A DNA stretch of 29,797 nt, from positions 1 to 29,797 of the IMG/VR virus record IMGVR_UViG_3300043468_000751. One strand, 5' to 3'. Within the stretch, counting starts at the first letter, position 1, and each line of letters starts with the position of its first letter. The position numbers and the translations under genes were made by a program. Shown piece after piece: positions 1 through 29,797 of the stretch. The notes beneath the pieces were generated by a model. It had not been told where the DNA came from. It ran no database searches and saw nothing but the letters and a program-made list of their open reading frames with translations. Source of the stretch: a virus.

Positions 1-268
1 TCTTCACCGGGCGCGGGAGGTCGACCAGATACGCTTCGGTCGCGTCGTGCATGAGGCCGGCGGCCACGACGATATCGGGCTGGCCCGCCTTCTGCAGCGC
101 GTCGGCGATGCGGACGCAATGCTCCGCGACGCTGTAGAAGCGCTGGGTGTGGCCCGCGTACCGGCATTGCATCGACAATGCGTGCGCGATGTCACGGATG
201 TCGATGTCTTCCGGGCGCGGCGCGAACGGGTAGAACTTCCGGCCCGTGTAGGTCTGGATCCAGTCCAT
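1..268 (-). CDS. HD-domain phosphohydrolase, N-terminal part (runs off the left edge)
   Basis: The first 89 residues are visible. The translation opens MDWIQTYTGRKFYPF and carries the metal-binding pattern of YfbR-like HD phosphohydrolases: His50 in SVAEH, then the HD pair His74-Asp75 in LMHDATEAYL. Enzymes of this family remove phosphates from deoxynucleotides; the phage member DatZ is a dATP triphosphohydrolase. The second metal Asp expected further on lies outside the window. The ATG at 268 shares its A with the TGA of the preceding gene (TGATG), so translation is coupled. It is the last visible gene of the left minus-strand operon, which also holds a second dNTP hydrolase at 4482-4853. 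Family assignment is firm. The substrate (any dNMP, or dATP as in DatZ) cannot be told from this fragment. Confidence 0.85.
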   Translation of the reverse strand, partial: MDWIQTYTGRKFYPFAPRPEDIDIRDIAHALSMQCRYAGHTQRFYSVAEHCVRIADALQKAGQPDIVVAAGLMHDATEAYLVDLPRPVK

Positions 269-504
269 CACGGCTTCCCCACCAGTCCGCAGTAGCCGTG
301 CGTATCCGATACGGTGAGCCCAGCCGCGTCTCCGGCGCCGGAGACATGCACCTCCCACCGCCACGCCATGCACATCGACCCGCGGCAGCGGTTCTCGCCG
401 TACTCCGCGCCCCGATTGACCGCGGCCATTCCGCCGCGCGGGCCAAACTTGGCCACCCGCACAAACGGGCACCACGATTCGAGAGCATCTTGCTCGGTCA
501 TCAC
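268..504 (-). CDS. hypothetical phage protein, 78 aa
   Basis: I do not recognise a function. The protein starts MMTEQDALESWCPFVRVAKFG and has five cysteines (C12, C40, C45 and others) and several tryptophans, giving a WCPFVR start and a CRGSMCMAWRWE segment. Small proteins with this cysteine spacing are common in phage early operons, and a small metal-binding fold is possible but unproven. Its start overlaps the stop of the preceding gene by four bases (ATGA), and its own stop overlaps the start of the HD phosphohydrolase gene. This arrangement supports it as a real, translationally coupled gene. Confidence 0.7.
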   Translation of the reverse strand: MMTEQDALESWCPFVRVAKFGPRGGMAAVNRGAEYGENRCRGSMCMAWRWEVHVSGAGDAAGLTVSDTHGYCGLVGKP

Positions 505-749
505 TCACCACTCTTGAAATCGGGGAGGGGGCTCTTGTCGCGGCCGACCTTCGTGACGCCGTTCCTGCGGCTTGGTGCGCAACCCGGCGGGCCCAGCTTA
601 CGGTTACGCCGTTGCTGGAGTTCGATACGCATCTGCGCCGCCTGCCTCGCTTTGTACGCGGCGTATTGCTTCCGCCATTCGGGGTCGGCCTCTCGCGCGC
701 GGGTGGCGGCCCAGAGGGGGTGCGGACTGAGTATCGATGCGCCCGTCAT
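501..749 (-). CDS. hypothetical basic protein, 82 aa
   Basis: Unrecognised. The middle is a charged, probably helical stretch (DPEWRKQYAAYKARQAAQMR) followed by a basic tail with RRNRK and RRNGVTK. The composition would suit a nucleic-acid-binding or small structural protein; this is inference from composition only. It overlaps its upstream neighbour (start of stop at 746) and its downstream neighbour (start at 504) by four bases each, as expected in a tightly packed phage operon. Confidence 0.6.
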   Translation of the reverse strand: MTGASILSPHPLWAATRAREADPEWRKQYAAYKARQAAQMRIELQQRRNRKLGPPGCAPSRRNGVTKVGRDKSPLPDFKSGE

Positions 750-970
750 CGCAGCCTCGCAGCGGCTTGGTACTCGTCGACGTCCGAGCCTTCCTTGAAG
801 CCCTCGTCGTAGCCGTCCTTACGGCCCAGGTCGTAGGCGCGGCGGGCCGAGTTCTCGACGTAATCGACGAAATCGGAACGCACGCTGGCGGGCAGGGCGT
901 TGACCAGATTGGCGACGCGGAAGCCGTTGAACTCGATGCGGCCGCCGATGATGGAAACCTTGTTCCTCAT
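746..970 (-). CDS. hypothetical protein, 74 aa
   Basis: The protein begins MRNKVSIIGGRIEFNGFRVA and has an acidic, glycine-containing helix (YDLGRKDGYDEGFKEGSD) near the end. I chose the ATG at 970 because GGGGAGA lies a few bases upstream as a Shine-Dalgarno sequence. The reading frame stays open further upstream to 1078, but that extension is poor in plausible protein features and would run back through the upstream GapR-like gene. A site of the phage-wide regulatory family (1020-1036) lies just upstream on the same strand. Function unknown. Confidence 0.65.
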   Translation of the reverse strand: MRNKVSIIGGRIEFNGFRVANLVNALPASVRSDFVDYVENSARRAYDLGRKDGYDEGFKEGSDVDEYQAAARLR

Positions 971-1019
971 TCCCCATCTCCCCTTGGGCCGACGGACTCC
1001 CCGCCCGCCGGCCCAACAT

Positions 1020-1036
1020 GTTGTTGAAAGCGAAAC
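1020..1036 (-). promoter_or_regulatory. recurrent regulatory site R1 (minus-strand orientation)
   Basis: On the minus strand the site reads GTTTCGCTTTCAACAAC followed directly by ATG (1019-1017). It matches the site at 5559-5575 at 13 of 17 positions, including the following ATG. It lies between the GapR-like gene and the 74-residue gene and points toward the latter. The ATG is out of frame with that gene, so it is not a start codon. It is one of the weaker members of the set, with only the outer three bases forming a dyad. Confidence 0.45.
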
Positions 1037-1043
1037 GATCAGG

Positions 1044-1298
1044 TCACGCGAAAGGATCAAGGCCGAGTGCGGCGGCATACGTCGCCAGCAATTCGTTCTC
1101 TTCCTTGCGCTTGGCCTCGTCCTTGAGACGAATGGCGATCAGCTTGCGGATCGTCTTCGTGTCGAAGCCGTCGCCCTTGGCCGCGTCGAACAGTTCCTTG
1201 CGGTCCAGCGTCAGCGAATGGATCTCGGCGTTGACGCGCTCGATCCGCTCGACGTGCTGGCGCAGGGCTTCGCCCGAGTTGGACTTCTCGACGGTCAC
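1044..1298 (-). CDS. GapR-like DNA-binding protein (DUF2312/UPF0335)
   Basis: This 84-residue protein matches the DUF2312 family in length and order: an N-terminal helix with LRQHVERIERVNAEI, then DRKELFDAAKGDGFDTKTI, then RKLIAIRLKDEAKRKEENEL and a final short helix. The family founder, GapR of Caulobacter, is a nucleoid-associated protein that clamps overtwisted DNA ahead of replication forks and transcription and stimulates topoisomerases. The family is essentially alphaproteobacterial, so it hints at the host. The gene overlaps the upstream ssDNA-binding protein gene by four bases, and the two sit in a recombination/replication operon, so a role on phage DNA is reasonable but inferred. 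The C-terminus is LGLDPFA. Confidence 0.85.
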   Translation of the reverse strand: MTVEKSNSGEALRQHVERIERVNAEIHSLTLDRKELFDAAKGDGFDTKTIRKLIAIRLKDEAKRKEENELLATYAAALGLDPFA

Positions 1299-1909
1299 TT
1301 GAACAGGTCGTCAGCGTCCTTCGCCGACCCTCCCGCGTCCGTGACCGCCTCGAACTCGTCGGCCGCTTCGGCCCGCGAGCCGCCGCCCAGCCGTTCGCCG
1401 TCGGCCAGCTTCTGGACGTTGTTGAGCTTGAAGCTGATGCCCATGCCGTCGGCGCGGTCGTAGGCCATCGCCACGATCGACGCGCGGTAGTACGCACCGC
1501 TGTAGCATTCCTTCTCGTCGATGATGGCTTCCTTGCCGCCGTTGATGACGTCGGGCGCCTGCTGGCTCGTCGTCATCTTGATCGTCGTCTGGCCTTCCTC
1601 GAAGCCCGCGTAGAGCTCGCCGGCCTTGTTGACGTTCGTGGCGCCGTCCTTGAAGGGCGAGCGGAACTTGGGGTGCTTGAGGACGGTCGCGGCCTTGTCG
1701 CCCCAGCACTTCTTGGCCGCTTCCATCGCCGCGTTCTTGAGGGCCCCGATGTCGACGCCCTTGTCGAAGATGGCCGTGCAGCCCCAGACCTTCTTGGTCT
1801 TGCCCGTCACCTGGTCCGTCTGGATCTCGGGCTCGAAGAAGCGGACGAAGGCCCCGCGGAACTTGGGCGTGATGACCTTCTCGCTGTACTCGTAACGCTC
1901 TTTCGCCAT
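1295..1909 (-). CDS. ssDNA-binding protein, DUF2815 family
   Basis: The 204-residue protein has the hallmarks of the DUF2815 family, which was structurally defined as the phage Enc34 single-stranded-DNA-binding protein. These are an N-terminal strand region with TPKFRGAFVRFFEP, a middle segment TIKMTTSQQAPDVING, and GAYYRASIVAMAYDRADGMGISFKLNNVQK, followed by a flexible acidic tail ending DADDLFK, like the acidic tips of bacterial and T7 SSBs. It should coat single-stranded DNA in replication and recombination. It lies directly downstream of a DUF2800 nuclease, the usual phage pairing. The start ATG at 1909 is preceded by AAAGG and by CACAAC-ATG, which resembles one half of the recurrent regulatory site. 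Confidence 0.88.
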   Translation of the reverse strand: MAKERYEYSEKVITPKFRGAFVRFFEPEIQTDQVTGKTKKVWGCTAIFDKGVDIGALKNAAMEAAKKCWGDKAATVLKHPKFRSPFKDGATNVNKAGELYAGFEEGQTTIKMTTSQQAPDVINGGKEAIIDEKECYSGAYYRASIVAMAYDRADGMGISFKLNNVQKLADGERLGGGSRAEAADEFEAVTDAGGSAKDADDLFK

Positions 1910-1954
1910 GTTGTGTCCTTTGTCGATCTGTCGCTTCGGTCTATTTGTGAGTTG

Positions 1955-3079
1955 TCACGCGGCGCCGAAGTCCTCCGCTGCGGAGTTGCGAGCCTGCGCC
2001 GCAGGCCGCTTGTCCGATTCGTGCACCAAGGTCAGGCCGCTCGACTCCGCGACCGTCAGCCCGGCGATCTGCTTCTTCCCGGTCTTGCCGAGCAGCTTTT
2101 CGACTTTGGCCGGGGAAAGCAGGGACCGGGGCTCGTAGATTTCGTCGGCGGCAAGCACCAGTTCCAAGGCGCTGGCAGCTTCGTTCTCGTCGCGCCACTT
2201 GCGGGTCGCCCGCTTCTCGACGAGCTTGAAGCCCGCCGGCGGCCGGCCGGCGATGGCTTCCTCGAACGCGAACTCGCGGGTCGCTTTGATCCACGTCTCG
2301 ATGAGCGGGATCTTGTCGAGGGCCGCCGCCAGTTCTTCGGGCTTGTAGGCGAGGCCGGGGGCGAAGTCCTGCCGTGCCACCTCGAGCGACTGCGCGCGGA
2401 GAGCCGGGCAGATGGCTTTCGCCGGGCACCAGCGGCAGTGGTCGCCGGGATTGAGGGCCGCACCGTCCCGCTTCGTGGCCGCTATCGCTTCGAGCACTTT
2501 GTCCTCGAAGTCCAGAAGCTCAAAGCCGTCGAAGGCCCAGCGTCGGACAGGGCCGTCCGGGTGCTCGCAGCGCGGCTGCACGATCATCAACGTGACCTTG
2601 CTGATGCCGCGGTTCGAGAGGTGCTTGGCCTTCATCAAGCCGTAGATGAGGGCCTGGGGGTTGTTCTCGACCTCGACCGGAACGCCCTTGCCGTGCTTGT
2701 AGTCGGCGACCAGCAGCTCGCCGGTCGACGGCCGGTAGCGCACGAAGTCGGCCGTGCCCCAAAGGTCGTCGCTGTATTGGAGCCGCTGCTCCACGTCCCA
2801 GTCGTCGCCGTCCTGGATCTCGGCGCGCACGGCGTCGATGTAGACGTACACGGCTTCCAGCATCTCAGGCGTGACCGGGTTTCCCTTCGGCGTCTTGAGT
2901 TCGCCGAAGGATCCCGTGAACTCGCCAGTCAGGATGCCTTGTGCCACCCAATGGGCGTCGGTGCCCTCGTCGGCGAACACCGACGATCGGTTCTCGACGC
3001 CCTCTGACAACCTTGGTTGTCCGGGGCACGACATCCAGATTTTGGACGCCGAGGGGGAGAGGCGGGCGTGCTCGCTCAA
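1955..3079 (-). CDS. DUF2800 PD-(D/E)XK nuclease with Cas4/AddB-type cysteine set
   Basis: The 374-residue protein belongs to DUF2800, phage exonucleases of the PD-(D/E)XK superfamily. Visible motifs are EGTDAH (His43), GTADF (Asp111) and VADYKHGKG (Asp126, Lys128), matching the catalytic H-D-(D/E)XK layout. One cysteine near the N-terminus (Cys18 in SCPG) and three after the nuclease core (Cys215, Cys218, Cys224 in CRWCPAKAIC) reproduce the spacing of the iron-sulfur cluster of Cas4 and AddB nucleases. It probably resects phage DNA ends for recombination with the DUF2815 protein encoded next to it. The start at 3079 overlaps the upstream stop by four bases. The cluster is inferred from residues only. 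Confidence 0.87.
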   Translation of the reverse strand: MSEHARLSPSASKIWMSCPGQPRLSEGVENRSSVFADEGTDAHWVAQGILTGEFTGSFGELKTPKGNPVTPEMLEAVYVYIDAVRAEIQDGDDWDVEQRLQYSDDLWGTADFVRYRPSTGELLVADYKHGKGVPVEVENNPQALIYGLMKAKHLSNRGISKVTLMIVQPRCEHPDGPVRRWAFDGFELLDFEDKVLEAIAATKRDGAALNPGDHCRWCPAKAICPALRAQSLEVARQDFAPGLAYKPEELAAALDKIPLIETWIKATREFAFEEAIAGRPPAGFKLVEKRATRKWRDENEAASALELVLAADEIYEPRSLLSPAKVEKLLGKTGKKQIAGLTVAESSGLTLVHESDKRPAAQARNSAAEDFGAA

Positions 3080-3537
3080 GGCGCCAGGTCCTTCGTCATC
3101 TGGTCGATGAGGGTGCCGTACTTCTCGGGCGGCACGTCGGAGATGCGCGCGGCGCCGACGGTCTCGACCAGCTTGGCCCGCAGGGCGTCGATCCCGTACT
3201 TCTCGGAGAACGCCTTCATCGCGTTCTTGGCGTCGTCGAGGGTGTAGGCCTTCGGTGGCTCGACGGCGGGGGCGGGCGCCGGCTCCGGTTCGGCCTGCAT
3301 CGCCGGCGGCAGCGGATCGCCCTTCTCGACGTCGAGCGGCGCGACCTTCGCCTTCTCGACCACGATGTCGTCGGCGGCGACCTTGCGGGGCCGGCCGGGG
3401 CGGGCCTTGGTCTGGACGGGCTCGGCAGCGGCGGGTTTCGGGAGTTCCGCGGCGATCGTGAAGCCGGGGTTGGCGTTGCCGAAGTGGGCCAGCATCTCGT
3501 CGACGCTGGCGAAGGAAAGGGTGACGTTGACCTGCAT
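3076..3537 (-). CDS. hypothetical protein with an AT-hook-like motif, 153 aa
   Basis: The N-terminus (MQVNVTLSFASVDEMLAHFG) resembles small phage proteins of recombination operons. Residues 46-52 (RPGRPRK) form an AT-hook-like basic motif. A proline/alanine-rich linker (about 80-97) leads to a C-terminal helical domain, DAKNAMKAFSEKYGIDALR, ending near DQMTKDLAP. The layout suggests a DNA- or protein-binding adaptor; the molecular role is unknown. The ATG at 3537 was chosen because GAGGGAG precedes it and because the frame upstream has no phage-like sequence. A recurrent regulatory site at 3578-3594 points toward this gene, so a promoter for the distal operon may lie there. Confidence 0.75.
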   Translation of the reverse strand: MQVNVTLSFASVDEMLAHFGNANPGFTIAAELPKPAAAEPVQTKARPGRPRKVAADDIVVEKAKVAPLDVEKGDPLPPAMQAEPEPAPAPAVEPPKAYTLDDAKNAMKAFSEKYGIDALRAKLVETVGAARISDVPPEKYGTLIDQMTKDLAP

Positions 3538-3577
3538 GGTTGCTCCCTCTGAGTGGGTAAAACTACTCATACAACAT

Positions 3578-3594
3578 GTAGCGAAATTCGCAAC
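3578..3594 (-). promoter_or_regulatory. recurrent regulatory site R2 (strong palindrome, minus orientation)
   Basis: On the minus strand the site reads GTTGCGAATTTCGCTAC followed by ATG (3577-3575). The two half-sites match at 7 of 8 positions around a single central base, making this one of the best dyads in the set. It lies between the 232-residue gene (ends 3597) and the AT-hook-like gene (starts 3537). The ATG that follows opens only ATG TTG TAT GAG TAG, so it is not a gene start. Confidence 0.65.
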
Positions 3595-3596
3595 AA

Positions 3597-4295
3597 CTAA
3601 TTTTCGATATTTGCGTAGGCGTCGCGGATCTTGTCCCTCATGAGCCGGGTCGCCATCTCGTCGATCGAATCCGCCACGCAGTAGAAGTCGACGTAAATAT
3701 TGGCGAATGTCGTCTTGCGGAGCGTCAGGTCGATGGCCCGGCGGACCAGCCCGACGTTGAGCGGGAAATTGTGGAACTGGACCTCGAAGCACCGCCGAAA
3801 GTCGGCCTGGTAGACGTTGGGCGAGGTGAGAACGCCGACATGGCCCAGCCCGACGCGGACCTTTTGGTTCTGGTTGAACTTCGTCATCCGATTCTTGAAT
3901 TTCCACGGCTCCATCCCGCCGAAGAAATGCGCGCAGCCGTAGTCGGCCCACGCGAAGCCGGCCCAGCGTTGGATGTTGTGGTGGACGAACCAGACAAATG
4001 GCCGGGCGATCGTGTTGTTGTAGAGGCCGCGCCGAACGTGGTCGATCATCGACTCGGCTTTCGTCTGGGCGTAGGTCGCCCAGAAGCCCGACTTGAATCC
4101 CGGGTCGCCGATCTCGCGTGCCTCGAGATGCTCGCGGAACCGACGCGCAGCGCCCGTCGCCTCCCATCGGCGGATCTTGTCGAGCCATTCGGGGGCGGCG
4201 GTTTCGATGGGCCTGAGAGGCTTGACGCGCAGGATGAGGTTGGGGCTACGCGCCGAGGGCCGTCCGACCGTCGATGAGGGCTGATCCGTATTCAC
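3597..4295 (-). CDS. hypothetical protein, 232 aa (GTG start)
   Basis: I do not recognise a function. The protein is rich in aromatic residues: RPFVWFVHHNIQRWAGFAW, YGCAHFFGGMEPWKFKNRM and FANIYVDFYC. It looks globular and soluble, with no signal peptide or membrane segment. The start is GTG at 4295 (GTG AAT ACG), preceded by an AGAGCA-type sequence, and it overlaps the upstream gene by 50 bases, an unusually long overlap for this operon. A start further inside is possible, but no ATG is available in the first third. It sits between the dNTP diphosphohydrolase/79-residue pair and the recombination genes, which suggests an early DNA-metabolism role, by position only. Confidence 0.65.
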   Translation of the reverse strand: MNTDQPSSTVGRPSARSPNLILRVKPLRPIETAAPEWLDKIRRWEATGAARRFREHLEAREIGDPGFKSGFWATYAQTKAESMIDHVRRGLYNNTIARPFVWFVHHNIQRWAGFAWADYGCAHFFGGMEPWKFKNRMTKFNQNQKVRVGLGHVGVLTSPNVYQADFRRCFEVQFHNFPLNVGLVRRAIDLTLRKTTFANIYVDFYCVADSIDEMATRLMRDKIRDAYANIEN

Positions 4296-4485
4296 GGGCT
4301 TGCTCTGCGTTCTTTAGGACGATGGCGCTGTGGACCAGCACGGCGAGCGTTGTGAGCCCCTGGCGGTTGAGGTCTCGGATCTTGACGTCCGGATTCTGGC
4401 GGACGAGGGCACGGAAGAACTCGGCGGCAGCGTCGGCGCCGGCTTTGGTCTGCTCGGCCTGCAGTTCATCGTCCGACTTGCTCAT
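4246..4485 (-). CDS. hypothetical protein, 79 aa
   Basis: Unrecognised. The protein is predicted helical throughout: MSKSDDELQAEQTKAGADAA, AEFFRALVRQNP, then LNRQGLTTLAVLVHSAIVLK and AEQAREYGSALI. It has no cysteines and no obvious metal-binding residues. The start overlaps the stop of the dNTP diphosphohydrolase gene by four bases (4482-4485), so the two are likely co-translated and could act together; that is an inference from spacing. Confidence 0.65.
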   Translation of the reverse strand: MSKSDDELQAEQTKAGADAAAEFFRALVRQNPDVKIRDLNRQGLTTLAVLVHSAIVLKNAEQAREYGSALIDGRTALGA

Positions 4486-4853
4486 GGCCGGTCGTCATTG
4501 AGCTTCTGGTGCTTCGCTGCGTCGATGATGATGGAGAGGCACGCGATGGCGTGGGCCAGATGCGACTGCCCCGATTCCGGGTCGCAGTTCTCGCCGTCCC
4601 ACCACGCCATCAGATGGCGCAGCGCTGCCGCCTGGTAGACGCTCGACGAGACCGCGTGCTCACGCCAGTTGTACGGGCCGTACTTCTTGGCACCCAGACC
4701 GAAAACGTTCGCGACTTCCAGCAGAGCCGAAGGCGGGACCAGGTGCATCGGCGTCTTCTGTACGCCGAACGCAGTCTTCGGATTGGTGTCGGGAAGCTGT
4801 GCTCCGTCGAACGCGAGCACACGGTCCGCTCGGCTCTCCTTATCGGGAAGCAT
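4482..4853 (-). CDS. dATP/dGTP diphosphohydrolase-like protein (DUF5664 type)
   Basis: The 123-residue protein carries the sequence pattern of the phage family annotated as dATP/dGTP diphosphohydrolase. It has KTPMHLVPPSALLEVANVF (Glu46), GAKKYGPYNW (about 55-63), RHLMAWWDGENCDPESG (His80, Asp86, Glu88, Asp91, Glu93) and SHLAHAIACLSII. The acidic helices would hold the metal ions of an all-alpha MazG-like fold that cuts dNTPs to dNMP and pyrophosphate. The ATG at 4853 was chosen because the family begins shortly before the KTPMHL block; it overlaps the RuvC-like gene by 14 bases. With the HD enzyme at the left edge it makes two predicted dNTP-removing enzymes in one operon. Confidence 0.8.
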   Translation of the reverse strand: MLPDKESRADRVLAFDGAQLPDTNPKTAFGVQKTPMHLVPPSALLEVANVFGLGAKKYGPYNWREHAVSSSVYQAAALRHLMAWWDGENCDPESGQSHLAHAIACLSIIIDAAKHQKLNDDRP

Positions 4854-5310
4854 GGACGACTCCGTAATAAGCGATGAGGGCGGCTTCGGCCCGGCCGTCA
4901 TGTTTGACGAGGGGCCAAAGATGTGAAAAAGCTGGGAGCAATTGGGACGCACGGGCCCGGGCACCCTCTTTGGACGCCGGCACGCCGAGCTTCGACTTCC
5001 ATGTCTGCGGCGGTACGAGGGTAATGGGCACGAAGTTGGCGGCGAGGACGCCGCGGACGAGGCCGTAGGAAACCCCGAAGCCGAACATCGACACCGAGCC
5101 GTTCCCCGGCATCGCACCGACCTTCTCGACAAAAGCGTGGCTGATGGCCTCGGTTCCGTTGAAAAGCCGGGCCAAGGCCGCTTCGTCAACGACCCGTTTT
5201 GACTTCACACCGGATGCAATCGTCGGCATGTCGTGTACAGTGACAACTCCGGCGCGAACATCAAAGAAAGCCAGAGCGCCATTCAGTCCGGGATCTACGC
5301 CGAGGATCAA
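4840..5310 (-). CDS. RuvC-like Holliday-junction resolvase (TTG start)
   Basis: The 156-residue protein has the RuvC/RNase H-like nuclease signature: ILGVDPGLNGALAFF (Asp6), SHAFVEKVGAMPG (Glu62) and the C-terminal KHDGRAEAALIAYYG (Asp138, Glu142). These correspond to the four acidic catalytic positions of RuvC. It should resolve branched phage DNA before packaging or during recombination, together with the DUF2800 nuclease and the ssDNA-binding protein. The start is TTG at 5310, sharing bases with the TGA of the Cro-like gene (TTGA); no ATG lies near the family's usual N-terminus, and GAGGA is present upstream. TTG plus overlap implies low, coupled expression. Confidence 0.88.
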   Translation of the reverse strand: MILGVDPGLNGALAFFDVRAGVVTVHDMPTIASGVKSKRVVDEAALARLFNGTEAISHAFVEKVGAMPGNGSVSMFGFGVSYGLVRGVLAANFVPITLVPPQTWKSKLGVPASKEGARARASQLLPAFSHLWPLVKHDGRAEAALIAYYGVVHASR

Positions 5311-5522
5311 GGCGCCCAGTCCTCGGCGGTGAGGGAGATGCCTGCGGAAACAGCAGCAGCCTGCACCTTTTCGACGCACGACGACGGGATGACCCCGCCG
5401 GTGCCGCCCTTCTCCTTCGAGTAGGTCCACTTATAGACCCGCGACGGATCGAGGGCCGCCAAGTGCGCGAGACGCCGAGCCCCGCCGAATTTCTGAAGGA
5501 TTTTGGCCGCTTGCTGGTGCAT
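5307..5522 (-). CDS. Cro/YdaS-like HTH regulator
   Basis: The protein shows the compact Cro/YdaS-type helix-turn-helix: ILQKFGGARRLAHLAALDPS, then RVYKWTYSKEKGGTGGVIPS, a layout common in lambdoid immunity regions. It probably competes with the divergent CI-like repressor. I place the start at the ATG at 5522 (MHQQAAKIL), where this family normally begins. The frame is open to an ATG at 5558, but that ATG is part of regulatory site R3 and has no Shine-Dalgarno sequence. It is the first gene of the left minus-strand operon, and its stop overlaps the RuvC-like start. Assignment as Cro is from position and fold. Confidence 0.8.
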   Translation of the reverse strand: MHQQAAKILQKFGGARRLAHLAALDPSRVYKWTYSKEKGGTGGVIPSSCVEKVQAAAVSAGISLTAEDWAP

Positions 5523-5558
5523 CTGTCCGCGAAAGCCGTGGTTGAGGAACAGATACAT

Positions 5559-5575
5559 ATTGAGGAAATCGAAAC
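5559..5575 (-). promoter_or_regulatory. recurrent regulatory site R3 and candidate early-left promoter
   Basis: On the minus strand the site reads GTTTCGATTTCCTCAAT followed by ATG (5558-5556). TTGACT lies three bases upstream (5584-5579), and CAATAT, a plausible -10, starts 16 bases after it, so the site fills the spacer of a candidate promoter for the Cro-like gene and the left operon. A repressor bound here would block that promoter. Dyad symmetry is weak; membership rests on similarity to R1 (13 of 17). Confidence 0.5.
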
Positions 5576-5585
5576 GCTAGTCAAG

Positions 5586-5600
5586 CCGTAAAATTTACCG
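5586..5600. promoter_or_regulatory. AT-rich dyad in the immunity region
   Basis: CCGTAAAATTTACCG is a 15-base near-palindrome (one mismatched pair), lying directly upstream of the TTGACT of the leftward promoter. A related GTGTAAAATGG follows at 5610-5620. It differs from the recurrent R sites and may be a second operator class for the CI- or Cro-like protein, or an activator site. Position within the divergent intergenic region is the main support. Confidence 0.35.
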
Positions 5601-5633
5601 CCGCCAGAGGTGTAAAATGGTCCTTGACGCCGT

Positions 5634-5650
5634 GTGGAAAAAATCGCAAC
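5634..5650 (+). promoter_or_regulatory. recurrent regulatory site R4, upstream of the CI-like gene
   Basis: The site reads GTGGAAAAAATCGCAAC followed by ATG TAA, so the ATG cannot start a gene. TTGACG lies four bases upstream (5624-5629). It matches the strong R2 palindrome at 13 of 17 positions when R2 is read on the plus strand. It sits 37 bases before the CI-like start and would allow autoregulation. Confidence 0.5.
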
Positions 5651-5686
5651 ATGTAACCGTTCTAAACTACACACAGGGAGGCGGAC

Positions 5687-6262
5687 ATGGCGATCGACAC
5701 ACGCTGGTTCCAGGACCGGGTACGCGATGCCGAGCTGTCCCAGAGCCGGCTGGCGAAGCTGCTCGACATCGACAAGTCGGCTCTTAGCCTCATGTTCAAC
5801 GGCAAGCGCGAGATGAAGATGGCCGAGGCCAGCCGCATCGCGGAGGTCTTGGCCCTGCCTCTCGACGAGGTGCTGGCGCACGCAGGCGTCAAGGTGCCGA
5901 AGGGCCCCTCGAGCGTGGCGGTCGTCGGTTCGGTCGACGCCAGCAACGAGATCCACAACAAGAAGGCCGGCACGCGCGTCCACACGCCGCCCGACCTGTC
6001 GAAGGACGCCGTGGCCGTGAGATGCGAGGACCGCGGGTCGCTGCTCTATGGCTGGACGTTCTTCTACGTCCCGCACGCTTCTGTCGCTGCGGACGCATTG
6101 GAACGGCTGTGCGTCGTACGGTTGGCGAACGGCGCCCAGTACCTCTTCGTCCCGTCGCGGGGCTTCGAACCTGGCGTCTACAATCTGCGGGGCCTCAACG
6201 GATTCTCGATGGACGGCCAGAAGATCACCGCCGCCAGCCCCGTTCTGCAGATCAAAACCTGA
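5687..6262 (+). CDS. CI-like transcriptional repressor, XRE HTH with S24-like C-terminus lacking catalytic lysine
   Basis: The 191-residue protein has an N-terminal XRE helix-turn-helix (about 17-40: SQSRLAKLLDIDKSALSLMF) and a C-terminal region laid out like the LexA/CI peptidase S24 domain. This region has EDRGSLLYGWTFFY (Ser118), then LCVVRLANGAQYLFVPSRGF and GVYNLRG. Where cleavable relatives carry the catalytic lysine (LxKxL in the strand after the NG turn) this protein has YLFVPS, and the usual GDSM box is degenerate. It may therefore be unable to self-cleave; this is inference from alignment by eye. GGGAGG precedes the ATG. It is the obvious candidate to bind the recurrent R sites. It is divergent from the Cro-like gene, the standard temperate-phage switch. 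Confidence 0.85.
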   Translation: MAIDTRWFQDRVRDAELSQSRLAKLLDIDKSALSLMFNGKREMKMAEASRIAEVLALPLDEVLAHAGVKVPKGPSSVAVVGSVDASNEIHNKKAGTRVHTPPDLSKDAVAVRCEDRGSLLYGWTFFYVPHASVAADALERLCVVRLANGAQYLFVPSRGFEPGVYNLRGLNGFSMDGQKITAASPVLQIKT

Positions 6263-6308
6263 CATCGGAAGCGCACCGAGGCGATAGGTGTTGACGCGCG
6301 GCGTCGAT

Positions 6309-6325
6309 GTTGCTAAAAACGCAAC
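6309..6325 (+). promoter_or_regulatory. recurrent regulatory site R5 and candidate early-right promoter
   Basis: GTTGCTAAAAACGCAAC has a perfect 5-bp outer dyad (GTTGC/GCAAC) and abuts the ATG at 6326. TTGACG at 6291-6296 is 17 bases from TAAAAA (6314-6319), giving a good promoter whose -10 lies inside the dyad. Transcription would then begin at about 6326, at the start codon itself. Confidence 0.65.
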
Positions 6326-6526
6326 ATGACGAACGAACCGGAATACCTCACCCCCGAAGAGCTGGCGGCCCGCTGGCGCAACTGGATCCATCTCGACACC
6401 CTGCGCTCGTGGCGCACGAAGAACCGGCGCCGCGGGCCGCCGTTCATCAAAGTGGGGCAGCGCGTCCTATACCCGTTACGCGACGTCAAGCTGTGGGAGC
6501 AGTCGATGCGGGTGGAGGGGCTGTGA
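6326..6526 (+). CDS. small HTH DNA-binding protein (AlpA/excisionase-like)
   Basis: The 66-residue protein is a single winged-helix-like HTH_17 domain: YLTPEELAARWRNWIHLDTL, RSWRTKNRRRGPPFIKVGQR, then VLYPLRDVKLWEQS. This is the pattern of AlpA/excisionase-type regulators. It could act as an early regulator or excisionase. No Shine-Dalgarno sequence precedes the ATG, which abuts regulatory site R5, and the predicted promoter places the transcript start at or next to it, so the message may be leaderless. It is the first gene of the rightward early operon. Confidence 0.8.
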   Translation: MTNEPEYLTPEELAARWRNWIHLDTLRSWRTKNRRRGPPFIKVGQRVLYPLRDVKLWEQSMRVEGL

Positions 6527-6741
6527 CCTGCATCATCGTCTTGTGCCTGCTCGTCGCCGGCAGCGACCGCGCCTGCGACACGTCGAAACCGGCGATCGCC
6601 TATTACATCGAGGCGCCGTCTGTGATCGCGGACTGGGAGACCTGTCGCCAGACCTACAAGTCCTTGGCTCTCGGTCCCGGTGTCCGCAAGACGCGCTTCG
6701 AGTTCGCGTACACGACCAACAACGCGCTGCGGGGTCGATGA
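6523..6741 (+). CDS. hypothetical protein with hydrophobic N-terminus, 72 aa (GTG start)
   Basis: GTG at 6523 overlaps the preceding TGA (GTGA), and GGAGGGG lies just upstream. The product begins MTCIIVLCLLVAGSDRACDT, a short hydrophobic stretch that could be a weak signal or membrane anchor, followed by a soluble part with IEAPSVIADWETCRQTYKSL. Three cysteines follow the hydrophobic start. No function is recognised; it could be a small secreted or periplasmic protein. Confidence 0.6.
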   Translation: MTCIIVLCLLVAGSDRACDTSKPAIAYYIEAPSVIADWETCRQTYKSLALGPGVRKTRFEFAYTTNNALRGR

Positions 6742-6947
6742 TGCGGATCAAGACCGAGCTCGATCTCGACGCCCCGGCGCCGCTGGCGTGGTGCGCGTGG
6801 GGGATACTTAGGGGCGACGGAAATCTGTCTGACGCGGTGCGGTCAAGCCCGACAGGCAATTTGCCGGAGGGGTGGGAGTATGTCCGCGTCGAAATCCGCG
6901 TCCTCCCGCCCAAGCGCAAGGGGTCAAAGGGGGTGAAGCATGGCTGA
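6738..6947 (+). CDS. hypothetical protein, 69 aa
   Basis: The protein reads MMRIKTELDLDAPAPLAWCA, then GNLPEGWEYVRVEIRVLPPK with a basic end RKGSKGVKHG. No family is recognised. The start overlaps the upstream stop (ATGATG over TGA) and the end overlaps the next gene by eight bases, so it fits the coupled early operon. A second ATG follows immediately at 6741. Confidence 0.6.
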   Translation: MMRIKTELDLDAPAPLAWCAWGILRGDGNLSDAVRSSPTGNLPEGWEYVRVEIRVLPPKRKGSKGVKHG

Positions 6948-7275
6948 CCCCGATCCCGAGTTGGTCGAGAAGGTGGCGGCCCCTGTGCTCGCAATCATCG
7001 CTCGCGAGGTCTACTGCGGCCAAGCACCCGAAGCGCCCGCCGACCACCCATGCAAGGCAACGTGGCTGCCCTACAAGCGTCGTTGCCCCGAGTGCCCGCT
7101 GCACCACACGCAGCGCGCGGACCTTGCTGCCGAGATCGCCCGCGCCGCCATCGCCGTCTGCTTTGAGGCGCGGGTGCCGGAAGCCGAGCGCGTCCTGGAC
7201 CGGTTCAACGAGCTCCGGCGCACGACCGGCGCGTCCGACGTGATCTGCATGCGCCAGGCGCTGGGCTCAAAATGA
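6940..7275 (+). CDS. hypothetical protein, 111 aa, with Cys/His cluster
   Basis: Function not recognised. A cluster of metal-type ligands lies in the middle: YCGQ, HPCKATW and RRCPECPLHH, suggesting a small zinc site. The rest is helical (QRADLAAEIARAAIAVCFEA). It overlaps the polymerase gene downstream by four bases (ATGA). Its position directly before a polymerase lacking its N-terminal half raised the question whether it is the missing part, but it shows no exonuclease or thumb motifs. Confidence 0.65.
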   Translation: MADPDPELVEKVAAPVLAIIAREVYCGQAPEAPADHPCKATWLPYKRRCPECPLHHTQRADLAAEIARAAIAVCFEARVPEAERVLDRFNELRRTTGASDVICMRQALGSK

Positions 7276-8222
7276 ACATCGACGAAACCCTCGACGCGAT
7301 CGACAACCTCTACGGCCCGCCGCTCCAGGTCATCAGCGATTGCCTGCGCGCCATGATCGTCGCGAAGGACGGCCACGATCTCATCGCCGCCGACTTCGCC
7401 AACATCGAGGGCCGTGTCCTCGCATGGCTGGCGGGCGAGCAGTGGAAGGTCGATGCGTTCAAGGACTATGACGCCGGCACGGGCCCGGACCTCTACAAGC
7501 TGGCGTATGGCCGCGCCTACGGCCTCGAGGCGAAGGACGTCACGAAGGACCAGCGCCAGGTCGGCAAGGTGATGGAGCTCGCCCTCGGGTACCAAGGCGG
7601 CGTGGGCGCCTTCCAGACGATGGCCCGCGGGTACGGCGTCAAGATGGCCGACGAGCAGGCGGACGACATCAAGACGAAGTGGCGCGCGGCCCATCCGAGG
7701 ATCAAGCAGTTCTGGTACGACCTCGAGAACGCAGCCATCGCGGCCACGGTCGACAAGGGCGAGGTGAAGCGCGTCGGCAAGATCATGTTCAAGAAGGCAG
7801 GGTCGTTCCTCTGGTGCCGCCTGCCGAGCGGTCGGAGCCTCTGCTATCCGTATCCCCGCGTGGCCGAAGTTGAAGTCCCGTGGACCAACAAGGACGGCAG
7901 CCAAGCGACGAAGCCGACGCTGTTCCATTGGGGCGTCGACCCGGTGACGAAGCAGTGGGGCGAGGACTCCACCTATGGGGGTCGACTGGTTGAAAATGTG
8001 ACTCAGGCCGTTGCGCGCGACATTCTTGCGGCGGCCTTGTTTCGATTAGACAAACATGGTTATAATATATGCATGCATGTACATGATGAGTGCGTGCTTG
8101 AGGTTCCACACGGTTGGGGTTCTGTCGATGAAGTCTGCCGCATCATGTCTCAACCGCCCGGATGGGCGGAAGGATTGCCAATCGCTGTCGAAGGATACCG
8201 GTCCAAGCGATACCGCAAATGA
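7272..8222 (+). CDS. PolA family DNA polymerase, palm/fingers part only
   Basis: The 316-residue protein has all three family-A polymerase motifs: motif A AADFANIEGRVLAW (Asp41), motif B RQVGKVMELALGYQGG (Arg95, Lys99, Tyr107) and motif C CMHVHDECVLEV (His271, Asp272). It therefore should hold the nucleotidyl transfer site. Phage relatives with this sequence are usually about twice as long, with an N-terminal 3'-5' exonuclease and thumb; here the protein starts only 40 residues before motif A. It is either half of a split polymerase or a truncated one. From about 7980 the codon use shifts, and 8041-8100, encoding motif C, is only 22/60 GC, next to a homing endonuclease gene. The stop lies inside that gene. 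Confidence 0.85.
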   Translation: MNIDETLDAIDNLYGPPLQVISDCLRAMIVAKDGHDLIAADFANIEGRVLAWLAGEQWKVDAFKDYDAGTGPDLYKLAYGRAYGLEAKDVTKDQRQVGKVMELALGYQGGVGAFQTMARGYGVKMADEQADDIKTKWRAAHPRIKQFWYDLENAAIAATVDKGEVKRVGKIMFKKAGSFLWCRLPSGRSLCYPYPRVAEVEVPWTNKDGSQATKPTLFHWGVDPVTKQWGEDSTYGGRLVENVTQAVARDILAAALFRLDKHGYNICMHVHDECVLEVPHGWGSVDEVCRIMSQPPGWAEGLPIAVEGYRSKRYRK

Positions 8223-8754
8223 GCGGTGGACTGTCGTAAAAGGGTACGAGGGCCGCTACGAGGTCAGCGATCAGGGGCGAGTGCGGTCTGTTGCGCGCAT
8301 GGCTACCGTTCGCCGCGGGGCCAAAAGCCACCTTCGCCCGATCGCGCCGAAGGTGATCGCCCCGACGCGACACCCCGGCGGGTACGCCAAATATTTGCTC
8401 TACGACGGCGCGGGCTATGAGAATCGCTACGGCCACGAGCTTGTTCTGACTAACTTTGTCGGGCCGAGGCCCTTCGGGGCGCAAGCGTGCCACAACAACG
8501 GGATCAAGACAGACAACCGGCTTGTGAATCTCCGGTGGGACACGCCGGCGGCCAACCAAGAGGACCGCGAGAGCCACGGCACCGGCCGCCGCGGAAAGCC
8601 CCACCCGATTAAGACGCTGACGAGACGAGAGGTCCGTATCATCCGGGCGCTGGCGGGGGCCATGAGCCACGGCGACATCGGGCGACTTATCGGCCGCCCA
8701 AGGACAACAGTTTCCGATATCGTGCGCGGCCGGACGTGGAAAAACTTTGCCTAA
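8128..8754 (+). CDS. NUMOD4-HNH homing endonuclease
   Basis: The product has a NUMOD4 module (NERWTVVKGYEGRYEVSDQG, about residues 31-50), an HNH_3-type nuclease core (GHELVLTNF, ACHNNGIKTDNRLVNLRW with His122, Asn123) and a C-terminal helix-turn-helix (TRREVRIIRALAGAMSHGDI, then TTVSDIVRGRTW) for DNA recognition. Such free-standing endonucleases cut the homologous site in related phages and spread by repair. I placed the start at the ATG at 8128 because no ATG, GTG or TTG is available closer to the NUMOD4 module; the gene then overlaps the polymerase by 95 bases. Its C-terminus (KNFA) lies in a 34-bp repeat shared with the end of the methyltransferase gene. Confidence 0.82.
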   Translation: MKSAASCLNRPDGRKDCQSLSKDTGPSDTANERWTVVKGYEGRYEVSDQGRVRSVARMATVRRGAKSHLRPIAPKVIAPTRHPGGYAKYLLYDGAGYENRYGHELVLTNFVGPRPFGAQACHNNGIKTDNRLVNLRWDTPAANQEDRESHGTGRRGKPHPIKTLTRREVRIIRALAGAMSHGDIGRLIGRPRTTVSDIVRGRTWKNFA

Positions 8755-8779
8755 GCAGTTGTGAAAGGCACAACATGAA
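8746..8779 (+). repeat. 34-bp perfect direct repeat, copy 1
   Basis: This copy covers the last two codons and stop of the HNH gene, regulatory site R6 and the start of the methyltransferase gene. It is identical over 34 bases to 9966-9999, exactly 1220 bases away. The repeats bracket the methyltransferase gene so that recombination between them would delete it cleanly and leave the primase-helicase gene with an intact site and start. Confidence 0.9.
8758..8774 (+). promoter_or_regulatory. recurrent regulatory site R6, abutting the methyltransferase start
   Basis: GTTGTGAAAGGCACAAC has a perfect outer dyad GTTGT/ACAAC, a compensated change from the GTTGC/GCAAC of other sites, and abuts the ATG at 8775. 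It also contains GAAAGG at Shine-Dalgarno distance, so a protein bound to DNA here, or the RNA dyad itself, could influence both transcription and translation. Confidence 0.65.
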
Positions 8780-9974
8780 TCCGTTATCGGAAATAATCGA
8801 AGGCGACAGCCGGCATATTCTCGCCACGCTCGCAGAGTCCAGCATCGACTCCGTCGTCACCGACCCGCCTTACGCCCTCGTCAGCATCACGAAGCGATTT
8901 GGTTCCGAGGACGCGGCGCCGGCGAAGGGTGACGTGTACGCGCGGGCTGCAGCCGGCTTCATGGGAAAGAAGTGGGACACGGGCGAGACGGCCTTTGACC
9001 CGCTGTTCTGGCGTGAAGTGCTGCGCGTGTTGAAACCGGGCGGCCACTTGCTGGCGTTCGGTGGGACGCGAAGCTATCACCGGCTCGCTGTGGCCGTGGA
9101 GGACGCGGGGTTTGAGATCCGCGACCAGATCGGGTGGCTCTACGGCTCGGGGTTTCCGAAGTCCCACAACCAAGGCAACGGCTGGGGCACGGCGCTAAAG
9201 CCCGCGTGGGAGCCGATCGTCCTCGCGCGCAAGCCGCTGATCGGCACCGTCGCGGCGAACGTGTCGGCGCACGGGACGGGGGCCATCAACATCGACGGGT
9301 GCCGCGTGCCGACCGATGAAAACTTGAACGGCGGGGCCTATTCTGCGGAGCGTAAGCCGAGCAACAGTGAATGGGTGAAGAACGGCGGCACCATCCACAA
9401 CAGCACCGGAAAGGACTATGTGCAACCAGCCGGCCGCTGGCCCGCGAACGTGATCCACGACGGCAGCCAGGAAGTGCTGGCGGCGTTTCCCGAAGCGCCC
9501 GGCCAGATGGCAAAGGCGGCCGAGGGCGGCGATCGGCGCAAGGACCAGAACGTCTACGGTGCGATGACGCGCGGGTCCAACGGGGCCGAGCCACGCGAGG
9601 ACAGCGGCTCCGCCGCCCGGTTCTTCTACTGCGCCAAGGCCAGCAAGTCAGACCGCAACGAGGGGTGCGAGCACCTGCCGAAGAAGCCGTCCGGCATGGT
9701 GTCGGAGACCAGTGGCCAGCACATAACCCGCCGCGACGGCGGCGCTCCCGGCCCGACCGCCAACCACCACCCGACGGTCAAGCCGACGGCGTTGATGCGG
9801 TATCTCTGCCGCCTCGTCACCCCGAAGGGCGGCACGGTCCTCGACCCGTTCATGGGGTCCGGCAGCACAGGGAAGGCCGCAGCACTCGAAGGCTTCAACT
9901 TCATCGGCATCGAACGCGAAGCCGAATATGCAGCGATCGCCCGCGCCCGGTTGGGCCTCGATCCGTTTGCCTAA
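8775..9974 (+). CDS. orphan DNA adenine/cytosine-N4 methyltransferase (N6_N4_Mtase)
   Basis: The 399-residue protein is a beta-type amino-methyltransferase: catalytic DPPY at 30-33 near the N-terminus (VVTDPPYALV), a WDTGETAFDPLFWREVLRVL segment with LKPGG, a long central region likely to read the target sequence, and the SAM-binding block HPTVKPTALM and DPFMGSGSTG (357-366). DPPY with this motif order fits N6-adenine or N4-cytosine modification. No matching restriction gene is seen, so it likely protects or regulates phage DNA. The start at 8775 follows GAAAGG. The gene is bracketed by a 34-bp direct repeat, suggesting acquisition as a cassette. Confidence 0.9.
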   Translation: MNPLSEIIEGDSRHILATLAESSIDSVVTDPPYALVSITKRFGSEDAAPAKGDVYARAAAGFMGKKWDTGETAFDPLFWREVLRVLKPGGHLLAFGGTRSYHRLAVAVEDAGFEIRDQIGWLYGSGFPKSHNQGNGWGTALKPAWEPIVLARKPLIGTVAANVSAHGTGAINIDGCRVPTDENLNGGAYSAERKPSNSEWVKNGGTIHNSTGKDYVQPAGRWPANVIHDGSQEVLAAFPEAPGQMAKAAEGGDRRKDQNVYGAMTRGSNGAEPREDSGSAARFFYCAKASKSDRNEGCEHLPKKPSGMVSETSGQHITRRDGGAPGPTANHHPTVKPTALMRYLCRLVTPKGGTVLDPFMGSGSTGKAAALEGFNFIGIEREAEYAAIARARLGLDPFA

Positions 9975-9999
9975 GCAGTTGTGAAAGGCACAACATGAA
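9966..9999 (+). repeat. 34-bp perfect direct repeat, copy 2
   Basis: This copy covers the last two codons and stop of the methyltransferase gene, regulatory site R7 and the start of the primase-helicase gene. It is identical to 8746-8779; flanking bases diverge on both sides (C versus G before, T versus C after), so the boundaries are sharp. Confidence 0.9.
9978..9994 (+). promoter_or_regulatory. recurrent regulatory site R7, abutting the primase-helicase start
   Basis: The site GTTGTGAAAGGCACAAC is identical to R6 and again abuts an ATG (9995) with GAAAGG at Shine-Dalgarno distance. Identical control of the methyltransferase and replication genes is implied if the site is functional. Confidence 0.65.
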
Positions 10000-11935
10000 C
10001 ACCCAGCGCCAACCCCAAGCGCCCGACACCCTCACGAGCGCAATCGCCCTCGGGAAAGCCGGCTACAACGTCTTCCCCCTCATCGAGAACGGGAAGATCC
10101 CGGCCGTGGGGGCGTGGCAGCAGCGGGCCACGAGCGACGAGGCGGAAATCCGCAAGCTCTGGACCGAGCACGATCCTGTCCTCAACGTCACAAGGGTCAA
10201 GCCGTACAACATCGGCATCCACACGAAAGACCTGTTGGTCCTCGACGTCGACGTGCGCGAGGGCAAGCGGGGCATGGAGACGCTGGCTGAGCTTGACGTG
10301 ATGGAGGGCGTGCCGGCCACGTTCACGGTAAGGACGGCGAGCGGCGGCCTCCACATGTACTTCCGCCCCAAGGCCCCCGTCCGCAACAGCGCCAGCACAA
10401 GGTTCGGGCCGGGCGTGGATAGCCGTGGCGACGGTGGGTACGTCGTCGGGCCGGGCAGCACGATCGACGGCGTACCGTACACGGTCCACAAGGCCGTCGT
10501 CGTGGCCGAGGCGCCGGAGTGGATGGAGCGCCGTGCCGGCCAGCCGATGGCCGAGAACGAGCGCGGCAAGCAGGTCGTCGAAATCCTCGACACCCAGCCC
10601 GCCATGCAGCGGGCCGTCGAATACCTCAAGTCCCTCGACGCAGCGACCCGCCCCGGCACGTTCATCGCCGCCTGCCGCTGCAAGGACTACGGCCTGAGCG
10701 AGCTGACGGTCCTCGAGATCATGGCCGAGCACTGGAACGGCCCCGTCCACCCCGGCATGGACTTCGAGGTCCTGGCGATCAAGGTGGCAAATGCATTCCG
10801 GTACGGCAAGAAGCCGATCGGCGAGGCGAGCGCGCAGGCGGATTTCGAAAAGGCGGAAGCGGACCCCTTCGAGCCCAAGCGCGAGCCGCCGAAGACCCGC
10901 GGCGAACTGTTGTGGTGGGATGACGACGACAACGCCCCCGAGCCCGACCCCCTCATCGAGGGAATCCTCGACAAGGGATCCTGCACGATGATCTACGGCA
11001 AGCCGAACGTCGGAAAGACGTTCGTGGCGTACTCGATCGCCAGGCACATCGCGGCCGGCGTGCCGTTCGCGGGGCGCGAGGTCGAGCAAGGCCCCGTCCT
11101 CTATATCCAGTGCGAAGGCCACAGCGGCGTCTCCCGCCGGCGCAAGGCCCTCCGGATGTACTTCAAGGACAAGAACATCCCCTTCGTCGTCGTGAAGGCC
11201 AGCGTCAACCTCGTCAAGTCTGCCGAGGACCGCGAATGGCTGGGTGCCAAGGTCCGCGAAGTGACGGAGCGATACGGCACGGCACCCGCCGCAGTCGTCA
11301 TCGACACGTGGTCGGCCGCGGCGCCGGGGATGGACGAGAACGCGGCGGGCGATGTGTCTGCGGCCCTGAGTGCCATGAAGCGGTACACGTGCGACCAGGG
11401 AATCGCCCTCATCATCGTTCACCACGAGGGGAAGAACGCGAACGGCGGGCCGCGCGGGTCAAGCGCCTTTGTCGGCAACGTCGATACCGTGATCCACGTC
11501 CGGGATGGAATGATCGTCAGCGACAAGGCGCGAGAGGCGGCCAAGCTCGAGCCCGTGCCATTCGCTCTGGAAGTCCTGACGGTGGGCCGGACGGTCAAGG
11601 GGCGCCCGGTCACGTCGTGCGTGGCGCGGGTCTACACCCCCGCCGAAGCCGACTTTGGGCCGCAGGTTCCGATGACCGACTTTGAGAAAACAGCCTTCGA
11701 TCGCCTCATGGAATTAGAGGCAAACAGGGAAGAATATGCAGGTGTTTCATATTCCGAGTGGGAAGATGCGGTCGTTTTCTTTGTCCGCGGCGATGTCCGC
11801 GCGGACACGGCAAAACGCAACCTTAGGAGATCGCGGACAAATCTCGCGGACAAAGGCTATGTGCGGAATGATAATAAAAACCAATGGTTTACGATTCCGC
11901 GGACAAACGCGGACAAAGTGCCCGGACACGAGTGA
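9995..11935 (+). CDS. primase-polymerase / RepA-type helicase fusion
   Basis: The 646-residue protein has an N-terminal bifunctional primase-polymerase domain: LVLDVDV (Asp84, Asp86), TASGGLHMYF (His120) and GVDSRGDGGYVVGPGS. A linker leads to an AAA_25/RepA-like helicase with Walker A GKPNVGKT (335-342), Walker B AAVVIDTWS (Asp437) and ALIIVHHEGK. The C-terminal 90 residues look like a winged helix. It should prime and unwind phage DNA at replication start. It starts within the 34-bp repeat copy 2. The last 150 coding bases contain most of the GCGGACA repeats described at 11782-11994 and are less GC-rich, so the gene appears to carry its own origin. Confidence 0.9.
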   Translation: MNTQRQPQAPDTLTSAIALGKAGYNVFPLIENGKIPAVGAWQQRATSDEAEIRKLWTEHDPVLNVTRVKPYNIGIHTKDLLVLDVDVREGKRGMETLAELDVMEGVPATFTVRTASGGLHMYFRPKAPVRNSASTRFGPGVDSRGDGGYVVGPGSTIDGVPYTVHKAVVVAEAPEWMERRAGQPMAENERGKQVVEILDTQPAMQRAVEYLKSLDAATRPGTFIAACRCKDYGLSELTVLEIMAEHWNGPVHPGMDFEVLAIKVANAFRYGKKPIGEASAQADFEKAEADPFEPKREPPKTRGELLWWDDDDNAPEPDPLIEGILDKGSCTMIYGKPNVGKTFVAYSIARHIAAGVPFAGREVEQGPVLYIQCEGHSGVSRRRKALRMYFKDKNIPFVVVKASVNLVKSAEDREWLGAKVREVTERYGTAPAAVVIDTWSAAAPGMDENAAGDVSAALSAMKRYTCDQGIALIIVHHEGKNANGGPRGSSAFVGNVDTVIHVRDGMIVSDKAREAAKLEPVPFALEVLTVGRTVKGRPVTSCVARVYTPAEADFGPQVPMTDFEKTAFDRLMELEANREEYAGVSYSEWEDAVVFFVRGDVRADTAKRNLRRSRTNLADKGYVRNDNKNQWFTIPRTNADKVPGHE

Positions 11936-11994
11936 CACCTGCCGCGGACACACCCCTTTCTCTAAGGGGTGTCCGCTGTCCGCGGTCCGTCCGC
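11782..11994. repeat. iteron-like repeat cluster, candidate replication origin
   Basis: Ten exact heptamers lie in about 200 bases. GCGGACA starts at 11801, 11833, 11846, 11899, 11909 and 11944; TGTCCGC (its complement) starts at 11782, 11794, 11970 and 11977. The extended form CGCGGACAAA occurs five times. 11794-11807 is a perfect 14-bp palindrome. Near matches lie at 11922 and 11988. A+T-rich stretches (11871-11880 and 12001-12029) are beside it. Iterons at the end of a primase-helicase gene next to A+T-rich DNA are a common origin arrangement; function is inferred. Confidence 0.7.
11944..11976 (+). terminator. hairpin after the primase-helicase gene
   Basis: ACACCCCTT (11950-11958) and AAGGGGTGT (11964-11972) form a perfect 9-bp stem with a five-base loop. 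The stem extends on both sides through GCGGACA/TGTCCGC after a two-base bulge. It starts nine bases after the stop codon. No T-run follows, so it may be an origin hairpin as much as a terminator. Confidence 0.45.
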
Positions 11995-12013
11995 AGTCCG
12001 AATTAATTACCGG

Positions 12014-12087
12014 ATGGAATAATTATCGGTTTCCTGATTTTCCCCGGCCGACAGACGACATGGAATTATTATCGGCGTCCTGATTTT
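12014..12087. repeat. 28-bp imperfect direct repeats in an A+T-rich gap
   Basis: 12014-12041 and 12060-12087 are identical at 25 of 28 positions; each begins ATGGAAT, contains ATTATCGG and ends TCCTGATTTT, with an 18-base gap between them. They lie between the repeat cluster and the large terminator, in a gene-free gap (11936-12245) that otherwise holds only the two hairpins. I see no gene here. They may be part of the origin (unwinding element or binding sites). Confidence 0.6.
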
Positions 12088-12176
12088 GGCGCGCGTCGGT
12101 TGTCGGGGTTTGGGTGGGCTGGGGCGCGTCGTGCCGTTGTCGCCTTGGCCGTCGTCGGGCTAGGACGATTGCAAAG

Positions 12177-12228
12177 ACAGACCCGCCGACCCCTAGGCTG
12201 GGTAGGGGCTAGGGGTCGGCGGGTCTGT
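12177..12228. terminator. bidirectional terminator between convergent operons
   Basis: A perfect 20-bp inverted repeat (12177-12196 with 12209-12228, arms around GACCCGCCGACCCCTAG) encloses a 12-base loop. It lies between the rightward replication operon, ending 11935, and the leftward accessory operon, ending 12246. The symmetrical stem could stop transcription from both sides. No long T-run flanks it, so termination may rely on the very strong stem. Confidence 0.7.
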
Positions 12229-12245
12229 GTGGCCTGGTGGACGCG

Positions 12246-12560
12246 CTAGGCGGTCAAGCGGTCCCACAACGAGGCAGCCTGCCTGTCGCCCATGCGCGGG
12301 TTGCCGTAGCCGTCGGCCATGCTCTGCCGGTAGCGTATGTAAGCGTACAGTTGTGCCGTTTCGCCTAGCAGTCCTGTCCGCTGCGCCTGGTCCCACCTTT
12401 CGACCATGTACGTGCACATTTTCGCGGGATCCGGCCTTGGACTCGCCAAGTGCGCGGCCACTTTGGACAGGCAATATGCCCATGCGGCCGGATGAGCTGT
12501 GTACTCGACTTTTTCGGCCCATAGCGGGTCGGGTTTCTGCTTTTTCACTCGCGCGCCCAT
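12246..12560 (-). CDS. hypothetical protein, 104 aa
   Basis: Unrecognised. The protein begins MGARVKKQKPDPLWAEKVEY and is helical and rich in aromatic residues (HPAAWAYCLSKVAAHL, MCTYMVERWDQAQRTGLLGE, YAYIRYRQSMADG). It has no membrane segment. The ATG at 12560 is preceded by GAAAGGAAGAACC, nearly the same leader as the gene at 12606-12815. It is the last gene of the minus-strand accessory operon, ending just before the 20-bp-stem terminator. Confidence 0.65.
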   Translation of the reverse strand: MGARVKKQKPDPLWAEKVEYTAHPAAWAYCLSKVAAHLASPRPDPAKMCTYMVERWDQAQRTGLLGETAQLYAYIRYRQSMADGYGNPRMGDRQAASLWDRLTA

Positions 12561-12605
12561 GGTTCTTCCTTTCCTGCTTCCCTAATTGTCTGTGTTTTTC
12601 GCGTG

Positions 12606-12815
12606 CTAGGCGGTTTGCGCCGCCGGCCGCTCGATGACCTTGGACATCACGCGCAACGTGTCCGCGTACCGGACCGGATGCATGTCGTCGCCCTGGACGC
12701 GCGCCGCCCATTTCCAGCCGCCGAAAAGCGTCTTGCGAATGCGCCAGACTTTGCCCGCGCCGTATCCGACATATTCGCCGTGCCGGAATCCACTTTTTTC
12801 GATGTTGTGTGGCAT
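12606..12815 (-). CDS. hypothetical protein, 69 aa
   Basis: The protein reads MPHNIEKSGFRHGEYVGYGA, KVWRIRKTLFGGWKWAARVQ and ends in a helical AQTA tail; it looks like a small beta-rich domain. No function is recognised. I chose the ATG at 12815 because AAAGGAAAGAACC precedes it, the same leader as the 12560 gene. An in-frame ATG at 12845 would overlap the upstream XRE gene's stop and lacks a comparable leader. Confidence 0.65.
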   Translation of the reverse strand: MPHNIEKSGFRHGEYVGYGAGKVWRIRKTLFGGWKWAARVQGDDMHPVRYADTLRVMSKVIERPAAQTA

Positions 12816-12828
12816 GGTTCTTTCCTTT

Positions 12829-13005
12829 CTAAAGAAACGGGTCAATCTCGAGTGCGCGCATTGCCAGCCGGAGGGGACCGGGTACCCGTGCGGTGCCGCG
12901 CTCGTAGTTGGAGTAGGTCCGCCATGCGATACCTAGGCGGTCCGCTAGAGCCGCCTGAGACAGCTCTAGCTTTTCGCGCGCGGCTTTTAGGTCTGCCGGG
13001 GTCAT
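12829..13005 (-). CDS. XRE-family HTH protein, 58 aa
   Basis: A compact single-domain XRE protein: MTPADLKAAREKLELSQAAL, ADRLGIAWRTYSNYERGTAR, VPGPLRLAMRALEIDPFL. The recognition helix is in IAWRTYSNYERG. It likely regulates the accessory operon or is a phage-encoded Cro-like repressor, and could also be an antitoxin. The start at 13005 overlaps the stop of the upstream gene by four bases (ATGA). It ends with DPFL, a C-terminal pattern shared by several other proteins here. Confidence 0.82.
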   Translation of the reverse strand: MTPADLKAAREKLELSQAALADRLGIAWRTYSNYERGTARVPGPLRLAMRALEIDPFL

Positions 13006-13259
13006 TCGCCGGATTCCGTTTCGTGCGGCCGTTTCCAGACCCCGATAACGAACGCCGAACACGCGGGGACGCGATACGCGGGGAAACCAGCCGATACCAA
13101 TCGATCTAGCGCGGCTTGTTCTTTCCCGCGGTCTACGTAGACATAGTTGACCGCGCCGGTGCCTTCGTCCGGGTACAAATTGAACAAAGGACCACAATTG
13201 AGACTTGCCAAGGCGCCGCGTATGTTTTTTGCGGTATAGCGCACCGGTTCTTTTGCCAT
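13002..13259 (-). CDS. hypothetical protein, 85 aa
   Basis: The product reads MAKEPVRYTAKNIRGALASL, then LYPDEGTGAVNYVYVDRGKE and AALDRLVSAGFPAYRVPACS, then FVIGVWKRPHE. It looks like a small alpha/beta protein; no family is recognised. The ATG at 13259 is preferred over one at 13277 because GGGAAACAGGA precedes it, similar to the leaders of other genes in this operon. Confidence 0.65.
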   Translation of the reverse strand: MAKEPVRYTAKNIRGALASLNCGPLFNLYPDEGTGAVNYVYVDRGKEQAALDRLVSAGFPAYRVPACSAFVIGVWKRPHETESGE

Positions 13260-13297
13260 TTCCTGTTTCCCTTTCATGTCTCGGTTTTCAGAACGGT

Positions 13298-13402
13298 CTA
13301 GACAACGTGAATCGCGATGTAGACCGCGGTAACGAAGACCAGCAAACCCGCAAGGCCTGCGACGAATGCCAGAGCTTCTGCGATGGTTCGAAGGGCTTGC
13401 AT
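13298..13402 (-). CDS. 34-residue single-span membrane peptide
   Basis: The ATG at 13402 shares its A with the stop of the upstream gene (TAATG) and opens a 34-codon frame: MQALRTIAEALAFVAGLAGL then LVFVTAVYIAIHVV. After a short amphipathic start, residues 11-33 form one uninterrupted hydrophobic helix. Such small membrane peptides are typical phage accessory products (superinfection exclusion, lysis modulation, host membrane effects); which one is unknown. Coupled position in the operon is the main evidence that it is expressed. Confidence 0.6.
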   Translation of the reverse strand: MQALRTIAEALAFVAGLAGLLVFVTAVYIAIHVV

Positions 13403-14031
13403 TAGCGCACCCAATACGTGACGCCGTCGAAATCGACGGACGTGTAGTCCATTTGCAATTCGCGGGCGGCTTGGTCCCAGTCGATGCACGTGCAAGGCCA
13501 CGCCAGATTGGCGGGGATCATTCCGCAATCTTCGGCGAGCTCTTGCGCGTATTCCTTGAAGTAGGAATAGCGGATCAGCGTTTCGCCGTGCTCCCAATCG
13601 GCCGCGTATCCGCTCGCCTCGTCGGCGAGTTTCAGTAGCGCGGCATGTTCCGCGGCGTCTTCCGGCGAGTCGAATTGATCCGCGCCGTGCAGGGGCTCGA
13701 TCCAATAGTGGTAGCTTCCGATTGTCTCGCCGTATCCGGCCGCATTCTCGGCTATTGCGCGCATGCGTATCGCGGATGCCGCAAGCGTTTCGCATTCCAA
13801 GGCCGACTCCGGCAAATCGCCGAGCGATTCGGCTGCGCGGTCCATTTCTTCCGCCAGGTAGTCGCGCGCGTCTTCCCAAGTCTGAAACCGCGCGGGCTCG
13901 CTGTCGGGCATGTAACCGGGCATGTTCCAGCCGGCTACGTACAGCATGCGCGTTTCTGTCAATTCTTCGAGCCGCGCGATGACGTCGCGTGAGTCGATAA
14001 CGTCGTCTGTATTGCTGATCTCGTTTGCCAT
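13402..14031 (-). CDS. very acidic hypothetical protein, 209 aa
   Basis: The translation has about 44 Asp/Glu against two Lys and about a dozen Arg, a net charge near -30. Segments are TDDVIDSRDVIARLEELTET, FQTWEDARDYLAEEMDRAAE, an alanine/glutamate-rich middle and IPANLAWPCTCIDWDQAARE ending DGVTYWVR. I recognise it as a conserved phage protein type without assigned function. The charge would suit a DNA-mimic such as an antirestriction protein, but there is no specific motif. The ATG at 14031 follows GGAAACACAA, identical to the leader of the next upstream gene. Confidence 0.75.
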   Translation of the reverse strand: MANEISNTDDVIDSRDVIARLEELTETRMLYVAGWNMPGYMPDSEPARFQTWEDARDYLAEEMDRAAESLGDLPESALECETLAASAIRMRAIAENAAGYGETIGSYHYWIEPLHGADQFDSPEDAAEHAALLKLADEASGYAADWEHGETLIRYSYFKEYAQELAEDCGMIPANLAWPCTCIDWDQAARELQMDYTSVDFDGVTYWVR

Positions 14032-14051
14032 TTGTGTTTCCATTTCCCTTG

Positions 14052-14216
14052 TCAGATTGCGTGAAATGTCCAAAGCCATCCGTTGAGCCAGATGTATTCG
14101 TTCGTCTCGAGATCGAATGCGCGGAATCGGCCGTCCATGTCCGTCCCCGGTTGCACGGCTATCTCGAGTGAGTAAAGCGCGCATTCAGCGCAGTACGTTT
14201 CCGAAAACCCTTCCAT
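14052..14216 (-). CDS. hypothetical protein, 54 aa
   Basis: The product reads MEGFSETYCAECALYSLEIA, then MDGRFRAFDLETNEYIWLNG and WLWTFHAI. A Cys-x2-Cys pair (Cys9, Cys12) and an aromatic end are the only features. It is the first gene of the leftward accessory operon. The ATG at 14216 follows GGAAACACAA; an ATG at 14243 in frame lies inside a hairpin and lacks this leader. Function unknown. Confidence 0.6.
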   Translation of the reverse strand: MEGFSETYCAECALYSLEIAVQPGTDMDGRFRAFDLETNEYIWLNGWLWTFHAI

Positions 14217-14241
14217 TTGTGTTTCCCTTTCCCTCGTTCCC

Positions 14242-14262
14242 AAACCGACAACGCGTCGGTTT
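14242..14262 (-). promoter_or_regulatory. leader hairpin of the accessory operon
   Basis: AAACCGAC and GTCGGTTT form a perfect 8-bp stem with a five-base loop. It lies downstream of regulatory site R8 and upstream of the first gene, inside the expected mRNA leader. It may protect the transcript, attenuate it, or be another operator. Confidence 0.4.
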
Positions 14263-14277
14263 ATGCAAACGATACAT

Positions 14278-14294
14278 ATTGCGTTATCCGCAAC
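14278..14294 (-). promoter_or_regulatory. recurrent regulatory site R8 and candidate accessory-operon promoter
   Basis: On the minus strand the site reads GTTGCGGATAACGCAAT followed by ATG (14277-14275), with the perfect dyad TTGCG/CGCAA. TTGACG lies one base upstream, and TATGTA is exactly 17 bases beyond it, so the dyad occupies the spacer of a candidate promoter for the 12246-14216 operon. The ATG is not a gene start. The 156-base gap 14217-14372 between divergent operons holds this site and the hairpin; I see no gene in it. Confidence 0.6.
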
Positions 14295-14372
14295 ACGTCA
14301 AGCGCCAATCGTCGCTTTTCCCGCGTCAACGTGCTAAACCTTTGAAATTGTCAATAACTTTTTGAGTGCGCC

Positions 14373-14864
14373 ATGACGCGACGTCCTACCGACGAAGACA
14401 AGATTATGGCGGCGCTGGACCTCTACGAGGCCGGCCGCCCGCTTGCTGGCGCTTGCCGCGATGTCGGTATCGGGGTCGCAACTATCTACGAACGTTGTAA
14501 GAAATCCGACGTTATCAAAAATCGACTAGAACAGAGTCATGAATTGCACGGCGAGGCGATGGTCCTGGAGTCGATCGAGGTAGCGGATAGCGAGCCGGAT
14601 CCTCAGCGAGCCCGCGTGCGAATGATGGCGCGGCAATGGGTTGCGTCGCGCGTAGCGCGCAAACGCTGGGGCGACCGCGTAGACATCCAGGTCGAGCAGA
14701 AGGTTTCGATCACGGCGGCGCTCGAGGCCGCGGAGAAACGCTTGCGACTTGGCAGCGACCTAATCATCGACGGCGAAGCGCATGTCATTGAAGACACAGC
14801 GCAAAACGTCGCACGGTCAACTGATAGCCAATCAGATACCGACCTTCCCGACCCATTCGACTAG
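14373..14864 (+). CDS. terminase small subunit
   Basis: The 163-residue protein has an N-terminal helix-turn-helix (MAALDLYEAGRPLAGACRDV, IGVATIYERCKKSDVIKNRL) and a charged helical middle (VRMMARQWVASRVARKRWGD) of the type that forms the ring of small terminases, then an acidic tail ending DLPDPFD. It would bind the packaging start site and hand DNA to the large subunit encoded next. The position before the large terminase confirms it. The Shine-Dalgarno sequence before ATG 14373 is weak. It is the first gene of the rightward packaging/virion block and lies divergent from the accessory operon. Confidence 0.85.
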   Translation: MTRRPTDEDKIMAALDLYEAGRPLAGACRDVGIGVATIYERCKKSDVIKNRLEQSHELHGEAMVLESIEVADSEPDPQRARVRMMARQWVASRVARKRWGDRVDIQVEQKVSITAALEAAEKRLRLGSDLIIDGEAHVIEDTAQNVARSTDSQSDTDLPDPFD

Positions 14865-14870
14865 GGCCGA

Positions 14871-14923
14871 CCCCACCCCCGGCCTCGCGCTTCGATCGAC
14901 CGGGGGTGGGGGCGGGGGTGGGG
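14871..14923 (+). other. hairpin plus G-quadruplex motif between the terminase genes
   Basis: CCCCACCCCCGG (14871-14882) can pair with 14900-14911 as a perfect 12-bp stem. The right side continues as four guanine tracts of 5, 5, 5 and 4 bases separated by single T, C and T (14902-14923), an almost ideal parallel G-quadruplex. The hairpin and quadruplex are mutually exclusive. The 163-base gap 14865-15027 holds this element, regulatory site R9 and the large-subunit leader. It may be a terminator after the small subunit or a packaging recognition element. Confidence 0.65.
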
Positions 14924-14994
14924 CCAAAGTTTCGGCCGGCCCCGCGCTCTGCCCCCACCTTCGGAAATTTTCCTAGAGTTCCGCCGAGGTAATT

Positions 14995-15011
14995 GTTCCG
15001 TTTCTCGCAAC
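14995..15011 (+). promoter_or_regulatory. recurrent regulatory site R9 before the large terminase
   Basis: GTTCCGTTTCTCGCAAC is followed by ATG (15012), which opens an eight-codon frame (ATG GTA ... TAA) that overlaps the true start of the large terminase at 15028 out of frame. The right half TCGCAAC-ATG is identical to that of R4; the left half is degenerate. Confidence 0.5.
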
Positions 15012-15027
15012 ATGGTATGGAAGCCCG

Positions 15028-16569
15028 ATGGCCGCTAAGACGAAATACACGACGCGCGAAGAAGAGCAGTTGATGGCCCGCCTCTGGGCCGCCGACATCA
15101 AGGACAACCCGCTCGCCTTCGTCATGGCGGTGTTCCCTTGGGGCCAGCGTGGCACCCCGCTCGAGAACCAGACCGGCCCCCGCAAGTGGCAACGCGAAGC
15201 CCTCCTGCGGATCCGTGACCAAATCGCGGCGAACAAGAACCTCATCGCCAACGGCAAACAGCCGAAGATGCTCAAGCGGGCCACCTCGTCGGGCCGCGGC
15301 ATCGGCAAGTCGTCGCTGGTGTCGTGGCTCATTCTGTGGAACATGAGCTGCAATCTCGGTGCGACGACCATCGTGGCGGCGAACACGGAGGCCCAGCTCA
15401 AGAGCAGGACGTGGGCCGAGCTCGGGAAGTGGCACACGCTGGCGATCAATAGCCACTGGTTCGACCGCGACACAATGCAACTCAAGCCCGCTTCGTGGTT
15501 CCGAGAGGCATTGGAACGCGATCTCAAAGTGGACTGCGGGTACTATTACGCGATCGCAAACTTGTGGGTCGAGGACAACCCCGACGCTTTTGCCGGCGTC
15601 CACAACATGAACGGGGTGACGCTGATCTTCGACGAAGCGTCCGGTATCCCCCAGTCGATCTTCAACGTGGCCGAGGGCTTCTTCACCGAGCCCACGATCC
15701 ACCGATATTGGTTCTGCTTCTCCAACCCCCGCCGGAACACGGGCGCGTTCTTCGAGTTGTTCCACAAGTCACGGAACCACTGGGAAGGCATCTCGATCGA
15801 CTCCCGCACGGTCGAGGGCACGGACCTCGAGGTCTACCAGAAGATCATCGAGCAGTTCGGCGAGGACTCCGACGAGGCCCGCGTCGAGGTCCGGGGGCTC
15901 TTCCCTTCCCAGGGCGACAAGCAGTTCATCGGGTCCAAGCTGGTCGAGGGCGCGCAATCCCGCGAAGTGGCGCACGACCCGGGCGCCCCGCTGGCAATGG
16001 GGGTCGACGTCGCGCGGTTCGGGGATGACCAGTCCGTCATCTACTTCCGCCACGGCCGCGACGCCCGATCCCTGCCGCCCTTCAAGTTCAAGGGCATGGA
16101 CACGTCGCAGTTGGCGAACCGGGTGGCGGAACTGGCCGACAAGTACAAGCCCGACGGAATCTTCATCGACGGCGCTGGTGTTGGCGGGGGTGTCGTCGAT
16201 CAGCTCCGGTCGATGAAGTACAAGGTCTTCGACGTCCAGTTCGGCGCCAAAGCCGACGAAGAAATGAAGTACCTGAACAAGCGGGTGGAGTGCTGGGCCC
16301 GTCTCAAAGAGTGGCTGCTGTACGGCGCGATCGTTCCCGATACCGAACTGGCGGATGATCTCCTTGGCCCCGAGTACGAGTTCGACGGTCCCGGCCGCGT
16401 GAAGCTCGAGACGAAGGAGAAGATGAAGAAACGGGGGTTGGCGTCGCCCGACGTGGCTGATGCCCTGGCCCTGACGTTCGCCACGAACATGGGACGTCGG
16501 GATATGCGGTCTCTGGCCCGTCGTGTCGCGCGTATGGCGACCGGGCTGGACTATAATCCGCTGGGCTGA
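15028..16569 (+). CDS. terminase large subunit
   Basis: The 513-residue protein has an N-terminal packaging ATPase with Walker A SSGRGIGKSS (87-96) and Walker B TLIFDEASG (198-206, Asp202-Glu203), and coupling motif FSNPRRNTG. A C-terminal RNase H-like nuclease follows: GVDVARFGDD (Asp327), FIDGAGVGGGV (Asp381) and SPDVADALAL (Asp475, Asp478). Length is normal and all catalytic residues are present. It powers DNA into the procapsid through the portal encoded downstream. The start at 15028 is supported by GGAAG upstream. An eight-codon frame opening at 15012 ends just inside the gene and may affect its translation. Confidence 0.95.
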   Translation: MAAKTKYTTREEEQLMARLWAADIKDNPLAFVMAVFPWGQRGTPLENQTGPRKWQREALLRIRDQIAANKNLIANGKQPKMLKRATSSGRGIGKSSLVSWLILWNMSCNLGATTIVAANTEAQLKSRTWAELGKWHTLAINSHWFDRDTMQLKPASWFREALERDLKVDCGYYYAIANLWVEDNPDAFAGVHNMNGVTLIFDEASGIPQSIFNVAEGFFTEPTIHRYWFCFSNPRRNTGAFFELFHKSRNHWEGISIDSRTVEGTDLEVYQKIIEQFGEDSDEARVEVRGLFPSQGDKQFIGSKLVEGAQSREVAHDPGAPLAMGVDVARFGDDQSVIYFRHGRDARSLPPFKFKGMDTSQLANRVAELADKYKPDGIFIDGAGVGGGVVDQLRSMKYKVFDVQFGAKADEEMKYLNKRVECWARLKEWLLYGAIVPDTELADDLLGPEYEFDGPGRVKLETKEKMKKRGLASPDVADALALTFATNMGRRDMRSLARRVARMATGLDYNPLG

Positions 16570-16572
16570 TAT

Positions 16573-16589
16573 GTTGCGAAATCATCGCC
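16573..16589 (+). promoter_or_regulatory. recurrent regulatory site R10, degenerate
   Basis: GTTGCGAAATCATCGCC has a perfect left half and a right half displaced by two bases, followed by ATG (16590). It lies four bases after the terminase stop codon. It may drive or regulate the portal genes. It is weaker than R2, R5, R6, R7 and R8. Confidence 0.4.
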
Positions 16590-16610
16590 ATGTTTCGGAG
16601 TTCAAACCCT

Positions 16611-16820
16611 ATGGGTGGTTTCTTCTCGGCTCCAGCTCCCGCGGCCCCGCCGCCCCCGCCTCCCGCACCGACCACGGACACGGCGGCGGTCGAGGAAGCG
16701 GCGCGTCGTGAGCGCCAGGCCCGTGTCGCTGCGGGCGGTCGTGCCTCGACGATCCTGACGGGCGGGACCGGCGACACCTCGACGCCGGCGTCTGCCAAGG
16801 CCGCGTTGCTGGGCCAGTGA
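16611..16820 (+). CDS. proline-rich small head-region protein, 69 aa
   Basis: The protein begins MGGFFSAPAPAAPPPPPPAP, followed by a helix (AAVEEAARRERQARVAAGGR) and the motif ASTILTGGTGDTS, ending KAALLGQ. This combination (MGG-F, polyproline, RASTILTGG) is a recurring small phage protein between terminase and portal genes; its function is not known to me. I prefer the ATG at 16611 because CGGAG lies ten bases upstream and this is where relatives begin; an in-frame ATG at 16590 belongs to regulatory site R10. The stop overlaps the portal start by four bases. Confidence 0.75.
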   Translation: MGGFFSAPAPAAPPPPPPAPTTDTAAVEEAARRERQARVAAGGRASTILTGGTGDTSTPASAKAALLGQ

Positions 16821-18466
16821 TGGAAAACGACGACCTCGCATCCTCGATCACCCGGCGCCACGAAGAACTGGCGTCGATGCGCGTGACGTTCGAGTCCCAC
16901 TGGGAGGAGATCGCCGAGCGCGTCCTTCCCCGGGCGAAGGGGTCGTTCACCGGCCGCTTCTCGACGACGAACGTGATGCAGGGCGAGAAGCAGACGGAGA
17001 AGATGTACGACTCCACGGCGGCCATCGCCTTGGAGCGTTTCGCCGCCGTCATGGATTCGATGCTGACGCCGCAGAGCTCGAAGTGGCATCGGCTCCGCGC
17101 CGACGACAAGAACCTCAACCGCGACCCGATGGTCCTTCGTTACTTCGATGAAGTGACGGAACTGCTGTTCAAGTATCGCTACGCGCCCCGCGCTGGCTTC
17201 GCCAACCAGAACCACGAGCGGTACATGTCCCTCGGTGCCTTCGGGACCGGGACCGTGATGGTCGATCGCCTCGAGGGCGGTGGGCTCCGGTATCGCTGCA
17301 TCCCGCTCGCCGAGTTGTATCTGCTCGAGAACCACCAGGGCGTCATCGACACGGCGCACCGCCGCTACACGCTGACGGGCCGGCAGGCGATGCAGAAGTT
17401 CGGCAAGGACGCGCTGCCCGAGAAGATGTCGGAGCAGGCCGAGAAGAAGCCCGACAAGGAGTTCGAGTTCATCCATTGCGTCAAGCCCCGCGAGGATTTG
17501 AAGCCCGGCCGCATGGATTACCGCGGCATGGCGTGGGCGTCGTACCACGTCGCGATCGAGGGCAAGAAGGTCGTGCGCGAGGGCGGCTACCGGTCGTGGC
17601 CGTTCCCCACGGGCCGGTATGTGCAGGCCCCCGGCGAAATCTATGGCCGCTCGCCCGCGATGATGGTCCTGCCGAACATCAAGGTTCTGAACGAGCAGAA
17701 GAAGACGATGCTCAAGGTCGGCCACCGCGCGGTCGACCCCGTGCTGCTGGCCTTCGACGACGGCGTGGTCGACTCGTTCTCCCTGCGCCCGGGGGCTATC
17801 AACCCCGGTGGGCTGAACGCGCAGGGCCAGAAGATGATCCAGCCGCTCGACATGGCCTCGTCGAACCTCCTGCCGTTCGACAAGCTGATGGAGCAGGAGC
17901 GCATCCCGATCAACGATGTGTTCCTCGTCAACCTTTTCCAGATCCTCGTCGAGACGCCGCAGATGACGGCGACCGAGGTGCTGGAACGTGCGCGCGAGAA
18001 GGGGATCCTGCTGGGTCCGTCGATGTCGCGCCAGATGTCGGAATACCTCGGGCCGCTGATCGAGCGCGAGATGGACGTGCTGGCGGCCGACGGTCTGCTG
18101 CCCGAGATGCCGCCGCTTCTCCGCGAGGCTCAGGGCGAATACGCCATCGTCTACGAATCGCCCCTGTCGCGCCAGATGCGGTTCGAGGAGCTGACGGGTT
18201 TCAACCGGCTGCTGGAGCAGGCGGCGACGTATGCGTCGGCGACGAACGACCCGCGCATCCTCGATCATTTCAACTTCGACGAAGCCATCCCCGACGCCGC
18301 CGACATCCAAGGCGTCAAGCCCCGCTGGATGAACACGCCCGAGGTCGTCGCGCAGATCCGCGCCGGCCGTGAACAGCAGGCGGCGATCGCCCAGATGACT
18401 GCGGCCGCACCGGGTGCGGCTGCAGTCATCAAGGCCGTCAACGCCGGCGAACGTCCGAGTGGCTGA
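16817..18466 (+). CDS. portal protein (head-tail connector, podovirus type)
   Basis: The 549-residue protein has the head-tail connector family pattern: SITRRHEELASMRVTFESHW near the start, the conserved YDSTAAIALERFAAVMDSML and LTPQSSKWHRL block (about 57-95), GAFGTGTVMVD, a central stem region, and the C-terminal ETPQMTATEVLERAREKGIL helix with LGPLIEREMDVL. Twelve copies should form the ring at one capsid vertex through which DNA is pumped and to which the gp11-type protein binds. Length is typical. Coupling to both neighbours (ATGA at 16817 and TGATG at 18466) supports the start. Confidence 0.92.
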   Translation: MMENDDLASSITRRHEELASMRVTFESHWEEIAERVLPRAKGSFTGRFSTTNVMQGEKQTEKMYDSTAAIALERFAAVMDSMLTPQSSKWHRLRADDKNLNRDPMVLRYFDEVTELLFKYRYAPRAGFANQNHERYMSLGAFGTGTVMVDRLEGGGLRYRCIPLAELYLLENHQGVIDTAHRRYTLTGRQAMQKFGKDALPEKMSEQAEKKPDKEFEFIHCVKPREDLKPGRMDYRGMAWASYHVAIEGKKVVREGGYRSWPFPTGRYVQAPGEIYGRSPAMMVLPNIKVLNEQKKTMLKVGHRAVDPVLLAFDDGVVDSFSLRPGAINPGGLNAQGQKMIQPLDMASSNLLPFDKLMEQERIPINDVFLVNLFQILVETPQMTATEVLERAREKGILLGPSMSRQMSEYLGPLIEREMDVLAADGLLPEMPPLLREAQGEYAIVYESPLSRQMRFEELTGFNRLLEQAATYASATNDPRILDHFNFDEAIPDAADIQGVKPRWMNTPEVVAQIRAGREQQAAIAQMTAAAPGAAAVIKAVNAGERPSG

Positions 18467-18729
18467 TGTTTGAACGTCTCGTCGCGTTCCTGACTTCAAA
18501 GCACCAGGACTATGTGAAGACGTTCTCTGGCCCCGTGCCCGAGCGGGTGCTGGCTGACCTTGCAAAGTTCTGCCGGGCGACCGAGACGACGTTCCACCCC
18601 GACCCCCGCGTCCATGCCGTGCTGGAAGGCCGGCGCGAGGTGTGGCTGCGGATCCAGAAATACATGCGGCTGACGGCGGCCGACATCGACGCGATCGCCA
18701 AAAAGAATGGGGGCCAGAGCGAACTCTGA
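18466..18729 (+). CDS. Bbp19-like phage protein, 87 aa
   Basis: The sequence VPERVLADLAKFCRATETTF, HPDPRVHAVLEGRREVWLRI, QKYMRLTAADIDAIAKK matches the small helical proteins called Bbp19-like after Bordetella phage BPP-1, encoded next to the portal in this group of podoviruses. Their role in head assembly is not established. The start shares its A with the portal stop (TGATG). The family call is by pattern recognition only. Confidence 0.72.
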   Translation: MFERLVAFLTSKHQDYVKTFSGPVPERVLADLAKFCRATETTFHPDPRVHAVLEGRREVWLRIQKYMRLTAADIDAIAKKNGGQSEL

Positions 18730-18775
18730 CCCCCAAGGCTAGGAAGAAGGGAGGAACGATGCTTCGGGGAGAAGC

Positions 18776-18792
18776 GTTTCGATAATCTCAAC
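18776..18792 (+). promoter_or_regulatory. recurrent regulatory site R11 before the scaffold gene
   Basis: GTTTCGATAATCTCAAC matches the palindrome GTTGCGAAATTCGCAAC (R2 read on the plus strand, with the A of its left half changed to T) at 13 of 17 positions and resembles R3 (GTTTCGAT, CTCAA). It is the only copy not followed by ATG. It lies 17 bases before the scaffold start in the 80-base gap 18730-18809, a logical promoter position for scaffold and capsid. Confidence 0.5.
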
Positions 18793-18809
18793 CTCCCGAG
18801 GAAAAGTCA

Positions 18810-19649
18810 ATGACCGATTCGAATGCCTCCGCCGAGGGCGGGCAAGGCGGAACCACTGGTGGCGCCACGGGCGCGGCTACCCCGCCGCCGAACTGGATCG
18901 ACGGGATCGGCGATGCCGACCTCAAGGGCTGGGCCCAGAACAAGGGCTTCAAGGAGCCCGCTGACGCCCTCAACTCCTACCGCAACCTCGAGAAGCTGAT
19001 GGGCGCCGACAAGGCCGGCCGTACCGTCATGCTGCCGGCGAAGTGGGACGATCCGAAGGAAGTCGGCGCGTTCTACGAGAAGCTGGGCGTGCCAAAGGAT
19101 CCGACGGGCTACAAGCTGCCCGACGGCGCCGACCCCGAGATGGCGAAGTGGGCGCCGTCCGTCTTCCACAAGGCGGGACTGACGCCCCGCCAGGCCGAAG
19201 CTCTCACGGCTGAATGGAACCAGATGGTGGGCGGCCGCACCGAGGCGATGAAGGCGGCCTACGAGGCCAAGATCGCGGAAGACGGTGCTGCCCTCAAGTC
19301 GGAGTGGGGTGCTGCCTACAACGACAAGCTGGCGCGGGCGCAGTCGGCGGCCAAGGCTCTCGGCGTCAAGCCCGAGGTGATCGACAAGCTCGAGAACACG
19401 CTGGGCCACGGCGACCTGATGCGGTTCTTCGCCACGATCGGCGAGAAGATGGGCGAGGACCAGTCGGTCGACGGCAAGGGGCAGGGGTCGTTCAGCGGCG
19501 CCAAGACCCCCGAGCAGGCTCGTGCCGAGATCACCACACTGCGCGCCGACCCCGAGTTCACCCGGCGCTACGTCGCCGGCGACGCCGAAGCGAAGCAGCG
19601 GATGGAACAACTTCACAAGTGGGCGTACCCGGCGCCGGCAGGGGGTTGA
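18810..19649 (+). CDS. scaffold/capsid assembly protein
   Basis: The 279-residue protein has a glycine/threonine-rich disordered start, then NWIDGIGDADLKGWAQNKGF, KEPADALNSYRNLEKLMGAD and YEKLGVPKDPTGYKLPDG, a pattern typical of podovirus scaffold proteins, followed by helices (AYEAKIAEDGAALKSEWGAA) and a C-terminal EQARAEITTLRADPEFTRRY segment that probably contacts the capsid protein. It should guide procapsid assembly and leave before or during packaging. GAGGAAAA precedes the ATG. The position immediately before the capsid gene fits. Confidence 0.87.
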   Translation: MTDSNASAEGGQGGTTGGATGAATPPPNWIDGIGDADLKGWAQNKGFKEPADALNSYRNLEKLMGADKAGRTVMLPAKWDDPKEVGAFYEKLGVPKDPTGYKLPDGADPEMAKWAPSVFHKAGLTPRQAEALTAEWNQMVGGRTEAMKAAYEAKIAEDGAALKSEWGAAYNDKLARAQSAAKALGVKPEVIDKLENTLGHGDLMRFFATIGEKMGEDQSVDGKGQGSFSGAKTPEQARAEITTLRADPEFTRRYVAGDAEAKQRMEQLHKWAYPAPAGG

Positions 19650-19651
19650 CA

Positions 19652-19843
19652 ATGCCGGAACATGATGGGAATATCGCCACAACTCGGCTGGAGTGCTTGA
19701 AGCTCGCGCACCGGCACGATCTCGACCCGGAACGAGTGGTCGAGCGCGCGTCGGTCCTCGAGCGGTACGTCACCGGGTCAGCTTTGGAGAAGGCCCCCTC
19801 GCGGGGCCCTCTCACCCGAAAGACGATCAACCCCTTGAGCTAG
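19652..19843 (+). CDS. small protein between scaffold and capsid, 63 aa
   Basis: The product reads MPEHDGNIATTRLECLKLAH, then RHDLDPERVVERASVLERYV and TGSALEKAPSRGPLTRKTIN. TRLECLKLA...VV.RA...Y.TG is a pattern I associate with small phage genes between scaffold and capsid genes, so I regard it as real. The function is unknown. The ATG at 19652 overlaps the scaffold stop region (GTTGACAATG). A 6-bp GC stem (19792-19808) lies inside its 3' part. Confidence 0.65.
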   Translation: MPEHDGNIATTRLECLKLAHRHDLDPERVVERASVLERYVTGSALEKAPSRGPLTRKTINPLS

Positions 19844-19903
19844 GGGCCGTCGGACAGGCCGGGAAAGACCGGCACGGCTGCTCGCCGTCCAGAGCATGAA
19901 GCT

Positions 19904-19959
19904 GGCCCCCTCTCGGGACAAGCCCTTCGGAAACGAAAGGTTTAACCCCAGAGAGGGCC
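19904..19959 (+). promoter_or_regulatory. structured leader of the capsid gene
   Basis: GGCCCCCTCTC (19904-19914) can pair with GAGAGGGCC (19951-19959) with a two-base bulge; the right arm contains the Shine-Dalgarno AGAGAGGG of the capsid gene. Inside lies a second stem, CCCTTCG/CGAAAGG (19923-19940), one mismatch, closed by a GAAA tetraloop. The fold may protect the message and tune translation. It is a prediction by eye. Confidence 0.45.
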
Positions 19960-19965
19960 ACTCTC

Positions 19966-20859
19966 ATGTCCGTCAATCTGCCCACCCATTTCGTCCAGCA
20001 GTACAGCACGAACGTTTCGCTGCTGCTCCAGCAGGACGGCTCCAAGCTCCGCAACTACGTCTCGGCCGGTTCGCACGTCGGCAAGGCCGCGTCCCCCGTC
20101 GACCAGATCGGCAAGATCGAGGTCCAGACCGTCACGTCGCGCTTCGCCGCGATGGGCCGCGTCGATGCCCCGACCGACCGTCGCTGGGTCTACCCGACCG
20201 ACTACGACCTCCCGCAGCTCATCGACAACTTCGACATGCTGCGCATGATCTCGGACCCGAAGTCCAGCTACGTCCAGAACGCCGTCAAGGCGTTCGGCCG
20301 CCAGATGGACCGCGTGATCCTCACCGCGGCCACCGGCACGGCGAAGACCGGCGAAACGGGCTCGACCTCGACGGTCTTCGCGACGGGCAACGAAGTCGAC
20401 GTCGCCGTCGGCGGCGCGAACTCGAAGCTGAACGTCGCCAAGCTCCGCGAGTGCCGGCGCCTGATGATGGCCAACCACGTCGACCTCGACGTCGAAAAGC
20501 CGGTCATCGCCATCACCGCGGCCGATCACGACGCGCTCCTGGGCGAGATCCAGGTCGTGTCGCGCGACTTCAACGGCGGCGTGCCGGTCCTGCAGAACGG
20601 CAAGATCAGCGAGTTCATGGGCTTCCAGTTCGTCCACTGCGAGCTGGTCGAGACCGTGAACGCGGGCACGAACGAAGTGACGCTGCCGGTGTGGGTGCCC
20701 TCGGGCCTCTACCTCGGCATGTGGAACGACGTGCAGTCGAGCGTGTCGACCCGCAACGACCTCCAGGGCGAGCCGTGGCAGCTCTACACGAAGGCGACGA
20801 TCGGTGCGACGCGCCTCGAAGAGAACCGCGTCTACGCCATCGAATCGTACCGCTCGTAA
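19966..20859 (+). CDS. major capsid protein
   Basis: The 297-residue protein (MSVNLPTHFVQQYSTNVSLL, LQQDGSKLRNYVSAGSHVGK, RVDAPTDRRWVYPTDYDLPQ) carries the sequence style of the capsid proteins of BPP-1-like podoviruses, with the typical LIDNFDMLRMISDPKSSYVQ and FGRQMDRVILTAATGTA helical segment and a C-terminal domain ending YAIESYRS. It builds the icosahedral shell with an HK97-type fold (by family). The strong Shine-Dalgarno AGAGAGGG sits in a hairpin. Its neighbours, scaffold before and cement after, match the group. Confidence 0.92.
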   Translation: MSVNLPTHFVQQYSTNVSLLLQQDGSKLRNYVSAGSHVGKAASPVDQIGKIEVQTVTSRFAAMGRVDAPTDRRWVYPTDYDLPQLIDNFDMLRMISDPKSSYVQNAVKAFGRQMDRVILTAATGTAKTGETGSTSTVFATGNEVDVAVGGANSKLNVAKLRECRRLMMANHVDLDVEKPVIAITAADHDALLGEIQVVSRDFNGGVPVLQNGKISEFMGFQFVHCELVETVNAGTNEVTLPVWVPSGLYLGMWNDVQSSVSTRNDLQGEPWQLYTKATIGATRLEENRVYAIESYRS

Positions 20860-20887
20860 CGCGGTCTGACCCAGAAGGAGCCAGAAC

Positions 20888-21382
20888 ATGGCTGTCGCCA
20901 ACACCAAGTCCACCGCGATCACCAACGCGGATGCCACGCCGCCCGTCCTGACGAGCGGCTACCTCTCGAAGGGCACCATCTACGAGGCCGTCGGTACGGT
21001 CGAGACGCTGGCGGCGGACGACGCCGGCAGCGTCTACCGCCTCTGCCGCGTCCCGTCGAACGCCCGCATCGTCTCGATCCTGCTCGCCACGGACGCCATC
21101 ACCGGCGCCTCGGCGGCGGACGTGGGTGTCTACCAGACGGCCGCCAACGGCGGTGCGGTCGTGGATGCCGACGAGTTCGCGACGGACGTGGACATCTCGA
21201 GCGGCATCGCGTGGACCGAGGTGGTCAACGAGATCGCGGCCGAGATTTCGGACTGCGAGAAGCGCCTGTGGGAGAAGATCGGCGAGACCGCCGACACCTT
21301 CCGCGACTACGACATCGCCGTCACGGTCAACGACGTGACGGCGGCCGGCACCATCTCGATGAAGGTGCGGTACGTCGTCTGA
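20888..21382 (+). CDS. capsid cement/stabilisation protein (Bbp16-like)
   Basis: The 164-residue protein shows GTIYEAVGTVETLAADDAGS, VYRLCRVPSNARIVSILLAT, DAITGASAADVGVYQTAANG and a C-terminal SMKVRYVV strand, the beta-rich pattern of proteins that follow the capsid gene in BPP-1-like phages, where Bbp16 is a cement protein on the capsid surface. AAGGAG precedes the ATG. An intrinsic terminator follows directly, so scaffold, capsid and cement probably share a high-level transcript. Confidence 0.82.
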   Translation: MAVANTKSTAITNADATPPVLTSGYLSKGTIYEAVGTVETLAADDAGSVYRLCRVPSNARIVSILLATDAITGASAADVGVYQTAANGGAVVDADEFATDVDISSGIAWTEVVNEIAAEISDCEKRLWEKIGETADTFRDYDIAVTVNDVTAAGTISMKVRYVV

Positions 21383-21388
21383 CGAAAC

Positions 21389-21420
21389 GAGGGTGGAGCT
21401 TCGGCTCCACCCTCTCTTTT
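21389..21420 (+). terminator. intrinsic terminator after the capsid/cement genes
   Basis: GAGGGTGGAGC (21389-21399) and GCTCCACCCTC (21404-21414) form a perfect 11-bp stem with a TTCG tetraloop, followed by TCTTTT. This is a textbook Rho-independent terminator seven bases after the stop codon. Partial read-through would set lower expression of the tail genes downstream. Confidence 0.9.
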
Positions 21421-21433
21421 CTGGAGGTTCGGC

Positions 21434-21628
21434 ATGGCCGACCGCTTCTACAGCGTCATCAAGGGCGAGCACTTCCCCCACCAGGTCACGGAAGGCGCGA
21501 GCACGTCGAGCGAGGCGATCGAGCTCCGCGTGAACGACTCGATCTACACGAACAAGATCGACGTCCTCCTCGGGCTGCGCGCGATCGTTGCGTACCTCGA
21601 GACCAAGGAAACCAGCCCCATCGCGTAA
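21434..21628 (+). CDS. hypothetical protein, 64 aa
   Basis: The protein reads MADRFYSVIKGEHFPHQVTE, GASTSSEAIELRVNDSIYTN, KIDVLLGLRAIVAYLETKET. It is a compact, probably beta-alpha virion-region protein of unknown role. CTGGAGG precedes the ATG. It is the first gene after the intrinsic terminator and is followed closely by the 119-residue gene. Confidence 0.72.
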   Translation: MADRFYSVIKGEHFPHQVTEGASTSSEAIELRVNDSIYTNKIDVLLGLRAIVAYLETKETSPIA

Positions 21629-21638
21629 GGAGTAAACC

Positions 21639-21998
21639 GTGGCCGAGCGCGTCTCAACCCGAACGGATCTCAAGACCGGCGTACCGGCCTGCATCATCGG
21701 CTGGACTGGCCTGCTCAATGGCGACACGGGCGCCGCGGTCGAGCTGGTCGACTACGCCGACAAGACGGTCACGATCACCGGAACCTTCGGGACCGGCGGG
21801 ACCATCGCCATCCAAGGCTCCAACGACGGCACCAACTGGTTCTCCGTCACGGATCCGCAGGGCAACGCGATGTCGAAGACCGCCGCCGCTATGGAAATCG
21901 TCATCGAGGGCCCGCGCTACCTCCGCCCAAACGTCACCGCCGGCGATGGCACGACGAGCCTCACGGTCCAAATGTGCTGCCGCAGGAGCACGCGATGA
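21639..21998 (+). CDS. hypothetical beta-rich virion protein, 119 aa (GTG start)
   Basis: GTG at 21639 follows TAAGGAG. The product has ADKTVTITGTFGTGGTIAIQ and GSNDGTNWFSVTDPQGNAMS, the pattern of a small beta-sandwich seen in phage decoration and neck proteins, then IEGPRYLRPNVTAGDGTTSL. Its precise role is not recognised. The stop overlaps the next start (ATGA). Confidence 0.7.
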   Translation: MAERVSTRTDLKTGVPACIIGWTGLLNGDTGAAVELVDYADKTVTITGTFGTGGTIAIQGSNDGTNWFSVTDPQGNAMSKTAAAMEIVIEGPRYLRPNVTAGDGTTSLTVQMCCRRSTR

Positions 21999-22459
21999 AC
22001 GTCGAAGAGATCCTTGTCGAAATCCGCAAGGGTGTGCGCGCGTACAAGGCGTTCGCCGAAGCCGAGAAGATCGTCGCGGGATTGCAGAACGCCGTGCAAG
22101 TCGAGTCCGAGGCCCGCGCGCGGGTCGAGGCGCTGCGCGCCGAGGCCGCCGGAATCGAGGCTCGTCGAGAAGCCGACGAGGCCAACGCCGCCAAGCGCGC
22201 GGAGGCCAAAGCGCACGCCGTGTTGGCCGACGCCGCCACCCGCGCGAAGGCCGCCGTCGATGAAGCAACCGCCGCCGCTGGCGTCGTTCGCGCGGAAGCG
22301 GAATCCGCGGCGATCGCTGCGAAAGCGCAAGTCGATGCGGCTACCGAGCGGCTTCACGGCCTGCGCGTCGACATCGACGCAGCGAAGGCCGAACTCGCGG
22401 ACTACACGGCCCGCGTTGACGCTGCGAAGGCGGCAATCACGAAACTGGCGGGGGCGTGA
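21995..22459 (+). CDS. long coiled-coil protein, 154 aa
   Basis: After a short start (MNVEEILVEIRKGVRAYKAF) almost the whole chain is an alanine/glutamate/arginine-rich coiled coil (AKRAEAKAHAVLADAATRAK, AAVDEATAAAGVVRAEAESA) ending in KAAITKLAGA. There are no cysteines or aromatic clusters. It may be a fibrous or spacer component of the virion neck or tail, or an assembly chaperone; no family is recognised. The ATG at 21995 overlaps the previous stop by four bases and is preferred to one at 21974. Confidence 0.7.
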   Translation: MNVEEILVEIRKGVRAYKAFAEAEKIVAGLQNAVQVESEARARVEALRAEAAGIEARREADEANAAKRAEAKAHAVLADAATRAKAAVDEATAAAGVVRAEAESAAIAAKAQVDAATERLHGLRVDIDAAKAELADYTARVDAAKAAITKLAGA

Positions 22460-22462
22460 TCC

Positions 22463-22867
22463 ATGAGCTTCGGAAACACGACCGAGAACGACCTGCTCGA
22501 AAAGATCTTCAAGGCGACGGCGCTGTCGTGGGACGCGGTGTCGAACCTGACGGTTCATCTGCACACGGGCGACCCCGGCGAGGGCGGCAACTCGGGTACG
22601 TCCGAATGCGCCTATACCAGCTACGCGGCGGTGAACGTGTCGCGGTCGGGCACGGGCTGGACGGTGTCGGGCAACAGCGTGCAGAACGCCGCGCTGATCC
22701 AGTTCCCGCAATGCACGGGCAGCAGCGAAACCGCAACGCACTTTTCGGTGACGCCGCAGTCGTCGACGCAAATCCTGATCAAGGGCGCGCTGTCGGCGTC
22801 GCTGGCGATCTCATCGGGCATCCAGCCGCAGTTCGCGCCAGGCGCGCTTACCGCGACGCTGGACTGA
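22463..22867 (+). CDS. beta-rich tail/virion structural protein, 134 aa
   Basis: The sequence VSNLTVHLHTGDPGEGGNSG, TSECAYTSYAAVNVSRSGTG, WTVSGNSVQNAALIQFPQCT, ATHFSVTPQSS and GIQPQFAPGALTATLD belongs to a common phage structural family with the LHTxDPGExG opening; family members are annotated as tail or virion proteins of unknown detail. It is followed without a gap by two large paralogous virion proteins. Confidence 0.78.
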   Translation: MSFGNTTENDLLEKIFKATALSWDAVSNLTVHLHTGDPGEGGNSGTSECAYTSYAAVNVSRSGTGWTVSGNSVQNAALIQFPQCTGSSETATHFSVTPQSSTQILIKGALSASLAISSGIQPQFAPGALTATLD

Positions 22868-22871
22868 TCCG

Positions 22872-23771
22872 GTGGGCTTCGTCGCCATCAACCGGGTGTC
22901 GCAGGCATACGACGCTGGCCGCTCGTGGTTCACGGGCTTCCGCAAGGGCGTGTCTTCGTCGACGACGCCGACCTCGGGCTGGTGTGACTACAGCTATTTC
23001 GCGGGCTCGCCGCCGGCGAATTTCTACGCGTCGTCGCCGCTGGTTGCGGCCGTCGTCGAGGCGTCGCGCGGGATCTACGTCCCGACAGTCGGCGCGTCGT
23101 ACACTCAGCACCTGGCCAAGGTGCAGTTGATGACGGCGGCGAGCGGTGCGACGTCGACGGCAAACGCGCGGCAGTCGCTCTACCTGTGCGACTACCTGCT
23201 CTACTACCCGTTCATCGATACGGACGCGGTGGGCGAGCAACAGGACCTCGACAACACCGTGACGATCCCGCGCTACCCGTGGGGCCATGTGATCGCGGTG
23301 TCGCAGTCGGCGGCGGGCACGGTCGGGCAGTTCACGTTCACCTACACGAACCAAGCCGGCACGCCGGGCCGGGTGTCGCAGAACCATTTCACGCTGTCGT
23401 CGCTCACGGGTGGCGGTCAGGTCGCGGCGACGCAGCAGAGCGGTGCCGGGTTCTCGCCGTTCCTCGATTTGCAAGCTGGCGACTACGGCGTGAAGTCCAT
23501 CGAAAGTGTGACGTTCACGGCGGCGGGCGGCGGGCTGATGGCGCTAGTCATCGTGCATCCGCTTCTGCATCACACGGCCACGCAGGAGTGCCGCGTGTCG
23601 ACGGGCACGGTCGATAGCTACGGCTCCTGCGACGAATACATCTCGATCGTGCATCAAGCGAACGCGCCGGAAATCAAGGACGGCGCGGTGCTGAATTTCC
23701 TCTCGCAGGGCCACGCCGGGTCGCTGGCTTCGTCGACTCTGGTGGGCAACCTCGAAACGGCGTGGAGTTGA
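22872..23771 (+). CDS. virion structural protein, paralogue 1, 299 aa (GTG start)
   Basis: GTG at 22872 lies four bases after the previous stop, with no clear Shine-Dalgarno sequence, so translation is probably coupled. The protein is beta-rich. Its second half carries FSPFLDLQAGDYGVKSIESV (194-213) and APEIKDGAVLNFL (about 265-277), which recur in the next protein at nearly the same positions (201-220 and 263-275). Function is not recognised; by position it is part of the capsid decoration or tail/receptor apparatus. Confidence 0.72.
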   Translation: MGFVAINRVSQAYDAGRSWFTGFRKGVSSSTTPTSGWCDYSYFAGSPPANFYASSPLVAAVVEASRGIYVPTVGASYTQHLAKVQLMTAASGATSTANARQSLYLCDYLLYYPFIDTDAVGEQQDLDNTVTIPRYPWGHVIAVSQSAAGTVGQFTFTYTNQAGTPGRVSQNHFTLSSLTGGGQVAATQQSGAGFSPFLDLQAGDYGVKSIESVTFTAAGGGLMALVIVHPLLHHTATQECRVSTGTVDSYGSCDEYISIVHQANAPEIKDGAVLNFLSQGHAGSLASSTLVGNLETAWS

Positions 23772-23773
23772 AC

Positions 23774-24670
23774 ATGGGCTGGACCTCGCAAGATGACCTG
23801 ATCAACCAGATCACGACGAACGGAAAGTATGGCAACGTCTACATGAACAAGGCGCTGGGCGCCGCGGGCATGACTGGTGCGTGGCAGCTTCTTGCACCGC
23901 ACGCCGGCACGCCTGTGGCGTCGACGTTTGCTGGCACCGACCTCACCTATGTCGCGACGGACGACACCTGGGGCGAGGGCGCGCTGTATCACGGCGGCAA
24001 CGTGTCGACGGCGACGAAACACTTCCTGACGGCTGGCGCTTCGGTCGTCGCGGCTGCGGGTGCGCCTTGGTATATCCAATGCATCGACCTTGTGGGCTAT
24101 GTCCCGCTGACGGGCACGAACGTCTCGACGACTGGTACCAAGACCGTGACGATGACGGCCATCGGGTCCGGCGGCGGCACGGGCGACCGCTACCCGAACG
24201 GCGAGGGGCTTAGGCTGTTCGTCGCGGCGGATACCGCGATGGGTGCCAACGCGCCGACGTGCGTGATCAACTATCTCGACACGGGCGGCGGCTCGGGTGC
24301 GACGACATCGTTTACGTCGACCGCGTCGATGACGATCGGCTCGCTGCTCAACACGGGCGCAGCCGCGAACAAATACAATCCGTTCCTGCCGCTCGCGGCC
24401 GGCGACACGGGCGTATCGGATATCGTCTCGCTGGTCTGGTCGGGCACGGCGCACGCTTCGGGCACGGTCATCATCGGCCTGTGCAAGCCGCTCTGGACGA
24501 TCCCTGTGCCGGCGACCGGGCTCTACACCAAGATGGACTTCGTCAATTCGCTGCCGTCGCTTCCCCGCATTCGCGACGGTGCCAATCTTCAGTTCCTCAT
24601 GTTCCAGACCGGCGCGACGACTTCGGGCGGCACGGTGCTGGTCGATTTCGACTACGGCTACGGGGGCTGA
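23774..24670 (+). CDS. virion structural protein, paralogue 2, 298 aa
   Basis: The protein begins MGWTSQDDLINQITTNGKYG and has YNPFLPLAAGDTGVSDIVSL (201-220) and LPRIRDGANLQFL (263-275), aligning with the preceding protein without large gaps; 11 of 20 residues are identical in the first block. The two genes therefore look like an old tandem duplication. It is beta-rich and glycine/threonine-rich. The ATG at 23774 is preferred to 23762, which would overlap the upstream stop. Role unknown. Confidence 0.74.
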   Translation: MGWTSQDDLINQITTNGKYGNVYMNKALGAAGMTGAWQLLAPHAGTPVASTFAGTDLTYVATDDTWGEGALYHGGNVSTATKHFLTAGASVVAAAGAPWYIQCIDLVGYVPLTGTNVSTTGTKTVTMTAIGSGGGTGDRYPNGEGLRLFVAADTAMGANAPTCVINYLDTGGGSGATTSFTSTASMTIGSLLNTGAAANKYNPFLPLAAGDTGVSDIVSLVWSGTAHASGTVIIGLCKPLWTIPVPATGLYTKMDFVNSLPSLPRIRDGANLQFLMFQTGATTSGGTVLVDFDYGYGG

Positions 24671-24671
24671 C

Positions 24672-24824
24672 GTGGACAAGTCGATCCTCGATATCATCGC
24701 CGATTTCGCTCAGTGGAAGGGCGACACCTATCGCCTCGCCGCGCTGATCGTCGAGAAGCAGAAAGAGATCGACCGCGCCAAAGTCGAGGCCGCAGGGTTT
24801 CCCGACGCGGCGGAGGCTATCTGA
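24672..24824 (+). CDS. small helical protein, 50 aa (GTG start)
   Basis: GTG GAC AAG at 24672 opens a short frame between two coupled genes: MDKSILDIIADFAQWKGDTY, RLAALIVEKQKEIDRAKVEA, AGFPDAAEAI. It is helical with an amphipathic pattern. The stop shares its A with the start of the next gene (TGATG), and only one base separates it from the previous stop. Function unknown; operon packing is the main support. Confidence 0.6.
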   Translation: MDKSILDIIADFAQWKGDTYRLAALIVEKQKEIDRAKVEAAGFPDAAEAI

Positions 24825-25618
24825 TGGGCGTGCTGCAGAACGCGCGCCGGGAGTTCGTGGCAGGCGTCCGCGTCTTTGGCGCGACGGCGCTGAATAGCGC
24901 CTACCCGCAAGAGACGGTCGCGAACTATCACCCGACCGGCGCGGCCCGCAATCTGACGGCCGGCGAGGGTATCTCCGACGACAAGGCGGGCGTGCCTGAC
25001 GGCGCGCGGCATCCGGTCGCGTGGATCATGCCGCAGAAGCCCGGCCGGATCGCGGCGCGCAATGAGGCGCTGCCGACGCTCACGACGACAGGCGCGATCG
25101 CCGCGGGCCGGAACATCGTGGGCGAGGCGACGCCGGCGCTGACGGCGACCGGCACGGGCCAGCTCGTCGTGTCGGGCGTGGGGTCGGCGACGCTGGCAAT
25201 CACGACGACAGGGTCGATCGTCGCCGCGCTGGCGGCGGAAGGCTCCGCGTCGCCGTCGATCTCGACGACAGGCGCCGTCGTGGCGACGGGCCATATGTCC
25301 GGGTCGACGAGCATGTCGATCTCGCCGTCGCTCACGCGCTACGCGGTCGGGCACCTCGAGGGCAGCGTCGACATCGGCGCGGTGGCGCTGGGCGCCGACA
25401 CGTTCTCGGCGTACCTGCTCGACGAGACGGATATTGAAACAGGGCTGACGCTGCGGCAGGCGCTGCGCGTCGTGACGGCGGCGGTGGCCGGCAAGGTGTC
25501 GGGTGCGGAGACGACGACGATCACGTTCCGCAACGCGCAGGCCGACAGCAAGGACCGGATCGTGGCGACGGTGGACGCCAACGGCAATCGTACGGCGGTG
25601 ACGCTCGATGTTTCCTAA
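24824..25618 (+). CDS. virion protein with five exact 20-residue repeats
   Basis: The 264-residue protein has an N-terminal part (to about 80) with NYHPTGAARNLTAGEGISDD. Five repeats of exactly 20 residues follow (81-180), with glycine at 100, 120, 140, 160 and 180 and TTG or ATG-type turns at 88-90, 108-110, 128-130 and 148-150. The C-terminal domain ETGLTLRQALRVVTAAVAGK and TTTITFRNAQADSKDRIVAT is a widespread phage domain of unknown role. The repeats should form a beta-helix or stacked strands. The ATG at 24824 is fixed by TGATG overlap. A 43-codon gene overlaps its end. Confidence 0.78.
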   Translation: MGVLQNARREFVAGVRVFGATALNSAYPQETVANYHPTGAARNLTAGEGISDDKAGVPDGARHPVAWIMPQKPGRIAARNEALPTLTTTGAIAAGRNIVGEATPALTATGTGQLVVSGVGSATLAITTTGSIVAALAAEGSASPSISTTGAVVATGHMSGSTSMSISPSLTRYAVGHLEGSVDIGAVALGADTFSAYLLDETDIETGLTLRQALRVVTAAVAGKVSGAETTTITFRNAQADSKDRIVATVDANGNRTAVTLDVS

Positions 25619-25739
25619 GTCCTATTTTGGCGCCGCTTACTTCGTCGGCACCTACTGGCCGCCGGCGACAGGTGTGTCTGTCATCGTGGTATCGTCCCCG
25701 ATGCCGTTCCCGCTCGGCCGGCGCCGGGCACGGAGGTAG
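25608..25739 (+). CDS. small conserved phage protein, 43 aa
   Basis: ATG at 25608, inside the last codons of the previous gene, opens MFPKSYFGAAYFVGTYWPPA, ending PFPLGRRRARR. The opening MFPKSYF-x-AYF-x-x-YWPP is a motif I recognise from very small phage genes that follow the LTLRQALR-domain protein, so I treat it as real despite its size. The start has no strong Shine-Dalgarno sequence and depends on coupling. Role unknown. Confidence 0.68.
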   Translation: MFPKSYFGAAYFVGTYWPPATGVSVIVVSSPMPFPLGRRRARR

Positions 25740-25741
25740 TC

Positions 25742-26326
25742 ATGGCCTCCAACGTCCAGATCGCCAACCGCGCCCTCGCGAAACTCGGCGACAAGACCAT
25801 CGTGTCGCTGACGGAGAACTCGAACCAGGCCCGCGCGCTCAACGAGTGCTTCGTGCTGGTGCGGCAGGGCGAACTGCGCCGCCATCCGTGGCACTTCGCC
25901 AAGAAGCGCGCACAGCTCGCGGCTGACGCGACCGCGCCCCTGTTCGACTTCGCCTACAAGTTTGCCCTCCCGGCCGACTGCCTGCGGATCCTCATGCCGC
26001 AGGAGCGCAGCGAGAGCGTCCAGTACGACAACCGCGTCGACTGGAAGGTCGAGGGCCGCTTCATCCTGAGCGATCAGGCCGGCCCGCTGTCGATCACCTA
26101 TCTGGCCGACATCACGGACCCCAACGAGTTCGACGCGGCGTTCATCGACGTGTTCGCCTCGCGGCTGGCCGTCGAGGTCGCGCACCGCCTCACGGGCTCC
26201 ACCGAGAAGCGCAAGATGGCGCACGAAGAATACAAGGCCGCGCTGCTCGAGGCCCGCCGCGCCAACGCCTTCGAGCAGTTCTCCGTCGAGCGTGCGATCG
26301 ACGACTGGGAAATCGCGCGGCTCTGA
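25742..26326 (+). CDS. tail tubular protein A-like / head-tail adaptor (T7 gp11 type)
   Basis: The 194-residue protein follows the gp11 family layout: VQIANRALAKLGDKTIVSLT, then ARALNECFVLVRQGELRRHP with WHFAKKRAQL, YKFALPADCLRIL, ITYLADITDPNEFDAAFIDV and FASRLAVEVAHRLTGSTEKR. It forms the ring that joins the portal to the nozzle. GGAGG precedes the ATG. The stop overlaps the next gene's start by one base (TGATG). Confidence 0.9.
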   Translation: MASNVQIANRALAKLGDKTIVSLTENSNQARALNECFVLVRQGELRRHPWHFAKKRAQLAADATAPLFDFAYKFALPADCLRILMPQERSESVQYDNRVDWKVEGRFILSDQAGPLSITYLADITDPNEFDAAFIDVFASRLAVEVAHRLTGSTEKRKMAHEEYKAALLEARRANAFEQFSVERAIDDWEIARL

Positions 26327-28641
26327 TGCCGACGTTCACCCCCATCTTCGCGTCGCTCAATGCCGGGGAGTTCTCGCCCCTGCTGGCGGGGCGCGTCGAC
26401 TACCAGAAGTACCCGAAGGGCTTGAAGCTCTGCCAGAACTTCATCCCGCTGGTGCAGGGCCCGCTGACCCGCCGGCCCGGCACCTACTACGTCGCCGAGG
26501 TCAAGGACTCGACGGAGCGGACGGCGCTGGTGCGTTTCGAGTTTTCGACGACGCAGGCGTACATCATCGAGTTCGGCGACCTCTACATGCGCTTCTACCG
26601 CAACGAGGCGCAGATCACGGCGACGGCGCAGAACATTACCGGCATCACGCAGGCCAACCCCGGCGTCGTGACGTATTCTGGCTCCGACACCTACGCCAAC
26701 GGCGATCAGGTTTTCATCTCGGGCGTCGCCGGCATGACGCAGGTGAACGGCCGCGTGTTCACCGTCGCCAACGTCAACACCGGGTCCAACACCTTCGAGC
26801 TCTCGGGCGTCAACACGTCGTCGTACACGGCCTATTCCTCGGGCGGCACGGTCGCCGAGGTTTACGAGGTGGCGACCCCGTACACGCTGGCCGACCTGTT
26901 CGACAGCAACGGCGCCCTGCGCCTCAAGTTCGCCCAGTCGGCCGACGTTCTCTATGTGGCGCACCCGTCCTATGCGCCGCGGAAGATCACGCGCACGGGC
27001 CATACGTCGTGGACGATCTCGACGATCAGCTTCACCGACGGGCCGTACCTGCCGACCAACACGACGACCACGACCTTTGGCCTGTCCGCCGCCTCGGGCG
27101 CCGGCATCACGCTCACGGCGTCCTCGACGACGGGCGTGAACGGAGGTGCGGGCTTCCAGACGACGGACGTGGGCCGCATCGTCCGCATCAAGCACTCGAA
27201 CCTCTGGGGCTGGGGCGTCATCACGGCGCGGGCCTCGACGACGAGCGTGACGATCACGGCCAACCGGACGTTCGGTGCGACGACGGCGACGGTCGACTGG
27301 CGCCTCGGCGTCTGGTCCGACTACACCGGCTACCCGGCGGCGGTGTCGTTCTACGGCGACCGCCTCTATTGGGGCGGGGCCACCAGCTTCCCGCAGCGCA
27401 TCGACGGCTCGGTCGTCGGTGACTACGAGAACATGGAGCCGACCAGCTTCGCCACGGGGTCGACGACGGACAACACCGTCATCGCCGACGACGATGCGCT
27501 GGCGGCTACGCTCAACGCCAACGACGTGAACGTCATCAAGGCCATCGGCGAGGACGAGCAGGGGCTCATCGTGTTCACGGTCGGCGGCGAATGGATCGTG
27601 CGCCCGTCGAACCAGAACGAAGCCCTGACGCCGACGAACATCCGGGCCACGCGCTCGACGGCGTGGGGCACGTCGGAGCCGCAGCCCGTCCGCGTCGGCA
27701 AGCCCCACATCTTCGTCCAGCGCGCGGGCCGTAAGGTGCGCGAGCTTGCCTACGTATTCGCGGACGACGGCTTCAAGTCGCCCGACCTCACCATTGCGTC
27801 CGAGCACATCACGGCCGGCGGCGTCGTCGCCATCGCGTATCAGGCCCAGCCACAGACGATCGTGTGGTTCGTGCGCGCCGACGGCGTTCTTCTCGGCATG
27901 ACCTACGACCGCGAGCAGGAGGCGATTGCTTGGCACAAGCATGTCTTGGGTGGATCGTTCGGAAGCGGGAGTGCCGTCGTCGAGAGTATCGCGGTCATCC
28001 CGAACTCGGCGGGCACCGCGGACCAGCTCTGGATGATCGTGAAGCGGACTGTCAACGGCGCGACGAAGCGGTACGTCGAGTACATGACGCCGATCTGGGA
28101 CGAGACGATCGACCCGGAGGACGCGCACTTCGTTGATTCCGGGCTGCGGTACAGCGGCTCGGCGACCGGCTCGTTCACCGGCCTCTGGCACCTCGAGGCG
28201 CAGACCGTGACCATCCTGGCCGATGGCTCCGAAGTCCCGACGCGCACCGTCGCCAGCGGCGCCATCACCCTCGCCAACAGCGAGACGGCCGAGACCGCCA
28301 TCGTCGGCCTCGGCTACCAGTCGAACATGCAGACGGAACGCCTCGAGGCGCAGATCGGCGGCGGGACGATCCAAGGCAAAAAGAAGAAGCTGACGGAAGT
28401 GACCGTCCGCTTCTGGCAGACGCTTGGCGGCCAAGCCGGTCCCAATTCCGGCGACCTCGATCCGATCGTGTTCAACACGTCGTCGGACCCGATGGACTCG
28501 GCGCCTCCGCTCGTCGACGACGACATGGACGTGTCGTGGGCCGGCGGCTACGAAACCGAGGGCCGCATCTACATCCGGCAGGAACAGCCGTACCCGATGA
28601 CGATCCTCGCGATCATCCCCGAGATGTGGGTGGACGCATGA
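26326..28641 (+). CDS. tail tubular protein B-like / nozzle (T7 gp12 type)
   Basis: The 771-residue protein opens with PIFASLNAGEFSPLLAGRVD, YQKYPKGLKLCQNFIPLVQG and PLTRRPGTYYV, the signature of podovirus tail nozzle proteins. Further landmarks are RFEFSTTQAYIIEFGDLYMR, GYPAAVSFYGDRLYWGGATS, NDVNVIKAIGEDEQGLIVFT and VRELAYVFADDGFKSPDLT, and a C-terminal RIYIRQEQPYPMTILAI. It is expected as a hexamer at the tip of the short tail. Length is normal for the family. It is coupled to the GNAT-like gene (ATGA). Confidence 0.9.
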   Translation: MPTFTPIFASLNAGEFSPLLAGRVDYQKYPKGLKLCQNFIPLVQGPLTRRPGTYYVAEVKDSTERTALVRFEFSTTQAYIIEFGDLYMRFYRNEAQITATAQNITGITQANPGVVTYSGSDTYANGDQVFISGVAGMTQVNGRVFTVANVNTGSNTFELSGVNTSSYTAYSSGGTVAEVYEVATPYTLADLFDSNGALRLKFAQSADVLYVAHPSYAPRKITRTGHTSWTISTISFTDGPYLPTNTTTTTFGLSAASGAGITLTASSTTGVNGGAGFQTTDVGRIVRIKHSNLWGWGVITARASTTSVTITANRTFGATTATVDWRLGVWSDYTGYPAAVSFYGDRLYWGGATSFPQRIDGSVVGDYENMEPTSFATGSTTDNTVIADDDALAATLNANDVNVIKAIGEDEQGLIVFTVGGEWIVRPSNQNEALTPTNIRATRSTAWGTSEPQPVRVGKPHIFVQRAGRKVRELAYVFADDGFKSPDLTIASEHITAGGVVAIAYQAQPQTIVWFVRADGVLLGMTYDREQEAIAWHKHVLGGSFGSGSAVVESIAVIPNSAGTADQLWMIVKRTVNGATKRYVEYMTPIWDETIDPEDAHFVDSGLRYSGSATGSFTGLWHLEAQTVTILADGSEVPTRTVASGAITLANSETAETAIVGLGYQSNMQTERLEAQIGGGTIQGKKKKLTEVTVRFWQTLGGQAGPNSGDLDPIVFNTSSDPMDSAPPLVDDDMDVSWAGGYETEGRIYIRQEQPYPMTILAIIPEMWVDA

Positions 28642-29069
28642 TCGCCGTCGTGCCGTACAAACCCGAGCACCTGACCTCGATGGTCCTCCAGCCCGATCAG
28701 GCTTATCTCCGCGCGTTCATCACCCCGGAGGTGGCATCGGCAGTCGCGGCGCATGAGGCTTTTTCAGCCCTCGACGAGGACGGCGACGTGCTCGGCTCGG
28801 CCGGCGTCATCAAACTCTGGGAAGGTCGCGGCATGGCGTGGGCGTACCTGTCGGTCAACGCCCGGAACTACATGCTGCCGATCACGAAGGCCGTGCGCCG
28901 GTTCTTGGCGATCTGCCCCCTGCGGCGCGTCGAAATGACGGTCGACGCCGAGTTCGCCGAGGGTCATCGTTGGGCCAACATGTTGGGATTTAAGCTAGAG
29001 TGCGGTAGGATGCGCGCGTACCGGCCCGACGGCGGCGCTTGTTCTCTTTACGCGATGGTGCGGCAATGA
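28638..29069 (+). CDS. GNAT-like protein of the internal-virion gene block (T7 gp13-like)
   Basis: The 143-residue protein (MIAVVPYKPEHLTSMVLQPD, AHEAFSALDEDGDVLGSAGV, IKLWEGRGMAWAYLS, LRRVEMTVDAEFAEGHRWAN, MLGFKLECGRM) has the fold pattern of a GNAT acetyltransferase. T7 gp13, at the same place after gp12, is a GNAT-like assembly protein, so this is probably its counterpart. The acetyl-CoA loop (Q/R-x-x-G-x-G/A) is not evident, so enzymatic activity is doubtful. Start fixed by ATGA overlap. Confidence 0.82.
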   Translation: MIAVVPYKPEHLTSMVLQPDQAYLRAFITPEVASAVAAHEAFSALDEDGDVLGSAGVIKLWEGRGMAWAYLSVNARNYMLPITKAVRRFLAICPLRRVEMTVDAEFAEGHRWANMLGFKLECGRMRAYRPDGGACSLYAMVRQ

Positions 29070-29623
29070 CCGGCGTTGAACTTTTCGCACTTCCGGCGGC
29101 CCTCGGCGGCAGCAGCGTCACCCTCGGGACGGCGCTGGGCCTCGCCGGCACGGCGTTCCAAGCGATCGGCGCCATCCAGTCGGGCAACGCCGCGAAGGCC
29201 GCTGGCGACTACAATGCTTCGCTCTACGAGCGCAACGCGCAAATCGCTGCCCAGAACGCGCAGGCCCAAGAGGACCGGCAGCGTCGGCTTTCCGCCATGC
29301 GCGCCGGCGCCAGCCGGGCGGCGGTCGGCGGGAGCGGCGTGTCGCTCGAGGGCTCGCCCCTCGACATTCTGGAATCCAACGCCGCGCAGGAAGAACTGGA
29401 CGCGCTGATGATCCGGTGGAACGGCGCGAACGAGGTTACGAACCTGCGGGCCAGCGGCGCCCTCGCTGCCGCGCAGGGCCGTAACGCCCAGCGTGCCGGG
29501 TACATGTCGGCGGGCTCGGCCATCCTCCTTGGCGGCGCGAAGGCTTACGACAGCCTCTCGCCCGCGCCGGCGCCAAAGGTGCCGTACGGCAACTACGGCC
29601 GCACGGGCGGGGGTCCGCGCTGA
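29066..29623 (+). CDS. internal virion protein (T7 gp14-like)
   Basis: The 185-residue protein has an N-terminal hydrophobic glycine-rich stretch (TLGTALGLAGTAFQAIGAIQ), a helical middle (NASLYERNAQIAAQNAQAQE, DRQRRLSAMRAGASRAAVGG) and SGVSLEGSPLDILESNAAQE, then LDALMIRWNGANEVTNLRAS. This is the common layout of small internal virion proteins that are ejected first into the host envelope. Function by family and position. Overlaps both neighbours by one to four bases. Confidence 0.82.
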   Translation: MTGVELFALPAALGGSSVTLGTALGLAGTAFQAIGAIQSGNAAKAAGDYNASLYERNAQIAAQNAQAQEDRQRRLSAMRAGASRAAVGGSGVSLEGSPLDILESNAAQEELDALMIRWNGANEVTNLRASGALAAAQGRNAQRAGYMSAGSAILLGGAKAYDSLSPAPAPKVPYGNYGRTGGGPR

Positions 29624-29797
29624 TGCCGAAGATCCAGCAATACACCGCGCAGGTAAACCCGGGCGGGGCCGGCGGCTCGCTGGCGTCGCCTGGCGCGTTC
29701 GGCACGGGCGCCAACGCCGGCGATGCGTTCTCCAAGGTCGGCGCGTTCATCGAGCAGAAGCAGGAGCGCGACCAGTTCTTCCAGATGCAGAAGGACA
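29623..29797 (+). CDS. internal virion protein, N-terminal part (runs off the right edge)
   Basis: ATG at 29623 shares its A with the previous stop (TGATG). The visible 58 residues read MPKIQQYTAQVNPGGAGGSL, then GTGANAGDAFSKVGAFIEQK and QERDQFFQMQKD. The glycine-rich start and helical continuation are usual for the large internal virion proteins (T7 gp15/gp16 position). The rest lies outside the window. Confidence 0.7.
   Translation, partial: MPKIQQYTAQVNPGGAGGSLASPGAFGTGANAGDAFSKVGAFIEQKQERDQFFQMQKD

Follow-up and report, generated by a model that had tools for sequence, protein, structure and literature searches.

Approximately nine copies of one 17-bp dyad site, with the consensus GTTGCGATWATCGCAAC, lie between the genes of an uncultured, probably temperate phage of the short-tailed podovirus group. 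The window that we analyzed is a 29,797-nt fragment (positions 1 to 29,797 of IMG/VR record IMGVR_UViG_3300043468_000751). We consider it likely that these sites serve as scattered operators for the CI-like immunity repressor that the phage itself encodes, which would silence many operons. Among relatives, the dyad set is conserved in its placement and geometry, and it varies alongside CI. An earlier note had described 11 directional sites, R1–R11, spread over the genome. All 11 sequences are present at the positions and on the strands given, and ten are directly followed by ATG, as that note had stated. The repeated site as a whole is confirmed, with qualifications concerning R6/R7, R10, direction and spread: the sites reach up to ~19 kb of the 29.8-kb fragment but not beyond, with none in the last 10 kb of the window.

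Table 1 Putative operators, further candidate sites and regulator genes in the window
Feature	Coordinates	Strand	Remarks
R1, putative operator	1020–1036	−	GTTTCGCTTTCAACAAC; 13.0 bits with relatives-trained matrix
R2, putative operator	3578–3594	−	−35-like TTGCGA inside site, TATGAG 16 bp on; rank 3
Cro-like small HTH protein	5307–5522	−	begins at MHQQ (5522), the family start, rather than at R3's trailing ATG
R3, putative operator	5559–5575	−	at Cro-side promoter, TTGACT-N16-CAATAT
R4, putative operator	5634–5650	+	at CI-side promoter, TTGACG-N17-CAACAT
CI-like repressor, proposed site binder	5687–6262	+	191 aa; HTH_3 and lambda/186 CI-like C-terminal domain
R5, putative operator	6309–6325	+	centered on −10, TTGACG-N17-TAAAAA
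R6, doubtful member	8758–8774	+	SD-like GAAAGG 6 nt before methyltransferase gene ATG
R7, doubtful member	9978–9994	+	copy of R6, before primase gene
Extra candidate site	13278–13294	−	GTTCTGAAAACCGAGAC; intergenic, ATG after; 13.0 bits window-trained, 8.7 bits with relatives' matrix
R8, putative operator	14278–14294	−	CTTGAC immediately upstream
R9, putative operator	14995–15011	+	before terL
R10, degenerate copy of conserved operator	16573–16589	+	junction of terL and next gene; no promoter seen
R11, strongest putative operator	18776–18792	+	inside head-gene operon; 26.2 bits, rank 1; no promoter seen
Weak extra candidate	19664–19680	+	GATGGGAATATCGCCAC; 18 bp after TTGACA; 10.9 bits

A consensus search allowing up to two mismatches returned 24 matches against 17.1 expected, which is not significant. 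We also enumerated every 5-mer dyad with spacers of 2–11, without supplying the motif; TGTTG-N9-CAACA, which is the same element, was the top dyad in the window (z = 8.9). It likewise tops the enumeration in relatives G004 and G005, and an 80%-identical relative is among the genomes that rank it first. A matrix trained solely on the relatives' sites placed R11, R5, R2, R3, R8 and R9 at window ranks 1–6, R4 at rank 8 and R1 at rank 9, and relatives-only matrices recover R1–R5, R8, R9 and R11. The weight-matrix scan of the genome and its relatives, a check suggested by the earlier note, gave matches that are nearly all intergenic (9/10, 6/7, 5/5 and 4/4 in four relatives, whose intergenic DNA amounts to 12–24%) and sites that are conserved in relatives. 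One motif recurs in numerous gaps between the phage's genes, as in dispersed operator sets of the P1 C1 or SPBRE kind, and the A/T-rich center of the dyad is conserved.

Orthologous sites exist for R1, R3, R4, R5, R8, R9, R10 and R11, and GTTGCGATTTCCGAAAC, located at the same junction in G005 together with TTGCGA-N16-TATAAG, is a counterpart of R2. The R1 orthologue in G005, GTTTCGATTTCGACAAC, occupies the same junction without a following ATG. G004 and G005 keep TTGACC-N17-CAACAT at R4 and carry TTGACT-N17-TAAAAA with GTTGATAAAAACGAAAC at the equivalent of R5. At R8, GCTTGACA lies just upstream of GTTGCGGATATCGCTAC or GTTGCGTTTATCGCTAC in G004 and L003, and R9 corresponds to ATTGAGGTTTTAGCAAC in G004 and ATTGCGGTTTTAGAAAC in L003. 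The R11 dyad is conserved in six relatives, although its upstream flank is not.

Membership is less secure for a few sites. With the relatives-trained matrix, R6/R7 (8.7 bits) and R10 (5.9 bits) are at noise level. We retained R10 despite this score because of its strong positional orthologues: relatives carry GTTGCGGTGACCGCAAC, GTTGCGCTGACCGCAAC and GGTGCGATGTCCGCAAC at this junction. R6 and R7 belong to a 34-bp block that is present twice in identical form, on either side of an HNH/methyltransferase insertion, a junction absent from G004. Their compensated change (GTTGT/ACAAC), which the earlier note had offered as evidence for the dyad, is therefore a single event, and we rejected it as covariation. 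The upstream TTGACA of the weak candidate at 19664 is conserved in five relatives, but we gave this candidate less weight, since the TTGA shares bases with the stop codon of 18810–19649. A high-scoring match at 8039(+), TQAVARDILAAALFRLDKHGYN, was rejected as a site; it lies within the polA coding sequence.

The sites stand in a few fixed registers to short promoter-like boxes. TTGA/TTGCA boxes occur 9–10 bp upstream of eight sites (0.5 expected; five independent loci) and 18 bp upstream of five (0.27 expected); several sites have no recognizable promoter. The R3 geometry is repeated in G004/G005, in the Nitrosovibrio prophage L056 and in G001. That the trailing ATG is not a start codon is borne out by relatives, which have lost it or carry other bases in its place at R1, R4, R9 and R10, and we rejected a start-codon or ribosome-site explanation for R1, R3, R4 and R8–R11. 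A better reading of the ATG at R3, R4 and R8 is that a −10 element, made up of the last four operator bases and AT, ends there. Directionality holds for the polarity of this trailing ATG but not for the asymmetry of the half-sites, which has no consistent orientation in relatives, as seen when we looked for the alignment with transcription found in L5.

The proposed binder combines an N-terminal HTH (Pfam HTH_3, E = 9 × 10−8) with a CI-type C-terminal domain, as do lambda/186 CI-type repressors. The best PDB matches of its AlphaFold model are a lambda-186 hybrid (Foldseek E = 1.8 × 10−7), lambda CI (1.2 × 10−6) and 186 CI; the whole-chain TM score is low (0.33), with C-terminal fragments matching at TMt ~0.6. 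Lambda CI has the S24 Ser/Lys pair for self-cleavage and 186 CI does not. The CI-like protein has no conserved pair of this kind: across five homologues, no Ser or Lys beyond residue 70 is invariant. The Cro-like protein has a weak P22_Cro match (E = 0.046), with homologues in L043, L044, L052, L056 and L037; that in L039 begins at MHQQ.

The motif flanks the repressor gene at R3/R4 and their orthologues and in G001, G003 and L056, and two operators occupy the divergent CI/Cro region in the window, in G004/G005 and in the Nitrosovibrio Nv4 prophage (L056). Phages with 36–41% identical CI carry variant dyads at the CI/Cro region and in other gene gaps, a covariation of CI and half-site for which few phages, with about five types of CI, provide the basis. 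In G001 (CI 36% identical), for example, GGTGC-N7-GCACC lies next to CI and in other gene gaps; the window matrix picks up intergenic dyads in G002 and G003. G002 encodes an integrase; none was found in the window record, which is a fragment. A scan of genome contigs with the CI alignment found no relative, a later portal scan led to L056, and a primase scan of viral contigs yielded no locus. In MW202898, GTTGATAATTTATCAAC lies near the Cro-like gene, but a set spanning the phage is not clear (five matches against 1.9 expected).

Together, conservation, intergenic placement, the CI/Cro pair, the constant offsets of the −35 boxes and the variant dyads of phages whose CI has diverged give good support to a phage-wide operator set, as the earlier note had proposed. 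We suggest that a dimer of the CI-like protein binds the 17-bp dyad. At R3/R4, it would govern the two divergent promoters, that of Cro and the early genes and that of CI. Bound at R5, R8 and R2, it would prevent initiation at host sigma70-type promoters by covering their −10, spacer or −35. At R10, R11 and perhaps R1 and R9, which have no recognizable promoter, it may act as a stoperator-like roadblock to readthrough or mask promoters that are weak. The early, replication, packaging and head operons of a lysogen would be silenced in parallel, and the Cro-like protein would probably compete for the same sites.

The sites might instead be bound mainly by the Cro-like protein, or by Cro and CI equally; the regulator would then act throughout the phage in the lytic phase and would not be an immunity repressor. 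We regard this as somewhat unlikely. L043, L044, L056 and L052 all have the Cro-like gene along with the sites, and L052 keeps the dyad set although we found no CI homologue in its assembly beyond a weak HTH match; Cro may therefore be the binder or share the sites. Conversely, L055 and L058 have Cro-like homologues without any dyad set, and G001 has CI and sites with no Cro-like match by tblastn.

Another reading takes the sites as promoters served by an activator, sigma factor or polymerase that is specific to the phage and has its gene beyond the window, with the trailing ATG marking the start region. This would account for sites just upstream of genes and for the conserved ATG polarity. 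The symmetrical core, the differing fixed registers to the TTGA(C)/TTGCA boxes, the divergent pair at CI/Cro and an annotated gene set of the window that includes neither such a polymerase nor a sigma factor make this improbable. Still less probable is an RNA element, in which GTTGC-N7-GCAAC forms a hairpin in mRNA leaders for processing or translation control. The dyad does adjoin start codons, and R6/R7 contain the SD-like GAAAGG, but at R3, R4 and R8 it lies between −35 and −10 and so would not be transcribed from that promoter, and the A/T-rich center is conserved. That the phage has borrowed sites belonging to a host regulator, for instance LexA, is the least probable of these readings: differing half-sites may merely reflect different hosts, but the Nitrosovibrio Nv4 genome contains the exact pattern five times, against five for the reversed control, and one of the five is the prophage operator.

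Few phages have well-described dispersed operator sets. This one can be traced through uncultured podovirus contigs and a cultured nitrifier's prophage, and it comes with a linked repressor and with half-sites that vary naturally. Repressor–operator coevolution, immunity groups and the question of roadblocks thereby become testable, and metagenomic contigs could be used to predict lysogeny and superinfection immunity. In lambda, the operators are 17-bp partial dyads kept at OL/OR. The window shares this kind of site with lambda, and with lambda and 186 CI the modeled repressor fold and a divergent CI/Cro region; it differs in having ~9 dispersed sites that reach the head genes and no conserved S24 Ser/Lys pair. 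A lambda/186-type repressor may have become a genome-wide silencer in this podovirus group, blocking initiation at many operons through a few fixed sigma70 registers and elongation in the head operon (R10, R11), stoperator-like and evolved independently of mycobacteriophages, a scenario that we advance only tentatively. None of the papers searched combined stoperator and podovirus. P1 C1 binds 17-bp operators dispersed in 22 copies over its genome (PMC8546580); the P1 consensus, ATTGCTCTAATAAATTT, is asymmetric, whereas the window site is a dyad. In SPbeta, SPBRE is repeated in promoter regions across the prophage and bound by the master repressor MrpR (PMC10516654), but there a recombinase-fold repressor recognizes a 15-bp motif, as opposed to an HTH_3 CI and a 17-bp dyad. 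The likeness to L5 that the earlier note had drawn holds for arrangement only. In L5 and other cluster A phages, stoperators are numerous repressor sites that lie in promoters and in short gaps between genes and follow the direction of transcription, yet each is a 13-bp, asymmetric, monomer-bound site, and the repressor C-terminal domain is different (PMC9283540); the window has 17-bp dyads and a lambda/186-like repressor. By this comparison, the window set appears to resemble the dispersed operators of P1, SPbeta and L5 in its working, rather than being an L5-type stoperator by descent.

All eleven 17-bp sites described in the earlier note (R1–R11) are present in this complete IMG/VR virus record, a linear 29.8-kb fragment with podovirus-like gene content (portal, TerL, major head protein, primase/helicase, DNA polymerase, SSB, exonuclease and a CI-like HTH protein). 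Because the plain consensus is weakly enriched in the window (24 matches with two mismatches allowed versus 17.1 expected), we used stronger tests. Enumeration of all 5-mer dyads with spacers of 2–11 against order-3 Markov controls ranked TGTTG-N9-CAACA top in the window (z 8.9) and, in two relatives (G004 and likewise G005), ATGTT-N11-AACAT with GTTGC-N7-GCAAC; the three patterns are a single element with core GTTGCGATWATCGCAAC. A matrix trained solely on sites from related phages recovered most of the set in the window (table). In the scan of relatives that the earlier note had proposed, window-matrix matches were mostly intergenic (9/10, 6/7, 5/5 and 4/4 in four relatives), counts that depend on our crude gene calls for unannotated contigs; shuffled intergenic sequence gave about 0.04–0.34 matches.

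Sites and associated features in the window
Feature	Position	Strand	Rank, relatives' matrix	Site in relatives
R1	1020	−	9	same junction
R2	3578	−	3	G005, matching gene junction
R3	5559	−	4	same junction
R4	5634	+	8	same junction
R5	6309	+	2	same junction
R6	8758	+	noise level	
R7	9978	+	noise level	
R8	14278	−	5	same junction
R9	14995	+	6	same junction
R10	16573	+		same junction; strong there, degenerate here
R11	18776	+	1	same junction
GapR-like gene	1044–1298	−		
Cro-like gene	5307–5522	−		
CI-like gene	5687–6262	+		
DNA polymerase frame	7272–8222			
Dyad match within polA	8039–8055			kept in G004/G005
HNH/methyltransferase insert	8740–9999			absent from G004
Hairpin immediately upstream of R11	18761–18775			not seen there

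The ATG trailing many sites is often lost in relatives after R1, R4, R9 and R10 (CAACggt, CAACATC, CAACATC and CAACAAG, respectively) and therefore is no start codon there, and the conserved start of the Cro-like family is MHQQ (5522) rather than the ATG after R3, bearing out the earlier view of R1, R3, R4 and R9. This ATG is polarized (9/11 right versus 1/11 left in the window; 14/46 versus 2/46 elsewhere), so the proposed directionality stands for the ATG but not for half-site asymmetry, which is not polarized. The strong match within polA, followed by ATGGTTATAAT, probably reflects coding constraint, although it could double as an operator or promoter. At just 316 aa, the polymerase frame corresponds to the C-terminal portion of phage polA; what is left may be split upstream or missing.

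A compensated change in R6/R7 had been taken as support for the dyad. These sites are two copies of an identical 34-bp block (TTTGCCTAAGCAGTTGTGAAAGGCACAACATGAA) flanking HNH endonuclease and DNA methyltransferase genes between polA and primase, and the whole looks like an inserted cassette; in G004, polA directly adjoins primase, with neither these genes nor a site in between. Given the shared block, the absent genes and the noise-level scores, the change is a single event and loses its force as an argument. With GAAAGG six bases upstream of ATG, R6/R7 may be ribosome-binding cassettes.

Among 57 gene-oriented sites, many orthologous and hence not independent, TTGA/TTGCA boxes cluster at two upstream distances: 9–10 bp for 8 sites, from five independent loci (0.53 expected), and 18 bp for 5 sites (0.27 expected). 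In the 9–10 bp register, the operator occupies the spacer of the predicted promoter, and the −10 (CAATAT, CAACAT, TAACAT, CACCAT) consists of the final four operator bases followed by AT, which accounts for many of the ATGs after the sites; in the 18 bp register, the operator centre serves as −10 (TAAAAA, GATATT, GATAAA). The −35 at R2 lies inside the operator. No promoter is visible at R10 or at R11, the best-scoring site of all; a roadblock role is plausible for both. The small hairpin beside R11 reads GCTTCGGGGAGAAGC. At R5 (6292–6330), the −10 TAAAAA predicts that transcription begins on, or right beside, the A of ATG 6326, and the 66-aa HTH gene may therefore be leaderless; G004/G005 carry about 23 nt extra here, with a ribosome site.

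The CI-like protein is the most likely binder. Its relatives share 79% identity in G004 and G005, 39% in G002 and G003, 36% in G001 and 37% in a prophage of the isolate Nitrosovibrio sp. Nv4. Between the divergent Cro-like and CI genes of that prophage lie two dyads, one with TTGACA-N17-TAACAT over GTTGTGATTTTCGTAAC and one with TTGACG-N17-TATCAT followed by ATGTTTCGAAAATCGAAACAT, a pair that resembles R3/R4, and more intergenic dyads occur elsewhere in the prophage region. Across the Nv4 genome the exact pattern is no commoner than a reversed control and is therefore not a host regulon. In G001, GGTGC-N7-GCACC adjoins CI and recurs in other gene gaps. Binding at the sites may be shared between CI and the Cro-like protein, as one related locus (L052) has dyads and Cro with no convincing CI, whereas two others (L055 and L058) have Cro-like genes but lack the dyad set. 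The predicted CI-like structure (pLDDT 83) best matches a lambda-186 hybrid, lambda CI and 186 CI, with low whole-chain TM-scores, and homologue comparison found no conserved S24 Ser/Lys self-cleavage pair. We infer lysogeny for this phage, the nearest temperate signs being an integrase in G002 and the Nv4 prophage. The GapR-like gene encodes a DNA-binding protein (PF10073, E 2e-23) of a family associated with alphaproteobacteria, a hint to the host.

In arrangement, the set is like the P1 C1 operators (22 dispersed 17-bp sites; PMC8546580), SPbeta SPBRE/MrpR (PMC10516654) and the L5 stoperators (PMC9283540). The L5 likeness advanced earlier thus holds for arrangement but not for descent, because the sites in L5 lack symmetry, span 13 bp and are bound by a monomer (PMC9283540). 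We place the set with dispersed-operator systems, here built on a lambda/186-type repressor that would bind and repress at these sites.

Follow-up and report, generated by a model that had tools for sequence, protein, structure and literature searches.

A candidate iteron origin with a conserved hairpin at the 3' end of a RepA-like initiator-helicase gene in phages and prophages

Results

We identified a probable iteron-type replication origin at positions 11782-12087 of a phage DNA stretch (the window); its own initiator-helicase appears to recognise it through a winged helix. Based on comparison of sequences, we place the probability of this reading at about 0.85. A sequence-only reading of the window had proposed an iteron origin carried in the gene for its own initiator, and the proposal is supported: relatives keep the layout, and the residues of the recognition helix vary with the iteron. 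The same layout occurs at well over 100 further loci in phages and prophages. The window is the whole of an IMG/VR record (29,797 bases), which may be a fragment. It encodes a terminase, a head-tail connector and tail genes. The phage that carries the module is podovirus-like, and the module also occurs in prophages of proteobacteria. Coordinates of the features are given in Table 1.

Table 1. Features of the initiator gene and the candidate origin in the window
Feature	Position	Strand	Details
Initiator gene	9995..11935	+	646 aa; Pfam, RSF1010 RepA match, AlphaFold
Prim-Pol domain	residues 20-176 of initiator		Pfam
RepA-like AAA_25 helicase	residues 306-482 of initiator		Pfam; RSF1010 RepA match
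C-terminal winged helix	residues ~560-635 of initiator		AlphaFold, confident
Codons of predicted recognition helix (residues 603-619)	11801..11851	+	contain iterons; AlphaFold
Iteron GCGGACA	11782..11788	-	exact match
Iteron GCGGACA	11794..11800	-	exact match; left half of 14-bp palindrome
Iteron GCGGACA	11801..11807	+	exact match; right half of 14-bp palindrome
Iteron GCGGACA	11833..11839	+	exact match
Iteron GCGGACA	11846..11852	+	exact match
A+T-rich stretch between two iteron groups	11866..11895	.	second candidate melting site
Iteron GCGGACA	11899..11905	+	exact match
Iteron GCGGACA	11909..11915	+	exact match
Eleventh, degenerate iteron CCGGACA	11922..11928	+	CGGACA at 11923
Conserved hairpin	11944..11976	.	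GCGGACA-CACCCCTT-TCTCT-AAGGGGTG-TCCGC; outer arms inverted iterons
Hairpin outer arms (inverted iterons)	11944; 11970	+; -
Iteron GCGGACA, directly after hairpin	11977..11983	-	exact match
A+T-rich segment with two 28-bp repeats	12000..12087	.	candidate melting site

Repeat array in the window

All ten exact copies of GCGGACA or TGTCCGC that had been described were found within 202 bp (11782-11983), together with the five copies in the longer form CGCGGACAAA (11780 on the minus strand, 11832, 11845, 11898 and 11908), the perfect 14-bp palindrome TGTCCGCGCGGACA and the hairpin, whose 9-bp stem (ACACCCCTT/AAGGGGTGT) is also perfect. The judgement that this cluster is far above chance held as well. 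In 100 dinucleotide shuffles of the window, any 7-mer reached at most 5 copies per 202 bp, compared with the 10 observed. The remaining 29.6 kb of the window contain seven further copies of GCGGACA. Seven copies in the cluster are coding and three non-coding; the coding ones lie on both strands and, on the plus strand, in two codon phases, and protein sequence alone therefore cannot explain the array. One rival explanation is chance or codon-driven repetition (R-T-N, A-D-K) in GC-rich coding DNA, in keeping with a GC-rich genome and with the seven copies that lie in codons. However, it is refuted by the shuffles, the use of both strands and two codon phases, and the non-coding copies, and among relatives the array is coding in some, non-coding in others and beyond the stop codon in many. 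We rejected this explanation and give it virtually no credence. Compared to its relatives, the window array extends deeper into the gene and reaches the codons for the predicted recognition helix.

The A+T-rich flank proposed as part of the origin was borne out in part. GC content falls to 0.30-0.35 at 12000-12040, and the pair of 28-bp repeats at 12014-12041 and 12060-12087 match at 25 of 28 positions (89%). In 63 distinct loci of the family, GC dips by 9 and 11 points immediately outside the array, and the repeats of the window fall in the downstream mean dip. What relatives share at this place is the dip; the 28-bp repeats are described for the window. GC skew, suggested earlier as a check, gave no independent support for an origin and was rejected as evidence because skew changes where genes switch strand.

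The initiator-helicase

The 646-residue protein to which the sequence-only reading referred is the product of the ORF that starts with ATG at 9995. Its helicase core matches RSF1010 RepA in both sequence (1g8y, phmmer E 2e-4) and fold (1g8y, Foldseek TMt 0.67). The predicted recognition helix has a pLDDT around 90 in the AlphaFold model, and a Foldseek search limited to the winged helix returned nothing beyond weak matches to winged helices in general. An AAA_25 domain was present in 52/52 relatives examined. The primase module differed among them, with Prim-Pol in 15, PriCT_2 in 16 and Toprim in a few.

Relatives keep the layout with different iterons

The window DNA had no match in the phage collection, short words included, and a scan of viral contigs with the single protein found no locus besides that of the window; relatives were therefore reached via the protein and via a DNA pattern. 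An initial alignment (A1) proved too divergent to serve for pattern searches. Ten phage or plasmid relatives were found by protein alone, five of which had different arrays at the same place; no array was found in the other five, distant phage or plasmid relatives. For example, the iteron was GCGTGACA in Rhizobium phages 16-3 and RHph_X2_25, TGCGGAAG in a Caenibius plasmid, and TGGGACA and GGCTGGAA in two phages. In the array-bearing relatives, the far end of the array carried a GC hairpin, whose loop was commonly TTTA, TATA or a similar sequence; the outer arms of this hairpin changed along with the iterons. Further iterons included CGAAGAA, GGTACA, GGAACA, GGCACA and others, while the layout remained constant: in the 63 distinct loci, iterons lay within -80 to +60 of the hairpin, with forward and reverse copies following a regular order. 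The sequence-only reading had asked whether relatives conserve the amino acids and lose the heptamers. We found the opposite, since at 20-30% protein identity the array and hairpin are still at the same place.

We also searched the window protein against genomes from the phylum of Desulfovibrio and from the classes to which Mameliella and Cupriavidus belong. This search yielded 18 strong helicase relatives with enough 3' flank; six loci (L279-L284) that a DNA search had turned up were for that reason not counted. A 7-mer present in at least six copies was detected in 10/18 of these relatives versus 6/356 control windows (Fisher 2e-11), and a TWWA-loop hairpin in 7/18 versus 0/356 (2e-10). Two loci with weak Toprim matches (L018 and L008) kept the iteron-capped hairpin with a different stem.

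The hairpin is tied to the 3' end of the helicase gene

A broad iteron pattern mixed real arrays with coding repeats, and a hairpin pattern therefore took its place. DNA patterns were built from the window hairpin (GGACACACCCC-TTTCTCTAA-GGGGTGTCC), and no gene information was used. The loop of the window hairpin, TTTCTCTAA between CCCC and GGGG, is longer than the usual TWWA. The hairpin pattern was found at 94 loci in genomes (one genome per species) and 109 in viral contigs, two sets that overlap in that some contigs are in both. Most genome loci were from Alphaproteobacteria; others were from Desulfovibrio, Syntrophales and Gammaproteobacteria. The 3' end of a RepA-like helicase gene adjoined the hairpin at 67/94 genome loci and 74/109 viral loci, compared with a helicase beside 0/18 loci of a control pattern. 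In the genome set, the hairpin lay between -152 and +224 bp relative to the stop codon, most often at 80, and an element whose position ranges from 152 bp ahead of the stop codon to 224 bp past it points to selection on DNA rather than on codons. An asymmetry of the arms (2 nt, CM before CCCC) was mostly on the gene-sense 5' arm; it was reversed in up to 25 loci and is thus no strict rule. The comparison shows the iterons and the hairpin to be DNA elements that are conserved at the 3' end of the genes of this helicase family.

An autoregulatory operator or copy-control array, at which the winged helix limits expression or replication while replication starts elsewhere, would be expected on the 5' side of the gene, but none of the 141 helicase-linked hairpins was located there. 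In addition, the array sits at the gene's 3' end and is followed by a gene on the opposite strand, leaving no obvious downstream gene to control. Although one promoter-like match occurs inside the array, some arrays are near other genes, and iteron binding alone would give the same co-variation between iteron and protein as an origin (see below), we regard an operator as improbable.

The hairpin folds stably (DNA z -4.4) downstream of stop codons and is followed by a short T run in relatives of phage 16-3, features that would also suit an RNA element, i.e., a terminator of transcription or a structure in the 3' UTR of the helicase mRNA. On the other hand, no terminator-like site was detected in 11600-12400, no Rfam family was matched, and what comes after the 3' arm in the family is a further TGTCC iteron instead of a T run. 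Such an element would also leave the mixed-strand iterons, their concerted change and the helix co-variation unexplained, which makes it distinctly improbable. Co-variation of paired arm positions, which iteron change explains, was dropped as proof of structure because the iterons change together.

Co-variation of the iteron and the recognition helix

A core-only pattern, CMCCCCTWWAGGGGTGT, in which TGT is fixed on the 3' arm and ACA left free on the 5' arm, recovered helicase-linked hairpins with GGTACA, GTAACA, GGAACA, GGCACA, GTGACA, GCAACA, GCCACA and other iterons. Most of these visibly end in ACA, and they occur in both hairpin arms. We then examined associations between iterons and 290 alignment columns in 115 proteins whose C termini were less than 85% alike. 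The best column was residue 611 for iteron position 1 and residue 608 for position 3, both located in the recognition helix. At residue 611, R/K occurred in 28/48 proteins with C-first iterons versus 8/58 with G-first iterons, and Q/N in 28/58 with G-first versus 1/48 with C-first; that is, R/K goes with CGGACA and Q/N with GGGACA. At residue 608, K/R was present in 88/99 proteins with G at iteron position 3 versus 1/16 otherwise. On the helicase tree, we counted 12 to 19 changes of iteron type. Supported branches provided only 5-6 independent pairs. Almost all of them agreed with the expectation, but so few pairs put significance out of reach: after correction for descent, the association was not significant (median p 0.125-0.5). 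The recognition helix thus appears to co-vary with the iteron, a strong association rather than proof.

On balance, these loci probably represent a widespread and previously undescribed class of phage and prophage replicons, in which a RepA-fold initiator-helicase is combined with interchangeable primase modules and a 3'-end origin composed of an iteron array and an iteron-capped hairpin (iteron-CM-CCCC-TWWA-GGGG-inverted iteron). Since all iterons of the array, including those in both arms, would change with residues 608 and 611, the family would form readable specificity (incompatibility) groups.

Hairpin loci without the helicase

Approximately 30% of the hairpin loci had no recognised RepA-like helicase beside them. 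Some were near a contig end or were chance-like poly-C matches, and most of those inspected had other genes there, in some cases with full arrays. These hairpins may mark additional sites of a replicon that has its helicase elsewhere, or may be decoys. A partition, recombination or packaging site that lies beside the helicase gene by coincidence would agree with the few arrays found near integrase or terminase genes and with the use of repeat arrays by partition systems as well. Nevertheless, the consistent neighbour is the helicase, even as the primase type varies, and the protein that co-varies is the helicase itself; we find a coincidence of this kind very improbable indeed.

Discussion

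Proposed mechanism

For the window phage, we infer binding, melting, loading, priming and use as an origin by analogy, because the steps of recognition, self-loading, melting and priming are known from SaPI Rep, SCCmec Cch2, PICI, P4 alpha, RSF1010 and pRN1 (PMC7581432, PMC6092414, PMC4234260). The initiator would bind the GCGGACA iterons via its C-terminal winged helix, and a RepA-type hexamer would assemble on the array (self-loading) and open the neighbouring A+T-rich DNA. The Prim-Pol domain or a host primase would then start synthesis. We also infer a function for the hairpin, which may be a paired initiator-binding site formed by the two inverted iterons in its outer arms, or may take the form of a cruciform or a single-strand hairpin and assist in loading of the helicase or primase. 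By analogy with ssiA/ssiB of RSF1010, it might serve as a priming site; however, the hairpin is kept when the primase type changes, and a role with the helicase or winged helix would fit better.

Comparison with known replicons

In our best reading, the proposed origin would work like SaPI/PICI, P4 and SCCmec replicons, but with a RecA-fold helicase and an iteron-capped hairpin. The SaPI/PICI rep-ori (PMC6092414; PMC7581432, which cites Ubeda 2007) has its origin immediately 3' of the initiator gene, as do the window and its relatives, with multiple short iterons and an A+T-rich stretch; the C-terminal domain of the helicase recognises the origin, and the primase is separate or fused. In contrast, the window has a RecA-fold, RepA-type (AAA_25) helicase, and its family an iteron-capped hairpin with a CMCCCC-TWWA-GGGG core. 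SaPI/PICI are satellites that need a helper phage for virions, whereas the window encodes its own terminase, connector and tail proteins. In SaPI/PICI, two iteron sets flank the A+T-rich region; the window has such a stretch between its iteron groups (11866-11895), but in the family GC dips outside the array. In SCCmec, the initiator helicase Cch2 and its C-terminal domain also bind direct repeats downstream of the operon, with inverted repeats nearby, but the iterons are three in number and 5 nt long and the primase is different (CCPol-MP) (PMC7581432).

Additional examples combine similar domains. According to PMC4234260, phage P4 alpha carries primase, helicase and winged helix in one protein that binds origin repeats, unwinds and primes. 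Its primase is of the Toprim type, found in a few relatives of the window protein, whereas the N terminus of the window protein is Prim-Pol; the window also differs in its RepA-type helicase and the hairpin in the origin. RSF1010 oriV, as covered in the same source, has a RepA-type hexameric helicase, iterons and stem-loops (ssiA/ssiB) where the primase starts. It uses three proteins (RepA, RepB' and RepC), whereas in the window primase, helicase and the predicted iteron-binding domain form one chain and the hairpin arms are iterons. The pRN1 protein ORF904 contains Prim-Pol, helicase and a C-terminal winged helix, with an essential stem-loop just downstream; however, the helicase is SF3, unlike the AAA_25/RecA fold of the window, and the stem-loop is ~100 nt, with no iterons (PMC4234260). 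PrimQH and related mobile-element primases share primase, RepA-type helicase and winged helix, and origin recognition has been suggested for winged helices fused to primase/helicase domains, the RepA type included; we propose an origin sequence for the window family, and none is given for these families in the available portion of the source (PMC5862659). Finally, in lambda-type origins that lie in the initiator gene, the initiator has no helicase and recruits that of the host, whereas the window initiator carries its own.

Novelty and significance

In the searchable full-text literature, we found neither iteron origins for RepA-like phage helicases nor the hairpin; most subscription papers were outside this search, and novelty is therefore claimed with reserve. 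To our knowledge, the origins of most phages are unknown. If the proposed reading is correct, phages and prophages that carry a RepA-like helicase could have their origin read from the DNA that follows the helicase gene, a few recognition-helix residues would help predict the iteron, and replicons competing for the same initiator would be predicted. It also raises the question of why the TWWA-loop hairpin persists through changes of primase type and iteron.

Other features of the window and related loci

Some hairpins were beside genes other than the helicase: an integrase in L147 (near 4905), a terminase in L246 (near 2572), a REP initiator in L433 (near 3012) and a DUF6362 gene in L380 (near 8485), with many iterons in some. 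Short RepA-type helicases with a different C-terminal helix-turn-helix were observed in L307, L312, L329, L337 and L340, with downstream arrays (GCGACA, GGGACA, GGAAAC, GTAAACA and GCGCAAC) and without the TWWA hairpin. The control scan also revealed, in a phage intergenic region without a RepA-like helicase, several long GC palindromes whose loops are TTTA or TCTAAAGA (L262, 10069-10620; same in L268, L270 and L277).

In the window, a DNA methyltransferase gene (N6_N4_Mtase, 8736-9974) directly precedes the initiator gene, and Rhizobium phages 16-3 and RHph_X2_25 likewise have methyltransferase genes upstream of the initiator. A family A DNA polymerase fragment at 7272-8754 matches positions 993-1230 of the 1445 of phrog_17. 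An ORF with NUMOD4/HNH endonuclease similarity overlaps the end of this fragment and looks like a homing endonuclease in or beside a split polymerase gene. The protein encoded at 13402-14184 on the minus strand is strongly similar to phrog_25535 and weakly to anti-restriction proteins (phrog_2059). Just beyond the A+T-rich repeats, a perfect 20-bp inverted repeat with a 12-nt loop and without a T run (12177-12228) adjoins the 3' end of a minus-strand ORF and is possibly a bidirectional terminator.
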